The position numbers and the translations under genes are program-made. The notes under the pieces were generated by a model. That model made no database searches and was not told where the DNA came from. It saw only the letters and a program-made list of their open reading frames with translations. Shown piece by piece: positions 1 to 64,000 of a stretch of DNA of 64,000 bases. The stretch spans positions 4,898,001 through 4,962,000 of the forward strand of contig CAKKNE010000005.1 in assembly GCA_918797485.1 (NCBI GenBank), written 5' to 3'. Each line of letters begins with the position of its first letter. Within the stretch, counting starts at the first letter, position 1. This stretch comes from Pelagomonas calceolata (lineage: Eukaryota; Sar; Pelagophyceae; Pelagomonadales; Pelagomonadaceae).

Positions 1-660
1 GAGACGGTCCCGCCCGAGACACATAATACGACACTATCTCCAGATTCTCGAGCGCTCGAACGCGGCCGCAGTGTCCGGGGGTACCCCACGCATGTGCCCG
101 AGCCGTTTCCGTCTTTCGTGCATGCCGTCTAGCGATGGGGTGTAGGTCGCACCGCGGGGCGGTACGCCGAAAGTAATCTCAGCGACAGAATTGGTGCAGA
201 TAGCTGCCCCTGCGCGTTCCACTGGCTTCAGTACCTTCTCGGGCAGCCTCGGCTCAGCAAAAGTTTTTCGCGGGGAGCCTCGCGCGGCCCGCTAAGGTGC
301 GTCGAAGGGCCGAACTTCAGGCCAGCTTTTCTCGGCCGCTACAGGCGCACACTTGTCACGGCCAACGCGGCTGGGTAGCCCTGGCTATGGGCTTTCCAGC
401 GCACCAGCCCGTGACAAGTGTGCACCCGATGGGGCTGAGCACTGGACGTGTTTTGCCCCCAGTGGCGCCAGCTCTAGACTCAGTGGCGCTCCTCGAAGCC
501 TGGACGCTGCACCAAAAGCTGCCAGCCGCAGCAACTCTCGCGCCGGGACGCCTCCGAGCCCTATCTGACTGCTCGTGAGGAAAAGAACAGCCCACATTTC
601 GTGCGGGTACACGCAGCCCGAAGCTTTTGCGCGCATCCAAAGGGCTGCCCAGAGAGCAGG
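1..660. other. left-edge noncoding stretch
   Basis: No convincing gene is seen before the ATG at 661. Open frames on both strands here lack recognisable domains and look like GC-driven shadows. The stretch contains one inverted repeat, listed separately. It probably holds the 5' flank of the spermidine-synthase-like gene. Confidence 0.5.
347..423. repeat. inverted repeat, 15-bp perfect arms
   Basis: GCACACTTGTCACGG at 347-361 is the exact reverse complement of 409-423, with a 47-base spacer. It could be a cruciform or hairpin, or the remnant of a small inverted-repeat element. No target duplication was found. Confidence 0.6.
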
Positions 661-1875
661 ATGCCCGCCGAAGAGGCGGCGACGAGCGACAAAAAGCCGA
701 AGCAGAATGGCTGGCGGGCGCTCCTTCGCGCGCGGCGGCGCCGCGAGAAGCGGGAGAAGCGGCAGGAGATGATGATCAACCACAAGCCGAGCCTCTTCCG
801 CTGGCCCACGCGGGCTCTTCCAGCGGTGGCCGGCTGCCGCACGGAGCCCCACAAGCCGTGTTGCGTCAGCTGCGACCAGAACGTCGGCTCGCATTTGGTC
901 CTCGACCTTGGTGCTCGGCTGCTGGCGACGAGATCCGCATTCCAAGCGATCGAGGTCTTCGACACGGAGGCTTTCGGCCACGTGATGACCATCGACGGCG
1001 ATCTGCAGCTTACGGAGCTCGACGAGTGCCACTACCACGAGATGATGGTCCACGTGCCGCTCGCCTCGAGAAAACCCGGCGCCGGCGCGCCGCGCGTGTT
1101 GATCATCGGCGGCGGCGACGGCGGCTGCGCGCGCGAGGCGCTGCGCTGGCCCGGCGCGACCGTCACGCTCGTCGACATCGACGCCGCCGTCCTCGACGCC
1201 GCGCGGCGCTTCTTCCCGGCGTGCGCCGCGGGCCTCGACGACCCGCGCACGGAAGTTCACGTTTCAGACGGCGCCGCGTTCGCGGCGGCGGCGGCTGCGC
1301 GCGGCGACACCTACGACCTCGTCATCTGCGACTCGACGGATTGTAGCGCAGCAGAACGAGCGTCCGGGACGCTCTACACGGACGCCTTTTTCGTCTCAGT
1401 CGCGGCGCTCGTAGCGCCGGGCGGCTTCTTCTGTAGAAATTATACAAGTCTGCTCCTGTGCACATGGAAATCAAAATTTCACGGCGCGTTCGCTGAATCG
1501 TCGCGTCGACCTCCACGCCATCGACGCGACGCCTGCTCGACGGCGTGTGCACCCGACGCACTGTTTGATTTCCACACAGGTCTCCTCTGGAATACTGATG
1601 AAGCCGCAGCGACGCTGCCCCGCTACGCCGCGCATTTCGCGCACGCTAGCCCTTTTGTATGGAATCAACCGACATACTCGTCGGGCTCCTACTCGGCCCT
1701 CCTCTGCGGCGCCGCCGCGCCGTGCGCGACGCGTGACCTCGCCGCCATCGCCGCGACCCTCGGCGAGACGGACTACTGGACGCCCGCGGTTCACCGCGCA
1801 GCATTCGCTCTCCCCGCATTCGTGGCGCGCCGCATGAGTCCCTCAGCGCCCCCCGCGCCGCCCAACGAGTCCTAG
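661..1875 (+). CDS. spermidine-synthase-like aminopropyltransferase, one introner intron
   Basis: This is a polyamine aminopropyltransferase, which transfers the aminopropyl group of decarboxylated AdoMet to a diamine or polyamine. The N-terminal beta domain is followed by the AdoMet-site glycine motif GGGDGGCARE at about residue 145 and by the CDST motif at about residue 223, where the catalytic Asp is expected. The open frame extends upstream, but the first in-frame ATG is 661; an ATG pair at 769 is an alternative start. An introner intron (1448-1579, 132 nt) follows the residues FFCRNYT. Removing it joins them to SLLWNTDE and gives about 360 residues. The intron is a multiple of three and stop-free. 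The C-terminal half is weakly conserved, so substrate (spermidine or thermospermine type) is not resolved. It is tail-to-tail with an FAD oxidase gene 25 bp away. Confidence 0.85.
   Translation: MPAEEAATSDKKPKQNGWRALLRARRRREKREKRQEMMINHKPSLFRWPTRALPAVAGCRTEPHKPCCVSCDQNVGSHLVLDLGARLLATRSAFQAIEVFDTEAFGHVMTIDGDLQLTELDECHYHEMMVHVPLASRKPGAGAPRVLIIGGGDGGCAREALRWPGATVTLVDIDAAVLDAARRFFPACAAGLDDPRTEVHVSDGAAFAAAAAARGDTYDLVICDSTDCSAAERASGTLYTDAFFVSVAALVAPGGFFCRNYTSLLLCTWKSKFHGAFAESSRRPPRHRRDACSTACAPDALFDFHTGLLWNTDEAAATLPRYAAHFAHASPFVWNQPTYSSGSYSALLCGAAAPCATRDLAAIAATLGETDYWTPAVHRAAFALPAFVARRMSPSAPPAPPNES
1456..1579 (+). mobile_element. introner element IE1 (family I)
   Basis: The element is 124 bp and runs from CTGTGCACATGGAAATC to GATTTCCACACAG. 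The flanking 8-bp duplication is GTCTGCTC (1448-1455) and GTCTCCTC (1580-1587), 7 of 8 identical. The inferred intron is 1448-1579: GT comes from the upstream duplication copy and AG from the element end. The insertion is phase 1 in the aminopropyltransferase gene. The family I core hairpin is present. Confidence 0.92.
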
Positions 1876-1900
1876 TAGCACTATAACAAAATTAAAAAAC

Positions 1901-3541
1901 TCAGAGCGTCGGCGTCGCGAGAGCGAGTTCCTCCTGGGCGTCGGTTTGAACGAGGGCGCGCGCCGGCGTGTTGAGGCGGAAGACGGCCCCCGCGTCGCCA
2001 CGGGCGCGGCAGACGGCGTCCGCGGCCGTGGCGCCCCAGAAGTGCGCCTCCTCGACGAGCGGGAGCGACATGTCCGTGTGCGCGAAGACGAGCGCGCCCC
2101 CGAGAGCACTCCGCGGCGCCGCGGTCGCGCCGAAGACCCGCTCCAAGAACCCGGGCGCCGGCTTGGCCATGGCGCGCGGGAGCACGCGGACGTCGACCGC
2201 GCGGACGGCGGAGGGCGCGCCCGGGTGGGACCGCGCGACCTCGGCGACGGCCGCCGCCGCGAGGTCCTCGCGCGAGCGCGCCGCGAGCGCGGCGCGCTGC
2301 GCGTCGGGGTCCCCGTCGGCGAACGCGGCGTAGAGCGTCAGCACCGCCGGCCGCGGCCGCCGCAGCGCATCCAGGCAGTTCCCGCGGAAGCGTCGCTGGT
2401 GCGTGGAGACGACGAAGCCGAGCGAGGCCCGCGAGAGGTCGCCATCCGCCGCAGGCGCGCCGTCGGCCGCGGCGGCGTCGTACGCCACGTTGTCCCAGGC
2501 GGTGCCCGCGGGCGGGGCGGCGACGCGGAGGTTGGACACGACCCAGGGCGCGTACGCGAGCGGCGGCCCCGCGGCCTCGGGAGAGTCGAGCAGCGCCGCC
2601 GCCGCGTACCGCGGGAGCGCGCAGACCGCGTGCGCCGCGGTCACCTCGCGGAGGACGGGCGCGCCGCCGCCGCCGGCCGCGTAAGTGACGGCGACGCCCC
2701 CGGCGCGCGCGACGCAGCGGAGCGCGGGCGCGCGCGTCCGCACGTCGACGCCCGCTTTCGCGAGGCGGGCCGCGAGCGCCTCCGCGACGTGGCCCAGCCC
2801 GTCGGGCCACGTGTAGAGCGTTTCGCGGCCGCGCGCGCAGAAGTAGTGCAGCATGACCCACGCGCTGCAGTCCTGGGCCGCCGTGCCGTAGTCGTCCCGG
2901 AGGCAGTAGTCGACGAACCAGCGCAGCGCGGCCGTGCGGAAGCCGTGCGCCGCGAGCCAGTCCGCGGCCGACTCCTTGTCGAGCTCGCAGATCGTCGGGT
3001 CGCGCGAGCACGCGGCCACGGGCAGCACGAACGCGAAGCGGCCGTCGCGGCCCCGGCGCGTCGCGAAGGCCTCGATCTTGCCCCGGAACCGCCGCTGCTC
3101 GGCGCGGTCTGCACCCGTCCCGAACGGAGCGACGTCGAAGTTTGCGGGCATCGCGCGCTGCCACCGCTCCTCGGCGCGCAGGTAGAGCCGCTCGACGGGC
3201 GCGCGGCAGACGTCGCGCCGTGTCACGCCGAGCTCCTTGAGGAGCTGCGCGAACTCGTGCAGCTTGGACCGCCGCGACGGCACCGGCACGTAGCCGGCGC
3301 CGAGGGGGCAATCGCCGCCGGAGCGCGCGTTGCCGCCGATGGCGTCCGCGGCCTCGAGCAGCACGATCCGCTTCACGCCCCGCTTCGCCAGCCGGTGCGC
3401 CGCGCAGAGGCCCGCCAGGCCGCCGCCGAGCACTACGACGTCGAACGCCTCCGAGGACGCGGGCTCCGCGCCGCTCGTGTCCGACCGCAGCGCCGCGACC
3501 TCCGCCGCCGGGTCGACGCCGACGAAGTTGCCCGGTGGCAT
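1901..3541 (-). CDS. FAD-dependent amine-oxidase-like flavoprotein
   Basis: A 546-residue flavoprotein. The dinucleotide-binding motif VVVLGGGLAGLCAAHRL lies at about residues 35-50 and is followed by the acidic strand end LLEAADAIGGNAR, typical of the NAD(P)/FAD amine oxidase superfamily. A late motif resembling the C-terminal FAD contact is seen near ALVFAHTDMSLPLVEEAHFWG. No signal peptide is evident, so it is probably cytosolic. No intron is needed. The reading frame is clean from the ATG at 3541 to the stop. It is convergent with the aminopropyltransferase, which invites a polyamine-related role, but the substrate cannot be read from sequence; it could equally be a carotenoid- or protoporphyrin-type oxidase. 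Confidence 0.8.
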   Translation of the reverse strand: MPPGNFVGVDPAAEVAALRSDTSGAEPASSEAFDVVVLGGGLAGLCAAHRLAKRGVKRIVLLEAADAIGGNARSGGDCPLGAGYVPVPSRRSKLHEFAQLLKELGVTRRDVCRAPVERLYLRAEERWQRAMPANFDVAPFGTGADRAEQRRFRGKIEAFATRRGRDGRFAFVLPVAACSRDPTICELDKESAADWLAAHGFRTAALRWFVDYCLRDDYGTAAQDCSAWVMLHYFCARGRETLYTWPDGLGHVAEALAARLAKAGVDVRTRAPALRCVARAGGVAVTYAAGGGGAPVLREVTAAHAVCALPRYAAAALLDSPEAAGPPLAYAPWVVSNLRVAAPPAGTAWDNVAYDAAAADGAPAADGDLSRASLGFVVSTHQRRFRGNCLDALRRPRPAVLTLYAAFADGDPDAQRAALAARSREDLAAAAVAEVARSHPGAPSAVRAVDVRVLPRAMAKPAPGFLERVFGATAAPRSALGGALVFAHTDMSLPLVEEAHFWGATAADAVCRARGDAGAVFRLNTPARALVQTDAQEELALATPTL

Positions 3542-3666
3542 CTTCGTGACCGCTATTTATCGGCTGCCAGGACAGCACTCAAGCGGATGCAAACGCTCGA
3601 CAATTCATGAGTACCCAGGCAATCCTGCGAAGGCATCTGCGACCTTGTTGGGTTAACTTTTTTGGC

Positions 3667-3687
3667 CTAGCGATGTAAGATACTAGC
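3667..3687 (-). promoter_or_regulatory. dispersed CTAG palindromic element, copy 1
   Basis: CTAGCGATGTAAGATACTAGC, here one base past twenty so written as CTAGCG-ATGTAAGATACTAGC. It is a slightly diverged copy of the intergenic element, lying between the start of the FAD oxidase gene and the end of the Cys-rich membrane protein gene. Confidence 0.6.
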
Positions 3688-3790
3688 AGGGAAGTGCGTT
3701 CGGGTCGACAGCTTGCTAGTATGAAAGACGCGGGCCGCGCCCATCAGTCGTAGTAGAACTCCTTATACAGTAATATACACACCCGGCGCG

Positions 3791-4501
3791 TCAGGGCTTG
3801 CAGTAGCACCAGCCGCTGCCCTCGCCCTCGCATTCTGCGTCGAGGCAGCACCACGGGATCGTCGACGGCTCAGACGCCGTATGGTCGCAGGCATTTCCGG
3901 AAGCGTCCGCCGAGCACGCGTTCTGAGTGGCGGCGCATCCGGGGAAGGTCGCGTCGGTCCACGAGGCCATGCACGTTCGGTCCACGGTGAGGCATTCGCC
4001 GGAGGCGGGCTGCTTCGTCGGAGCGCCCGCGTTGCATCTACACCAACCCTCGTTCTCGCCCTCACAATTGTTCGTGGTGCAGCACCAGTGAAAACTGTCG
4101 TCGCAATTCGTACAGTACTCCTGGTGGCTGCTGCAGCCGTTTATCGTGTTGTCGGTCCACAAGGGCAGGCATTGCGTGGCGCTCGCCGTACAGTAACCGG
4201 GGGCATCGTGGCGGCTCTGGCCGCTGTCGTCGTCGCTTTTGCCGCCGCTCTCCTCGCGGGGGAGGAGTACCGCGAGTAGGACGATGAGGACGATGATGGG
4301 TACCGCAATGCCGAAAGCGATTAGATAGTGTACTTGGCGCAAGCGGCCACTACCGTCCCCCCCGCGCCGGTTCGCCATGTACTGGCGTCTTGCCGCCGCA
4401 TTGCCACGAACCGGCACGGCGACCTGGCCGGGCTGGCCCGGGTAGATCTTTTGCGACTCGACGACCTGGGCCTGCACCACCGGTGGCATCACCTCTGCCA
4501 T
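3791..4501 (-). CDS. Cys-rich single-pass membrane protein, intronless paralogue
   Basis: A 236-residue protein of unknown function. A short Gln/Val-rich N terminus contains QAQVV and GNAAARRQY. A transmembrane segment lies at about residues 57-80 (LIAFGIAVPIIVLIVLLAVLL). Two Cys-rich repeats follow, each with the pattern C..W....GC....C....WCC....C....WC.C. The Cys-rich half is a clear paralogue of the gene at 7442-8891. It has no introns: the sites holding introners IE5 and IE6 in the paralogue are uninterrupted here (4180-4187 and 4088-4095). Likely a membrane-anchored surface protein with disulfide-bonded lumenal or extracellular modules. Confidence 0.8.
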   Translation of the reverse strand: MAEVMPPVVQAQVVESQKIYPGQPGQVAVPVRGNAAARRQYMANRRGGDGSGRLRQVHYLIAFGIAVPIIVLIVLLAVLLPREESGGKSDDDSGQSRHDAPGYCTASATQCLPLWTDNTINGCSSHQEYCTNCDDSFHWCCTTNNCEGENEGWCRCNAGAPTKQPASGECLTVDRTCMASWTDATFPGCAATQNACSADASGNACDHTASEPSTIPWCCLDAECEGEGSGWCYCKP

Positions 4502-4662
4502 TTTATGGGTCTCCAGTAGTAATTTCCCCCCTAGTACGAGGAAGCGATGTGCTTGAGAATCTGGCAGCTACAATGCTTATGCGCATGCAGTCACACAGAA
4601 CTTCACTTGACACGGACACTGGCACTCCAGGGCGCTGGACTGAGGTTGCCGGTTTTGCTGGA

Positions 4663-4686
4663 GCTAGCGGCGTGTAAGGCACTAGC
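4663..4686 (-). promoter_or_regulatory. dispersed CTAG palindromic element, copy 2
   Basis: GCTAGCGGC-GTGTAAGGCACTAGC. It matches the consensus at nearly every position, in the GTAAGACACTAG orientation. It lies about 160 bp upstream of the minus-strand gene that starts at 4501. Confidence 0.7.
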
Positions 4687-4690
4687 AATA

Positions 4691-4721
4691 GCCTTAGCCT
4701 TAGCCTTAGCCTTAGCCTTAG
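4691..4721. repeat. (GCCTTA)5 microsatellite
   Basis: Five perfect tandem copies of the hexamer GCCTTA in noncoding DNA directly after a dispersed CTAG element. It is not the TTTAGGG or TTAGGG telomere unit. Confidence 0.9.
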
Positions 4722-5009
4722 TCTTCCCTGCGACTCAGCCCTTGCGTCCTAGTCCAGCCGGACGGGTGGGCCCGGGGGAGCGGGAGGGGTACGGGGGACC
4801 CTGCGACGTAACTAGCCTGAGCCTGAGCCTTGCACGTTAGGACTGCTAAAGGCGCCGTCGAGCCGCTCCGCACCGCTCCTTAAGCAAAGGCAGCGCCAAA
4901 ATCCAATTCTTGCGAGGCATAAGCACCGCACGCGGGCGCAAGTGCTGGCACAAACGGAATGTCAAATGCACCGAGAATGACGTTATACGCCATCCACGTC
5001 CCTACACCT

Positions 5010-7051
5010 CTACGCGCCCCAGCCCTGGACGGGCGCGCCGGGGACCGGTGCCGGCTCGCCCACGCCAGCGGCGGTCACGAGGGCGACGGGCGCCTGGTAG
5101 TGCGGCGGTGGCGGATACGCGCCGGGCCGTGGTGATGGCGCCTCGGCCGAGGTGGCGATGGCTCCCCACGCGCCGGGCGCGTGGACGTAGATGTTGTAGC
5201 CTGCGCGAGCGAGCCGTGAGTTTCGCGGCGACGGCGTCTCCCGCCACGCCATCGACGCGTGGAATTTCCGACACAGACGCGATACCGGGCCCGATCCCCG
5301 GCGGGAAGGTCGCCGCTATGAGCGCGCCTGTCGGGGCGCGGACGACGAAGGATGTGCCCGGTAACGCGCCCTGCGGCGCCGTGAATGTGAAGTCCTCTAA
5401 GGCGCGGAGAACGGCGGCGCCGGAGGGGTTCTGGGTCGTGGCGTTGACCTGTAAATCAAATAGTGAGTCGGGTCTGGCACCGCCACGCGATCGAGCAGGC
5501 GTCGCGTCGATGGCGTAGTAGAGGTCGACGCGACGATTCAGCAATGAAAGGTCGGCTTCGATCTTCTCGAGGACCTGCTCGCGCTCGACGGGCGCGACGA
5601 AGGCGCCGCGAAATTTGATTTGTGCACAGTTCACGACGTGCGCCGTCGCCTGCCAGAGCGCCTGGGAGAACTGCGGCACGAACTCGCCGCGGGCGGCGCT
5701 CGCGATCGCGTGGGCCGCGCGCAGCTCCGCCTCGACGAGCGGCGGCGGCGGGCCGGTCCACGACGAGACGGGCCGACAGACGACCGGCGCGGCCTCGACG
5801 GTTACCTGTGTGGAAATCAACCAGTGCGTCGAGTGCATGTGGAGGACGACGCGACGATTCAGCACGAACGCGCCGTGAAATTTTGACCACACAGACGGTC
5901 ACGGTCGGGTACGCGGGCGCGGTCGCGACGTAGTCCGCGGACTCGCCCTCGACGTAGGACGCGCGGCCGCTGTACTTTTGGCGGAGTGCGGCCAAACCAG
6001 AATTGGTGCGGGTGACGTCGTCGTCGTCGTCGTCGGACGATGACGAGGAGGCATTCTCCTCGACGACGCCGTCCATATCCACGGGCCCCACGACCAGCGG
6101 CTTCACCTCGAACGTACGAGGCGCCGCCGCCGCCCCCGTGGGCGGGAACGACGCGACGCCGGCCGGCGCCGGGGGCACGATCTCGAAGACGACGGCCAGC
6201 AGCGCCCCGAGGCGCACGAAGGACACCGTCGCGTCCCGCGGGAGCTGGCCGGCGGCGCCGCGGCCCAGCGCGGCGACGGCCGCGTCCTCGATATCGTCGT
6301 TGCGGTCCTCGACCGCGGCGGCGTCGTCGACCTCGAAGCAACAGCACACCATTTTCGTCGTCTTCCTGCCGTAGAACCCGCGGCACGCCGCCGCGACGTC
6401 GCGGATGAGCTGCCGCGCCGGGGGCCCGAGCTTCTGGCCCAGGCCGCAGTCGTTCAGGGTGTCCGCCGCCGCCTCGGGCTCCTTCGCGATCAGCGCGATG
6501 TCGACGACGGCGAAGTTCGGCCCGTCGGGCGGCAGCTCCGCGCGCCAGGCGTCGTCGTCCGCGGGCTCCGTCGTCGCCGCCGGCGCGTCGTAGAAGTCGG
6601 GCGCCACGTACCGGTGCGCCCGCCGCCACAGATGAAACTGCAGCGCGGTGCCGTTCTGGTCGTCGCCCGAGCAGTCGATGGCCCAGCGACGCTGCTCGGA
6701 GACCTCGTCGACCTCGGTGTGGTCCACAAAGTCTACGAGCCCACGAAAGAGCGCCGCGTAGGCCATCGGGCCCGCCATCAAGGGCCGCTGCGGCACGTAG
6801 CCGACGTGCGTGCGGTGGCGATGAGAGCGCCGGCCCATGAGCCCCACCGTCAGCGTGCCGCCCGCGGCCATGGTCACGGCCGCCCGGACCTGGAAGCGGT
6901 GGTAGGACCGGTGGCCGCGGTACGTAACGTGGGAGTGCGAGGGACCCCGGTGGTGGAAGAAGAAGCCGCCACGGTTGCGGCCTCGAGAGTAGCTGCTCCG
7001 GGACCCCCCAGAGCGGTGATGGTGGTGAGCTCCTTTGCCGCCCTTCCCCAT
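5010..7051 (-). CDS. His/Gly/Arg-rich protein with PAGV-PG-type C terminus, three introns
   Basis: Function not recognised. Exon 1 (7051-5903) starts with a His-, Gly- and Arg-rich segment and has an acidic Ser/Asp linker at about residues 340-352. Intron 5806-5902 (IE3) joins APAYPT to VTVEAAPVV in phase 0. Intron 5449-5637 (IE2, composite) and intron 5201-5285 (decayed) follow. The last splice yields GPGYNIYVHAPG, matching the PAGV-x-PG-x-x-F-x-V motif seen three times in the divergent neighbour at 7442. Total coding length is 557 codons, an exact multiple of three when all three introns are removed. It is divergent from the 7442 gene with about 390 bp between starts. The region between IE3 and IE2 is a helical stretch rich in Ala and Glu. 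Confidence 0.7.
5201..5285 (-). other. intron, probably a decayed introner
   Basis: Reading the minus strand, GTATCGCG precedes CTGTGTCGGAAATTCC, close to the introner left end, followed by a fragment of the family I core (CGTCGATGGCGTGG) and a CGCGCAG acceptor. No matching duplication or right repeat remains. The splice is supported because it joins GPG to YNIYVHAPG across a frame change. Confidence 0.65.
5449..5629 (-). mobile_element. introner element IE2 (family I, composite)
   Basis: A 181-bp element on the minus strand running from CTGTGCACAAATCAAATTT to TTGATTTACAG. Its core matches IE1 except for about 55 extra bases between GGCGCCTTCGT and CTGAATCGTCGCG. Intron 5449-5637 (189 nt) starts with GTCGTGAA. 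The downstream flank GTCAACGC matches only about half of it, so the duplication has diverged or the structure is rearranged. The intron is in frame and stop-free. Confidence 0.72.
5806..5894 (-). mobile_element. introner element IE3 (family I)
   Basis: An 89-bp element on the minus strand. The left end CTGTGTGGTCAAAATTT is followed by the core and ends TTGATTTCCACACAG. Duplications are GTGACCGT (5895-5902) and GTAACCGT (5798-5805), 7 of 8 identical. Intron 5806-5902 is 97 nt, phase 0, and its removal links two reading frames. Confidence 0.93.
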
Positions 7052-7054
7052 TGT

Positions 7055-7184
7055 GCGAAGCTACTCTTGTTGGGCAGAGGCGCCTCGGTCTGTTTTCTTT
7101 GGGCGCGCGAGGGCGCGAAGCTACCTCTTGTTGGCAGAGGCGCCTCGGCGCCTCGGTCTGTTTTTTGTGGGCGCGCGAGGGCGC
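7055..7184. repeat. tandem duplication, about 60-bp unit
   Basis: Two imperfect copies begin GCGAAGCTAC at 7055 and 7115 and run through CAGAGGCGCCTCGGTCTG to GGGCGCGCGAGGGCGCG. They lie between the divergent genes starting at 7051 and 7442, so they may sit in a shared promoter. Confidence 0.7.
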
Positions 7185-7351
7185 GACCCTCTTCCTGGCA
7201 GCCTCAAATGCCCGTTTTGTGGTTAGCGAGGACGCCCTGCGGTTGCACGTGCACGCGGGCAGCGAAGCAAAGACAGGACTGAAAGTTGGGCAGCTCAAAA
7301 AGTTGATGATTATAGCTGCCCATCTGCTGTCCCGACGGCTGTAAACAGACG

Positions 7352-7428
7352 CGCGACGCTGAACGGCCCCGTATAGCCGCGCACGCTGCACGGCCCCGTA
7401 TCATAGCCGCGCACGGCCCCGTAAGACG
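7352..7428. repeat. short tandem repeats ACGGCCCCGTA
   Basis: Three spaced copies of the 11-mer ACGGCCCCGTA alternate with AGCCGCGCACG immediately upstream of the ATG at 7442. Probably 5' leader or core promoter of that gene. Confidence 0.6.
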
Positions 7429-7441
7429 CACACTCACTACC

Positions 7442-8891
7442 ATGGAAGGCCATTTTGCGGTGCAAGTACCGCCCTCGGCCGGGCCTGGCTCGCAGCTCAA
7501 CGTTCGCGCTCCGACGACGGGCGAGACGTTGACTGTAGTTGTGCCAGCAGGGGTTTACCCTGGTTCTAGCTTCATGGTGCCGCTTCCGCGGCAGCCCCGG
7601 CCCGTTCCCGCAGCGCCCGTTCAGGCTCAGGTGGTCCAGTCGCCGCAGCCGAAGGTTTACCAGGTCAATATTGAGTCGACGCGGCCCGCGCAGCCCGTCT
7701 ATGCCGAGCAAGTCCAGTCGCCGCGCCCCGTGCCTCCGTCGTCGCCCGCGGGCACGTTTCCGGTCATCGTGCCGGCGGGCCACTTCTCCGGCATGCGGCT
7801 CAGCGTGCGCGCCAGTGCATAAATCAATTGTCGCGGCGCGTTCCTCCATGCCCGACGGACGCGAGTCTCAACTACTGGTTGATTTGCGCACAGGTTCGCG
7901 CGCCGAACACCGGCCAGATGATGACGGTGGTCATTCCCGCGGGCGTAGGTCCCGGGGGTCAGTTCGCCGTGCCCCTGCCGATGCCTGTCGCGTCATATGG
8001 AGCTCGGAGCCGCCCCAAAGGGAACGCGGCGGCCCGGCGGCAGTACCAGCAAGCCCGACGCCGGGGCGATGGTCGGTTGCACAAGGTTCACTGGGGTGTC
8101 ATCGCGGGCATCGCAATAGTCATCATCCTCCTCATCCTCTTGCTCTCCCTCGGCGGGGACGGCGGCAACCAGGGCACCCCGGGGTACTGCACGGCGAGCA
8201 CCAGTGCGGAAATCAACCAGTGCGTCAGGCCGGTCTGGAGGTATTATTTACTATTCTGGCCGCCTCGACGTAGCACGAGAGTGCTCGGCGTCCTCGCACG
8301 AGGTGTCTTAGGCTTACTCACCCGAACGTTTGATTTCCGCACAGGAGAGCTCCACGCCCTGCCTCGCGTCCTGGACCGACCCCACAATCAACGGCTGCAG
8401 CACTCCCCAGGAGTACTGCACGAACTGCGACGACAGTTTTTACCTGTGCGGAAATCAAAAGTTCGGGTGAGTAAGCCTAAGCTGCCTCGTGCCAGGACGC
8501 CAAGCACTCTCGCGCTGCGTCGAGGCGGCCAGAATAGTAAATAATACATCCAGGCCGGCCTGACGCACTGGTTGATTTCCGCACAGGTTTTTACTGGTGC
8601 TGCACCACGAACAATTGTGAGGGCGAGGGCCAGGGTTGGTGTAAATGCAACGCGGGCGCTCCGCCGGAGCAGGCCGCCTCCGGCGAATGCCTCTCCGGGG
8701 GCCGAACGTGCATGGCCTCGTGGACCGACGCGACCTTGCCCGGATGCGCCGCCACTCAGAACGCGTGCTCGACGGACGCTTTCGGAAATGCCTGCGACCA
8801 TACGTCGTCATCGCCGTCGACGACGCCGTGGTGCTGCCTCGACGCAGAATGCGAGGTCGAGGGCAGCGGCTGGTGCTACTGCAAGCCATGA
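7442..8891 (+). CDS. PAGV-PG motif and Cys-rich membrane protein, three introner introns
   Basis: A 352-residue protein after removing introns 7805-7893, 8194-8344 and 8436-8586; the spliced length is an exact multiple of three. The N-terminal half has three related motifs (VVVPAGVYPGSSFMVPLP, VIVPAGHFSGMRLSV, VVIPAGVGPGGQFAVPLP). A GNAAARRQYQQARRRGDG basic stretch precedes a transmembrane helix (WGVIAGIAIVIILLILLLSL) and two Cys-rich repeats with WCC and WC.C motifs. The C-terminal half is paralogous to the gene at 3791-4501. Introner removal restores YCTESSTPCLASW and CDDSFYWCC, both matched in the intronless paralogue. Function unknown; probably a surface or secretory-pathway membrane protein. 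Confidence 0.85.
7813..7893 (+). mobile_element. introner element IE4 (family I, short)
   Basis: An 81-bp element with variant ends CAGTGCATAAATCAA and TTGATTTGCGCACAG. Duplications are GTGCGCGC (7805-7812) and GTTCGCGC (7894-7901), 7 of 8. Intron 7805-7893 is phase 0. The splice joins LS to VRAPNTGQ. Most of the family I core is deleted. Confidence 0.9.
8202..8344 (-). mobile_element. introner element IE5 (family II, reverse orientation)
   Basis: A 143-bp element whose reverse complement matches IE6 with 11 differences by hand count (about 92 percent). It therefore works as an intron in the opposite orientation. Duplications are GCGAGCAC (8194-8201) and GAGAGCTC (8345-8352), 6 of 8. Intron 8194-8344 has a GC donor and AG acceptor, phase 0. 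The intronless paralogue has GCGAGCGC at the equivalent site. Confidence 0.88.
8444..8586 (+). mobile_element. introner element IE6 (family II)
   Basis: A 143-bp element from CTGTGCGGAAATCAA to TTGATTTCCGCACAG, flanked by a perfect 8-bp duplication GTTTTTAC (8436-8443 and 8587-8594). Intron 8436-8586 is phase 1. The interior shares no core with family I. The paralogue has GTTTTCAC, uninterrupted, at the same codon position. Confidence 0.95.
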
Positions 8892-9014
8892 CTGCGCCGC
8901 CGGGGAGTGTATAGGAGTTCTACATTTCTTTGCAGTTCCCGCGTCTAGTTCACCGTTCACGAGTGGCGGACGCGGGACTTGAAATGATACACGCAACTTA
9001 TAGTCATACCCCAA

Positions 9015-10289
9015 TCACGCACCGCCGACCACGCTGCTCCCGCCGCGCAGCAGGATCTTCGAGACGCACTGGAGCGCGCGGCGCTGGACGTCCTCGTCCT
9101 CGTGGTCGATCAGCTTGAGCGCGGCGTCCTTCGCGCCGAGCTTTACGAGCGCACTCTTCGCCCCCGCGTGACGGTGCGCGATCTCGCCGAGGTCGTACGA
9201 CGCGACGGCCAGCGCCTCGACGTCGCCGGTCGCTTCCGAGAGGACTTCGACGAGGCGCCGGACGAGAGCGAAGTCGTCCTTCTCCGCGGCCTTGGCGTGC
9301 TCGACCCAGAAGGCCTCCGAGTGCACCGGGCCCCACCGCAGTTTCCCCGAGGCCACTTCGGCCGCGTAGCGCTCGAGCGTGGAAAGCTCCTTGGAGACGG
9401 ACTTGACCCGCGTGGCCAGCTCGCCCACGGCGGCCTTGACGTCGTCGTCGGCGAACGGGCGCGAGGCCATGGACGCGAGCGTCGTCCCGAGGCCCGCGCC
9501 GACCATGCGCGTCGCCGCCGCGTCGTCGCGCGCCGCATTCAGCAACGCCGTGACGGCGACTCTCACGACCTTCTCGCGCGGCGCGGCCGCGACCGCGCCG
9601 CAGAGCGCCTCGACGGCGTGGCTCCGCACGAAATCGTCCGGCGCGTCCTCCTCGAAGCTGAGGCACCAGAGGGAGAACGCGACCTCGTACTTGAGCTGCG
9701 CGCCGCCGCCGGCGTCGTTGAGGCGCGCCGCGAGCAGCGCGACGCCGCCTTGCGCGGCGAAGGCGGCGCGCGCGCGCGGCGCGCGGAGCGCCACGGCGAG
9801 CGCCGGCGCGGCCTCGCGGGCGGAGGTGCCGTCGGCCATCTGCGTCGCGAGCCACGCGACGAGCGGCCCGGCGTCGGCTTGCGCGTCCGCGGCCACGAGC
9901 GCCGCGGCCACGGCCGCGGCGACGCGCGTGCTGTAGGCGTCGCCGGCGCGAGCCGCCTTGCCCGCGGCGGCCACGAAGTTCGCGAGGCCGCCCGGCGCGA
10001 AGAGCTGCGCCTTGGCCGCCGCGGCGCCGTCGGCCACGAGCACGTCCTCGGCCTTGGTGACGCAGTAGCGGCGCGCGGCGCCGTCGTCGACGCCGCCGGC
10101 CACGGCGGCGAGCGCCGCGGCGTAGGCGCGCGCGGCGGCGGCGTCGCCCAGCACGGCCTCGAGCGACGAGGCCTCGGCGCCCTTGATCGCGGCCGCGTGC
10201 TGGTCGGCGACGGCGCCTTCGCGGATGAGGCGCTGCCAGTCGACGGCGCCGAACTGGAGGGCGTCGTCCCGCGTCGTCATGGACGCCAT
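9015..10289 (-). CDS. V-type ATPase subunit H
   Basis: A 424-residue subunit H (Vma13/ATP6V1H family) of the V1 sector, which couples V1 to Vo and regulates proton pumping on endomembranes. The N-terminal two thirds is an Ala-rich helical repeat (ARM-like) region. The C-terminal domain is the diagnostic part: LSTLERYAAEVASGKLRWGPVHSEAFW at about residues 296-321, then ALAVASYDLGEIAHRH and LIDHEDEDVQRRALQCVSKIL. Length is close to the family norm of 430-480. No intron. It is divergent from the FYVE-SYLF gene across about 370 bp that contain a dispersed CTAG element. Confidence 0.9.
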   Translation of the reverse strand: MASMTTRDDALQFGAVDWQRLIREGAVADQHAAAIKGAEASSLEAVLGDAAAARAYAAALAAVAGGVDDGAARRYCVTKAEDVLVADGAAAAKAQLFAPGGLANFVAAAGKAARAGDAYSTRVAAAVAAALVAADAQADAGPLVAWLATQMADGTSAREAAPALAVALRAPRARAAFAAQGGVALLAARLNDAGGGAQLKYEVAFSLWCLSFEEDAPDDFVRSHAVEALCGAVAAAPREKVVRVAVTALLNAARDDAAATRMVGAGLGTTLASMASRPFADDDVKAAVGELATRVKSVSKELSTLERYAAEVASGKLRWGPVHSEAFWVEHAKAAEKDDFALVRRLVEVLSEATGDVEALAVASYDLGEIAHRHAGAKSALVKLGAKDAALKLIDHEDEDVQRRALQCVSKILLRGGSSVVGGA

Positions 10290-10656
10290 TTTATCACCGC
10301 CGAGGGCGTGTGGTCGCTTTTTGTGTTTTTGTGGCTGGCGCTTCGCGGGTGCGCCTCCGCGCTGATCGGGGTGTTATGCGCTACGCGTGCGGTGCACACT
10401 GAAGCTTTCAATCGATGGCGAGCCCCGTGAGCGGCGAAATAATGAGCAAAAATGGCTGGCCGCAAAACTCGGTGCTAGCGGCTGTAACACTCTAGCAAAA
10501 GCGGAGGGAAAAATCGCATCGTCTTCCCTAAAACGACCCGATCCGCTTTATCCATTGACGTTTTTGCGTGCAGGAAACAATAGTCGCTGTGTCTAACGCA
10601 GCAGTGGTCAAGTAGCACCGTTCGCATCGCTCTCAGCCCGAGAGCCAGGACACAGC
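10290..10656. other. divergent promoter region
   Basis: Lies between two outward-facing gene starts (V-ATPase H and FYVE-SYLF). Apart from the dispersed CTAG element at 10474-10496 nothing is recognised. It is less GC-rich than the flanking genes. Confidence 0.55.
10474..10496 (-). promoter_or_regulatory. dispersed CTAG palindromic element, copy 3
   Basis: GCTAGCGGCTGTAACAC-TCTAGC, a diverged copy with the order of ACA and CTAG slightly changed. It lies midway between two divergent start codons. Confidence 0.55.
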
Positions 10657-12321
10657 ATGACCGACGTCGTCGCCGAGTCCGCGGAGCGCCAGTGGCCGCC
10701 GACGCCGCCCGCGTGGATCGACGACCGCGCGTCGCAGCGCTGCACGGGCCGCTCGTGCCACGTCGTCTTCGACGGCCTCGTGGAGCGGCGCCACCACTGC
10801 CGCTTCTGCGGCAACCTGTTCTGCCACCGCTGCTCGGCGCGCAAGGCCATGCTCCCGCCGCAGTGGGCGATCAAGGAGCCCCAGCGCACGTGCGACACGT
10901 GCTATAGCATCCTGGCGCCGGAGCAGGAGGGCTGGATCAAGGGCAACGCGAACGCGGAGCGGGAGAACTTCCTCGAGGACGACTCGACGACGAAGTACCT
11001 CAACAGCCCCCTCCGGTTCACGCTGGGCGGCGAAATCCGCAAGGCCTCGTACGCGATCCAGAACTTGACGGACCGCGACAACGTCAACTACTGGGGCCGC
11101 GACGCCGAGTACGCGACGGAGATGCTCGAGGCCGTCGAGGGCCTGCTCTTCATGACCGTGGGCAAGGTCGCGTTCATCGGCGGCGTGCGCGTCGGCACGG
11201 GGCTCGTGTTGGCGAAACTGCCGGACGGGACGTGGTCGGCGCCGTGCGCCGTGGGCAACTTTGGCGTCACGTTCGGCGCGTGCGTCGGCGCGGAGGTTAC
11301 GGACATGGTCACGGGCATCGACCGCGAGACGATGGAGAAGTTCGCGAACGAAACCGTCTCGAACGTCATGGTCGGCGGCGAAGCGTCCGTCGCTCTGGGG
11401 CTGCTCGGCCGGTCGGCGACCGGAGAGGCCTACCTCGCGGCCAGCGGCTCGCAGAACTCGGAGGCGTACATGAGCTACTCGCATAGTAGAGGCGGCTACG
11501 CGGGCGTCACGGTCGACGCGGCGTACGTCTCGGTGCGCAAGGACGTGAACGAAAAGTTCTACGGCTACAAGGTCGGCGCGCGCGACATCTTGGGCGGCAG
11601 AGTGGACCGCCCGCGGGCCGCCGAGCCGCTGTACGCAGCTTTGGACCGCTTCTACGCGACCGTTTTTCCCCAGCGTCAGGGCCACGGCGACGAGTTCTAC
11701 GGCGCCGACGGCGCGCCGCCGCGGACCTTCGCGGGAGGAACCGGCTACGTGGCGGACAACTCCGCGTACGGCCACCGCCGCGCGTCGGGCGCGGACGACC
11801 TCCGCTACGACGAGTACGGGCGGCCCATCCTCGCGTCCGCCGAGCCGCCGGCGCCGCCCCGGGCGCCGCCCGCGCAGCCGGTCGTCCGCGCACAGCCAGG
11901 GGCAACCGCCCCGCGCGTCGTCACCGCCGTCAAGGCCAAGCCGGCCGGGGCCAAGCCGGCCGGTCCCGTGCGCGCCGGCCGCGTCGTCGCCGCGCGGCGC
12001 TCGCCCTCGGCGGGGCCCGTGGTCGCCGCCGTGCCGCCTGCACGGTCGGCGCCGCCGCCGCCCGCGTACACGGCGCCGCCGACCGTGTCCGCCGTCCGCG
12101 CGGTCGCCGCGGCGCCGCCGCCGCCCGTCGCCGCGGCGCCGCCGCCCGCGGAGGACGCGGCGCCGCCGGCTGAGCCGCCCGCTGAACCGCCGGCAAAGGA
12201 GCCCGCGACGCCGGAGCCCGAGGTGGACCCGCTGACGGGCCTGCCCATCTCGTCGACGAAGAAGCGCGTCGTCGCGCCCAAGGCGGGGCTCTTCGACGAG
12301 GACGAGGAGAAGGAGGTGTGA
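10657..12321 (+). CDS. FYVE zinc finger plus SYLF (Ysc84-like) domain protein
   Basis: A 554-residue protein. A FYVE-type zinc finger at about residues 25-85 carries the RRHHCRFCGNLFC ligand motif and later CDTC, predicting binding to phosphatidylinositol 3-phosphate on endosomes. A SYLF/Ysc84 domain follows at about residues 120-290 (KASYAIQNL, GLLFMTVGKVAFIGGVRVGTGLV, GVTVDAAYVSVR), known from SH3YL1 and Ysc84 to bind phosphoinositides. The C-terminal 180 residues are Pro/Ala-rich and probably disordered, ending in an acidic tail. Likely role is endosomal membrane traffic or actin coupling. The order FYVE then SYLF is common in protists. Single exon. Confidence 0.88.
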   Translation: MTDVVAESAERQWPPTPPAWIDDRASQRCTGRSCHVVFDGLVERRHHCRFCGNLFCHRCSARKAMLPPQWAIKEPQRTCDTCYSILAPEQEGWIKGNANAERENFLEDDSTTKYLNSPLRFTLGGEIRKASYAIQNLTDRDNVNYWGRDAEYATEMLEAVEGLLFMTVGKVAFIGGVRVGTGLVLAKLPDGTWSAPCAVGNFGVTFGACVGAEVTDMVTGIDRETMEKFANETVSNVMVGGEASVALGLLGRSATGEAYLAASGSQNSEAYMSYSHSRGGYAGVTVDAAYVSVRKDVNEKFYGYKVGARDILGGRVDRPRAAEPLYAALDRFYATVFPQRQGHGDEFYGADGAPPRTFAGGTGYVADNSAYGHRRASGADDLRYDEYGRPILASAEPPAPPRAPPAQPVVRAQPGATAPRVVTAVKAKPAGAKPAGPVRAGRVVAARRSPSAGPVVAAVPPARSAPPPPAYTAPPTVSAVRAVAAAPPPPVAAAPPPAEDAAPPAEPPAEPPAKEPATPEPEVDPLTGLPISSTKKRVVAPKAGLFDEDEEKEV

Positions 12322-12361
12322 GTCGGTAAGCACACCGTGTGTCATAAAAGTTATCGCATAG

Positions 12362-14524
12362 TTATGGGGGCAGCAACCCAGCGAGCGCGTCCCGCGCCTC
12401 GGCGGTCCGGGCCCGCGCCACGTCCAAATTCCTCAACACCGCTCGGTGGCGCTGGGCAGCCGTCGATTCGCGCGGCGGTGCGCGGCGGCCGGGGGGCATG
12501 ACCACGGGCGAGGGCGGAGGCCCGAGCAAGGAAGATGACGCGCCCTCCGCCGCCCGCCGCGCCGCGAGGCGCGTCGCGCCCGTCCACCACCCAAAGGCCG
12601 CGCGCACCCCGCGCCACTCCGCGGACCGCGCGCCGGCGACGAGCATGGAAGAGAGGAAATGGGCGCGCGTCGCGTAGTTGCCGCGCCGCCGGAAGGCACG
12701 CAGGCCAAGCTTCAGGGCGCTCCGCCGCGCGACGCGAGCGCCCGATCGCAGCAAGACCAGCGTGAAGCGGTGGTGATGGGCCCGCGCTTGCGCCGCGCGG
12801 TCCGACGCGGTATCGCGCGCGGCCGCCGAGGACAACAAGGCTCCCCGAAAGATTCGGAACATCCCGCGCCGCAGGCGCCGTTCGTACGACCCAGCGCCCG
12901 CGCGGCCGACGGCCCGCGCCAAGTTCTCGAGCACGCCCTGGCGCGCGCGCGCCGCGGCCATCACCGCGAGCGCCCGCCGCTTCCCGTCGGCCCGCCTGTG
13001 TGTACGTCGACCGGTGAGTACGCGTCGATGTCGCTATATACGCGCGGGCCAGCACCGCTCCGCGGTGGCCCGCATGAGCTTCGCCGCGCACAGGCGCACG
13101 GCCCGTCGTCGCCGCACGTTCGCAGCCAGCGCAGTCACGCCCCGCCGAACCCTCGCGTCGGCCGCGCGCCGGGCCGGCCCCTCCGTCGCTCGCAGGAGCG
13201 CCGCCGCCCCGCGGGCTTTGTTCGCGTCGCGCGCGGCTTCCGGCTCCGTCGCCTGGCACGCGGCCTCGGCCGTGTCGCGCCGGGAGCGCCAGTGGTACGG
13301 CGACGAAGCCTCTTGTTGCGTCTTCGACGGCGACTGCGGCGGTGTCTTGAGCGCCGTGACCTCGTGGCCCTTGAGCGGAAGGCCTTTGAGCGCCGCGATC
13401 TCGGCGTTGGCGCGCGCGAGCCGGCCCTTGAGCGCCTTGACCTCCTCCTCGGCCGCGTCGGCGCGCTTCCCCTCGGCGTCGCGCTCGTGCCGGATCAGCT
13501 GGCTCGCCCAGTCCAAGTCGCTCTCCGCGTCGAGCCGCTTCTCGAGCGTCGCGGACCGCGCCTCGGCGCGCCGCAGGCGCTTCTGCGCGAGGTCCATGTC
13601 GTTGCGCGCCGCGGTGGCCACGTCGGCCGCGGCCGAGAGCCGCGCCGTCGTGTCTGCGAGCGCGTCCTCGAGCGCCTGGACGCGGTCCCGCATGAGCGCC
13701 GCCTCCGCGCCGCCGCCGTCGCTCGTGGCGGCGTCGTCGCCGCCGTCGAAGGCGAGCGACCGCGCCGGCGAGGCGGCCTCGCGCGCCCTCGCCAGGTCGG
13801 CGCTGAGCCGCGTGTTTACCGCCAGCAAGGCCCGGACCTGGCGCAGCATGACCTCGCGCTCCACCAGCAGCCGGTCGCGCGCGCGCGGGTCGCCCTTGGC
13901 CGCCCACATCGGCGCCGCGTCGCCGCGCCGCACCCAGTCGTCGACGGCCCCCAGCGCGTCGCAGGCCGCCGCGAGCGCGTCGCTGCTGCCGTCGCCAAAG
14001 TGCTCCAGCGACTCGAGCGACGCGCGCAGGCCGTTGTCGCGCGCGTGGCCGTTGCTCGAGGACTCGGGCCGTTGCTCTTCGACACTACCGGTGATTCGCA
14101 CGGCCGCCACGCCGCCGGACCGCGCCGCGGCGACCTCGCAGCGCGCCGCCGCCGAAAACGCCGCCGACGCCTCGGCGGACGACGCCGCGGCCCCGAGCTC
14201 CGGCGCGGCCCCGAGCTCGCGGCCGAGCAGGCGGCGCACGGGCGTCGCGCTCGCCTCGGGCGGCGCCAGCCGCGCGAGACCTCGGGGCGGCGTCGTCGGC
14301 GAGTAGCTGGCCCAGGTCGGCGGCGTCGGCGGCGGCGCCTCCTTCGCGTATGGCGGCGGCGACGCCGCGGGCGGCAGCATGTTTACGCGCGTACCCACGG
14401 CGGGCGGCAGCGGCGGCGCCGCGGCGGCCACATTTGTTTGGCGGAGCTCGAGCTTTTGGGGCGTGAGGTCGGCAGTGCTCAGCTCGCACTGGCTCTTGGT
14501 GATGGACCTTGGCGGTGTGCTCAT
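12362..14524 (-). CDS. coiled-coil protein with Arg/Ala-rich C-terminal repeats, one intron
   Basis: Function not recognised. Exon 1 (14524-13056) encodes a Pro-rich N terminus (about residues 30-100) and a coiled coil from about residue 210 to 385 with Leu/Ala heptads and many Asp, Glu and Arg. The C-terminal part is Arg/Ala-rich with repeated RA..L.RA patterns reminiscent of IQ-like or basic amphipathic helices. A 60-nt intron (12996-13055) joins LMRATAER to RADGKRRALAVM. The spliced protein is about 700 residues. A roughly 54-bp segment from its 3' end is found inverted upstream of its start. May be a cytoskeletal or centrosomal protein, but this is inference. Confidence 0.6.
12364..12418 (-). 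repeat. inverted duplication, arm 1 (gene 3' end)
   Basis: The last 17 or so codons of the coiled-coil gene (RTAEARDALAGLLPP and stop) are repeated in inverted orientation at 14648-14701 with one small indel. Confidence 0.85.
12996..13055 (-). other. intron, probably a decayed introner
   Basis: A 60-nt GT-AG intron on the minus strand. Its 3' part (CATCGACGCG, then CTCACCGG, then ACACACAG) parallels the 3' part of introner IE8 (CATCGACGCGACG, CTCACCGG, GCACAG). Left repeat and duplication are gone. Removal keeps the frame and joins two Arg-rich helices. Confidence 0.6.
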
Positions 14525-14939
14525 GTCTTTTTGGTGGTGCGCGGTTGTGGTGCTGCCCTTCTACGAGCACTGACTTCAGCGAGCAGCCCTGGTGTGCGCT
14601 TTGGCAGCGCGGCCGCGCCAGTTCCAAGCCTGGCCCCCGCAAGCTGAGCGCGGGCCGGACCGCCGAGGCGCGGGACGCGCTCGCTGGGTTGCTGCCCCCA
14701 TTACTACTAGGAACTTACACATTTTCGGATTCATGCCGTCGGCGCGACGAGCCTGCGGGAGGGACGCGCGGTGACCGTCGCCCGCGGCATCCTAGACGGG
14801 CCACGCAAAAAACGGCAAGAGCCTCGGCTTGGAACGAAGTCGCTCATTCACGGTATTCTCAGTGAACTTTGAAGGCGTTCGGTTGTCTCGTCCTCGACTC
14901 CACTCGACGAAAGAAATGAGGACGCGGCGGCCGCGCGTC
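14525..14939. other. intergenic region holding arm 2 of the inverted duplication
   Basis: Lies upstream of the coiled-coil gene and downstream of the small membrane protein. Nothing coding is supported; the open frame at 14509-14865 only looks coding where it copies the coiled-coil gene's 3' end. Confidence 0.6.
14648..14701 (+). repeat. inverted duplication, arm 2
   Basis: Reverse-orientation copy of 12364-12418. It would encode GRTAEARDALAGLLPP on the plus strand but lacks a gene context. Confidence 0.85.
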
Positions 14940-15383
14940 TCACCCGCCGCCGCCGGGCCGCCTATTGATGAGCTCGTGGCCCTCCTCGACGTCCGGCGCC
15001 GCGGCGCCGCCGTCGTCGCCGCGCCCCAGCCGCGCCTGCCGCGCGCGCTCGCGCCGCCGCCGCTCGACGGCTTGCAGGAAGCACGACCGCTTGCGCAGCT
15101 CGTCGGCGTCGCAGTCGAGCCGGAAGCACGGGCAGCAGCAGAAGCCGAACGTGAGCGCGGCGCCGGCGTAAGTGAGCTGCCGCGCCGTGAACGCGGACAG
15201 TAGCGTCGCGCACGCGCCCGCGTCGTCGGTCGCGGCGTCGCAGTTCAGGCCGGCGACGAGGCTGATCAGGGCGATTACGAGGAGTAATAGCAGCCCGATG
15301 TTCTTCCACGTGCGGACCGCCTGGCGGAGGACGACGCGCGGATCCGGCGGCGGCAGGGACTGCTGCTCGAAGGCGTTGTGCAT
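14940..15383 (-). CDS. small integral membrane protein
   Basis: A 147-residue protein of unknown family. A hydrophobic helix at about residues 28-46 (IGLLLLLVIALISLVAGL) is followed by a short loop with two Cys and a second hydrophobic stretch at about residues 70-88 ending in FCCCPCF. The C-terminal 50 residues are charged (RRRRERARQ) and Gly-rich. The CCCPC cluster after a helix suggests palmitoylation or metal binding, by analogy only. The start at 15383 is the first ATG. Confidence 0.6.
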   Translation of the reverse strand: MHNAFEQQSLPPPDPRVVLRQAVRTWKNIGLLLLLVIALISLVAGLNCDAATDDAGACATLLSAFTARQLTYAGAALTFGFCCCPCFRLDCDADELRKRSCFLQAVERRRRERARQARLGRGDDGGAAAPDVEEGHELINRRPGGGG

Positions 15384-15612
15384 TTTTTTTACTACTCTCT
15401 GCGTGCGCAGCGCCTTTTGCCCACACTTATTATTGGATTGAGCGTACGCGCGCGTTTGGTTTGCAGCGATGCGATGTGCCGCCGTGCAACTTGCGCCGCC
15501 GCTCGACGAAATCTAGTATGTCTACGCCTATGAACGCCCCCTCCTAGCACTGCAGGCCAAGCAGAAAAAGCTCTCAGTTTATGGTGCAAGCGGTGCGCTC
15601 GACTAACCCTCG

Positions 15613-16551
15613 ATGCGCCGCAGTGTCATTATTGCTGCACTAGCCCTCGAAGCTGTCGCCTTGGCGCCGTCTCACAACCGCCGCGCGGTGCTGTCGCTGC
15701 CGCTCGCCGCGGCGCCTGTGGTGCCGCTCGCTGCGGTGTCCGCAGCCGCCGCACGGCCGCGCCGCGTGCTTGTCGCTGGCGCCTCGGGCCGTAGCGGTCG
15801 CGAGTGTGTGCGGGCGCTTGACGGGGACGAGCGCTACACAGCAGTACCGCTCGTGCGGTCCTTGGAACGGTGGCGGGTGTCAGCGGCAGCGGCGGGGCTC
15901 GAAGCCACGGGGCGGACCGTGGTCGAGGCAGACGTGACAGCACCCCCGACGCTAGATAGGGCGCTAAAGGGCATCGACGACGTGATCTGTGATGTGGGCT
16001 TCGTGCCGACCTTCGATGCCGAGGCGGACCGTCGCGCAGCACTTGACGTAGACCGCGACGGTGTAGTCGCACTTGTTGAGGCTGCTGAGCGTGCGAAGCT
16101 GCCTGGCCGCTTTGTTTTGGTTTCGTCGCTCCTGGCCGGCGAAGCCGCTGCGCGCGATCGCACGGCGAGCTATCGCATGCTGAACGGCTTGGGCGGCGTG
16201 TTGGATGCGAAGCGGGTCGCTGAAGCACGCCTGCGCGAGAGCCCGATCGACTGGACCATTCTCCGACCAGGGGTATTTGTGGACAGCCCTCAGGGCGGAT
16301 TAGTCGTCGGCGCTGAGGACCGCTTTCTGGCGACGACTGCGGATGCCCGGGGCCTCGACCGCGTTTCGTGCAAGAGCCCGTTTTTTGCGAGCAGCGGCGC
16401 CGCGTGCGGCATCACGCGTAGCCAGCTCGGTGCAGCGTGCGTCACCGCTTTGGGCGACACTGGCGCGTCTCGGCGGACCTTGGAGATCGTCGCACGACCC
16501 GAGGCGCCCCAGGAACGCCCTGAGTCGCTCACCTCGACTGAGGTTGTATGA
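15613..16551 (+). CDS. plastid-type NAD(P)-binding atypical SDR (NmrA/YCF39/TIC62-like)
   Basis: A 312-residue Rossmann-fold protein. The N terminus (MRRSVIIAALALEAVALAPS) is a signal peptide followed by an Arg-containing transit-like segment, as in bipartite plastid leaders of algae with secondary plastids. VLVAGASGRSGRECVRAL at about residue 52 is the atypical-SDR nucleotide motif. FVLVSSL and the later SYRMLNGLGGVLDAKRVAEARL and WTILRPG blocks fit the NmrA/YCF39/HCF173/TIC62 group, which act in photosystem assembly or envelope functions. No catalytic YxxxK is clear. Exact role unknown. No intron. Confidence 0.8.
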   Translation: MRRSVIIAALALEAVALAPSHNRRAVLSLPLAAAPVVPLAAVSAAAARPRRVLVAGASGRSGRECVRALDGDERYTAVPLVRSLERWRVSAAAAGLEATGRTVVEADVTAPPTLDRALKGIDDVICDVGFVPTFDAEADRRAALDVDRDGVVALVEAAERAKLPGRFVLVSSLLAGEAAARDRTASYRMLNGLGGVLDAKRVAEARLRESPIDWTILRPGVFVDSPQGGLVVGAEDRFLATTADARGLDRVSCKSPFFASSGAACGITRSQLGAACVTALGDTGASRRTLEIVARPEAPQERPESLTSTEVV

Positions 16552-16604
16552 ATTCTTGTGGTTATAAATTCAAGATTAGTAGAACAGTCACAACGTTGTT
16601 ATCA

Positions 16605-17348
16605 TCATCGGCGCCGTCGCAGCGGCGCGCGCCGCGGGTCGCGACGGACGCCCCCGGCGAGCGCGTGGACGACGTCGGCCAGGCGCGATAGGTACGCGTC
16701 GACGGGCCGCGTCGCCTCGGACGGGAGGTGCACGAACGCGACGGGGACGAGCGGCACGGATCCGCGGCGCGCCGCGCGCAGGGTGCGGTAGTAGACCTCA
16801 TTGCAGAAGAAGTCCCCCGCAGACGTAGACCAGGTCTCGCGCGGCCGCAGCGCGAGGCGACCGAGATTCGCCGTCGTCGCCAGGGTGCAGGGCTCGCCGG
16901 CGAAGACTGGCCGCGTCGTGCAATTGCCGCTGTTCGGCGCGCCGCGCGGGCCCGCCAAAATGTTGTGCCCGGCGACCTCGACGCGGAGGTCTCGCGTCGC
17001 GTCCTCCAGGCCCAGGTGGACGACGGCGGCCACCGCGCCGCGCGAGACGAGGCCCGCGGCGTACGACACGCCGGCCTCGTCGACGGGCAGCACGACACTC
17101 GTGATGGAGCCCGTGCCGTTGAGGCGCGTCGCGGCGACGGCGCTCGGGTTCTCTTCGCCGTTGAAGTCGCGAAAGCCCGTGACGAGGATGACGTCCGGTC
17201 GCGGCGGTCCCTGGTCGACGACGACGTCGCCTGCTCTCGCCGCGACGCAGACCAGCGTGATCAGCAACGCGGCGCAGCCGGCGCAGTAGGCAAGAGCCGT
17301 GCGCTGCTCGGCGTCGCGGCTTTGCTGCTGCAGATGATCCATGCGCAC
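16605..17348 (-). CDS. pyroglutamyl-peptidase-I-like protein (C15), membrane-anchored or secreted
   Basis: A 247-residue protein. An N-terminal hydrophobic segment at about residues 20-40 (LAYCAGCAALLITLVCVAARAG) suggests a signal anchor or signal peptide. The C15 fold motifs follow: VILVTGFRDFNGEENPSAVAATRL, then VAAVVHLGLEDATRDLRVE, SAGDFFCNEVYYRTL with the presumed nucleophile Cys, and VPVAFVHLP with the presumed catalytic His. Family members remove N-terminal pyroglutamate from peptides and are usually soluble, about 215 residues; the N-terminal extension is unusual. The Arg-rich tail has no homologue I can name. Confidence 0.75.
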   Translation of the reverse strand: MRMDHLQQQSRDAEQRTALAYCAGCAALLITLVCVAARAGDVVVDQGPPRPDVILVTGFRDFNGEENPSAVAATRLNGTGSITSVVLPVDEAGVSYAAGLVSRGAVAAVVHLGLEDATRDLRVEVAGHNILAGPRGAPNSGNCTTRPVFAGEPCTLATTANLGRLALRPRETWSTSAGDFFCNEVYYRTLRAARRGSVPLVPVAFVHLPSEATRPVDAYLSRLADVVHALAGGVRRDPRRAPLRRRR

Positions 17349-17550
17349 GTCTCTGCGTTTGCTCTATGATCTATTTGATTTTAGAACACAAGGTCATGCT
17401 GTACGCGCGCGAGCAGTGTGCTCTGCGAGATAGAGGTACTATACTTATACATAGGGTAAGGTACCTTGTGGGGGCACTTGGGGGCTGCCCATTGCCAAAG
17501 GCCTGCCCGGTCCCGATGGTGCAGCCCGGTTCGTAAGATGCACGCATGAG

Positions 17551-19051
17551 ATGGCCCGGAGGATGACGCCATGCAAGTTGTTGTTGCTTGCGACCTGCTG
17601 CGTCGGCGCGCAGGACTGCAGCCAGATGACATTTAATCCCAATACGGTCGTGGACCCAGTTGCAAAATACGCCGGTCGAAGATGCAGAGGCTGGCCGCTG
17701 CTGGCGAAGCACTTCGGCGTCGAGGCGCGCGCGACGGCGGTCGTCGATCGCTGCGGCGTCGGCGACGAGAAGCAGCCGTGCGGCTTCGACGTCATCGACT
17801 GCGCGAAGCGACGGCGTCTCGGCGGCGTGCGAGTGCTCGTGACGCTCACCGGCTCGAACGTGATTGACGCGGCGACTGCCGAACGCGTCGACGACGATAC
17901 GCTCCGCGTGCGCTGGGTGCCACCAGAGGCGGGGACGTACGAAGTGTCGGCCATATTAAACTGGCTCTACCAGGTCGCCGCGCCACAAGTCGATGCGTAT
18001 CCGAGCCGCGGCCACCCCGTGTACCTGGGTCCAACGGAGAATCGCTGCCCCGGCGGCCGCTGCGGCCGCGCGCAGCCCTTTACGCTCGACGAGTGCGCGA
18101 AAGTGGCCACGGTGCCCTTCGCGCCGAAAACGTTTACGGTGGTCGAGGCGCCGTCGCCGAAGAAGCCGCTCGCGCCGTGCCGCGACCCGGGCCCCGGCCA
18201 CTGGCGCCGCTCCGCCGACGGCTGGGCGTTCGCGCGCGGCGACTGCGCCGTCCGACGCTTTCCCGGGCCCGCCGCGGAGGCGTGCCTCGCCCGGCGGCGC
18301 GTCAAGGTCGTGACGTTTCTCGGCGACTCGCTGGTCCGCGATGCGTGGGCGGCCTTCGGCCGCCGCCTGAACATCACGGTCAACGAGCGGAAGGTTCGGG
18401 CGAGACGTTTCGCAGGCGCGGCGTCGACGGTCGCGAGCGCAAAGGGTGTTCGCGTCCACTTCTCGCAGATCTGGGGCCTCGACGGTGCTCGTCCCGCGTC
18501 GAACAGTGTGTGATGGTCGCGCGACGCCCGCCATCGCAGGCCTCTGGCGCTGCGGCCTCCTGCCCCGCAACCTGGCCTGTTGCGGCTTCGAGCCGGCGGC
18601 GGCCGGCGAGCGCGGGCCCGACGCCGTCGAGCTGTTCGGCGCCGCGCTCCCGCCGGGCCCGGGCGAGGTCCTCGTGGTCGCCAACTTTGGCATCCTGCAC
18701 ATGCCGGCGTCCGCGGGCGACCCGAACAAATTCGAGGCGCGGACGAAGCACGCACTCCGTCGGCTCGATAAGATCAGCCGGGCGGCGGGCCTGAGCGTGA
18801 CGGTCCTGCTGGTCGCGCCGCCGACGCTGCGAGGCCTCCGTAGCCCGGGCCTGCATCCGGCACAACTCGAGGCCTTCGCGCCAGCGATGAGACGCCTCGC
18901 GACCGAGGGCCTCGGCGTCTCGGTGAGAGTCCTCGACCTGGCGCCGCTGTCGGCCGCGCGCGCTGATGCCTCGTTCGACGGGCTCCACTACGTCAGAGAA
19001 GTGCCAGCCGCGGCCGTCGACGCGGCGCTAGGGATGCTTTGTGAGTTGTAA
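17551..19051 (+). CDS. secreted PC-esterase / TBL-like GDSL protein, one intron
   Basis: A 481-residue protein after removal of intron 18485-18539. The N terminus (MTPCKLLLLATCCVGAQ) is a signal peptide. A beta-rich segment (VLVTLTGSNV ... EAGTYEVSAIL) is followed by the esterase-like domain: FLGDSLVRD at about residue 255 is the GDS nucleophile block, QIWGLDG follows, and DGLHYV near the C terminus supplies the Asp and His expected of the PC-esterase/trichome-birefringence-like family. Members O-acetylate or deacetylate surface polysaccharides in the Golgi or outside the cell. The splice joins QIWGLD to GLWRCGLLP and resolves a frame change exactly. Confidence 0.78.
18485..18539 (+). other. 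short spliceosomal intron, 55 nt
   Basis: GTGCTCG to ATCGCAG. It contains a stop and shifts the frame; removal links the two halves of the PC-esterase domain. No introner ends are seen. Confidence 0.7.
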
Positions 19052-19129
19052 TACTGGTAGTGAATTCAAGATGCGTGCCAAGTTTATTATTACGAAAAGT
19101 ATGAAAGACTCGGACTCGGGTTCAGGCCC

Positions 19130-19420
19130 GGAGGGCCCGAAGGGCCCGAAGGGCCCTTCCAGCCCTTGGGCTGGATGTTAGTGTTCTGCGTCAGGATTGA
19201 GGTTGTGAATAGTGTTTCGTGAGGTCATGGGTAGGCTTTGGTGGCCGGTGCTGGACGCAGGGTTCGGGTTCGGGCCCGAGGGCCCGAAGGGCCCGAAGGG
19301 CCCTTCCAGCCAGTTGGGCTGGACGGTAGTGTTCTGTGTCAGGATTGAGGTTGTGAATAGTGTTTCGTGAGGTTGTGGGTAGTCTTTGGTGGCTGGAGCG
19401 GGAAATAGGGTTAGGGTTCG
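19130..19420. repeat. two tandem copies of an approximately 140-bp unit
   Basis: Each copy has GGCCCGAAGGGCCCGAAGGG, then a TTGGGCTGGA block, then GTGTTCTG.GTCAGGATTG and AATAGTGTTTCGTGAGGT. The copies start near 19133 and 19275. They lie just past the stop of the Cys-repeat gene (19411) and next to the PC-esterase 3' end, so are probably 3' flank. Confidence 0.75.
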
Positions 19421-22400
19421 GGCCGGCTCCCCGGGCAGGGCCCGAAGGGCCCTGGGGCTGGATGTGCCACGTTCGTATCGTCGCACTCTATGTAATGATA
19501 GTCACCATGCTCCTTCGCCGAGGAGCATTCCGACGGATCCACCTCGCACCAGCGGTACCCCCAAACCGTCTCGCACTCTGAGCCTTCCGCCGGGCATCCC
19601 TCCTGAATAGTAGAACAGTCGGTGTTGCTCCACGTGTCAAGGCACGCGCACGGCTCCGGCCGCTTAGCCACCGTCGGAGACGTCGTCGGCGGCTGCGACG
19701 GCTTGGGCGTCGGCGCGGGCGTCGGCGCGGCCGTCGGCTCCGGCGTAGCTACGTTCGTCTCGTCGCACTCTATGTAATAGTAGTCACCATACGGAAGCGC
19801 CGTGGAGCACTCCGACGGATCCACCTCGCACCAGCGGTAGGGGCTGCCGTCGCAGGCGTCCGTCGGGCATCCCTCCTGAATGGTAGAACAGTCGGCGTTG
19901 CTCCACGTGTCAAGGCACACGCAATGCTCCGGCGGCGCCACGTTCGTATCGTCGCACTCTATGTAATAGTAGTCACCATACGGAAGCGCCGTGGAGCACT
20001 CCGACGGATCCACCTCGCACCAGCGGTAGGGGCTGCCGTCGCAGGCGTCCGTCGGGCATCCCTCCTGAATAGTAGTACAGTCGGCGTTGCTCCACGTTTG
20101 TCAAGGCACGCGCACGGCCGGCCGCGTAGCCACGTTCGTATCGTCGCACTCTATGTAATGATAGTCACCATGCTCCTTCGCCGAGGAGCATTCCGACGGA
20201 TCCACCTCGCACCAGCGGTACCCCCAAACCGTCTCGCACTCTGAGCCTTCCGCCGGGCATCCCTCCTGAATAGTAGAACAGTCGGTGTTGCTCCACGGTC
20301 AAGGCACGCGCACGGCTCCGGCCGCTTAGCCACCGTCGGCACGTCGTCGGCGGCTGCACGGCTTGGGCGTCGGCGCGGGCGTCTGGGCGCGGCCGTCGGC
20401 TCCGGCGTAGCTACGTTCGTCTCGTCGCACTCGCGTAATAGTAGTCACCATACGGAAGCGCCGTGGAGCACTCCGACGGATCCACCTCGCACCAGCGGTA
20501 GGGGGGCTGCCGTCGCAGGCGTCCGTCGGGCATCCCTCCTGAATAGTAGTACAGTCGGCGTTGCTCATTTTGTCAAGGCACGCGCACGGCCGGCCGCGTA
20601 GCCACGTTCGTATCGTCGCACTCTATGTAATGATAGTCACCATGCTCCTTCGCCGAGGCATTCCGACGGATCCACCTCGCACCAGCGGCGCCCCCAAACC
20701 GTCTCGCACTCTGAGCCTTCCGCCGGGCATCCCTCCTGAATAGTAGAACAGTCGGTGTTGCTCCACGTGTCAAGGCACGCGCACGGCCGGCCGCTTAGCC
20801 ACCGTCGGACACGCCGTCGGCGGCTGCGGCGGCGGCGTTGGGCGCCGGCGCGGGCGTCGGGCGCGGCCGTCGGCTCCGGCGTAGCTACGTTCGTCTCGTC
20901 GCACTCTATGTAATAGCAGTCACCATACGGAAGCGCCGTGGAGCACTCCGACGGATCCACCTCGCACCAGCGGTAGGGGCTGCCGTCGCAGGCGTCCGTC
21001 GGGCATCCCTCCTGAATGGTAGAACAGTCGGCGTTGCTCCACTGTCAAGGCACACGCAATGCTCGGCGGCGCCACGTTCGTATCGTCACTCTATGTAATA
21101 GTAGTCACCATACGGAAGCGCCGTGGAGCACCGACGGATCCACCTCGCACCAGCGGTAGGGGCTGCCGTCGCAGGCGTCGTCGGGCATCCCTCCTGAATA
21201 GTAGTACAGTCGGCGTTGCTCCACGTGTCAAGGCACGCGCACGGCTCCGGCCGTAGCCACGTTCGTATCGTCGCACTCTATGTAATGATAGTCACCATGC
21301 TCCTTCGCCGAGGAGCATTCCTGACGGATCCACCTCGCACCAGCGGGCCCCCAAACCGTCTCGCACTCTGAGCCTTCCGCCGGGCATCCCTCCTGAATAG
21401 TAGAACAGTCGGTGTTGCTCCACGTGTCAAGGCACGCGCACGGCTCCGGCCGCTTAGCCACCGTCGGAGACGTCGCCGGGCGGCTGCGGCGGCTTGGGCG
21501 CCGGGCGCGGGCGTCGGGCGCGGCCGTCGGCTCCGGCGTAGCTACGTTCGTCTCGTCGCACTCTATGTAATAGTAGTCACCATACGGAAGCGCCGTGGAG
21601 CACCCGACGGATCCACCTCGCACCAGCGGTAGGGGCTGCCGTCGCGGCGCCCGTCGGGCATCCCTCCTGAATGGTAGAACAGTCGGCGTTGCTCCACGTG
21701 TCAAGGCACACGCAATGCTCCGGCGGCGCCACGTTCGTATCGTCGCACTCGCGTAATAGTAGTCACCATACGGAAGCGCCGTGGAGCACCCGACGGATCC
21801 ACCTCGCACCAGCGGTAGGGGCTGCCGTCGCAGGCGCCCGTCGGGCATCCCTCCTGAATAGTAGTACAGTCGGCGTTGCTCCACGTGTCAAGGCACGCGC
21901 ACGGCCCGGCCGCGTAGCCACGTTCGTATCGTCGCACTCTATGTAATGATAGTCACCATGCTCCTTCGCCGAGGAGCATTCCGACGGATCCCTCGCACCA
22001 GCGGTACCCCCAAACCGTCTCGCACTCTGAGCCTTCCGCCGGGCATCCCTCCTGAATAGTAGAACAGTCGGTGTTGCTCCACGTGTCAAGGCACGCGCAC
22101 GGCTCCGGCCGCTTAGCCACCGTCGGGCACGCCGTCGGCGGCTGCGACGGCAGGCGTCGGGCGCGGGCGTCGGCGCGGCCGTCGGCTCCGGCGTAGCTAC
22201 GTTCGTCTCGTCGCACTCTATGTAATAGTAGTCACCATACGGAAGCGCCGTGGAGCACCCGACGGATCCACCTCGCACCAGCGGTAGGGGCTGCCGTCGC
22301 AGGCGCCCGTCGGGCATCCCTCCTGAATGGTAGAACAGTCGGCGTTGCTCCACTGTCAAGGCACACGCAATGCTCGGCGGCGCCACGTTCGTATCGTCGC

Positions 22401-25400
22401 ACTCGCGTGATAGTAGTCACCATACGGAAGCGCCGTGGAGCACCCGACGGATCCACCTCGCACCAGCGGTAGGGGCTGCCGTCGCAGGCGCCCGTCGGGC
22501 ATCCCTCCTGAATAGTAGTACAGTCGGCGTTGCTCCACGTGTCAAGGCACGCGCACGGCCCGGCCGCGTAGCCACGTTCGTATCGTCGCACTCTATGTAA
22601 TGATAGTCACCATGCTCCTTCGCCGAGGAGCATTCCGACGGATCCACCTCGCACCAGCGGTACCCCCAAACCGTCTCGCACTCTGAGCCTTCCGCCGGGC
22701 ATCCCTCCTGAATAGTAGAACAGTCGGTGTTGCTCCACGTGTCAAGGCACGCGCACGGCTCCGGCCGCTTAGCCACCGTCGGGCACGCTGTCGGCGGCTG
22801 CGACGGCTAGGCGTCGGCGCGGGCGCCGGCGCGGCCGTCGGCTCCGGCGTAGCCACGTTCGTCTCGTCGCACTCTATGTAATAGTAGTCACCATACGGAA
22901 GCGCCGTGGAGCACCGACGGATCCACCTCGCACCAGCGGTAGGGGCTGCCGTCGCAGGCGTCCGTCGGGCATCCCTCCTGAATGGTAGAACAGTCGGCGT
23001 TGCTCCACGTGTCAAGGCACACGCAATGCTCCGGCGGCGCCACGTTCGTATCGTCGCACTCTATGCGCCAGTAGTCACCATACGGAAGCGCCGTGGAGCA
23101 CCCGACGGATCCACCTCGCACCAGCGGTAGGGGCTGCCGTCGCAGGCGTCCGTCGGGCATCCCTCCTGAATAGTAGTACAGTCGGCGTTGCTCCACGTGT
23201 CAAGGCACGCGCACGGCCGGCCGCGTAGCCACGTTCGTATCGTCGCACTCTATGTAATGATAGTCACCATGCTCCTTCGCCGAGGCATTCCTGACGGATC
23301 CACCTCGCACCAGCGGTACCCCCAAACCGTCTCGCACTCTGAGCCTTCCGCCGGGCATCCCTCCTGAATAGTAGAACAGTCGGTGTTGCTCCACGTGTCA
23401 AGGCACGCGCACGGCTCCGGCCGCTTAGCCACCGTCGGAGACGTCGTCGGCGGCTGCGACGGCAGGCGTCGGGCGCGGGCGTCGGGCGCGGCCGTCGGCT
23501 CCGGCGTAGCTACGTTCGTCTCGTCGCACTCTATGTAATAGTAGTCACCATACGGAAGCGCCGTGGAGCACTCCGACGGATCCACCTCGCACCAGCGGTA
23601 GGGGCTGCCGTCGCAGGCGTCCGTCGGGCATCCCTCCTGAATGGTAGAACAGTCGGCGTTGCTCCACGTGTCAAGGCACACGCAATGCTCCGGCGGCGCC
23701 ACGTTCGTATCGTCGCACTCTATGTAATAGTAGTCACCATACGGAAGCGCCGTGGAGCACCCGACGGATCCACCTCGCACCAGCGGTAGGGGCTGCCGTC
23801 GCAGGCGTCGTCGGGCATCCCTCCTGAATAGTAGTACAGTCGGCGTTGCTCCACGTGTCAAGGCACGCGCACGCTCCGCCGCGTAGCCACGTTCGTATCG
23901 TCGCACTCTATGTAATGATAGTCACCATGCTCCTTCGCCGAGGAGCATTCCGACGGATCCACCTCGCACCAGCGGTACCCCCAAACCGTCTCGCACTCTG
24001 AGCCTTCCGCCGGGCATCCCTCCTGAATAGTAGAACAGTCGGTGTTGCTCCACTGTCAAGGCACGCGCACGGCTCCGCCGCTTAGCCACCGTCGGAGACG
24101 TCGTCGGCGGCTGCGACGGCGGCAGGCGTCGGCGCGGGCGTCGGCGCGGCCGTCGGCTCCGGCGTAGCTACGTTCGTCTCGTCGCACTCTATGTAATGAT
24201 AGTCACCATACGGAAGCGCCGAGGAGCACTCCGACGGATCCACCTCGCACCAGCGGTAGGGGCTGCCGTCGCAGGCGTCCGTCGGGCATCCCTCCTGAAT
24301 GGTAGAACAGTCGGCGTTGCTCCACGTGTCAAGGCACACGCAATGCTCCGGCGGCGCCACGTTCGTATCGTCGCACTCTATGTAATAGTAGTCACCATAC
24401 GGAAGCGCCGTGGAGCACTCCGACGGATCCACCTCGCACCAGCGGTAGGGGCTGCCGTCGCAGGCGTCCGTCGGGCATCCCTCCTGAATAGTAGTACAGT
24501 CGGCGTTGCTCCACGTGTCAAGGCACGCGCACGGCTCCGGCCGCGTAGCCACGTTCGTATCGTCGCACTCTATGTAATGATAGTCACCATGCTCCTTCGC
24601 CGAGGAGCATTCCGACGGATCCACCTCGCACCAGCGGTACCCCCAAACCGTCTCGCACTCTGAGCCTTCCGCCGGGCATCCCTCCTGAATAGTAGAACAG
24701 TCGGTGTTGCTCCACGTGTCAAGGCACGCGCACGGCTCCGGCCGCTTAGCCACCGTCGGAGACGTCGTCGGCGGCTGCGACGGCTTGGGCGTCGGCGCGG
24801 GCGTCGGCGCGGCCGTCGGCTCCGGCGTAGCTACGTTCGTCTCGTCGCACTCTATGTAATAGTAGTCACCATACGGAAGCGCCGTGGAGCACTCCGACGG
24901 ATCCACCTCGCACCAGCGGTAGGGGCTGCCGTCGCAGGCGTCCGTCGGGCATCCCTCCTGAATGGTAGAACAGTCGGCGTTGCTCCACGTGTCAAGGCAC
25001 ACGCAATGCTCCGGCGGCGCCACGTTCGTATCGTCGCACTCTATGTAATAGTAGTCACCATACGGAAGCGCCGTGGAGCACTCCGACGGATCCACCTCGC
25101 ACCAGCGGTAGGGGCTGCCGTCGCAGGCGTCCGTCGGGCATCCCTCCTGAATAGTAGTACAGTCGGCGTTGCTCCACGTGTCAAGGCACGCGCACGGCTC
25201 CGGCCGCGTAGCCACGTTCGTATCGTCGCACTCTATGTAATGATAGTCACCATGCTCCTTCGCCGAGGAGCATTCCGACGGATCCACCTCGCACCAGCGG
25301 TACCCCCAAACCGTCTCGCACTCTGAGCCTTCCGCCGGGCATCCCTCCTGAATAGTAGAACAGTCGGTGTTGCTCCACGAAGCCTTGCACACGCACGGCT

Positions 25401-26295
25401 CCGGCCGCGTAGCCACCGTCGGCTCGGCAGTCGGGAAAGGTGTTGGCAGCGGGCCGCAATCCCCGCCGTCGTTATCCTCGCATCTGAAGTCGCAACCGGA
25501 ATTGCCATCATCGCAGACACCGTCGCCGATCCAACTCGCTGGGCAGCAGACGCCGGAGCAGTCCGGGACTTGGCCGGAGTCGCAGGTCTGAAGACGCCGT
25601 TGTGATGCAGATCCGGCGTCGTGTCGCGCAGTGTAGGCCGGCCGCGTCGTCTGCGTCGCCAGCCTGCTCTTGACCATCTCGGCCGCGGCGTTGCGCGCCG
25701 TCGAACCAGAGAGCGCCTCGCCCTCGCCGGCGACGCCCTCGATGTCTTCAGTGTCGAAGGCCGCGGCCTCCGACGTAATAGTTTGGGGCGCGTCCTCGAC
25801 ATGCGAGAGCGTGCCCTTGATGGACGCGGCCGGGTCGCCATCCCCGTGCGCCGCCGCGTCGATGGCGTCTCCGCCCTTGTTGTGCGCGTCCGCGAGCTCG
25901 GCGAGCGCGGCGTCGGCGCCTTGAGTTTCGTGCTGCGAGACCGTGTCCTGGTCCCGCGGCGAGACCTCCGTCTCGAGCACGGGCCGCGCGTGGCCGCCCG
26001 TAGCGTAGGCCGTCTCGGCCTTTGACTTGATGTCTTTTGACGCGCCCTCGTGGGAGAGCGTGCCCTTGATGGACGCGAGGCCGAAGAGGCGGCGCAGCCC
26101 GAGGCCGAAGCCGCCCTCCTCCAAGTTCGTTGCCGAGATCTCATCGGAGGACGCGTCGGTGTTCGCGTAGTGGTTCTTGGCGTCTTCGGGGACGCTCAGG
26201 TCGCGGTCGCGCAGGTGGTCCTTGACGCGGCCGCGGAGGTGCGCTTCTGGGAGCGCGTTCGCAGAGACAACGAGGCAGAAGAGGACGACACGCAT
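19411..26295 (-). CDS. secreted LNR plus tandem 8-Cys repeat protein, frame broken in the array
   Basis: The ATG at 26295 opens MRVVLFCLVVSANALPEAHL, a signal peptide. A 200-residue charged region follows (two copies of ASIKGTLSH), then a Lin-12/Notch repeat (CPASWIGDGVCDDGN and CEDNDGGDC), then an array of about 60-residue domains, each with eight Cys (CACLDTW, DC, GC, C, WCEVDPSEC, YIEC). Domains come in sets of three separated by a Thr/Pro-rich linker. Frame is open from 26295 to 24082 and again from 20013 to the stop at 19411. Between, many 1-5 base changes break it. If intact the product would be about 2,200 residues and likely an adhesive or cell-surface protein. The Cys pattern resembles the smaller membrane proteins at 3791 and 7442. 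Confidence 0.75.
19430..25400 (-). repeat. higher-order tandem array, about 660-bp supermodules
   Basis: The Thr/Pro linker recurs near 19669, 20330, 20800, 21465, 22118, 22775, 23430, 24088 and 24752, a spacing of 653-665 bp except 470 bp once, where one domain is missing. Each supermodule has three 8-Cys domains (about 190 bp each) plus a linker. The two ends of the array are free of frame breaks and the interior is not, the pattern expected when reads cannot be placed uniquely for polishing. Confidence 0.9.
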
Positions 26296-28104
26296 TATTT
26301 TTTCTTTTTTGTTTTGTTTTTGGTATGCGTGCCTTCTTCCTGTGCCTGCGCGCGACGGCAACTTTCGATGGCCCGGCGCTGTCAACGGGTCACGAGCGCC
26401 GAGCGGCCGGGTACCTCAAAAAGGCTCTCGTTCGACCGATGCGACCTCTCGCGGCGACGGCGACCGAGAGTCTCGACGTCCGCGGCCGTCGCCTCGCAAG
26501 GCCGCTCGAGGAAAGGTAGAGGGCGCGTGCGCGTCTCAGAGCGGCGAAGGCCTCCTCAATAAAGATAATTGACGACGTCGATTTTGTACCCGGTGCTTCG
26601 ACGAGCAGCTGCAGCGACTCAAGAGTTGCTGCAGCGCCGCCCGTCTCGTGGTCGCTTGTGTGCTTCTTCTGTACCTGTGCGCGAAACCGTCGCGCCGATG
26701 CGGCGAAGGAGGCGCGAGGGTCGCTCCGCTCTCACGACAGTTCGACGCGCGACCGTTTCAGCTCTCGCGTCGACGGCCACGGGCGCACGGGCGCGGCTCG
26801 GCCGCTACAGCGTCGCGCGGCGCCGGCGACCGGCCGAGCTCGCTCTCACGGCGGTTTCGTAGACTCTCGCGCTGTCAGGCGTCGGAAAGGTGTGTCATGA
26901 AGACCTCGTGAAGCGCGCGCCTCGCGAGGCTGGGGCGACGCGCAATACGTGTCACTTTTTCCAAGTCGCCCAGCTCCGCGCTCGCGCGGGCGACGTCTTC
27001 AAGGTGAGCTCTCTCGAACGTTTTTATGCGAGTCCTGCGGTTTGTTCAAAGCTTGAATTTGAGGACGCCGGTCCCCACTGCTAGCTCACAAAGGTTGTCC
27101 TTGCCCTCTGTGCTAAACTTTGGCTCACGACTGTGCCGTACCCGAAATCGGCGCAAATGTCTTCCGGCGCCCAGGACAGGTAGGTAGAGGTCCCCGGCTT
27201 GCTGGGACCCAAGTTTGTCGCGGGCCGCGACTTCGCGCAGAAAGCCGCCGTCCCGGGGCATGGCTCGCAGATCCGACTATTTAAGTCACCTCGCGTTCAC
27301 GGCCTGCCGGTGATCATTTGCCAGAGCGGCTTCGCGAACATTTGGTGTGCTCATCGCGTTCGGCGGCCTCGTCGCGTAGATGCATATCAATAGAGGCGGA
27401 GGGCGTGGTGCGTGAGGCGCCGTCGCGACGATGGCATGGCCTTGGTCGTCTTCGAGCGCCCTTCTACCCCGCCAGTAGGCCTCGCCGTAACTGCGGTACC
27501 GCGCGATTATATAAAGAAAAGAGTTTTTTGTGATGTAGATCGGCGGCTCCTGAACTTTCTTTCGAGTGGTTCTGATGGCGCTTACTACTTCCCAGTTCAA
27601 GTCTTGCATGAATTATTTTTCATGATGTATCGAGAGCCGTTGGAAGACTTTCGGCGGTGGTATTTGTTTCTATATTGTCGATTGAAGCTGCGTGATGGAA
27701 GCTCGCGTCTCGGGCGGACAGAACGCGCCAGCGCTCGCCGTCATCGAGTAGGAGACGTCCTCCATCTCTCAAAAACGCAATAGAGGTGACTGCTCTTTGA
27801 ACCAGGCGCGGATCCAACCCTTGAAACCGCAACACCCGGATGAGCGATTTCGCTCGCCAGCGAGCGCGATTTCAGTGGCGGGGGTCAACGGCTGACGAGG
27901 TGTGACCCTCGAGAGCCCGCTTGGCCGCAGTCAGCTCGCGTCATTTTTTAGAGAGTGGTGGTGTCCTGCATCGTTTCTTGGCTTCACTTTGCGTACGGAG
28001 CAGCAATCAATCGCCGCAGCAGCGTAATGCATCGCTTGCCGTTTGGCGCTTGGCAAGGCGTCATGGTGCCCCATGTTATGTGGTGCGCTGGGCATCGGCC
28101 CCGG

Positions 28105-28170
28105 GCAACTGATGGGGCTGCCTCGCGGCCCTGTTCGATCGGTTGGGCTGCCTCGCGGCCCTATTCGATC
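28105..28170. repeat. two tandem copies of a 30-bp unit
   Basis: GGGCTGCCTCGCGGCCCT followed by GTTCGATC or ATTCGATC occurs twice head to tail. Confidence 0.8.
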
Positions 28171-28867
28171 AATGCCGCAGTTTGGACGGCCTTTGTGGCC
28201 GTGAACGGTGTTTGCATGCACTGCGGAACCTGTTTTTGAAGATTCAAGAAACGCGGCATGCTGTTTTTGAGTATCGTTCGGATCGCTAATGGTCCATAGA
28301 CATCAATGGGACTCTTCCTGGGGGGCGAAAAAATTTAATTTTTTAATTCGCGATATTGACGACGCCACCAGGGCGGGCGCGTCGATGGAATCCTGTCGAT
28401 TCGTGGTCCCGAGGTCTCCCCGGGGTCGCCTAGGATCTGTCCTGGGACGGCGCAATCGCGCGCCATGCATGGGCGCTTCGATCAGTGGGCGGATACAAAT
28501 AAAGACAGGTCCAGCAGTGCGCGGGACGCACGCCATGATCCCCCAAAGTTTTCGATCCAGGAAGCCTCTGGGAGCCCCAAGAATCGGCGCATGCGGTCTA
28601 GGGGACCACCCGACCCCAGACCTATCCCGGAGCGAGTCCGAGGGCCGATCTGCATCCACAAAAAGTAAATACTTTGGGCCCGATGGCGCCCCGTCACCGT
28701 CAAATACGCAATTACCCGAGGGCCACCAGTAGTCGCCGTAGCGGTCTCGTTGGACCCCATACTACCCCACCGATAGTCAATTACAAGTATATGACATCTA
28801 CATTATAAGAAGGGTACTTTTGGCTGCCCACGCTCGGGACGTGAACATCTTTATCTGGACCTCGCGT

Positions 28868-29256
28868 AAGTCCGTCGATCATGAAACAAATGATCGCGTC
28901 ATGGTCCATGGGGAAGGTACACGGGCTGATGGCCGCAGATCCAGGTGTGGTGCCCATCTAAGCCAGATGGTGGGCTCGCGAGACCGACAAGGCGCGAGTT
29001 GTAAACGGGACAGGTAATCCAATGTAGTAGACGATCAGGCCGGTTACCTGGCCCGTCCCACTACTAAAGCGCCTGAAACGCGAGTTTATTTCATAACTCA
29101 CGGGTCTGGGGCCAATTCAGTGCCCCGCGTACGCACCGTCGTCCGCGGAGAACGGGCAAGTCGGTCGATCGTGAATAGAACAACGGTGTTATGGTCCATC
29201 TGGATGGTGTCGTCGCTGATACTCGCGGGTCTAGGTATTAAGCCCATTTTTGCACA
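28868..29256. repeat. pair of diverged direct repeats, about 85 bp
   Basis: The segment near 28868-28955 (GTCCGTCGATCATGAA, then TCATGGTCCAT) is echoed near 29158-29250 (GTCGGTCGATCGTGAA, then TTATGGTCCAT, then a GGGTCTAGGTATTAAGCCCAT block against GATCCAGGTGTGGTGCCCAT). Alignment was by eye. Suggests an old duplicated element. Confidence 0.45.
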
Positions 29257-29574
29257 AACGCGTGGTCGCCAAGACGACGAATCGCGAGGCTCTAACGGAA
29301 TATCTAAAATAGCTCAGTGGTCGCCGAGGCGGGCTGGATGGAATCTACCACTAACAAACGGAAGGAAACGAACATAAACGCGAGAGTTGTCTAGTAGAAT
29401 TCTTCTCCCGCCCTCCGAGCGCGGGCCGTCGGCTCCGGTTCCGTCGATTTTGTGTGAAAACTGGGCTGGAGTTGATATGATGTACCATTTGGACGGTAGA
29501 AGGCACCGTCAATCGCTGGTGTATTTTGGCGAGCCGCAAGACCTAGTGATCTAGCGTATCAACATACTAGGATT

Positions 29575-29630
29575 CGTATATATATATATATATATCTATG
29601 TGTATGTACATACATATAGTATACATGTAT
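29575..29630. repeat. TA-rich microsatellite
   Basis: A (TA)n run followed by alternating TATGTGTATGTACATACATA sequence. Confidence 0.9.
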
Positions 29631-29748
29631 AGAGGCCTAGGCGGATGGATGGCTTTTGAAAACAGACCTCTCCGACTGACCCCCGACTCGTCGATGAGGT
29701 CTCTATCACGCCATCAACGCGTCTAGTGAAACTGCGGGAATTGGCATA

Positions 29749-30965
29749 TTACTCAGGTTCTTCGTCATAGATCGCTGGCCGCTGCGCCGGCGGCTCCTGC
29801 TCAGCCTCCACCTTTCTCTTCAGGAAATTCATCGTCGCCTCCTCCTTGTTCGACGTGATCTTGCCGCCGGGGTGGGCGAACGTCCGCTTCGGCGGCGGCG
29901 GTGGCGGCCGCGCCGCGTCGGCGGCGAACCGGCCCGCCCGCTTTGCGCGCCGCGCGAGCTCCTCCTCGGACAGCTCCAGGCCCGCGATGGCGGGGGGTTT
30001 CTCGGCGCGCTCGCGCTTCCGCCGCGCCTTCACGCGCAGCCCGTCGGCCGTCAGGTCCAGCTGGCTTGACTTGCGGACCGCCGCCGCGAGCACGCGCCGG
30101 TCGTCGTCCGCCGTCTTCGCCGCGTCGACCGTCGTCGGGGGCGCGCATATAGAAATAATTTTCGGCGATAACCCGACCGGCATCGGCACGAATACGCCGT
30201 GCAGTTTTGATTTCCACACAGAGCAGCGCCGCGATGCGCGGGAACGTGAAGAAGGCCTCCAGCGCGACCGCGCCGTCCTCGTCCGCCAGGCTCTTGAGAA
30301 ACGCGTCCTGGCCCCAATTCCTCGGCGAGAAGTAGTACTCTGCTGCTGCCGCACGCTGACCCCGCCGTCGGACGGAGGCGGCTTCGTCCGAGTCGGCTCG
30401 TTCTGCGCCGACAGCTTCGCGGCGCAGTCGACGCACGTCGGCCGGGGCTTCTTCCATTGCTTCTCGACGAACATGCTCTGCGACCGTGCCTGGCCGCAGT
30501 GCTTGCACGTCTTCTGCGTCCCTGGCTCATCCGCCGGCGCCGCGGCGGGCGTCGGCGCGGCCGCGGGACCACCCAATGCTGTCGGCAGGCCCATCGCCGC
30601 CATCAGGTCGCGCTCGCTCGGCGCGCCCGCGGCCTCGACTGGCTCGGGCCCGGCCGCGGCGGCCCGCCGGGCGCGAAGGGCCCGTGCGGCTTGGACCTGT
30701 GCAGAAACCGGCGGCGCGGGCTCCTCGTTCGAGGCCGGCTCGGGCGGCGGCGGCGGCGCGGCGGCCGCCGGCTCGGCTGCGGGCTCAGGCGCGGGCGACG
30801 GTGCCCCGAGGCCGAACTCCTCCTCGTCCAGCGCCGCCTGGAGGCGGTCGACGAGCACGGCCTTGAGGCCGTCGCGGCCAGGCCCCGCCTTCTCAGTTCG
30901 GCGCGCAGCTCGACGACCTTCAGTTTCTTTGGCTCCACCATTGCTTGTGTTGGGGCCGCGTCCAT
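29749..30965 (-). CDS. SAP - zinc-ribbon - La-motif (LARP-like) protein, frame interrupted
   Basis: Three modules are visible in order. A SAP helix pair starts at the N terminus (KKLKVVELRAELRRRGL, then DGLKAVLVDRLQAAL). A Cys4 ribbon (CKHCGQARS ... CVDC) lies in mid-protein. A La motif (EYYFSPRNWGQDAFLKSL, then FFTFPRIAALL, then VRKSSQLDLTADGLRV) follows. La motifs bind RNA 3' oligo-U or related ends. The C terminus is Pro-rich and basic. Frame changes occur near 30895 (inside SAP) and 30340 (before the La motif), each consistent with one missing base; another is caused by introner IE7. The total span fits two one-base deletions plus a 115-nt intron exactly. Start is the ATG at 30965, or 30941. 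Function likely RNA or chromatin-associated. Confidence 0.7.
30147..30221 (-). mobile_element. introner element IE7 (family I, degraded right end)
   Basis: On the minus strand it begins CTGTGTGGAAATCAAAAC and contains the ACGGCG core start, but the right end reads TTATTTCTATAT instead of TGATTTCCACACAG. Flanks GCGCTGCT (30222-30229) and GCGCGCCC (30139-30146) match 5 of 8. The acceptor AG is lost. The nearest frame-restoring solution is a GC-AG intron 30115-30229 ending GCGAAG, which gives a La motif of normal spacing. Confidence 0.65.
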
Positions 30966-31490
30966 GGGTGCTTGCGTTGCGTCTCTCGGGCCGCCCGCGG
31001 CAAGCTCTGCACACAGGCTGCACTGCTCCGATGCTTGTGCTACACGCCAGACGTCTTAACTAGTGCGGGTTCTTACCGGACCAAAGAGTGGTGCAGCTCC
31101 TGCGTCGAAAATCAGTCAAAGCGAATCTCGTGCGTGCCCGCCCGCCCGCCTGCGCAGCACAGCCCTCGGCTCCAGCCCATTTGCTAGTGTCTTACAGCCG
31201 CTAGCGCGTAATGTCGCACGTTTCGCGCGAGCGGCGACGCGGGGGCGGTGCTCTCTTCCAGACCCCGCCGACAAGCAAGACAAGACAGGTCGCCAGGCTC
31301 CGAGCCTAGGATGGCGCGCGCTAGCCTCCTCGCGGTCGCTTCCGCGGGCGCCTTCACGCTTCACGCACGACGAGTCGCCCGCCTGCTACGCGTCGCGGTA
31401 CCCGGACCTCCACGCAAGATTCTGCACGACCGACCGCTGCGATCGGCGACCGAAGAAACCGCGGCGAGAAGAATCCACAGAACAGCCATA
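30966..31490. other. intergenic region with palindromic element and possible gene fragment
   Basis: Between the SAP-La gene start and the 3' end of the next minus gene. It contains a CTAG element at 31183-31205. On the plus strand an ATG at 31311 opens a signal-like peptide (MARASLLAVASAGAF); two bases out of frame it continues THDESPACYASRYPDL and further Cys. This may be a truncated secreted-protein gene, but the evidence is weak. Confidence 0.35.
31183..31205 (+). promoter_or_regulatory. dispersed CTAG palindromic element, copy 4
   Basis: GCTAGTGTCTTAC followed by AGCCGCTAGC; used here as the type copy. It lies about 220 bp upstream of the SAP-La gene. Confidence 0.75.
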
Positions 31491-32014
31491 TTACGCCACG
31501 CGATTCTTCACGTCGCCGAAGATGCGCCGGGCCCCGGGCCGCGGCGGAGGACGTTTGCCGCGCCGCCGCTCGCGCCGCTCGATCTCGGCTTGCAGCGCAC
31601 GCATGGACGCCTCGAGGGTCTCGACGTCGGGCTCGGGCATGCGAGCCATGTCGACCTCGCGGCGCGCGGGCACGTCCTCGACGCGGGGGCTCGCCGGCGA
31701 CCCGAGGTCCACGGCTTCAGCGTGCGGCGCGCGGCACGGCGAGCACGCCTCGGCGCCGGCGCCGGCCCAGACGCGCGGCGGCGCGCCAGCGTCGGCCGCG
31801 GCGCGTAGGCCCGCGCCGCGGCGTCGTCGCGCGGCAGCGGCGGCGGCAGGCGCGCCATGACCTGGTCGTAGGTCAGGACGTCGTCGCCCGCGCCCGCGAA
31901 CCACTCGCGCATCGACATGCGCTGGGCCTCCTCCTCCTCCGCGGCCCGGCCGTCGATCGCGAACTCGATCCGCTTCATCGGTTTCGGCTGCGGCTCCGCC
32001 AGCACCTCGAACAC
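31491..32014 (-). CDS. hypothetical protein with C-terminal helix, frame interrupted
   Basis: Not recognised. The N-terminal frame (from 32014, or the ATG at 31978) reads MKRIEFAIDGRAAEEEE ... WFAGAGDDVLTYDQVMARL. A second frame supplies the C terminus, with a likely coiled coil (PDVETLEASMRALQAEIERRERRRG) and basic end (GARRIFGDVKNRVA). The two frames must join near 31800 through an unseen intron or a one-base error. About 175 residues. Confidence 0.45.
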
Positions 32015-32498
32015 GACGCGGTGCTGCGTAGGCGCCCGGGTCGCATCCGTGCGGTCCCCGCGGCCCCGGGCTGCCCCGGCGGCGTCGCGGGGCGTGGCTC
32101 CCTCGCGGGCTCCCGGGACGCATCCGTGCTCGCGGCCCCGGGCTGCCCCTCCGGCACGGGGTCTCGGGGCTCCCTCGCGGGATCCATGCGGTCCTTCGCG
32201 GCCCGATTACAAGCGCTTAAGCTCGTACTGGCGCCAACCAAACCAAACCCGCCCGGTGCGCGCGCGCCCAGGGCTCAACAAACGAGGCGTCCTCCGACTG
32301 CTCCTCGGCGCCCCTCGACGCCTGGCTAGCGGGCAGCGTTTGAGAAAACCCTCCGGCGGTTATTTGGCTGCCAAGGCCGAGCTGCCAAAATCCGCTTCTC
32401 GACGACCGCAGCGCTCGCGCGGTGACGGCTTCTGGCGCTGGACCACACCGACGCGCCCGCGAGCCGTGCGAGGGGCAGCCCCACGCCGCCGTACAAGG
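32015..32498. other. intergenic region with GC-rich tandem repeat
   Basis: Lies between the divergent hypothetical gene (32014, minus) and the TTLL gene (32499, plus). The plus frame is open upstream of 32499 but reads as Arg/Pro-rich noise, so the ATG at 32499 is preferred. Confidence 0.55.
32035..32200. repeat. about 2.5 tandem copies of a roughly 70-bp GC-rich unit
   Basis: The blocks GCATCCGTGC, GCGGCCCCGGGCTGCCCC and GGCTCCCTCGCGGG recur in order. Probably a promoter-proximal minisatellite between divergent genes. Confidence 0.75.
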
Positions 32499-35400
32499 AT
32501 GGCCCTGGCCCAGGACCTCGACCCCAACCGGCTCCTCCCGTCCCCACCCGGTGTTGGGGACGCGGCGCCGGCGGCGGTCTTCGCGACCATGGGCGTCTTC
32601 ACGGGATTCTCGCCGGAGGTGCCCGGCGCCAAGGATCCCATTCCCATCGTGCCGTGGGACGACGATGGAGACTCCGGGAGCGACGACGCCATGGACGATT
32701 TTGATGAGGACCCGCGCGAGCTCTTCGCCGAGGATGAGGAGGAGGCCGACGCGCAGCGGCACGGCTTCGACGCGTCGGAGCGGCACCAGCAGTACCTCCA
32801 GAAGGTGCAGCTCGAGAAGCAGCGCGCGCAGCAGGAGGAGCTCCTGCGGGAGAAGGAGGCTAGAAGGCGGAAGAAGAAGCAGGCGAAGTTATTAGCGGCG
32901 GCGGAAGCGCGCAAGGCCATGCGGGAGGTGCCGCCGCCGGCACCCGTGCAAGAAGAGGTAGAAGAGGCGGACCCGGAGGAGGAGCAGCTCGCGAAGGAGG
33001 CGCGGGTGCGCGAGACGCGGCGGCGCCAGAAGCAGCAGTACAAACGCTTGATGAAGACGCTGGCTCTTAAAAGACGGCAGGATTTGGCGTCCGCCGAGGA
33101 CGACAAGGCGAAGGAGGACGAGTTCAAGCGCAAAGTGCGCGAGAACGGCCTGCGGCGCGCGCGGCAGCGCCGCGAGGAGGCGCTGAAGCGGAAGGAGGAA
33201 CTGGGCGAGGTGGTGGCGGACGTCGTCCAGGGCTCGGCGGCGAAGGCCGCCTCTTTATTGAAGCAGGCCGAGCGGAACGTGCTCGAGAAGCAGAACGTGC
33301 TGACCGACGAGGACTTCCTGAACGCCGAGGAGGCCAAGGAGGCGCTCAAGCGGAAGCGCGCCGAGCAGGCGAGGCTCCGCCAGGAGCGGACGCGGCTCCA
33401 GCTCGAGAAGATCGCCGCGGACAAGCGCGCGAAGGTCGAGGCCGAGCAGAAAAAGGCCCAGAGATTACTACGACGCCAGGAATTAGTCAGGGAGCGCGTC
33501 CTGAACCGCGAGCGGCCCAAGGAACTCGTTGACAGGGGCGAGGACAAGGAGAACGAGCCCGTGCGCAAGGTCGCGGCCAAGGAAGAAGCGCCCGCGAAGC
33601 CCGTGCTGACCGAGGAGGAGAAAGAACGAAGACGACTAAGAAGAGAGCAGCAGGCCGAGGCCATAGCTAGACTCAACAAGGTGTCCGAGAAGGACCAGCC
33701 CACCGGTGCTGTGGGAAGGGACTTCAAGGACTACAAGCGCAAGTTAGGGTTATCGAAGGACACGAAGGTTTTTTGCATGACGGGCTGGTACCCTTGTGTG
33801 AAAGACGCGTTGCTCGAGCGCGGCTGGCACTTCAATGACGACCGCGAGTCGACGTTCTACGACCTGAAGTGGACGCTGCGGAGCAACGACATCGACAAAG
33901 GCATCAAGCCGAACCAGCTCACGAACCACTTCCTCAAAAACACGGCGATTACGACGAAGGCGGGCCTGACGCGTAGCTTGTGTGAGTTGCACTGGCACTG
34001 CGACGACCACAGCGACCACGTCTACCCGCGGGCCTACGACCTGTCGTCCCCGCATAGCTTCCGGGGCTTCCTCGACGACTTTCGCGGATTGGAAGCGGAG
34101 AAGTGCCTCAAGAACGTGATCAGGAGCCTGGCGGGGGCCTCGTCCAGCGACGAGTCGTCCTCGGAGGACTCGTCCGAGTCAGATTCGGAGGTGACGGACC
34201 CCGCCGCGTCCGCCGACGAAATGAACATGGAGTCGACCGACGACGTCGCGGAGGCGCCGGCGCCGGCGCCCGTCGCCGAGGCGCCCGCGCCGGCCGACGA
34301 CGCGTCGGACATTGATAGTCTGGAGATGGACGAACTCGACGGTGTCTTAGGAGACAAGGAGGCGCCCTTGTTGTTCAACGAGGAATTGCTGCGGATCGCG
34401 CTGCGGGTCTGCCGGAAGAAGCTGCGGGTGCTAGTTGATGACGACACGGAGCTGGACGGGGGTTCGGGCTACTCTGATAGGTTAGTCACGGACCTCGAGT
34501 GGGAAGCTTTGAGGCACGCCCAGGGTCGGGTGGATTGCTCCCTGGCCCTGCCGAAGGACATGCCCCCGACCTTGGATGATCTGTTGCATTTGAAAGACGT
34601 ACCCGACGAAGAAGAGACGCGGAGCTCGTTGGACCAGGCCGGGTCCATCCTCGCGCGCGCGCGGGAAGACAAGTTGGAGAGAATCCGGAAGGCCGAGCTC
34701 ACCGAGAGACGCAAGGAGGCGCGCCGCAACTTGATGCGCGCGCCCTCCCCGTTGAAAGATGATCTGAGGAAGGAGATCGAGGCGGTCCTGGCGCAGTTGA
34801 GTTCCCTCGACCCGCAGCACCAGCTTAATGGTGGCCCCGCCTCGACGCGAAATACCTGGATCGCCAAGCCCGCCGCGAAATCAAGGGGGAGAGGCATCGC
34901 GACCTTTGATGATTTGGATAGACTACTGGACCACTGCGACGCCGAAGACGGGCGGCTCGGGCGCGCTCTGGATCGTCCAGAGCGCATGGAGTCGCAGTTG
35001 TTAATTGCGGAGCGGAAGTTCGACCTGAGGCAGTGGGTCCTCGTGACGGACTGGAACCCCCTCACGATCTATTTCTATGACGAGTGCTACGCGCGGTTCA
35101 CGTCCCATAAGTTCACGGACGCGCGGGAATCCTTGGAAAATCCCTTCGTGCACCTGGTGAATAATAGTATACAAAAGGATGGGGAGAACTTCCATGATGA
35201 CATCGAAGCGGAGAACGGTGTGAGCATCGAGGACTGCATGTGGACGCAAGAGGACTTTGCCGGTTTTCTGGACTGGAAGATGGCGCGGACGGACGCGACG
35301 ACGGATAGGTTACGCATGTGTAAAGACTCTGATGACGTCTTCACTGATGTGGTGCAACCGGAGATGCGCAAAATTGCCGTCGAGGTGCTCCAGGCCGCGC

Positions 35401-36032
35401 GCGATTCGATAGAGCACCGGAAGAACTCCTGGGAGCTGTATGGCTACGACTTCATGGTCGACGCGGAGCTGCGGCCCTGGTTGATTGAAGTGAACTCGAG
35501 CCCGGCGTGCGACTACTCGGACGGCCGTGACGGCGGATGCGTGAAGAAGGCTTTGGTGGACATTCTGAAGGTTACGATCGACAAGCGCGAGTGGGAGCGG
35601 ACGCCCGTCGGCGACGAGCCGGACACGGGCGGCTGGCAGCTCGCGCACAAGGGGCCCTTCGTCGAGACGCCGATCGCGTCGCTGACGGGCGGCGACATCT
35701 ACGCCGAGGGCAAAAAGGTGGAGGCGCCGCGGGCGATCCGGGCGCGCGCCCGCGCCGCGGCGAAGGCCGCGGCCGCCGCGAAGCGGCTGCGCGAGGAGCG
35801 GAAGCGGCGCGAGGTCGCGGAACGCCACGCGGCGGCGCGGCCGCCCTCGCCGAAGCACGACGACATGGCCGAGCTCGACGGCTTCCTCGAGGACGGCGCG
35901 ACGGCGAAGCCGCCGGCCGTCGTCGCGCCGTCGCCGCCGCGCGCGGCGCCGGTCGTCGCGCCGCCGCCGGCGGCCTCGCCGAAGCAGGTCGTCGCCGTGC
36001 CGGTGAAGACGTTCGACCCGTTCGCGATGTGA
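32499..36032 (+). CDS. tubulin tyrosine ligase-like protein, TTLL3/8 glycylase type
   Basis: A 1,177-residue protein. An acidic N terminus is followed by a long Lys/Arg/Glu-rich helical or coiled-coil region (about residues 85-400). The TTL core starts at VFCMTGWYPCVKDALLERGW (about residue 424) and includes FYDLKWTLR, KPNQLTNHFLKNTAITTKAGL, the ATP-grasp block NTWIAKPAAKSRGRGI (about residue 784), QLLIAERKFDLRQWVLVTDW and LIEVNSSPACDYS (about residue 995). An acidic insertion splits the core at residues 545-680. Best match is the TTLL3/8 group that adds glycine to tubulin in cilia and flagella. The C-terminal tail is Ala/Arg-rich. No intron. An enzyme of this type implies that the organism, or a recent ancestor, builds flagella. 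Confidence 0.88.
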   Translation: MALAQDLDPNRLLPSPPGVGDAAPAAVFATMGVFTGFSPEVPGAKDPIPIVPWDDDGDSGSDDAMDDFDEDPRELFAEDEEEADAQRHGFDASERHQQYLQKVQLEKQRAQQEELLREKEARRRKKKQAKLLAAAEARKAMREVPPPAPVQEEVEEADPEEEQLAKEARVRETRRRQKQQYKRLMKTLALKRRQDLASAEDDKAKEDEFKRKVRENGLRRARQRREEALKRKEELGEVVADVVQGSAAKAASLLKQAERNVLEKQNVLTDEDFLNAEEAKEALKRKRAEQARLRQERTRLQLEKIAADKRAKVEAEQKKAQRLLRRQELVRERVLNRERPKELVDRGEDKENEPVRKVAAKEEAPAKPVLTEEEKERRRLRREQQAEAIARLNKVSEKDQPTGAVGRDFKDYKRKLGLSKDTKVFCMTGWYPCVKDALLERGWHFNDDRESTFYDLKWTLRSNDIDKGIKPNQLTNHFLKNTAITTKAGLTRSLCELHWHCDDHSDHVYPRAYDLSSPHSFRGFLDDFRGLEAEKCLKNVIRSLAGASSSDESSSEDSSESDSEVTDPAASADEMNMESTDDVAEAPAPAPVAEAPAPADDASDIDSLEMDELDGVLGDKEAPLLFNEELLRIALRVCRKKLRVLVDDDTELDGGSGYSDRLVTDLEWEALRHAQGRVDCSLALPKDMPPTLDDLLHLKDVPDEEETRSSLDQAGSILARAREDKLERIRKAELTERRKEARRNLMRAPSPLKDDLRKEIEAVLAQLSSLDPQHQLNGGPASTRNTWIAKPAAKSRGRGIATFDDLDRLLDHCDAEDGRLGRALDRPERMESQLLIAERKFDLRQWVLVTDWNPLTIYFYDECYARFTSHKFTDARESLENPFVHLVNNSIQKDGENFHDDIEAENGVSIEDCMWTQEDFAGFLDWKMARTDATTDRLRMCKDSDDVFTDVVQPEMRKIAVEVLQAARDSIEHRKNSWELYGYDFMVDAELRPWLIEVNSSPACDYSDGRDGGCVKKALVDILKVTIDKREWERTPVGDEPDTGGWQLAHKGPFVETPIASLTGGDIYAEGKKVEAPRAIRARARAAAKAAAAAKRLREERKRREVAERHAAARPPSPKHDDMAELDGFLEDGATAKPPAVVAPSPPRAAPVVAPPPAASPKQVVAVPVKTFDPFAM

Positions 36033-36353
36033 TACCCTAACTTTTCGTTTCTCTAGCCGTGCCCCGGTCTACGCCACTCTGCCCCGACCGCAGATGCTCC
36101 GCGCCGGCGCGCAGCTAGCGCTTGTAAGACACTAGAATTGCAGTGGTCTCCGGATCCGGTGCCGCGCGAGCGAAAGCGCTGCCCCGCAGCCCGCGCCGCA
36201 ACGCTCTTGGAGCTGTTTGATCGACGAACCGGTGCTCACCCAAGTCCGCCCGGCTCCTCGGTCGATTGGGGTGCCGACAGGCTCACGCCCGAACGAGCAG
36301 TCCCGGCGCCGCGTGCGGGATTGCCAGCCGCGCGACCGCGACTCGCGCGCGCA
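36033..36353. other. intergenic region with palindromic element
   Basis: Between the TTLL stop and the ATG at 36354. The CTAG element lies at 36114-36135. The frame upstream of 36354 is open but starts without ATG. Confidence 0.5.
36114..36135 (-). promoter_or_regulatory. dispersed CTAG palindromic element, copy 5
   Basis: GCTAGCGC then TTGTAAGACACTAG, 220 bp upstream of the UBL-domain gene start. Confidence 0.7.
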
Positions 36354-37718
36354 ATGGCGGCGCCGGCCCAAGCGCCGGCCGCCGCGCGCGCCGCGATCAC
36401 TGTCCATGCCTGCGACCAGCAGGGGAAGAAGCAAACGTTTAAGGTCAACTCGACGACCAAGATGCAAGCGCTCTTCGACGCCTACGCGAAGAGCGAGGAC
36501 GTAGACTCGCGCTGCTTCCTATTTAAAGGCTCGCGCGTCCACGCCGAGCAGACGGCCGCGGACCTGGGGCTGGTGGAGGGTGACCAGCTCGACGTCGAGC
36601 TCGTCACCGGCGAGGAAGCGGAAGCGGCGGGGGACGATCCGGACCTTCTTGGCAATTTCTATTTGGATCGGCTGCGAGGCGACGCGGCGACGCGGCCGAT
36701 CTGGGCTCTCTCGCGAGGTCTGGCGGGGGTTGTGGACGAGGCTTCGGGAAATTACGAAAATGAATGCTCCATGGCAAGACCGCTCGCCGCGCTGGCAGCG
36801 ACCTGCAAACGGGCGCGGGACCTCTGTACGCCGGGCCTGCGCGCGTGGACACGAAGCACGCGTTTGGCGGCGATGGACGTTGTAGCCATACCGCCAGAAG
36901 GCCACTCTCGCGGAACGGCCGACGAACGCGAAGCGGACCACGATGCTACGTTCGAAGCTCTTATGTTCCTGCGCGCGGCAATTATACACCGCGCCCCGTC
37001 CGTGCTCCACCTGCGCGAGGGATTAGCGACACATTGCCTCGCGCTCATACGCGACGCCAGTCGCTGCGCCGCCTGCCGCCTCGCGGCGTGCCACGCGCTC
37101 GCGGGCTTGTACGCCAGTCTCCAGGAAAAGGATACGGCGGAGAGCAAACGTCTGCGCCTGATGATCGCGGCGGGCGTCTGCGAAGGTCTGAACGCGGATG
37201 CAAAGGTGGCGCCCGAGCTGAACGCCGACGGCTTCGAGCTCTTCGACCGCGCCGACGGCCGCCGCGCGTGGCCGGAGCTGTGGGACGCGGCACTGCAGTG
37301 CGTCGACCTCGAGCCGTGTTATGTGCATGAAAACGTCAGAAACGACGACTGCGGCGCTCGGACCATCGCCATTGCACGGATCGCACGCCGGGTCGACGAT
37401 AGCGTAGACGCACCGATAGCCTGGGACACTGACGACGAAGACGACGTCGAGCTCGACCTGGGGCTGAGCGTGGCCGGCGGCCGGCGGCGGCAGGCGCGCG
37501 GCGAGTTGGCGGACGAGTTTGTGCGCCGAAGTGCCGGCCGCCTGAGGCGAGAGCTCCGGGAGTGCGTGGGAAGCGTGATCGCGCTGGCAGGCATCGCCCT
37601 CCGTACCGCGACATGCGACCTCGATGACCAAATGCAGCGCTGTCTCTGCGCCCTTCTCGCGGCCGCGCTGCGCACCGACGGGCAGGGACGACGACGAGGA
37701 CTGCGATTCCTCGCATAG
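36354..37718 (+). CDS. ubiquitin-like-domain protein, probably 5' part of a UBL-SAM-RING gene
   Basis: The ATG at 36354 follows an open but ATG-less stretch. Residues 14-80 form a ubiquitin/SUMO-like domain (ITVHACDQQGKKQTFKV, then SRCFLFKGSRVHAEQTAADLGLVEGDQLDVE), closest in look to the Rad60-SLD type. The rest, to residue 454, is an Ala/Leu-rich helical region resembling ARM/HEAT folds. The stop at 37718 is only 75 bp before the next open frame, which has no early ATG, so both may be one gene joined by an intron I could not place. Confidence 0.6.
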   Translation: MAAPAQAPAAARAAITVHACDQQGKKQTFKVNSTTKMQALFDAYAKSEDVDSRCFLFKGSRVHAEQTAADLGLVEGDQLDVELVTGEEAEAAGDDPDLLGNFYLDRLRGDAATRPIWALSRGLAGVVDEASGNYENECSMARPLAALAATCKRARDLCTPGLRAWTRSTRLAAMDVVAIPPEGHSRGTADEREADHDATFEALMFLRAAIIHRAPSVLHLREGLATHCLALIRDASRCAACRLAACHALAGLYASLQEKDTAESKRLRLMIAAGVCEGLNADAKVAPELNADGFELFDRADGRRAWPELWDAALQCVDLEPCYVHENVRNDDCGARTIAIARIARRVDDSVDAPIAWDTDDEDDVELDLGLSVAGGRRRQARGELADEFVRRSAGRLRRELRECVGSVIALAGIALRTATCDLDDQMQRCLCALLAAALRTDGQGRRRGLRFLA

Positions 37719-37792
37719 CGCGCATCGCCTACACCGCCGCCACCGTCGCGGCCCGGCTCCTTTCAAATGCACAAGCCTGGAATCTGCGTCCG

Positions 37793-40734
37793 GTGCGGGC
37801 GAGCGGGCTGCCTCGCGCCCTTGCCGCTAGATGTAGGCGGTCCAATTTGCCCCCTGTCGGCCCAGATGACATAGATGAACTCACCTCGCTAAGAGATGAG
37901 TTCAGGAACCTGAACGATGCCTCGGCATTGCCGGAGATGGTGCTGGCGTATGATCTTTTTTTCGGCGACGGGGACATGGCGATTGACAGTGTTATAGCAT
38001 CCGTCGCGATGGTGGCGCTCGTCAACTACGTCCCAAAGGCGCCGACCGACGGCTGTGCGCTAGTCTTGACAACCTCTTGTCCGGAGGCGCAGGATCTGAA
38101 GGATTTAATAAATTCAATGACTGCCAAGTTTCGCTCTCGGCGGTCGACGCGCGATCATGGCGTCGCCGCCGCCAGCGACGCGGACGGCGCCGACGACGAG
38201 GCCTACCACTCGGCGGTCGCTGTGCTCGTCGAACATGTTGTATCCGCTGGCAGCACGTGGGTGGACCTGACGGACCGTGGTACCATTGACGCGCTAGTCG
38301 ATGTGATCGTGCGCGAGAGCACGAGGCCCGCCATGCTTGGTGCGGTTCCGGGAACGTTTTCTCATTTGTTACGCGTGTCGACGGATACCCCGCGCACGGA
38401 CGCGGGGCTTCTGAGGAATCTTATACGTGTGGCCGTTGCCCTCTGCCGGCTCGCCGCCGACAGTGATGAGGCGAGCACAAATCTGATCACCGATTCTCTT
38501 TTGGCGCTTCTGACAGCCGCGCCGCCTTCGCGCGACGTGGTCTACGTCATGGCGCGGGCCCTCGCCCGCGGTGGCGCGTTCTTGAAGGGGGGTACCAGAG
38601 CCGGTGTCCTCGTCGCTTCGCTAATCAAGCACACGACGCACTCTCCACCAGGAAGGCTGGGCCTTGTGCCACTGCTCATTTGCGACGAAACCGTAGAGGT
38701 CCTGTTGCCGCTCTTGAGCTGTGCCGATTGGATCCAAATTCCGACGGACGTTGGTATTTTCGAAGTCTTTACTGCTTACCCGTCCCCCGGCTTCTATGAC
38801 AAACATGACGGCCGCCTGCAGGTGAGGGACGTGGCCGCCCTGCTGCTGTGCGTTAGGTCGCTGCGGTTGCCTGCGACTTTGGCAAAGTTCGCGATGACAA
38901 TTGCTGGGACTTTGGCGCGGGACTCGATAGCGCGGACGGCTACGACTACGATGACCACCGATGGGAACACGTCGGAAAACTCACGCTTGAACACTTTCGG
39001 GCGCTGCTCGACATTGTCAAGGACAGTGCATAAATCTCCGCCACTGCTGAATTATGACATCCACGCCATCGACGCGACGCCAGCTCGACCCGACTCACCG
39101 GTTGATTTATGCACAGGCCAAGGACGCGGGCCGGCCGTCCGCGCGGATCGTCTACGAGTTTCTGCGCTACCTATCGCAATCGATGATGCGAAAGGACTCG
39201 CCCGAATTTAGCAAGGCCTTGTTCGTGCCGGTGGCGATGGCGCTCAAGGAACACGGCCACCTCGCGAAGTGGGGTAAAAGGGCCACAAGACGGCCCGAAG
39301 CTGCTCAAGACGCTCATGAAGCTGGGCGGCGACTGCGTCGTGGTCGCGCTCGACGCCTTCGCGGAGGCGGCGATAGGAGTCCAGAAGCGCATCGCGAAGC
39401 GGCGCGCCGCGCGCGGAGGCGGCACTGGCGGAGGCGGCGCTGGTGATGGTGCGGCTGAGGACACGGCCGCGCGCCAGGCGGCGGCGGACCAGGCGGCGGC
39501 AGATCTCCTCGCGTCGCTTGAGGCCGAGGAGCACAGGCCGGGGACCACGAAGAAGTCCAGAAAAAAAGGCAAGAAAGCGTCGGTGCCCGCGCCCGCGCCC
39601 GCGCCCGCGCCGGCCTCCGCCGCGGAGGTGTCGTCTTCGTCTTCGTCTGAGGACGACGACGACGACGATTTGCTGCTCCTGGCGAAACAACAAGCTTCGC
39701 GGTCGGCGCCGGCGCCGCGCGCCCGCGCCCGAACGAAGGCGCCCCCTGCTGCGGCGCCGCGCGCCCGCGAAGTTAATCCCGCCATGGCCTTCGCGAGCGC
39801 GCTCCGCGGCTGGATCGTTTCCCGGGGCGGCCGCATCGTCGGTACGGATCTCGCGCAGTTCTACAAAAGCCCGGCGGCGCGTGGACTTTCAGTGCCGAAG
39901 GGCGGCGCCCTTAAGCTACTGCGGACGGTGGCCGCTCCTGCCGGCCTGCGTATCTCTCAGGACGGTCCGCGCATTGTTATCTCCAGCGTCGGGGCCGTAG
40001 CGATGCCTCCGCCGCCACCGCCGCAGCCGAAGCCTCCCGCCGCCCCCACCGCCCCCCGCCGGGCCCTTTCTGACCTCGCCGTCGATGATGATGATGAGGA
40101 CGACGCGACGCCGGCGCGGAGGACACGACACGAAAACGCGGATGTCCCGAGGCACGCCGTTGAGGATTTACTGAAGCTGGAATCAAACGCCGGGTCAATA
40201 ACGGAAGAAGCTTTGAGAAAACTGGGCCGCCTCGCCGGACGCACGGCCGGTAGCCGCGCCGTGCCGGCCGACGAGGAGAAGGCGCCCGACGCCGGCCCCG
40301 CGCCGTCGCTCCTGCCGCTACTTACCGCGCCGGCGGCGGACGCCGGCGCGTCGTATGCGCTCGACGCCCCGCTCGCCGCCCTCCTGGCGCGCCTCGACCT
40401 GAATCACATAGCCGGAGCGCTGGCAGCGGAGGAGATTGATATCGAGGCCCTTCCGCTTTTGTCGATCAGTGACCTCGTGGACATTGCGATCAAACCAGAA
40501 GATGCTGAGAAGCTTCTGGTGGCGGCCGTGGCGCCGCCGCCCGCAGCGCCGCCGCCGCCGCCGATCGCGACGCCGTCGACGCAAGAGTGCCCGCTGTGCA
40601 TGGACGGCGACCGCGAGATCGCGCTGGTCCCGTGCGGACACGTCCTCTGCGCCGGGTGCGCGGGCCGGCACGCGACGGAGAGCTGCCCGATGTGCCGGCA
40701 GGATGTGGCGTCGACGATGAGGGTGTATTTCTAA
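37793..40734 (+). CDS. helical-repeat - SAM - RING E3-like protein, introner and frame breaks
   Basis: Open from 37793 without an ATG until 37937, so it probably continues the preceding UBL frame. A helical region (DELTSLRDEF to about 38880) is followed by a frame change somewhere between 38822 and 38950; a GTGAGG to TTAG stretch (38822-38856, 35 nt) would fix it but is very short. Introner intron 39016-39116 joins RALLDI to AKDAGRPSARIVYEF. Another single-base break lies near 39275. After an acidic, Ala/Pro-rich linker come a SAM-like domain (about 40350-40530) and a C3HC4 RING (CPLC, CGHVLCAGC, CPMC; 40590-40710). Likely a ubiquitin or SUMO-linked ligase. Confidence 0.65.
39024..39116 (+). 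mobile_element. introner element IE8 (family I)
   Basis: A 93-bp element with ends CAGTGCATAAATC and TTGATTTATGCACAG. Duplications are GTCAAGGA (39016-39023) and GCCAAGGA (39117-39124), 7 of 8. Intron 39016-39116 is 101 nt, phase 0. The right half of the family I core is kept. Confidence 0.92.
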
Positions 40735-40798
40735 GTTCTGTTATGTGCAATTGGACAGGCCTAGGCTAGTTACGTAACTATGAGGCTTCCCCGGACTT

Positions 40799-40821
40799 GC
40801 TAGTGTCTTACGGCCGCTAGC
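40799..40821 (+). promoter_or_regulatory. dispersed CTAG palindromic element, copy 6
   Basis: GCTAGTGTCTTAC then GGCCGCTAGC, one mismatch from the type copy. It is 65 bp past the RING gene stop and 147 bp before the next ATG. Confidence 0.75.
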
Positions 40822-40967
40822 TGCCCCTTCCTCTGCGCTTTTTGCGCTTGGCTGCCTAGCCACCAGCCGCCGCGGGTCTACTTGTGCTTGCAAGGGCTAG
40901 ACTAGACCCGTTGCACTGCGTGCTGTAACGGTTATCCATCCTAATCTATTGAGTGTCACCGGAGACA

Positions 40968-42315
40968 ATGCCGCAGCCTCGACGCCATCGATGCGGCACG
41001 CTACTCCTTCTGCTGGCCGGCAGCAGCACAGCTGCAGCATCCGAAACTCTCCGCGGCACGCTGCTCGTAAGCCATCAGGCCTTCGTCGAGCGCCTCTACA
41101 TTTCCAGGAGGTACGAGCGCTGGTTCGGCGGCGTCGCCTACCTCGTGCTGCCGGGCACGGCGGGCCGGCGGCGCTCGCACGAAGCGACGGGCGCGACGGC
41201 GACCGTGCCCTCGCAGGACGCCTGCGACCGGTATGGGGTCGCCTGCTTCTTGGCCCGCCGCGGCGCCGGCCGGGACCCCTACGTCGCGGCCTACGCGCAG
41301 CTCTTCGGGCAGCTCGCGACGTTTTCGAGGCGCGACGAGCCGCCGCCGTGGCTGCGGCCCCACTGGCGCGGGACGGGGGGCGTCACCGGCGCGGTCGCGT
41401 GCGCACCTAGATTTCTGGCTGGACCCGCCGTCGTTCGCGCACCGCGTCGACGCCTGTGTGGAATCAAATTTACGGCGCGTTCGCGGCCACGTCATCGCCG
41501 AGAAACGACTTTGTGAAGTCCACCCGACACACTGGTTGATTTCCACACAGGTCGACGCGGGCGCGTTGGATCTCAAGCGGCCGTGGACGCTCGCGGCGGG
41601 TTTGAATCGCCCGCCCGACGACGCCGTCCGCGAGTTCCGGGTCTTCGGGCGGTACTGCCTGGGCGGCGAGGCGCTCGACGTCGATAGAGAATGGACGTGG
41701 GGCCACGACGCGAAGGACCAGGCGCGCCGCGCGTGGGCCGCGAGCGCGCCGACACGTGCGAAGGAGCCCGAGGCCTGCGCCGCCTGGGCCGACCTCTTCT
41801 ACCTGCCGTCTCCCATCTTCGCGGACTTTGCGCAACTCTGCGGGACGCAGTTTAAATTCCACCACGAGGTGAGCGTGCCGACGGCGCTGCGCTTCCTCGA
41901 AGTGGAAGGCCGGGCGCCCGCGCCGCAGTTCTTGGATTGCTGGGGCTGCTCGCAGGCCTGGGCCAAGGACCCCGCCGTCATCGACCAGCACGCGTGCGGC
42001 CACCGCCTCGACCTCGGCCAGCGCCACGTGCGCGACGCCTTCCGCCACCGGCTCGACCGGCGGCCCTTCGCGCGCGACGCCGTGCTCGAGAGCCAGATTT
42101 ATGAATTGGACGCGGAGCAGGGCGGCGCCTGGGACGGCAAATCGCTATACTGGGAGACGGAGCGCAATCTAGATAGGTGGACGAACGGCTGCTGCCGGCT
42201 GCCCTCCGCGAACCAGACGGCCTGCGGCTGCGTCGGGCGCGACCCGCCGCGGACGGACGCGGCCGCGGCCGTGCCCTGCCACGGGGCCTACGTCCCGTCG
42301 ACGGTCGTCGGGTGA
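40968..42315 (+). CDS. secreted protein of unknown family, one introner and one frame break
   Basis: The ATG at 40968 starts a signal peptide (CGTLLLLLAGSSTAAAS). The mature part has a motif-rich but unrecognised domain: LLVSHQAFVERLYISRRYERWF, LFYLPSPIFADFAQL, ECW-type CWGCSQAW and a Cys-rich C terminus (CCRLPSANQTACGCVG). Acid and Trp content recalls glycosyltransferase-like lumenal proteins, but I cannot assign one. The frame changes near 41410 (GAVACA to LDFWLDPPSF), consistent with one extra base. Introner intron 41446-41550 is a multiple of three and stop-free; without it the junction reads FAHRVDAGALD. After both corrections the length is 414 codons. Confidence 0.6.
41454..41550 (+). 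mobile_element. introner element IE9 (family I)
   Basis: A 97-bp element from CTGTGTGGAATCAAATTTACGG to TTGATTTCCACACAG (left end written to 22 bases would exceed the limit; it starts CTGTGTGGAATCAAATTT). Perfect duplication GTCGACGC at 41446-41453 and 41551-41558. Intron 41446-41550 is 105 nt, phase 0. It looks like IE10 with an internal deletion. Confidence 0.95.
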
Positions 42316-42421
42316 CGGCGTCCATGTATGTGTTGTTACTAAGAATCTTAAAACTAGCCGGCCGTGATATCCCGCTTGATGCCCGGATCAGACTCGTCTA
42401 AGGGAGTGTCGCGGACGACAC

Positions 42422-43384
42422 CTAAGTAGGGGCCTTGTACGCCGCGATGGCCCGGGCGTCGTGAGCGCGTCGAGCCTGGAAAAGTCGTCGCGTCGGCGCC
42501 GCCGCCAGGTCAAAAACGTCCGCGTTCTCGACCATGCGCTCCCGCCGCGTCGACTTGGGCATGTAGATGGCGCCCTTGGCGACGCACCAGGCGCCCAGTA
42601 CCTGGGCCGGCGTCGCGCCGTGCCTACTCGCGACGGCGTTGATCGTCGGGTCGTCGAATGCCTTGCCGTCGCGCAGCGCCCGGTACGCTTGGATTTTGAT
42701 GCCCTTCTTCGTGAGGTAGTCCAGCGTCTTCCTTCTATACAAAAAGGGGTTGAACTCGATCTGGTTCACGGCCGGGACGACCGACGCCTCCCTGAGGAGC
42801 TCTTCGATGTCCTCGACGGCGTAGTTGGAGACGCCGATGGACTTCACGAGGCCTTCCGCTTGGCATTTCTCGAGCTCGAGGTAGGCGGCGACGTGCTTCC
42901 CCGGCACGGGCCAGTGGACCAGGTACAAATCGAGATACTCCGTGTTTAAATCACGCAGCGACCGCTCGACTTGCGCTCGGACGGCGGCCGGCCCGTCATA
43001 TATCGCATCGGACCAGCACTTCGAGGCTAAGTATAAGTCCGACCGGGGAATTTTTGATGTTTTAATCGCCTCGCCGACCTGGACCTCGTTCCCGTAGAAC
43101 TGCGCGCAGTCCAGAAACCTATACCCGACGTCCAGCGCGTCCCCGACGATGTCCGTGGCAGTGGCGACCTCGCCGCCGCTCTCCTCGGCGCCGGCGACGG
43201 CCGCCGAGGCGGAGGCGGGGATGAAGCCGACCTTGTACGTCCCGAAGCCGATCTGCGGGTGGCTCGTGCCGTCGTTGAGCGCGACGGTCGGGGCGCTGCT
43301 GAGCGAACTCATGCGCGGCGACGACCGGGACAGGCCGCGGGCCGCCCCTATCATTGCCGTCGCGAGGCGCGAGGCGAGCCGCAT
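42422..43384 (-). CDS. aldo-keto reductase
   Basis: A 320-residue NADPH-dependent oxidoreductase of the AKR superfamily with a (beta/alpha)8 barrel. The catalytic tetrad is visible: Asp in YRFLDCAQFYGNE with the following Tyr, Lys in LASKCW, and His in LYLVHWP. SIGVSNY and the cofactor loop MPKSTRRERM (in place of the usual IPKS) follow. The N-terminal 25 residues are Arg/Ser-rich with few acids and could be an organelle leader, or the ATG at residue 25 may be used. Substrate unknown. It is divergent from a transporter fragment. Confidence 0.88.
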   Translation of the reverse strand: MRLASRLATAMIGAARGLSRSSPRMSSLSSAPTVALNDGTSHPQIGFGTYKVGFIPASASAAVAGAEESGGEVATATDIVGDALDVGYRFLDCAQFYGNEVQVGEAIKTSKIPRSDLYLASKCWSDAIYDGPAAVRAQVERSLRDLNTEYLDLYLVHWPVPGKHVAAYLELEKCQAEGLVKSIGVSNYAVEDIEELLREASVVPAVNQIEFNPFLYRRKTLDYLTKKGIKIQAYRALRDGKAFDDPTINAVASRHGATPAQVLGAWCVAKGAIYMPKSTRRERMVENADVFDLAAAPTRRLFQARRAHDARAIAAYKAPT

Positions 43385-43500
43385 TGTGTTTCACGGGAGC
43401 GACAGCGCCAGTTGTCAAACAGATGCGAGCGGTCGAAATATCGAACTGTGGAGCTCTTGCGCCGGCGTGCGGCTGAGCTGCGACCAGGCTCTCCCAGCTT

Positions 43501-43524
43501 GCTAGTGTCTTACTGGACGCTAGC
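43501..43524 (+). promoter_or_regulatory. dispersed CTAG palindromic element, copy 7
   Basis: GCTAGTGTCTTAC then TGGACGCTAGC. It is 117 bp upstream of the aldo-keto reductase start. Confidence 0.72.
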
Positions 43525-43673
43525 TCGCCATATTCCCAGCGCGCTGATCTCGGTTGATCGGGCGCGCGCGAGTTCCTTGCTCATCAAAGAGGCCCCTCTG
43601 AGTGCGCGCATCCAGCGGAAAAACGGAAACCTGTGCTCCTGTCGCGGTTTAGGCGCCATTGAAGCCAATCTGA

Positions 43674-44015
43674 GCCATCGCCATCGGCTTGTTCCTGTGG
43701 GGCTTCGGAGTCTGGGTGTATTTTCTGGCCTCGTCCACGTCCTTCCACCACTCGTCGCTGAGCAGCCGCCTCGGCCTCGGCGGCGGCACGGGCATTCCCT
43801 TCGCTCCGAACTGGTGGGGCGTCGTGTTTCCGATGGTGACGCTGACGATGTCGACGTACCAGATCCATACGGACACGGAGTGGCGCTTCTTCAAGGTCGT
43901 CGGGCGCATCCTCGCCGCCGTCCTGACGCTGACGGCGTGCTACATCCACGCGCTGACGATCAAGCACGCGGTCACCCCCAAATTCTGGCACGGCTTCCAC
44001 CCGAAGCAGACCTAG
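43674..44015 (+). pseudogene. TehA/SLAC1-type transporter, C-terminal fragment
   Basis: About 110 residues (AIGLFLWGFGVWVYFLASS, then PFAPNWWGVVFPMVTLTMSTYQI, then RILAAVLTLTACYIHALTI) resemble the last three or four membrane helices of the tellurite-resistance/dicarboxylate transporter (TDT) family, which normally has ten. No ATG precedes it and an in-frame stop lies at 43671. I could not find upstream exons in the 290 bp back to the aldo-keto reductase start. It is a truncated remnant or a mis-assembled 3' end. Confidence 0.5.
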
Positions 44016-44086
44016 TCGACGCGCCGTCGACACGTCGCCGTCGTCGCACAACTTATCGATTAACTAACGCTATTAAACACTTAAGA

Positions 44087-45568
44087 CTACCGGAGCCGCC
44101 AGGACCGCACCTGCTCGTAGGGCGGCACCCTGGACAGGTCCTCGCCGTGCGCCGCCATGGATGGAGGCGCCGCGCACATGTATTGCCCTATCCTCAAGAT
44201 ATCTTCCTCCGTGACGGCGTCGACGGCCGCCGTCATCTCCTGCAAAGTTTGGCGCCTCCCAAAAGTCGCGACCTGCCGCGCAATATCTTCGAATAACACC
44301 AGTCTAGACTCGAGCTGCGTCAACACGTTGACCTTGAGCATGTTCTTGGCCCGGTCCAATTCTGATCTCTCAACAGGCTGCTGGCCCAACCGCAACAGAT
44401 TGGACATGAGCACCTCGGTCAAGTGATGCGCACTTGCAGGAGCACACGCCCCCACAATACCTAATAACCCCTCCCGATCGTGGATGGACACGAAGGCCTC
44501 GCAGGCCTCGACCCAGTGGTACCGGTTGAGCACCTCTCTGTATAAGCGAGAGTACATTCCCTTGCCGGGTCCACCGGCGGAGAAGGAATCGCCACCCCCC
44601 AACAGAGTTTGGAGCACACAACAAGCGATCAAATCCTTCGAATGCCACCCTCCTTCGGGCGCGCGCATGGCGCAGGCAATCCTCACTTGAGGTGTGGCTT
44701 CAACAGCATAACCAGACGGCGTCGGGGCCCGCTCCTCGGCCAGGACGCACCCGCCCACGTAAGGCGACTGTGTGATCGCCAGTGGCGCTGTTGATGGAGG
44801 CAGGTGCGGCTCGAAGTGTTTTTCGGCCAATGCAATAAGTTCGTCGTGGCCGACACCCGCGCCCGCGACGACCAGCGATTGGGGCTGCGTGATCAAGGCG
44901 CGGAAGTCCGCGAGCGTTTTTGGGGACAAAGTGTGCAGCTGGGACGGCGGGCAGAGGAGCGGCGCGCCCAACGGCGATGAACCGTACGCGGCGGCGTGGA
45001 TGTTTTCCCGGACGCGCGCGTCCTGCGTCGCGTCCAGAAAAGCTAGCTCCATACCCTCGCGCACCTCGTCCATGGCGCCCGGCGCCTCGAGGTCCGGACC
45101 CAGCAGGCACGCCTCCGCAAGTAATTGCGTCGCGTCCTCGAGCTTATCTCGCAAAGCATCAATACAGTAGAGCGTCTGCTCGCGCTGCGCGTTCGCGTGC
45201 AGGTACGCCCCGCACGCCTCCGCGCGCTTCAGCACGTCGGCCGTCGACGAGTTCCTCGTCCCTCGCCACGCGCACACTTCCGCGAGCTGCGCGCCGCCCA
45301 CAGTCCCGAGGTGGGCCTTCTCGTCGGCCGCTCCACCACAAATCACGACGCCGATAGCTGACATATAGGTGTGCGTCTCCTGGGAGACGACCCGCAAGCC
45401 GCTCGGCAGCGTCGTCAATTGGGTCGTTGGTGCAATCTCCGGAAAGGGCGGCTGGTGCGCGTTCCAGCCGCCGCGGGGAAAGGGCGGGACCATGGCGTAG
45501 TCCGCGGGCATGCCGCTCTTGTGGCGCCGCCGCCGCGCCGCCGTCGCGCGGCGCAGGGCGGACCGCAT
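44087..45568 (-). CDS. mitochondrial processing peptidase alpha-type subunit (M16)
   Basis: A 493-residue M16 metallopeptidase-family protein. The N terminus MRSALRRATAARRRRHKSG is a strong mitochondrial presequence. LPSGLRVVSQETHTYMSAIGVVI opens the core. The glycine-rich loop GGGDSFSAGGPGKGMYSRLYREVL at about residue 330 is diagnostic for MPP alpha, which recognises presequences, while the zinc motif HxxEH of the beta subunit is absent. Length fits the family. It works with MPP beta in the matrix or as core 2 of complex III. No intron. Confidence 0.92.
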   Translation of the reverse strand: MRSALRRATAARRRRHKSGMPADYAMVPPFPRGGWNAHQPPFPEIAPTTQLTTLPSGLRVVSQETHTYMSAIGVVICGGAADEKAHLGTVGGAQLAEVCAWRGTRNSSTADVLKRAEACGAYLHANAQREQTLYCIDALRDKLEDATQLLAEACLLGPDLEAPGAMDEVREGMELAFLDATQDARVRENIHAAAYGSSPLGAPLLCPPSQLHTLSPKTLADFRALITQPQSLVVAGAGVGHDELIALAEKHFEPHLPPSTAPLAITQSPYVGGCVLAEERAPTPSGYAVEATPQVRIACAMRAPEGGWHSKDLIACCVLQTLLGGGDSFSAGGPGKGMYSRLYREVLNRYHWVEACEAFVSIHDREGLLGIVGACAPASAHHLTEVLMSNLLRLGQQPVERSELDRAKNMLKVNVLTQLESRLVLFEDIARQVATFGRRQTLQEMTAAVDAVTEEDILRIGQYMCAAPPSMAAHGEDLSRVPPYEQVRSWRLR

Positions 45569-46095
45569 GGTGCAACGTCGCGTCTCCGGGCGTCGAAATC
45601 GCTGGGCCAGAGGCAGGGAGAGGCCCGGGCCAGAGGCTGGGCGCCTGTCGAAATCGCTGGCGCGGCGCAGTTATACGTTGCAAGAGAACTCCTCGCCGTC
45701 AAATGAGGGCACGTATGCTGCGCAGCGGCTGCGCTTGGCCCCTGCAAAAGCGAAGGCAGCTAGCGGCATGTATAGACACTAGCAAGCCATTTTTGTCGGC
45801 TCTCTTTGGCGGCTCCAACAGCTCATCCAGCAGCGCGAGACGTTCTGGCCGTCTCATACTGCCGCCGCACGCATAACAAGCGTACAGAAACGCCCCGCTT
45901 CCGGCTAGGCCCCGAAAGGCCCCACCGCCGTGCGCAGCGCCGCGCGTTCCGCCAGCGCCGCAGCGTCAATCCGCCGCCCGCAAGCGGCCCAGGGCTTCGC
46001 CAAAGCCGCCCTTGCGCCGCCGACACGCCGACGCCGCCGCGGCGCGCCCGCCGCCCACGCTCGACGCTCGACGCCGCGGTGCCCGACAAAGAAAG
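45569..46095. other. divergent promoter region
   Basis: Between the starts of MPP alpha (minus) and ORMDL (plus). It has a CTAG element at 45759-45783 and a spaced direct repeat GTCGAAATCGCTGG at about 45592 and 45646. Nothing else is recognised. Confidence 0.5.
45759..45783 (-). promoter_or_regulatory. dispersed CTAG palindromic element, copy 8
   Basis: GCTAGCGGC-ATGTATAGACACTAGC, with two extra bases in the centre. Confidence 0.68.
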
Positions 46096-46606
46096 ATGCC
46101 CGTCCCACGAAATTACTCGGACAACTACCTCTCCGGCATGGACCCGGACCCGAAGCGAAATGTGGCGGTGGAGTGCTTCCAGATCGATACCACAAGGTTC
46201 GCGGCGACCTACGTCATGCTCATTCTGATCGTCTACGGCGCGATCCACGGCTCGGGCTACACGTCCGAGCAGTCCCTGTCGGCGACGAACGTGGCACACG
46301 CGCTCGTGACCTTCGTCTTCTTCCACTGGGCCCGGCTCGCCGGACACGCACGCAGCGCAGGGCGATTACGATGATTTGACGGTCTGGGAGCAGCTCGACG
46401 GCGGCGCGTCGTGGTCCGCCACCAAAAAAGTCTTCCTCATCGTGCCGACGCTCGTCCTGCTGGCTTATTTAAATGCGGCGGACTTTTCGCGACAAGCCAC
46501 CGACCGACCATACCCGTCCCCATCTCGCGCGCTCCTCTGCATCCTGCCCAAACTGCCGGGCATGCATGGGGTGCGGATCCTGGGCATCAACCGGACCGTG
46601 GGCTAA
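46096..46606 (+). CDS. ORMDL family protein, one frame break
   Basis: ORM/ORMDL proteins are ER membrane regulators of serine palmitoyltransferase and so of sphingolipid synthesis. The start MPVPRNYSDNYLSGMDPDP is followed by two helices, the signature HALVTFVFFHW, then DYDDLTVWEQLDGG, a second hydrophobic pair (VFLIVPTLVLLAYL) and the C-terminal block LPKLPGMHGVRILGIN. The frame shifts near 46345, between FFHWARLA and DTHAAQGDYDDLT, consistent with one extra base; total span is 3n+1. Corrected length is about 169 residues, near the family norm of 150-160. Confidence 0.87.
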
Positions 46607-46989
46607 GTCGGTCGACGACGAGACCAAGAAGGGGTCGTGAGGTTGCTTCCTTTCTCCTCCTCCTACGCCAAAAACTAGTGGTTCGCTCCTTTGGGACGAC
46701 GGGATTGCACGATCGCGTGCAAGAGCGCGCAAACTTGGCTTCTAGTGTGTCTTCTTAGCGATCTGACAATAAATCGAGGGTACGTGGTGAGTGGGTGTTT
46801 GGTTCGGCAGTAGCACCTTTGCGAACGCCTCTCGGATCGATACGCGACCACCGTGCTGTGTTGCATCTGACGCGAGCATTTCTACGTGCAATTTGACGCC
46901 GTAGACACCTCTGAAGCAGCTTGCATCCATCTGCACTGCAGCAAATTTCACGTTGTAGACAAGAGGAGCTTCATCAGCAGCGCAGTAAA
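46607..46989. other. intergenic region
   Basis: Between ORMDL and the ferredoxin-like gene. A degenerate relative of the CTAG element (CTAGTGTGTCTTCTTAGC) lies at 46742-46759. No gene is recognised. Confidence 0.45.
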
Positions 46990-47409
46990 ATGATTCTCCT
47001 ATGGTGGGTGCTGCCCGTACCTTGCCAAGCGATCGCATTCCTGGCAGTGCTTATCGCCGCGAGCGCCCTGCAAACGCAGCCGATGCAGCTTCACGAGCGA
47101 CGGCGCGTCGTCGCATCAGTCGCGCGGGTCGAAGTATGCACGAAAAAGCACTGCAAGAAAAAAGGTAGCTTGAAAACGCTACGCATCTTCGAGGCGTTGG
47201 CGCCGGACGGCGTCGAGGTGCTCACCGCCGACATGTCGCACACGGAGCACGGCTGCTTCGACGAGTGCACGATGGGCCCGAACGTCCGCGTCGACGGCGC
47301 CGGCCCCAAAGCCGACGGCGGGCCGATCGTCAACGGCGTGCGGGGCGCCGCGGGCGCCGCGGAGGTCCTCGGCATCGACGTCCCCGAGGGCTGGGAGCTG
47401 CCTAACTGA
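46990..47409 (+). CDS. thioredoxin-like [2Fe-2S] ferredoxin domain protein
   Basis: A 139-residue protein. The ATG at 46990 gives a hydrophobic leader (MILLWWVLPVPCQAIAFLAVLIAASA) suitable for secretory or plastid targeting. The mature domain has VEVCTKKHCKKKGS, then ADMSHTEHGCFDECTMGPNVRVDG: the Cys pairs CxxxxC and CxxxC match the thioredoxin-like 2Fe-2S ferredoxin family (as in NuoE-type and plastid proteins). An electron-transfer role is likely; the partner is unknown. It converges on the Nop4/RBM28 gene with about 10 bp between stops. Confidence 0.8.
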   Translation: MILLWWVLPVPCQAIAFLAVLIAASALQTQPMQLHERRRVVASVARVEVCTKKHCKKKGSLKTLRIFEALAPDGVEVLTADMSHTEHGCFDECTMGPNVRVDGAGPKADGGPIVNGVRGAAGAAEVLGIDVPEGWELPN

Positions 47410-47418
47410 CACAACTGT

Positions 47419-49627
47419 TTACTCGAACCACCGGCCCTCGCCCGCGACGACGGCCTTCTTCAGCGACGCGAGGTAGGCCGGCTGCGCGCGCCTTTGCGCG
47501 CGCTCGACGTCCTGCTCCGGCGCCTTCTTCTTCCTCCGCTTCTTGTCGCGCTTGCGCTCGGCGGCGTCGAAGACCTGCTCGACGGCGCGGTCGTCCGCGG
47601 TCGCGCATCAACCCGTCGTCCACGACCTTCCTCGGAGCCTTCGGAACTTCTTCCGCGCCCTTCCGGGCCCGCTTCTTCTCCAGCCGGTTCGCGATGCGCT
47701 TCTCCCGCCGCCGCTCCTTGCGCGACGGCCCGTCCAACGGCGCCGTCGCCTTCGCCTTCGCGTCGTCCTCCCGTTTCTGGCGCAGGGCCACCTTCCGGTG
47801 GTCCTCGACGACAAAGGCCACGATCGGCCGCGGCACCTCACTCCCCATTTTTTTGCCGCGGGGCACGCAGTAACTCGCTAATTCCGGGTTGTTGTTCGCA
47901 AACCGCAAGACCCGCATGGCGCACGCATGACTTGAAAACTCGGCAAACGCATAACCCTTGGACTTGCCGGGTTTGGGCTTTTTACCGGGCACCGTCGGCA
48001 CCTTGTCCCGGGCCACGTGCACCGCGCCCACATCCTTCGGAGAGACGCCGGCCGCCTCGATCAACTCCTTCAGGAGGGCCGCGTCGACGTGCGGCGCGAG
48101 GTTTCTTATGGATAACCGCTGCGGGTTCACGTGGAATAATGGATTTCTCAATTTTGTGGCCGCCTCCTGGCGCGCCCGTTCTCTCTTCTTAAGATCGTTT
48201 TCCGGAACACCAATGGCCGCGGGGTCGCCCTTCTGGATGAGACCCTCTCTACTCAGAGCCACGTGGCGCCGGTCGCCTCCGACCAACGCGTGCTCGAGCT
48301 TGCGTTTTTTCGCGGGGCCGACTTCGTCTCTCAGCTTCGATGCTGTCGACTGATCAACCGCTAGAGCCACAATCAAGGGCCGCGCGTCGAGGGCCCACGC
48401 CTCCATCGTCGCGTTCGTCGCGCTGTCCGCCGAAGAATAGCGTACGAAGCACGAGCCTTTCCCCAGGCCCGTGGCCTTGTCCTTGACGACGTGGACGCTT
48501 TCTATACTACCACTCTTCGCGAAGAGCTCGGCCAGGGCTTTTCGGGTGGCGCCGTAGGGCACGTTCCTGACGAACAGCGTCCGGCCCTCGGCGACGTCGT
48601 CGGGCTTCTTGTCTTCCGAGGCCTCCTCGTCGTCCGATTCCTCGTCGTCGTCGCCCTCGGCGGCGTCAGACTCCTCGCCACCCGCGTCTTCGTTGTCCTC
48701 CTCGGCGGCGTCCGACGCCTCGGCAGCCTCGGACTCGTCGCCCGACGCCGAGGCGCCGTCTTCACGCCGGGCGGGCTCGGGCGCCGCCACGACATGGTCG
48801 GACTTCGGCGTCGCCTGGTCCACGGCCACGGGCCGCCCCTTCACCGCAAATTTACCAGAAGACGCGGCCTTCAAAGCGCGCCGCGCGTCGCTCTCGCAGA
48901 AGAACTCGACGAAGCCAAATCCCCGCGACTTTTCGCCGACGCGCGGCACGCGCGCCTCGCGCAGCGGGCCGTACGCCATGAACGCATCCAACAGGTCCTC
49001 TTCCAACGCCCTAAAATGCAAATTGCGCACGACTAACCTACCTTTCTGTTCATTTGATCTATCGACGTGCGCCTCGAGGCGGCACGCGAGCTTCGACCCC
49101 TTGAACGTAGCACCATCGAGCCGCTGGCACGCTTGCGACGCCTTTTGTAAAGATGAAAATGTGGCCACTGCTAAGGCGCCCGCCGGCCGCATTGCTGCTC
49201 CTTCGACACTCGTCACTTTCTCAAAACCTTCTAGCTTCCTCAACCGCTTATAAACAGCCTTGTCCGACGCGCCGACGGGGATGCCGAATACTCGCGCTGA
49301 CCGGCCCCTTACACTTCGCTGCGACTCGCGCTTCTCGTTGTTCGACGGGGCGATTGGCGCTGCTACGGCATTAGGATGCTTCTGGCCCTTGTCCCTTGCT
49401 AAAGCCACCTCGACCACAGCACCGTCGACGTCAATGCCGTTCTCGCGCCCCGCCCGCACGGCCTTCTGCGCGTCCGCGGCGGTCGCGAATTTTACGAAGC
49501 CGAAGCCTCTACCTCTAATCACGTCGACGCGCTTCACGGGGCCGAACTCGGCCAACGCCGCGGCGACCGACGCGTGCGTCGACGCCTCGTGGAGGTTGCG
49601 CAGGAGGACCGTGGCCTGTTGCGCCAT
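47419..49627 (-). CDS. Nop4/RBM28-like multi-RRM nucleolar protein, one frame break
   Basis: Contains several RNA-recognition motifs: residues 4-75 (TVLLRNLHEAS, GFGFVKFA), about 98-175, about 195-270 (RLVVRNLHFRALEED, GFGFVEFF), about 345-425 (TLFVRNVPYGATRKAL, GSCFVRYS) and about 500-590 (LSIRNLAPHVD). An acidic linker lies between the third and fourth. The order and acidic linker match yeast Nop4 and human RBM28, which act in 60S ribosome assembly and U6 snRNP metabolism. The basic C terminus changes frame near 47605; the correct end is AVEQVFDAAERKRDKKRRKK ... LASLKKAVVAGEGRWFE with the stop at 47419, implying one extra base. About 735 residues. Confidence 0.85.
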
Positions 49628-50056
49628 CTCTGTCGCACTGCTGCGAGTGCTGCTGTTGGCACTGCTGCCTGCAGCGGTCCTTTTGCGTTTGCGCTGCGGT
49701 TTTCGCGGTCACAGGCTCTGATATGTATATCTGCAGTGCAAAGGTCACACGCGGTCCACCTATTATAAGTCACACGCAGTGCTTTTGGCTGCTGTGAGAG
49801 CCGGCATCGCCTGAGCCTCCAGGCCTCTAGGTCGGAGCCTTGGAGCTAAGCTTCGGAAGCCATATCCCAGGCACTCCTCCGTACGGCTCAGCGGACGGAT
49901 GCGCGAAGAAAGACCCGCACGCACGGCTTCGAGTTTTGGAGTTTGGGCAGCCAATTTGTAAAGCTATGCATGGTGCGGGACGCGAATAAATCATACTACA
50001 CGTTCCCAGCGACTAGTTCTTGAACGCTGCGGCCGCAGGAGGCTGCCCGGGCAACG
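49628..50056. other. divergent promoter region
   Basis: Between the starts of the Nop4-like gene (minus) and the RCC1 gene (plus). A GCTG-rich stretch lies near 49640-49680. Otherwise nothing is recognised. Confidence 0.45.
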
Positions 50057-51658
50057 ATGGCCACGCCGCCGAGCCAGGCCAAGACCAAGAGCAGCCAGGC
50101 CAAGACAAAAAAGCGCCGCCCCGCCGCCGACGACCCGCCCACGCCAGGTTCCAATGATCCGCTCCTCGCGGAGCTGCGCGAGACGACGACGCAGCGCCTC
50201 GCCGCCTTGCTCGCGTCCAATACAAACTTGCTGAGCGACCTCGGCCGGCTCAATACGAGTGGAGTGGACACGGGCACGGTCTTTGGCCGGGCGCTGAAGC
50301 GGGCCCGGGGGCTGGAGACGTTGGTGCCGCCGCCGCCGCCGCCGCCGGAGCACCGGCCGCGTCCAGTCAAGTGCGCGGCCTCGCTCCACACGTCCGTCAT
50401 CGTCGACGGCGCGGCCGTCGCCTTTGGGTTTGAGCCCTGCGGCGGCGACTGGCGGAGCCCGGGCCACGTGCCGTCCCAACTGCCCCGGATCGGCACGGCC
50501 CGGGACGTCGCCGTGGCGTGCGGCTGGGGGTTCACGGTCGTCGTCGACGCTTTTGGTGTGGCGCGCGCCGGCGGGCGGCTGCCCGGGTTGGCGCCGGGGT
50601 CTTCATTGAGACCGTTGCTCCCGAAGGTGCGCGTCCTCGCGGTCTCCGCGGGCGCCGCTCACGTCCTATTCTGTGTGGAAATCAAATTTACGGCGCTTTC
50701 GTCTTGAATCGCCGCGTCGACCTCCACGCCATCGACGCGACACCTGCTCGATGGCGTGGCGATGTCGGTACCTCACCGCTCGACGGAGCCAGCGAGCCCA
50801 CGTCATCGCCAAGTGCACCCGACACACTGATTGATTTCCACACAGGTCCTATTGGCGGACGACCAGGGCCGCTGCTGGTCCGGCGGCGACGCGGGGGACG
50901 GGCGGCTCGGCCGGGGCGGGGCGTCTGAGCTGGCTATCGTCGAGGGGGTCGATGACATCAAAGGCGTCGCGGCCGGAGCGTGCCACTCGCTCGCCTTCAC
51001 ATCGAAAGGAACGCTGTACGCCTGGGGCCTCGCGAGCGACGGCCGCCTCGGATTCACGACGGAGGACGCGAGCGCGCCGCCGACGCGCGTCGCCCTCGAG
51101 GGCGTCGTCGACGCGAGCGCGGGCAAGTACCACTCGCTCGTCGTCGCGTCGGAGGGGGTCGTCTTTGCGTTTGGCGACAACAGTTACGGTCAGCTCGGGC
51201 TCGGCCACGCGGACGACGCCTGGGAACCAGCCTGCGTCGCCTTGCCGTCGAGTGCCGTGTGCGTCGCCGCCGGCGCGTCGCACTCTTTGGTCTTGCTCGA
51301 GGATGGCGACGTCGTCGGCTTCGGCTCCGACGCGCAAGGCCAGCTCGGCGGCGCGCGCGTCGATGACGACGAGAGCGACAGCGACTCGTCGGACACGGAC
51401 AGCACGTCGTCGTCCTCGTCCTCGGCGGCGGACGACGAGGTCTGGACGCCCGCGCGCGTACCTGGGCTTTGCGGCAAGGGCGTCGTCGCGGTCGCGGCGG
51501 GCGGCGCCGCGAACAGCGACGCGGGCCACACCGTCGCCGTGACGGCGGCGGGCGCGGTGCTCTGTTTGGGTGCTGGGGGCTTAGGCCAGCTCGGCGCTGG
51601 CGTGGATTCTTCTTCGACTCCTCTGCCGGTGCCCGTGCGGAAGACTGCTTGGAGTTAG
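50057..51658 (+). CDS. RCC1-repeat protein with one introner intron
   Basis: A 472-residue protein after removing intron 50663-50845. The N terminus is basic (AKTKSSQAKTKKRRP). RCC1 beta-propeller repeats follow: GVDDIKGVAAGACHSLAFTSKGTLYAWG, VVDASAGKYHSLVVASEGVVFAFGDNSYGQLG, VCVAAGASHSLVLLEDGDVVGFG and a final AVAAGG ... GHTVAVT. An acidic Ser/Asp loop sits between repeats. RCC1-like propellers can be Ran exchange factors or scaffolds; the Ran-contact residues cannot be judged here. The splice joins SAGAAH to VLLADDQGRCWSGGD inside a propeller blade. Confidence 0.85.
50671..50845 (+). mobile_element. introner element IE10 (family I, longest simple copy)
   Basis: A 175-bp element from CTGTGTGGAAATCAAATTT to TTGATTTCCACACAG with a perfect 8-bp duplication GTCCTATT (50663-50670 and 50846-50853). 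Intron 50663-50845 is 183 nt, phase 0, and contains a stop. The core has the complementary arms CGCGTCGA and TCGACGCG. It may be near full length. Confidence 0.97.
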
Positions 51659-51682
51659 TATTCACAATGTTCTTCTTACACA

Positions 51683-54600
51683 CTAGTAATGCATCACGCC
51701 GCGGTCGTCCCGGTCCAACGAGTTGACGCCGATGAACTCCCTCTGGCACTGGCCGGCGGCCGCCGCGGGAAACACGAAGGGCAAGTCCTCCTTCGCTCGG
51801 TCCGCGTCGGCGGGCGGCACAGATACGCCGAGCTCGAAGCTCCGAACCTCGAGCGCGCCCTCGTCCGTCGGCAGCGCGTTCTCGTCGTTCGGAAACTTAT
51901 GGGACCGCCGCCGCCCCCAGGCCGCCGCCGAGAGGTTCGCCGACGAGAGCAGAAGGCGCTTGATGCCGCCCGTGGCGTCGTGAAGCACGTAGAGCATGAG
52001 GTGCGGCGTGTAGACGTATTTGTCGGCGCCCCGCTCGTTCGCGTGCGCGGCCACGCGCAGGCGTGTCAGGGCCTCGCCCGCGCACGCCGCCTTGATCTGC
52101 TCCAGGCCGCGGTCCTGCGTCGCATATTTCAATCCGACGTTCTCCGTCGACCGATCCTTCCGGAAGAGCTGCTTGTCGCCTCTCTCGGGCCAGAACACGT
52201 TTATGTCGCCGCCGCCGGGCGCCATGGCCGACTTGAGGCGCGAGAGCCGCGCCCGCCCCGTCGCGCCCCCCTCAAGCCACCCGCCGTAGCTGTGGCACAC
52301 GGCGGAACAGTTCAGGGGCCCGCCGCCGGCCTCGACGCACGCCTCGGCGAACGCCGCCCGCAACGCCTCGGCCGCGACCCCCGCGCCGCTCGGATGCAAA
52401 CCCGGCTCGTGGGCCACGAGGCGCACGCCCGCGGCGTCGGCCGGCGAAAAATCGGCGCGCTCGCAGGCCGCGAAGAGCTCCTCGCACCGCGCGAGCGCGT
52501 CGGCGCGCGTCGCGGCCGTCCTCGCGAAGTCAGCCTGAGCTGCCGCCGACCTCGCGTTCACGAGCGCCCGACAGTGCCGCAGCAGCGCGTCGCGGAACGG
52601 CGATGGCGCAGCACCGTCGACCTCCTTGAAATCGGCGAACCACAAGCCTACTAACTCGCGCTTCGGGTGCGCCGCGTACGCGACTGGCCGGCAATTGCCG
52701 CTCGAGATGACGAGGCGGACGACGCCGCCGCTCCGACCTTCCGCCGCAGGTTTGAAGCGCAGCAGCCAGAACTTGGAGTGGGCCTGGCCCATGCCGATCG
52801 TCGCGTCCGCCAGGAGCCCGAACTGTGAGCCCAGAATTGGCTTGGCCCGTTTCCTCGCAACCTTCGTCGCATGCCTCACGTCGACCTGGCGGCAGCTCTC
52901 GAACGGCCGGCCGCGGCGCCGCGTGTGATAGCCCGGCTCGGCCGTGGCCGCGAGCCAGCCCTTGGGCTCCGATCTCCACTCCTTTTCTGGCTTGTCGCCG
53001 GGCCCCGCGTGCCGATCCGCCCCCTCCCAGTGCACAGTGACGTAGGACGCGACGTCGTTTCGGCCGCTGTCGAAAGCGCCGTCGGCGCACGAACATTTCT
53101 GGAGCATGGCGTGCGCGAACGCGCCGTCGAGATGTTCGCCAGAGGCCACGATCGCATTCTCCAACGTGAACCCTCCGGGCGGCGCCAGCGCGTCGGCGAG
53201 AAAGCCGCCCTCTTTGCCGGGCTCGCCCTTGGCCGACGCTGCCTTCGTCGGGTGCGTGTAGTGGATGCGCCGCAGGTCCGGGAAGACGCGCGGCGGGGCC
53301 GTCGTCTTCGGCCCTGCGTCCTCCTCCTCGTCCCGGGCGCGCTGCGCCGGCAGCGACGCCACCCACGCGTAGAACTCGTCTTCGCGCAGGATGCGGATGT
53401 CGGGCGGCACCGACTTGACCTCGTGCGGCTTCTTTATACGCGGGTTATTTCGCATCGCCTCCTCTTTCTCCCGGCGTTTCTGCTCCTCGGAGTGCCGTTT
53501 TGCCGCGCGCTTGGAGTTGATCTCCGTCGCCTTACGGAACTTTCCCGAGGTTTCTGGCGCCTCGCCCCGGCCGTTGCGCTTCCCATCGACGCCTTTCTCA
53601 CCGAGGCCGACGACGAGCAACGTGGTCCCCGGTCTGGCGTCCGTCCCCTTGACATCGCTCTTGCACGTGCCGCCGAGCTGCTCGATGCACTCGATGAGCT
53701 CTCGGCGCGTGTCGCCCCGGTTGTCTTCGCGGCCGCCCAGGAGCTCGCAGACGCCCGTGACAACGACCTCCTCGCCCCGCAGGCAATTCCTGGCACCGAG
53801 GCCGCGCAGCCTCGCCCGCACGTCGCCGCGCTCGCGCGCGGCGTCGAGCACGCGCATGAGCCCCGCGAGCCGCAAGCGCGCCGGCGCCAACTCCTTCAGC
53901 GCGTCCATGAGCGAGAGTTCGCCGGACTTGGCCTGGGCGTAGCGCACGTCGACGAGCGGGTACGCCTGCCGGACCTTGTCGGTGATGCGCACGTCGTCGG
54001 CGCGCGGCGGCCGCGCGCCCACCGCCGCGAAGAACCGGAGCCCGATAGCCACCGTCTCGAGCTCCGCGGCCTGCTTGAGGGCCGCCGGCGCGTCGAGCTC
54101 CTCGGCGTCGGAGCTCCCGGAGAACGCCTCCCGGAGCTGCTGGCCGAAGTCTAGGCCCGCCTTTTCCCACGCCTCGCGCACGCCGCGCGGCGCCAGCGCT
54201 GCCCACGCTGCGATTTCCGAGTCGTGGGTAGGAGCCGCCGGCGCGGGCGCCACGCCGTCGTCGTCGCCCGGCGCCATGGGCTCGTCGTCGTCTATCGTGA
54301 CGACCGCTGGAGGCGGCGGCGGCGCGGGCGCAGGCGCGGCGGCGCGCTCGCGTTCGGCCTTCGCTGCCGCGGCGCGCTCGCGGCGCCGTTTCCGCGCGCG
54401 CTCGCGCTTGGCCTCCGCCGCCGCGTCGTCGGCCTCATCGTCCGGCGGCGGCATCGGCGCGTCGTCGGCCGGCTCGGGAGCCCGCGGCGCCGGCGCCGGC
54501 GCGGGTGGTGGCGCCGAGGCGACCGACGGAGGCAACAACACGCGCGCCGCGACGAGCGCGTGCACGAGGTCGCCCTTCTCCGCGCAGCCCGTCAGGTCGA

Positions 54601-55099
54601 CTTTGCGCTTGTCGGCCAGGGCCTTGAGGTCCTTGATGCTCAGGCCCTGGAGCTGCTCCGCCGTCGCCGGCACGCGCTCCTCGAAGTTCCGCGGGCGCTT
54701 GACCGTCGGCGGCGCGGGCGGCGCGCGCGGCCGCTTCGGCTTCTTCTCCGTCGTCGTCTTCGGCGGCGCCTTCTTCTTGCGCGGCGGCGGGCGCGGCGAC
54801 GAGGCGGCGGCGTCGTCGTCGTCCGCCTGGGAGTACGACTGGCCCTTGGCCTCGAGGTCGGCGAAGCGCGCGGTGGCCTTGCGCGCCCGCTTCGTCGACG
54901 TAAAGCCGGCGGGCGCGGCGTCGCGCCTCCCGGAACCGAGGGAGTCGCGTAGGTTCTTCGGGATGTCCATTTTCACGTCGACGTCCACCGTGCTCGGCGG
55001 CGTCTCGGCGTCCTCGTCCTCGTCCGCCTCCTCGAAGCGCAGCTCGTCGTCGTCCTCGTTATTCGTGTCGGTCTCCATCGATGCCGGAGCAGCACTCAT
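51683..55099 (-). CDS. Tdp1-like phosphodiesterase with SAP-like and BRCT-like regions
   Basis: A 1,138-residue protein. The acidic N terminus precedes a basic Pro-rich segment, a SAP-like helix pair (LSIKDLKALADKRKVDLTG) at about residue 175, a charged Ala-rich linker and a BRCT-like block (EEVVVTGVCELLGG ... RRELIECIEQLGGTCKSDV) near residue 460. The C-terminal half is Tdp1-like: the first catalytic block AHSKFWLLRF followed by LVISSGN (about residues 773-800) and the second, PHLMLYVLHD then LLLSSANLSAAAWG (about 1030-1060). Tdp1 removes 3' adducts such as topoisomerase I from DNA. The second block has Met where the catalytic Lys of HxK is expected. A nuclear DNA-repair role is likely. No intron. 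Confidence 0.82.
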   Translation of the reverse strand: MSAAPASMETDTNNEDDDELRFEEADEDEDAETPPSTVDVDVKMDIPKNLRDSLGSGRRDAAPAGFTSTKRARKATARFADLEAKGQSYSQADDDDAAASSPRPPPRKKKAPPKTTTEKKPKRPRAPPAPPTVKRPRNFEERVPATAEQLQGLSIKDLKALADKRKVDLTGCAEKGDLVHALVAARVLLPPSVASAPPPAPAPAPRAPEPADDAPMPPPDDEADDAAAEAKRERARKRRRERAAAAKAERERAAAPAPAPPPPPAVVTIDDDEPMAPGDDDGVAPAPAAPTHDSEIAAWAALAPRGVREAWEKAGLDFGQQLREAFSGSSDAEELDAPAALKQAAELETVAIGLRFFAAVGARPPRADDVRITDKVRQAYPLVDVRYAQAKSGELSLMDALKELAPARLRLAGLMRVLDAARERGDVRARLRGLGARNCLRGEEVVVTGVCELLGGREDNRGDTRRELIECIEQLGGTCKSDVKGTDARPGTTLLVVGLGEKGVDGKRNGRGEAPETSGKFRKATEINSKRAAKRHSEEQKRREKEEAMRNNPRIKKPHEVKSVPPDIRILREDEFYAWVASLPAQRARDEEEDAGPKTTAPPRVFPDLRRIHYTHPTKAASAKGEPGKEGGFLADALAPPGGFTLENAIVASGEHLDGAFAHAMLQKCSCADGAFDSGRNDVASYVTVHWEGADRHAGPGDKPEKEWRSEPKGWLAATAEPGYHTRRRGRPFESCRQVDVRHATKVARKRAKPILGSQFGLLADATIGMGQAHSKFWLLRFKPAAEGRSGGVVRLVISSGNCRPVAYAAHPKRELVGLWFADFKEVDGAAPSPFRDALLRHCRALVNARSAAAQADFARTAATRADALARCEELFAACERADFSPADAAGVRLVAHEPGLHPSGAGVAAEALRAAFAEACVEAGGGPLNCSAVCHSYGGWLEGGATGRARLSRLKSAMAPGGGDINVFWPERGDKQLFRKDRSTENVGLKYATQDRGLEQIKAACAGEALTRLRVAAHANERGADKYVYTPHLMLYVLHDATGGIKRLLLSSANLSAAAWGRRRSHKFPNDENALPTDEGALEVRSFELGVSVPPADADRAKEDLPFVFPAAAAGQCQREFIGVNSLDRDDRGVMHY

Positions 55100-55275
55100 G
55101 ATGAATTTGAGTGAGCTCTCCCACCTTAGTTGTGCTCTGTCTCAGTAGGCGCCACCAAGGCTCTTCGGAGGACTTCCAGCGCCGATAGCGCTGCGCGAGT
55201 GCTCCTTGCGTGCCGAATCTGCAAGACGCGTAAGCTCTACGCGCGATGCTGCGCTTTTGGTGCTGGGCACACAAT

Positions 55276-55298
55276 GCTAGTGTCTTACAGGCCGCTAG
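55276..55298 (+). promoter_or_regulatory. dispersed CTAG palindromic element, copy 9
   Basis: GCTAGTGTCTTAC then AGGCCGCTAG, 177 bp upstream of the Tdp1-like gene start. Confidence 0.72.
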
Positions 55299-55321
55299 GG
55301 CGCGCTAGCAGAGGGTTGTGG

Positions 55322-55397
55322 GAAACTATGCAGGCATCATTACCACCTCCCGTCGCAGCTGGAGCTCCCCCGCGAGGCCCGATGCGCGCGACGCGGC
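55322..55397. repeat. 76-bp duplication, copy 1
   Basis: It differs from 58792-58867 at two positions by hand count. It starts GAAACTATGCAGGCATC and ends GCGCGCGACGCGGC. Both copies follow a CTAG element by 12-25 bp. Confidence 0.92.
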
Positions 55398-55598
55398 TGC
55401 GCGCGCGCCGTCCGACGTGGCGCTGTGCGGCGTCGTGCGCGAGGCGGCGGTCGGGGCTCGCGCCGCGGGCGTCGTGGGGGCGATGGATGCTGCTTTGTCT
55501 TCGGCGGCGGCGTAATGTGGTTTGATGTGATCCCTGTTTAAGTGAGAGAGAGAGTACCTCGGGAGATCACTTGCATATTACACAGTCGGCCATGGCAC

Positions 55599-56678
55599 CT
55601 ACTTGCGGCGTTGGACGGAATCCACGAGCGTATCGTATAGCGGGTCCGACGGCTTCGTCGGCGAACCCGCCTTCTCGTACTTCTCGATGGCCTCGGCGGC
55701 GGCCGCCGCGGTGTCGAACACGAACCCGCCGCCCGGCGCCTTGAGCGTGACGTACGTTTTCTTCTTCGGCATAAGCCGGGCCCTGTAGCCATGGCCCCGA
55801 TGGGGATGGACGCCGGGCGCCCTGCCCTCCTGCGCGAGCGCGGCCTGCTGTTCCGCGCGCGTCGTCCCCGCGGGCCGGTTGGCCTCACACCGCGCCGCCA
55901 ACGCCATGGCCTCCTCCCGCGGTCTGAAGAAGTTCCTCACTCCTGCGGGAGCGAACTTAAATAAGTGACGCGTCACATTGTACTTTTTCGTCCCGTCGGC
56001 CATCGCCCGCATCACAAGGTTTGGCGGCGTCGGCTCGTTATCTTCCGTCTTAGCCTTCTTCGTTCGCCGAGCGTACTTGTCCGATCTTTTCTTGTCCTTT
56101 CTTTTCTGCTCCACGAAGACAGTGTCGTGCTTTTCAGTGGTTTGGGTGGTGACACTGTAGGGGCTCTCCTCAAACTTCCGATTACTTTCCTTCTTCTCCT
56201 TCTGCCACGCCGCGAACTCCTTGGCGTTCAGCTTCACCCACTTGCCGTTCTGGCGGACCCAGCCGCCGTTCAGCTTCCGGTGCTTTTTGTACTTCTCGTC
56301 CTGGTCGGCGAAGTCGTCCAGCGTCCGCTCCGCGTCGTCGAGCGCGTCGCAGGCCTGTTCTAGGGAGAGGCCGTCGTTGAGCGCGAGGTAGAGCGGCTGG
56401 CACGCGCGGAGCAGCTTGTAGACGCCCTCGCTGATGGCGACGGGGTCCGCGACGGACGGGTCCTGCAGGGCCGCCGTAAGCTCTTCTATCTTCGCGTCGA
56501 GGGCCCGCCGGATCTCGTCGAACTGCAAGAGCTCCTTGCGACCGGCGAGCCGCTCGCGCGCGGCCTGCAGGGCCTTCTGGAGTTTTTGGTAGATGCCCAG
56601 GTGACCGCGGCGGATGGCGCCGAGGCTCGCTTTAGATACGACCGCCTGGGCCTTCTTCCGTGCTTGATTACGACCCAT
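55599..56678 (-). CDS. hypothetical Lys-rich protein
   Basis: A 359-residue protein, not recognised. The first 160 residues are helical (GIYQKLQKALQAARERL, FDEIRRALDAKIEELTAAL, LEQACDALDDAERTLDDFADQDEKYKKHRKLN), then a basic low-complexity stretch with nuclear-localisation-like clusters (KRKDKKRSDKYARRTKKAK). The C-terminal 60 residues (KKKTYVTLKAPGGGFVFDTAAAAAEAIEKYEKAG) may form a small separate domain. Probably nuclear. Single exon with a clean ATG. Confidence 0.6.
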   Translation of the reverse strand: MGRNQARKKAQAVVSKASLGAIRRGHLGIYQKLQKALQAARERLAGRKELLQFDEIRRALDAKIEELTAALQDPSVADPVAISEGVYKLLRACQPLYLALNDGLSLEQACDALDDAERTLDDFADQDEKYKKHRKLNGGWVRQNGKWVKLNAKEFAAWQKEKKESNRKFEESPYSVTTQTTEKHDTVFVEQKRKDKKRSDKYARRTKKAKTEDNEPTPPNLVMRAMADGTKKYNVTRHLFKFAPAGVRNFFRPREEAMALAARCEANRPAGTTRAEQQAALAQEGRAPGVHPHRGHGYRARLMPKKKTYVTLKAPGGGFVFDTAAAAAEAIEKYEKAGSPTKPSDPLYDTLVDSVQRRK

Positions 56679-57249
56679 CGCTGCGGCCGAGGCTGCACGC
56701 TCGACGCGTTTGGCACGTAGACGTGCGTTTTCGGCTGCGTTTTCTGTTGCAACCGTCGCAGGCGATGTAGCACGCAGCCTTGCCGGGTTGCAGCTATCGC
56801 TGCGCGACGCGTGTATGCGATGTGTTGGGTCATTTTGGAGGCCGCCTGGATATTAGGCAGCGTGGCAGACACACTAGGATTAGCGGCTCGGCCCGCCTCG
56901 GAACTGCACTTTGTACTAGCGTTTTGGCCAATCCGGCGTTCGCCCTCTTGTCCTGTATCCGGTTAAAGGCGCCCGCGCCTAGCACGACAAAAGTCTTGTC
57001 GCTGGAAATGAAGTCTGAACTCAAAACTCTAGTACAAAGTGCAGTTCCGAAGCGCAGCGCGCCGTTAACGGACAGTCTCGAAGAGCGGCCTCATATGTGT
57101 CCAATGTGGACTACAAGCGGGTGCTTGGCACGACGGGAGCCTCATCTCGATTTTTCGAACGCGACCCGCGGGACCAGCCTTGGTGTGGGCTTCCGAGGGC
57201 TGTGAACCCCGGTTTACCTATATGAGCCCACGCGAACCGCAAGACGATC
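56679..57249. other. divergent promoter region with a MITE-like inverted repeat
   Basis: Between the starts of the Lys-rich gene (minus) and the 57250 gene (plus). Both-strand open frames here arise from the inverted repeat at 56898-57050. Confidence 0.55.
56898..57050. mobile_element. MITE-like element with 22-bp perfect inverted repeats
   Basis: TCGGAACTGCACTTTGTACT (first 20 bases of the arm, 56898-56919) is the exact reverse complement of 57029-57050. Similarity extends a further 10-20 bases inward and outward with mismatches. The 109-base interior contains a smaller CGACAA/TTGTCG hairpin. The ends differ from those of the introners. No target duplication was identified. Confidence 0.6.
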
Positions 57250-57699
57250 ATGAAGAAGGTCAAGTCGCAGGACCTCTTGGTCCTGGACGCCAATGACATC
57301 TACCGCCTCTGCCAGGGCGGCGACATCGTCAACCCGACCGTGGCGAACAACCCCGCGTACGCCATCCCGCACAAGCTCCGGGTCCTCGTCGTGCTGGCGG
57401 CGTTCCAGCTCGTCGCCGGCCTCACGAACGGGTCGCTCGGCCCGCGCGTCGCCAAGCTGTGCGTCCGCGCCGCGCGCATCGCGCAGGCCGCGTCGGCGCA
57501 GGGCCAGGCGAACATCAAGCTCCGCGTCGCCGCGCGCATCGAGGACGCGAACACGTCGGACAGCGCCGCCTTCGACGTCGCGAAGGACGGCCAGAAGGCG
57601 ATCGACGCCCTCAACGGCGCGGCGGAGGCGGAGCGGCGCCGCATCCTCAAGAGCAAGCGCAAGCGCGGCGGCGCCTTCGCGTTCGCCGGCTCCTTCTGA
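57250..57699 (+). CDS. conserved-looking hypothetical protein, 149 aa
   Basis: Not recognised. The ATG at 57250 is followed by KKVKSQDLLVLDANDIYRLCQGGDIVNP, a hydrophobic stretch (LRVLVVLAAFQLVAGL) that may be a membrane helix or buried core, and a basic Ala-rich C terminus (RRRILKSKRKRGG). Codon use has the strong third-position GC of its neighbours, which supports coding. Confidence 0.55.
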   Translation: MKKVKSQDLLVLDANDIYRLCQGGDIVNPTVANNPAYAIPHKLRVLVVLAAFQLVAGLTNGSLGPRVAKLCVRAARIAQAASAQGQANIKLRVAARIEDANTSDSAAFDVAKDGQKAIDALNGAAEAERRRILKSKRKRGGAFAFAGSF

Positions 57700-57804
57700 G
57701 TGGTCGCTTCGCTCTCATCTGAACAGACATACCGCGCGCACCGCGGCGCCGCGCGCGACGACTAAGATACAACCCCTCTTATGAATCTCGTCTTCGTCGG
57801 ACTA

Positions 57805-58095
57805 TCACGACTTACCAGCCGCGATGCCGGTCGAGGCGATGGGCGGCGCGGCGACGCAGGAGGAGCGGCCCGCGGGGCGGCGCGCCCCTGTGCCACCGCG
57901 GCGCCGCGAAGCGCACGTACGCCGGCGCACGAAGCCGGTCCACGGCGAGGGGCGAAACGGTCGACGCGCGGCGGCGGTCCCGGCGCGTCGGCCGCGAGGC
58001 GCGTACCTCCAGAGCGGCGAGTCGCGCGGGCTCGGAGTCGCTCTGATGGCGACGGCGAGGGCGGCGGCGAGGACGAAGACGAGGCGCGCGGCCAT
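57805..58095 (-). CDS. small secreted Arg-rich protein
   Basis: A 97-residue open frame starting MAARLVFVLAAALAVAIRAT, a good signal peptide. The rest is Arg/Pro-rich with two Cys and no domain. The frame extends upstream of this ATG through an introner core remnant at 58158-58180, so an upstream exon cannot be excluded. Confidence 0.4.
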   Translation of the reverse strand: MAARLVFVLAAALAVAIRATPSPRDSPLWRYAPRGRRAGTAAARRPFRPSPWTGFVRRRTCASRRRGGTGARRPAGRSSCVAAPPIASTGIAAGKS

Positions 58096-58157
58096 CGCCG
58101 ATCGTGGATCGAGGAGTAGCTGCGTAAGCGTCAACTTCCACGCCACATAGCAGACAA

Positions 58158-58180
58158 GGCGTCGCGTCGATGGCGTGGAG
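58158..58180 (-). mobile_element. introner core remnant
   Basis: On the minus strand CTCCACGCCATCGACGCG and five further bases match the family I core exactly over 23 bases. Ends and duplications are absent. Could be a relic in an upstream or untranslated region. Confidence 0.5.
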
Positions 58181-58585
58181 TCCAAGGCTATCGCCACCTG
58201 GACGGCGCGCCGCAGAGCGCAGATGCGGCTCTCGCTATGCGACGCCGGACCTCGGATTTGGGTAGCCACTCTGCGTCATGGACCCCCGCGGCGCCGGCAT
58301 CGGCTCTGATCGCTTCGCCAGCGGCGTCGAAGCCCGGCTGGCATCGCTGCTGTGCAGCGCAGCAGCGCGGCGGCAAACACGGCCTCATTGCTTACAGATG
58401 CGCGACGACGAGGAAGCAGCAACACCTACTGCAGGCTGCAGAGGGCTGGCCGCAGCTCAGGCGCGCGTTTTCGTACGGCAAGCTGGCGCAAATTCATGCT
58501 GGGTATCAGAAGGCGTGCTGGCTGTCACGCGCGAGCTCTGAGTCAACGCCTGTGGGCTACTTGATCCCTTGCCAGATCGGCAGCA

Positions 58586-58608
58586 CTAGCGGCGGGTAAG
58601 ACACTAGC
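58586..58608 (-). promoter_or_regulatory. dispersed CTAG palindromic element, copy 10
   Basis: CTAGCGGCGGGTAAG then ACACTAGC. Confidence 0.7.
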
Positions 58609-58756
58609 CGCGAAGCAAAAGCAAAATAAAATTGTGTACTCTAATTGTATGCTACGCTATCGACCAAAGCCGCCCAATCTCCCCAGCAACCTCCGCGAAC
58701 GCCTCCCGCTCCAACAACGAAGCGCGCCAAGCAAGCACCGACTGGTAGATCTGTTT

Positions 58757-58779
58757 GCTAGTGTCTTACAGCCTCTAGC
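58757..58779 (+). promoter_or_regulatory. dispersed CTAG palindromic element, copy 11
   Basis: GCTAGTGTCTTAC then AGCCTCTAGC. It lies just 3' of the 58796 stop and only 150-170 bp from copy 10, in the opposite orientation. Confidence 0.72.
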
Positions 58780-58791
58780 TGCGAGTTTTGC

Positions 58792-58867
58792 GAAACTATG
58801 CAGGCATCATTACCACCTCCCGTCGCAACTGGAGCTCCCCCGCGAGACCCGATGCGCGCGACGCGGC
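58792..58867. repeat. 76-bp duplication, copy 2
   Basis: Partner of 55322-55397. Here it encodes the C-terminal RASGLAGELQLRREVVMMPA of the small gene on the minus strand. Confidence 0.92.
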
Positions 58868-59170
58868 CGCGGCAGCCAGCGACTCGGCCGTCGCCGCGTC
58901 TTCGCGCGCGAGCTCGGCGTTCAGCGACTCGCGCGGCTTGGAAAAGGAGTGCGACCGGGGCGACGCGCCACCGCCATCGTCGTCCGGCGCCGCGAAGCCG
59001 GGCGGCGCCTCGGAGGCCGAAGCGACGTCCGCGGGATCAGGATCACCTTCCACGGGAATCCAGTCGTAGCGCGCCGGGTCGGCGTAGCGCCGCGGCGGCG
59101 GCGCAGCTTGTCGGCGCTTGGCCGGGTCCACGCCCTCGAAGCCCCGCGCGGCGGAGGAGCCTGTTCCCAT
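58796..59170 (-). CDS. small hypothetical protein, 124 aa
   Basis: Not recognised. MGTGSSAARGFEGVDPAKRRQ opens; residue 2 Gly invites N-myristoylation. A central Pro/Asp-rich segment (YDWIPVEGDPDPADVASA) is followed by an Ala/Glu-rich helix and an amphipathic C terminus (GELQLRREVVMMPA) that is duplicated at 55 kb. An earlier ATG (59215) in frame is possible. Confidence 0.45.
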   Translation of the reverse strand: MGTGSSAARGFEGVDPAKRRQAAPPPRRYADPARYDWIPVEGDPDPADVASASEAPPGFAAPDDDGGGASPRSHSFSKPRESLNAELAREDAATAESLAAAAASRASGLAGELQLRREVVMMPA

Positions 59171-59517
59171 CCCAAGGCTGCCCCTACCAATGTGCCAGGC
59201 GTTTTCGCGGTGCACGCATGCAGGGACGGCGTGTACGTGCGTGAGTTATGCGAAATCGCGTACTGTGACAGCCTTGTCCGAGCGGTTCGTTGGGATGAGA
59301 GATTAATCGGGCTAGCGGCATGTAAGACACTAGCACCAAAGCCCAAAAGCAGGCTGGCGCAAGCTGTCCGCGGCCGAGTCGCTCGTTAGCGGCGCAAAAA
59401 TACGCTAAACGCTGACATACTTGGTCACCCGTACTGCACCAACACGGTCAGCCCAGCGCTGCTGCGCATAATCGCGGTACAGCACACCCAGCTGCCACAG
59501 GGCGCAACAACGCACGG
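59171..59517. other. divergent promoter region
   Basis: Between the 58796 gene start (minus) and the HMG-box gene start (plus). It holds CTAG element copy 12; otherwise nothing is recognised. Confidence 0.45.
59311..59334 (-). promoter_or_regulatory. dispersed CTAG palindromic element, copy 12
   Basis: GCTAGCGGCA then TGTAAGACACTAGC. It lies 140 bp from one start codon and 180 bp from the other. Confidence 0.75.
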
Positions 59518-60978
59518 ATGGAGCGCAGCAGCAGGGGCAGAGCGCGCAGCGCGCCGAGGCTCTTCCACGACGAGGCCGCCGCCGAAAACCCCCAAACGGC
59601 GACGGTGAAGCCCTGGGCCGGCATCCTCCAGAACGGGATAGAGGTCGAATTCATGCGCATCGAGCGGCTCCAGGAGGCGCTCGAGGGGCTGGGCCTCGAC
59701 ACGGAAGGCAAGCGTTTTAATTTATTGCAGCGCCTGGCGGAGGCGCTCAAAGGGGGGTCTGGAGACGATGATGTGTGTGTCCACGAGCAGGTCGCCGCGA
59801 AGAAAGACGATGCCTGGATTTTAGCGAGTGTCGTGAGCTACGACGCCGATCAGGATGTGTACGAGGTGCGGGACGAGGCCGAGGCCCACGAACGTCGCGC
59901 CGCGGTTGTCCTGGAGGCGGCGGGCGCGGCCGGGAAGATGAAGGTCCGGGAATTGAGGAATGCGCTCGACGAACTAAATGAAGAGACGGACGGCGCCAAG
60001 CCCCAATTAATCGAGCGGCTCATTAATGCAAGGCGCCGCGCGGCGCCGCCCGTGCCAGCCATCCAACTGGAAGCGGATAGAGTACGACGCCTCGGCGTCG
60101 ACCAGGACGCGTTGAGGGAGGGCGAGCATGTATTAGCCGTCTACCCCGCGCGGGACGCGGAGGGCCGGGCGCCGGACGAGCCGGAGTTCAACGCGAAGAC
60201 GATCCACGGGATGGAGTGGACGACGACGTTCTACCGCGCGGCCGTCGCGCGGAAGCCGATCCAGGCGCGCGACGACGGCTGCGTGCGGTTGGTGTTCGAC
60301 GGCGAGGACGAGCAGATCCACCGCGTGTCGCGCCACTACGTTATTAGGGAGACGCCGCTTTCTTCTGTAGAACCGCTGCCCGCGCCGTCGGGGCCGCAGA
60401 TCTCGGGCTACATGCACTTCATGCAGCAGAAACGACCGGAAATTACAGAAGCGGTGCGCGCGGAGCGGCCGACGAACCTCTCGGCGCAGGTCACGAAGCG
60501 GCTCGGCGAGATGTGGCAGCGCCTCGGGAAGAGCGACCGGGAAAAATATAAAAGAGAGGCGCCCCTGAAGGACGACGTGCCCGGCTGGGGCGCGAAGAAG
60601 CCACGGAAGAAGAGGAAGAAGAAAGAAACGGTGCAGGTCGCGCGGCAGACGCCGCGGCCGGTGCCGCACCCCGGCTACGTCCCGCCGGCCCTGCCGGAGG
60701 GCGCGGTGCCGCTGCCGGCGGTCGTGCGGGAGATCGCGCCGCTCCTGGGCCCGCCGCGTTCTTATAATTTCGACGAGGCCGCGGCGCGGGCGGCCTTCGA
60801 GGACGCCGACCGGCGCTACTCGGCGCTCAAGGGCATCGAGAAGCGCCTCGAGGACGAGCTCGCGCGGCTGCGCGTCGAGGAGGCGGCGCTGCGGGCGGCC
60901 GCGGGCGAGGTCGACGAGGAGGGCTGGGCGCAGTTCGACCCGGCGCGCGACGGGGGCGAGAACCTGGAGGCTGTTTAA
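59518..60978 (+). CDS. HMG-box protein with SAP-like segments
   Basis: A 486-residue protein. Two SAP-like helix pairs lie at about residues 42-75 (MRIERLQEALEGLGLDTEGKRFNLLQRLAEAL) and 140-172 (MKVRELRNALDELNEETDGAKPQLIERLINARRR). Between them a small beta region (VHEQVAAKKDDAWILASVVSYDADQDVYEV) looks like a Tudor/SGF29-type fold. An HMG box follows at about residues 295-350 (ISGYMHFMQQKRPEIT ... LGEMWQRLGKSDREKYK), then a Lys-rich tail and a C-terminal coiled coil. A chromatin-binding protein, possibly reading histone marks. Single exon. Confidence 0.82.
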   Translation: MERSSRGRARSAPRLFHDEAAAENPQTATVKPWAGILQNGIEVEFMRIERLQEALEGLGLDTEGKRFNLLQRLAEALKGGSGDDDVCVHEQVAAKKDDAWILASVVSYDADQDVYEVRDEAEAHERRAAVVLEAAGAAGKMKVRELRNALDELNEETDGAKPQLIERLINARRRAAPPVPAIQLEADRVRRLGVDQDALREGEHVLAVYPARDAEGRAPDEPEFNAKTIHGMEWTTTFYRAAVARKPIQARDDGCVRLVFDGEDEQIHRVSRHYVIRETPLSSVEPLPAPSGPQISGYMHFMQQKRPEITEAVRAERPTNLSAQVTKRLGEMWQRLGKSDREKYKREAPLKDDVPGWGAKKPRKKRKKKETVQVARQTPRPVPHPGYVPPALPEGAVPLPAVVREIAPLLGPPRSYNFDEAAARAAFEDADRRYSALKGIEKRLEDELARLRVEEAALRAAAGEVDEEGWAQFDPARDGGENLEAV

Positions 60979-61363
60979 GAGTTGTTGTTTTTCTCCTGTT
61001 ACGGTGCTAGACTATCTTCAGAGCCCCGGGAGGTGCGCCGATGGCGTAAAGCGTACATGAAACCTGTTTCGGTACCTAGCGTAGTAGGACACTAGCAAAT
61101 TGAGACAAGGTGGTGTGGGCGCGGCGGTTTACGCGTCAGTGGCGCAACCAGGTTGCCGCATCGCGCATCGCTCATAATTCATTGCGCACAGCCTCATTCG
61201 TGCAACCAATCAAGAGCAGACGAGGCCTGCGCATAGGTGCGCCAACTTTGGCAGCCTTTGCTATAGCCGGTGACGCGCGCGGCGTCACGCGAACACTCGA
61301 ACGAATTCACCCAAGGAGTCGCACCGCATCATCACGCCGCCGACGCGGCCAGCAGTGAGACCT
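60979..61363. other. intergenic region
   Basis: Between the HMG-box gene and the carrier gene, with CTAG element copy 13. Nothing else is recognised. Confidence 0.45.
61076..61096 (-). promoter_or_regulatory. dispersed CTAG palindromic element, copy 13
   Basis: CTAGCGTAGTAGGACACTAG then C, a diverged copy. Confidence 0.6.
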
Positions 61364-62182
61364 ATGGGCAACGATAAGCGCGACGCCCCCGCGGCCTACC
61401 TCGTCGGCTCCGCACTCGCAGCGGTCGTCAACTTCCCGCTCTGGAAGGCGTCGGCCATGGCGCAGTCGGGCTTCAAAACTAAAAGTAGAGGGTATTTTGC
61501 GGCGTATGCGGAGGCCCTGAGGCCGCCCTATAGGGGCGTCGCTGCCGTCGTCGGCGGCATGACGTGGGCGCGGTTCGCGATCTTCTACGGGAGCGACGTC
61601 GGGAGAAGATGGTTCGAGGAATCACAGGTGTTCGAGAAGGGCTCCGTCGCCGCCATTGCCGTGCCTCCTTTGATAGTGAGCACGGGAGTGCAGGTCGTCA
61701 ACCAGCCGATCATCCGGGCCTCGATCATGCTACAGGACCCCGAGGCCGACTTTCGAGCTTCTCAGGGTACGACGGACGCCGTGCGACGGATTGCGCGGGA
61801 GCGAGGCGTCGGTGCTCTGTGGCATGGCACATCAGCAGGCATCCTCAAGACCGTGCCAAAATATTGCGTCGCTGTATTGGTCAAGGAGCAGTGTGAAAGA
61901 AGGCTTCCTAGTGTTGATACGAAACTCGGCAAACTCTTGAGGGACGCGACGAAGGCCGTATGTGCCGCGGTCGCCGGTGCCGTTCTCACCAATCCCTTGG
62001 ATGTCATTAGGAATGAAATGTTCAAGACGGACCAGTCCCTGGTCACGGTCGTGAAGCGGTTGCAGGGCGACTACGGCATGAAATGGGTGGCGCGCGGCGC
62101 GGACAAGAATCTCGTGGGGGTGGCCGTGCCGGTCGCGTGCACGATCTTCTTCACGGACCAGCTGCGACGGGTGGGGCTGTGA
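61364..62182 (+). CDS. mitochondrial carrier-like protein
   Basis: A 272-residue membrane protein of the SLC25-like fold. Three roughly 90-residue repeats can be traced; the last has the clearest carrier signature, LTNPLDVIRNEMF, and the second ends with GVGALWHGTSAGILKTVPKY, matching the GxxxxxxG and carrier-helix pattern. The first repeat has VVNFPLWKASAMAQ in place of PxDxxKxRxQ, so the signature is eroded. Substrate unknown; inner mitochondrial membrane or another organelle. Start is the ATG at 61364. Confidence 0.75.
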   Translation: MGNDKRDAPAAYLVGSALAAVVNFPLWKASAMAQSGFKTKSRGYFAAYAEALRPPYRGVAAVVGGMTWARFAIFYGSDVGRRWFEESQVFEKGSVAAIAVPPLIVSTGVQVVNQPIIRASIMLQDPEADFRASQGTTDAVRRIARERGVGALWHGTSAGILKTVPKYCVAVLVKEQCERRLPSVDTKLGKLLRDATKAVCAAVAGAVLTNPLDVIRNEMFKTDQSLVTVVKRLQGDYGMKWVARGADKNLVGVAVPVACTIFFTDQLRRVGL

Positions 62183-62427
62183 CCTTTTGGCGCTTCCGTG
62201 CGGCTCTTGGTGGACGTTTGCTTTGCCTAGAGCCAGGCCGCCTAGCCGCGGAGCTCCCTGCGTGACCGCACGCCCTCATACGCCGTCGCCCCGAGTGTTA
62301 GCTCGGAGGCGACGACGGCGAGGGGGAGCAGGCCGGACGCCGGAATCCCAAGGCCGCGCCGGTGGCGCATCGGGGGCCGCCGCGGGATAGCGATGTTTAA
62401 CTGTTGTATTCTTAACACACACATACC

Positions 62428-63837
62428 CTACTTCGCCGCGTGGCGCGCAGGGAAGACGGCGTCGAAGTCGTCCTCGTCGGAGGACTGCTGCGACGCGGGC
62501 TCCTGGCGCTTTGGGGGCGCCACGACCAGCTCGTCGTCGTCGTCGCTGAGCTCCACGACCTCGCCCTGCGCCCTCTTCTGCGGCGCGGGCGGCCCGCGCT
62601 TCTGCGACGCGGGCGCCTTCTTCGCCGTCGCCGCGAGGCACGCCAGCGCGAGCTCGCCGTCGACGCCCGCCTCCCTCACAATGGCCTCCTGCAACCTAGC
62701 TGGAGGGTGCGGCAGCCAGCCGTACTCGCGCGCGTTGTTGAAGACGCCGGCCGTCTTGCCCTTGCAGTTCCGCAGGAAGCGCTTCTCAAACGCGACCGCA
62801 TCGCCGGCGATGACTTTCTCGCGGACCGCAACGATCCAGTCGGGCCACTTCGACAGGCGCCGCGACCACCACGCCGTCGCCCGCTTGATGTCGTCGGACG
62901 CGCTCACGTACTGCGACGAGTACAGGTCCGCGCGGCAGGCGACGGCGGCACACTCGGGCACGTCCCCCAGCGCGCAGAAGATCAATGGAACATAAATCTT
63001 CGACCACGACCGCACCTCGGCACCTAAAGCCCCGCGCAGGACCCAGGCGTCATCACCTAAGGCCGGCACGGGCACTCTGATGGGCTTCACGGTTGCGGCA
63101 CCCGGGCAATTTAGCATCTCTGCGACCGACCGCGTCTGGGGGCGCGTGCGCGGCGGCACGGTCAGCGGCTTCCTCTTCGACGTGTCCCACGAGTCCACGG
63201 CGGACCGCTGGCGCTCGGCGTCAGACCTCAGACCCGCGGCGGCGTGCGAGGCCGTCGAGCGGATGGCGTCCTTGGCCGCGGCCGCGGCGCTGCCCGGCGA
63301 AGGCAAGGACGCGAGCGACTCGAAGCGCGGCTTTTGTTGAGGCGGCGGCGCGTCGTCGGCGAAGGCGCCGGGTCTTACCGGAAAGGAAACCTTTTCGATG
63401 TCGCGCAGCGCCCCGGCGGCCTGGAGCTGCTTCGCTCGCTTCGAGGCGGCGACGGGCTTGCAGTCTGTGGGTGGGGGCGGCCGCTTCTTCTTCGCGTCGA
63501 CGTCGGACCGCGTCGGGATGCGAAAACCCGTTTTGGGCTTCTGGCTCCAGGGCGTGCCGTCGGCGCGAGGCCACGTTGATGTGTTGGCGCGGTCCTCGCG
63601 GTCCTCGCGGTCCCATCGCGACGGCTTCGATGGCTGCGCCGCGGCCCGCAACTGGTTGCCGCAGGCGACGCATTGATCAGCGTCGCCCGCGTTCAGCAAC
63701 GTGCACTTCGGGCAGGCGACCTGGAGGCCGTCGTCGACGTCGTCGGCGTCGTCGTCGTCGGAGCTGTTGGCGAGGTCGATCGGGCCGGCCTTTTCTTTTT
63801 CTTCGTCGCTGGCGAGGTCGATGACTTTGTGGGACAT
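62428..63837 (-). CDS. RanBP2-type zinc finger protein with N-terminal SIM-like motif
   Basis: A 469-residue protein. MSHKVIDLASDEE at the start has a SUMO-interaction-like VIDL followed by acids; a second IDLANSSDDDD follows. A RanBP2-type zinc finger (CPKCTLLNAGDADQCVACG) lies near residue 45. The middle is low complexity. The C-terminal third is a folded-looking domain (WVLRGALGAEVRSWSKIYVPLIFCALG ... YGWLPHPPARLQEAIVREAG) that I do not recognise. VVELSDDDDEL near the end is another SIM-like motif. Probably nuclear, linked to SUMO or ubiquitin. An upstream in-frame ATG at 63936 is less likely. Confidence 0.65.
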   Translation of the reverse strand: MSHKVIDLASDEEKEKAGPIDLANSSDDDDADDVDDGLQVACPKCTLLNAGDADQCVACGNQLRAAAQPSKPSRWDREDREDRANTSTWPRADGTPWSQKPKTGFRIPTRSDVDAKKKRPPPPTDCKPVAASKRAKQLQAAGALRDIEKVSFPVRPGAFADDAPPPQQKPRFESLASLPSPGSAAAAAKDAIRSTASHAAAGLRSDAERQRSAVDSWDTSKRKPLTVPPRTRPQTRSVAEMLNCPGAATVKPIRVPVPALGDDAWVLRGALGAEVRSWSKIYVPLIFCALGDVPECAAVACRADLYSSQYVSASDDIKRATAWWSRRLSKWPDWIVAVREKVIAGDAVAFEKRFLRNCKGKTAGVFNNAREYGWLPHPPARLQEAIVREAGVDGELALACLAATAKKAPASQKRGPPAPQKRAQGEVVELSDDDDELVVAPPKRQEPASQQSSDEDDFDAVFPARHAAK

Positions 63838-64000
63838 CGTGGGCCAGCCGTGGCGCGCGTACGGCGCGCGGCGGCCGGCTGGGCAATGAGGCTGCGGGGG
63901 GCCCAACTGAGCCTCTGGAGACGCGGCGCGTCCCACCGCTGGACGGATTGTTGTCAGGCGTCTACTGTGGCCTCAGCGAGGGTCTGCAGACCAGAGAGAC

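What the first reader, a model, noticed from the sequence alone, without database searches (positions are those of the whole stretch)
1448..50853. Ten introner elements that create introns through 8-bp target duplications
Direct from sequence: ten insertions share terminal inverted repeats. Eight have flanks 6-8 of 8 identical (GTCTGCTC/GTCTCCTC, GTGACCGT/GTAACCGT, GTGCGCGC/GTTCGCGC, GCGAGCAC/GAGAGCTC, GTTTTTAC perfect, GTCAAGGA/GCCAAGGA, GTCGACGC perfect, GTCCTATT perfect). In every case the intron that restores the protein starts at the first base of the upstream duplication, and in nine it ends at the terminal CAG of the element. Established: introner elements acting as non-autonomous DNA transposons that carry one splice site and borrow the other from the duplication were described by Huff, Zilberman and Roy (2016) in Micromonas and Aureococcus. 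Inference: this is the same or a sister system, still generating introns.
Basis: partly seen in the sequence, partly recalled or inferred. Interest (0 to 1): 0.95.

Follow-up and report, generated by a model that had tools for sequence, protein, structure and literature searches.

The report
Intron-making transposons in an ocean microalga
Short jumping DNA pieces in a tiny marine alga seem to turn into introns where they land, using the copied landing site as the start of the intron and their own end as its finish; this kind of element was known, and its presence in what is very probably this alga had been noted.

Summary
Eight insertions have TIR-like ends (CTGTGTGGAAATCA…TGATTTCCACACAG) and flanks identical at 6-8 of 8 bases (8 or more of 10 by chance about 4e-16). 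What I take to be the other two are degenerate. Two neighbouring copies are absent from an inverted paralogue that keeps one target copy each. A spermidine synthase domain and an RCC1-repeat alignment cross two other junctions. The genome (32,445,274 bp, 8 contigs) fits Pelagomonas calceolata, whose authors noted introner-length introns. Genome-wide there are 1642 exact TIR ends; 681 precede GT, 370 GC. Added here: copies serve as introns in either orientation, since each TIR carries an acceptor unit; TIR base 2 varied only at the end not used as acceptor (11 of 23 against 0 of 23, in copies selected for GT/GC and AG); one copy sits inside a hAT transposase gene. No mobilising transposase was matched: the readable hAT element has other TIRs, and a second hAT-like locus could not be read. 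Best reading: non-autonomous DNA-transposon introners, possibly hAT-type; a known kind with useful detail.

The parts
1448..1579 (+). Introner intron: donor in duplication GTCTGCTC 1448-1455, element 1456-1579, second copy GTCTCCTC 1580-1587; in a spermidine synthase gene
   Evidence: Spermine_synth domain (E 2.3e-36) spans the junction after splicing; alignment to 3bwb crosses it with a one-residue gap nearby
5806..5902 (-). Introner intron: duplication GTGACCGT 5902-5895, element 5894-5806, second copy GTAACCGT 5805-5798
   Evidence: 97 nt, shifts the frame if retained
5449..5637 (-). Degenerate introner copy in the same gene: element 5629-5449, flanks GTCGTGAA/GTCAACGC (3 of 8 by eye), ends TTTACAG
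   Evidence: open in frame if retained, so intron status is not forced
7805..7893 (+). Introner intron: GTGCGCGC 7805-7812, element 7813-7893 (5' end CAGTG), second copy GTTCGCGC 7894-7901
   Evidence: stop 15 nt into the intron in the 394-aa frame
8194..8344 (+). Introner intron (GC-AG): GCGAGCAC 8194-8201, element 8202-8344, second copy GAGAGCTC 8345-8352
   Evidence: empty in the paralogue
8436..8586 (+). Introner intron: GTTTTTAC 8436-8443, element 8444-8586 (inverted copy of the element at 8202-8344), second copy GTTTTTAC 8587-8594
   Evidence: paralogue has a single GTTTTCAC
3790..4500 (-). Inverted paralogous gene without the two introners: natural empty sites at 4095-4088 and about 4186-4179
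30145..30221 (+). Element fragment: intact 3' end TTTTGATTTCCACACAG, flanks 5 of 8, no GT at the expected place
39016..39116 (+). Introner intron: GTCAAGGA 39016-39023, element 39024-39116 (5' CAGTGCATAAAT, 3' ATTTATGCACAG), second copy GCCAAGGA 39117-39124
   Evidence: gene model not resolved
41446..41550 (+). Introner copy: GTCGACGC 41446-41453, element 41454-41550, second copy GTCGACGC 41551-41558
   Evidence: open in frame unspliced, so splicing not forced
50663..50845 (+). Introner intron: GTCCTATT 50663-50670, element 50671-50845, second copy GTCCTATT 50846-50853; in an RCC1-repeat gene
   Evidence: stop inside; spliced product has RCC1 domains and aligns to UVR8 across the junction, with a two-residue gap placed there
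58113..58209 (+). Core-only remnant of the element family (no TIRs seen by eye)
   Evidence: nhmmer E 3e-6, sequence

Best explanation
These are introners: short non-autonomous DNA transposons. A transposase supplied in trans cuts the TIR-ended element and inserts it, often in an exon, making an 8-bp duplication. If the duplication starts with GT (or GC) in the sense direction, that upstream copy serves as the 5' splice site. The downstream TIR brings a ready 3' splice unit, TTGAT (fits a branch-point consensus, recalled) - TTTCC - ACACAG, so the spliceosome removes duplication copy 1 plus the element and leaves copy 2 in the exon, restoring the coding sequence. Because both TIRs carry this unit, the element works in either orientation. 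SHOWN by sequence: TIRs, duplications, two empty sites, protein continuity at four junctions, both orientations, GT/GC bias. INFERRED: splicing itself, the branch point, movement in trans, current activity. The transposase superfamily is open; the 8-bp duplication and the CAGTG ends of a subset point most to hAT.
For: Eight of ten window copies with 6-8 of 8 flank identity; 25 of 30 loci fetched by the 3' motif have at least 6 of 8, 14 of them 8 of 8. Two empty sites in the paralogue. A spermidine synthase domain and an RCC1-repeat alignment cross junctions. Exact TIR ends genome-wide: 1642, reversed-pattern control 0; 681 followed by GT and 370 by GC. Of 22 neighbouring exact TIR pairs in C1:1-1,567,262, 16 have GT at exactly one end and 0 at both; 21 of 22 have GT or GC at one end at least (chance about 29%, P 6e-11). 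Both orientations: of 46 oriented copies 22 have end A at the 3' side, 14 end B, 10 ambiguous; in the window the inverted copies at 8202-8344 and 8444-8586 (arms 92% complementary) are both absent from the paralogue. In 23 copies not anchored on the 3' motif, TIR base 2 differs from T at the 5' end in 11 and at the acceptor end in 0 (P 0.001).
Against: No RNA reads. No autonomous partner identified. Five of 30 motif-fetched loci have only 2-4 of 8 flank identity (L010, L016, L020, L025, L026), and random positions in the same loci sometimes pair with 6 or 7 of 8 (only the top rows of that control were printed). The 46 oriented copies were selected for at least 6 of 8 and for GT/GC plus AG in one orientation: of 57 scan rows 11 without it were dropped, 4 more with 5 of 8 were dropped, and 4 copies were added by hand; the reversed-sequence control gave 15 rows, so the loosest rows include chance. 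The 0-of-23 acceptor-end count shares that selection. Of 7 core-anchored loci, L059 has about 4 of 8 flanks by eye and L054 no TIRs. One of 22 exact pairs has neither GT nor GC at either end. A target preference of the transposase could add to the GT/GC excess.
Confidence: 0.93

Rival explanations
1. RNA-based spread (reverse splicing of introns, as proposed for fungal introners; PMC9860276 section 8) rather than DNA transposition.
For: Copies look like introns in genes; both routes give introns at new places.
Against: Reverse splicing does not predict 8-bp duplications reaching into the intron, terminal inverted repeats, or copies usable in both orientations; the empty sites carry one duplication copy.
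Confidence: 0.02
2. Ordinary MITEs that hit exons and are merely tolerated or leave broken genes, with no splicing role.
For: No RNA evidence here; some copies are degenerate or fragmentary (30145-30221, 58113-58209, L054); two of eight window copies (1448, 41446) are a multiple of three with no stop in the long frame.
Against: 21 of 22 exact pairs have GT/GC at one end or both against about 29% by chance; alignments to conserved proteins fit removal at the predicted bases; the acceptor base is unchanged where it is used, within the selected set; the species' genome paper reports an intron-length peak near 210 bp.
Confidence: 0.04
3. The elements are mobilised by a superfamily other than hAT (P, KDZ, Merlin, Mutator-like or an undescribed one).
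For: The only hAT element readable here has TIR CAGGGCAGCAG, unlike CTGTGTGGAAATC; most of 46 copies start CTG, not the hAT-like CAGTG.
Against: Pfam searches for MULE and Merlin found nothing although control genomes rang; KDZ and P-like RNase H also gave nothing, but no control rang, so these are uninformative. hAT domains were found at two places, one below the family cut-off.
Confidence: 0.4

Closest known systems
Aureococcus anophagefferens introner elements (Huff, Zilberman and Roy 2016; recalled, the paper was not held)
   Same: TIRs, direct repeats of constant length and canonical splice motifs (as restated in PMC7789003, passages seen); a pelagophyte host; ~210-bp intron length (PMC9481584, passages seen)
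   Different: Sequence kinship of the TIRs not testable here; GC donors seem common in this genome; the share in each orientation in Aureococcus is unknown to me
Introns of Pelagomonas calceolata RCC100 noted as introner-like by the genome paper of 2022 (PMC9481584; passages and legends seen, supplement not seen)
   Same: Very probably the same genome: 32.4 Mb, six nuclear contigs plus two organelle contigs, against 32,445,274 bp in 8 contigs
   Different: The passages I read give only the length peak and point to Supplementary Note 3; TIRs, duplications, orientation and empty sites may or may not be in that note
Symbiodinium microadriaticum introners (Gozashti et al. 2022, PMC9860276; abstract, sections 7, 8, 26 and passages seen)
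   Same: TIRs; element carries the 3' splice site; donor taken from the duplication
   Different: 4-bp duplication there, 8-bp here
hAT transposons
   Same: 8-bp duplication; CAGTG 5' ends in 8 of 46 copies; hAT domains present in the genome
   Different: Most of the 46 copies start CTG; the one readable hAT element has other TIRs

Membership tests
DNA-transposon introners | Many near-identical elements at different places | tested here: met
   1642 exact TIR ends (control 0) and 3077 core matches with up to 2 mismatches (control 3)
DNA-transposon introners | Terminal inverted repeats and target site duplications | tested here: met
   25 of 30 motif-fetched loci with at least 6 of 8
DNA-transposon introners | One splice site from the element, the other from the duplication | tested here: met
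   By sequence only: donor in duplication copy 1, CAG at the element end
DNA-transposon introners | Insertion into a formerly unbroken exon | tested here: met
   Two empty sites in an inverted paralogue
DNA-transposon introners | Spliced from RNA | not testable with these tools
   No reads; only protein continuity
DNA-transposon introners | Non-autonomous, moved in trans | tested here: inconclusive
   Rows kept as oriented are 50-216 bp apart from one loose 362-bp row, too short for a transposase; no partner with these TIRs found
Aureococcus introner family by descent | Sequence similarity of TIR and core | not testable with these tools
   No Aureococcus genome held that I could search
hAT superfamily | 8-bp target site duplication | tested here: met
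   also fits P, KDZ and Merlin (superfamily traits recalled)
hAT superfamily | Terminal consensus beginning YARNG (recalled) | tested here: inconclusive
   5' ends: 8 of 46 CAGTG and 1 of 46 TAGTG fit; 33 of 46 start CT
hAT superfamily | hAT transposase gene between the same TIRs | tested here: inconclusive

The most novel reading that the evidence does not exclude
A transposon became an intron-maker by one base. A hAT-like inverted end CAGTG...CACTG carries no AG; changing base 2 gives CACAG, a 3' splice site. Copies changed at one end (CAGTGCATAAAT...ATTTATGCACAG, where the two TIRs can be identical except for that base) are one-way introns, and copies changed at both ends (CTGTG...CACAG) are two-way introns that work in either orientation. 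The transposase tolerates any base there and splicing alone keeps the A at the used end.
Probability: 0.3. Interest if true: 0.65.

Novelty: new member of a known kind. Interest (0 to 1): 0.42.

Why it matters
Introners are a leading candidate source of new introns. This alga offers a compact, chromosome-level genome with many hundreds of copies of one family, many with perfect duplications, natural empty sites in a paralogue, and inserts that appear to work in both orientations. That makes it possible to ask which bases are kept for jumping and which for splicing, and how weak a donor the spliceosome accepts (often little more than GT or GC at the start of the duplication).

Tried and rejected
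Transposase hunt in the whole genome: KDZ PF18758 and P-like RNase H PF21787 gave 0 matches but no control genome rang, so absence is not shown; MULE PF10551 and Merlin PF12762 gave 0 while controls rang; hAT dimer PF05699 gave 1; DUF659 gave 1, below its cut-off. A search of the genome with the hAT protein found only itself. That hAT element was considered as the autonomous partner and rejected on its different TIRs. A 21-base TIR pattern had 0 exact matches in viral contigs, which says nothing about diverged copies.

I first thought the acceptor end might be better preserved overall than the other end; my own arithmetic on the whole-genome counts shows no clear excess, so only the base-2 difference is claimed. 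The palindrome-like make-up of the duplication (purine at position 7 in 35 of 46, P 3e-4; C at 8 and G at 6 in 22 of 46 each, P 0.03 and 0.02) is weak evidence for a target preference, uncorrected for several tests. RNA folding pairs the two TIRs in 4 of the 6 introns given (8436, 41446, 39016, 1448), only in part in 7805, and the 50663 sequence had been cut before its 3' end; z-scores run from -1.3 to -3.5. Inverted repeats do this anyway, so it is not used as support.
Full report
WHERE IT IS. The window lies at C5:4,898,001-4,962,000 of a genome of 32,445,274 bp in 8 contigs. Pelagomonas calceolata RCC100 was published as 32.4 Mb in six nuclear contigs plus a plastid and a mitochondrial contig (PMC9481584; passages seen). 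I take the host to be that species; the name is inferred, not given by a tool. [quoted passage not shown] anophagefferens', with details in a Supplementary Note 3 that I did not see. So introners in this species were noted in print in 2022.

OBSERVATION. The eight listed flank pairs are there. The element boundaries are set by the TIRs, so flank identity is a fair test: P(>=6 of 8) is 0.0073 at local composition, and at least 8 of 10 sites is about 4e-16. The other two copies, which I identify from a profile search, are a degenerate element at 5629-5449 (-) with 3 of 8 flank identity (by eye) and a fragment at 30145-30221 with only the 3' end intact. Of 30 genome loci fetched through the 3' motif, 25 have at least 6 of 8 flank identity, 14 of them 8 of 8; five have 2-4 of 8. 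In 261 kb (window plus 20 fetched regions, two of which were chosen around a hAT gene) a scan for both ends plus duplication found 13 elements, six of them in the window, against 1 in the reversed sequence; that scan missed two of the eight window copies, so it is not complete.

EMPTY SITES. Window 3790-4500 (-) holds an inverted paralogue of the gene at 7316-8888. Aligned with it, the paralogue has GACGACA-GTTTTCAC-TGGTGC where the gene has GTTTTTAC-element-GTTTTTAC, and TACGGCGAGCGCCACG where the gene has GCGAGCAC-element-GAGAGCTC (the second read by eye, as the aligner misplaced that gap). Splicing from the first duplication base to the terminal CAG gives a protein collinear with the paralogue on both sides (by eye). 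This shows insertion with duplication into an unbroken exon, twice, with length restored.

PROTEIN CONTINUITY. Removing 1448-1579 gives a Spermine_synth domain (E 2.3e-36, residues 125-311, the junction at about 265) and an alignment to spermidine synthase 3bwb across the junction with a one-residue gap beside it. Removing 50663-50845 gives a protein with RCC1 domains (the best-scoring stretches printed lie downstream of the junction) whose alignment to UVR8 (4d9s) runs across the junction, with a two-residue gap placed there; by eye the interrupted repeat GAAHVLLADDQGRCWSGG is as long as its neighbour GACHSLAFTSKGTLYAWG. The other four duplication-bearing copies rest on frame arguments or are undecided: 7805-7893 has a stop in the long frame, 5902-5806 would shift the frame, 41446-41550 is open either way, and the gene at 39016-39116 is not resolved.

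GENOME SCALE. Exact TGATTTCCACACAG occurs 1642 times (809 + 833), 0 for the reversed pattern; 681 are followed by GT and 370 by GC. With up to 2 mismatches the GT-ended motif occurs 2653 times against 4 control matches. A 19-base core with up to 2 mismatches occurs 3077 times against 3. In C1:1-1,567,262, where both strands appear to be listed in full, 79 exact ends form 22 close pairs of 60-206 bp: 16 have GT at exactly one end, none at both, and 21 of 22 have GT or GC at one end at least. I read this as splicing deciding which copies persist, with GC donors in common use; a target preference of the transposase may add to it. L007 583-785, L053 and window 8194 are GC examples with duplications.

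HOW IT WORKS. Each TIR read outward is TTGATTTCCACACAG. TTGAT fits a yUnAy branch-point consensus (recalled), followed by TTTCC and CAG. The donor is the first two bases of the duplicated target; the rest of the 5' site is loosely conserved. Because both ends carry the acceptor unit, orientation does not matter: of 46 oriented copies 22 have end A downstream, 14 end B, 10 are ambiguous, and the two window copies that are inverted repeats of each other (arms 92% complementary) are both absent from the paralogue. In 23 copies not anchored on the 3' motif, TIR base 2 (the A of the acceptor AG when read as 3' end) is changed at the 5' end in 11 and at the 3' end in 0. In 3 of the 13 copies with a changed 5' base among all 46, the TIRs are identical over 15 bp except for it. 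Caveats: copies were oriented by having GT/GC plus AG, and 11 of 57 scan rows without this were dropped; by eye none of those rows has two good TIRs. Four rows with 5 of 8 were dropped too, and four copies were added by hand.

WHAT MOVES IT. Not settled. An 8-bp duplication fits hAT, P, KDZ and Merlin (recalled). A hAT element of 3651 bp with perfect TTGCTCGC duplication and TIRs CAGGGCAGCAGAAGGGCAAG lies at C4:4499549-4503199; its TIRs are not those of the introners, so it is not shown to move them. Searches for four other families were negative, two of them without a positive control.

AGAINST KNOWN SYSTEMS. The anatomy equals the DNA-transposon introners described for algae. Gozashti et al. 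2022 (PMC9860276; abstract, sections 7, 8 and 26 and passages seen) describe the same splice-site sharing with a 4-bp duplication in Symbiodinium, and their methods allow for opposite-orientation insertion, so orientation freedom was foreseen. The family is therefore a member of a known kind in a species where it was already suspected. What I did not meet in the passages seen: the two-way acceptor TIRs spelled out, the base-2 asymmetry, these empty sites, and an introner inside a transposase gene. Searches behind this: in an open-licence library that does not hold Huff et al. 2016; I did not see any supplement.

SCORE. Real, well supported, mostly known: interest 0.42.

Noticed in passing
L032 9180-8989, minus strand (C4, inside the hAT element 4499549-4503199): An introner-like insert sits inside the hAT transposase gene; splicing from GCAACCGG to CACAG leaves an open frame of 892 codons. 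One transposon appears to have given another an intron.
   Followed up: partly
L032/L033, C4:4499549-4503199: hAT element with 20-bp TIRs CAGGGCAGCAGAAGGGCAAG and a perfect TTGCTCGC duplication; its protein has no other match in the genome.
   Followed up: partly
C5:1222172-1222657 (-): DUF659 (hAT-like) match in an 832-aa open frame, below the family cut-off; TIRs unknown.
   Followed up: no
window 19466-25510: Large array of direct repeats with a spacing of about 655-663 bp and submotifs about 189 bp apart.
   Followed up: no
window 12359-12413 and 14652-14706; 55305-55401 and 58775-58871: A 55-nt inverted repeat (96%) flanking a 2.2-kb stretch, and a 97-nt direct repeat (92%); no relation to the introners was looked for.
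   Followed up: no
C1:549074 (-) and 552511 (+): Two exact TIR ends 3.4 kb apart, arranged like the two ends of one element; could be two decayed introners or a longer element.
   Followed up: no
C1:6042068-6045522: Cluster of four exact 3' motifs on one strand with three core matches beside them, perhaps a local duplication carrying an introner.
   Followed up: no
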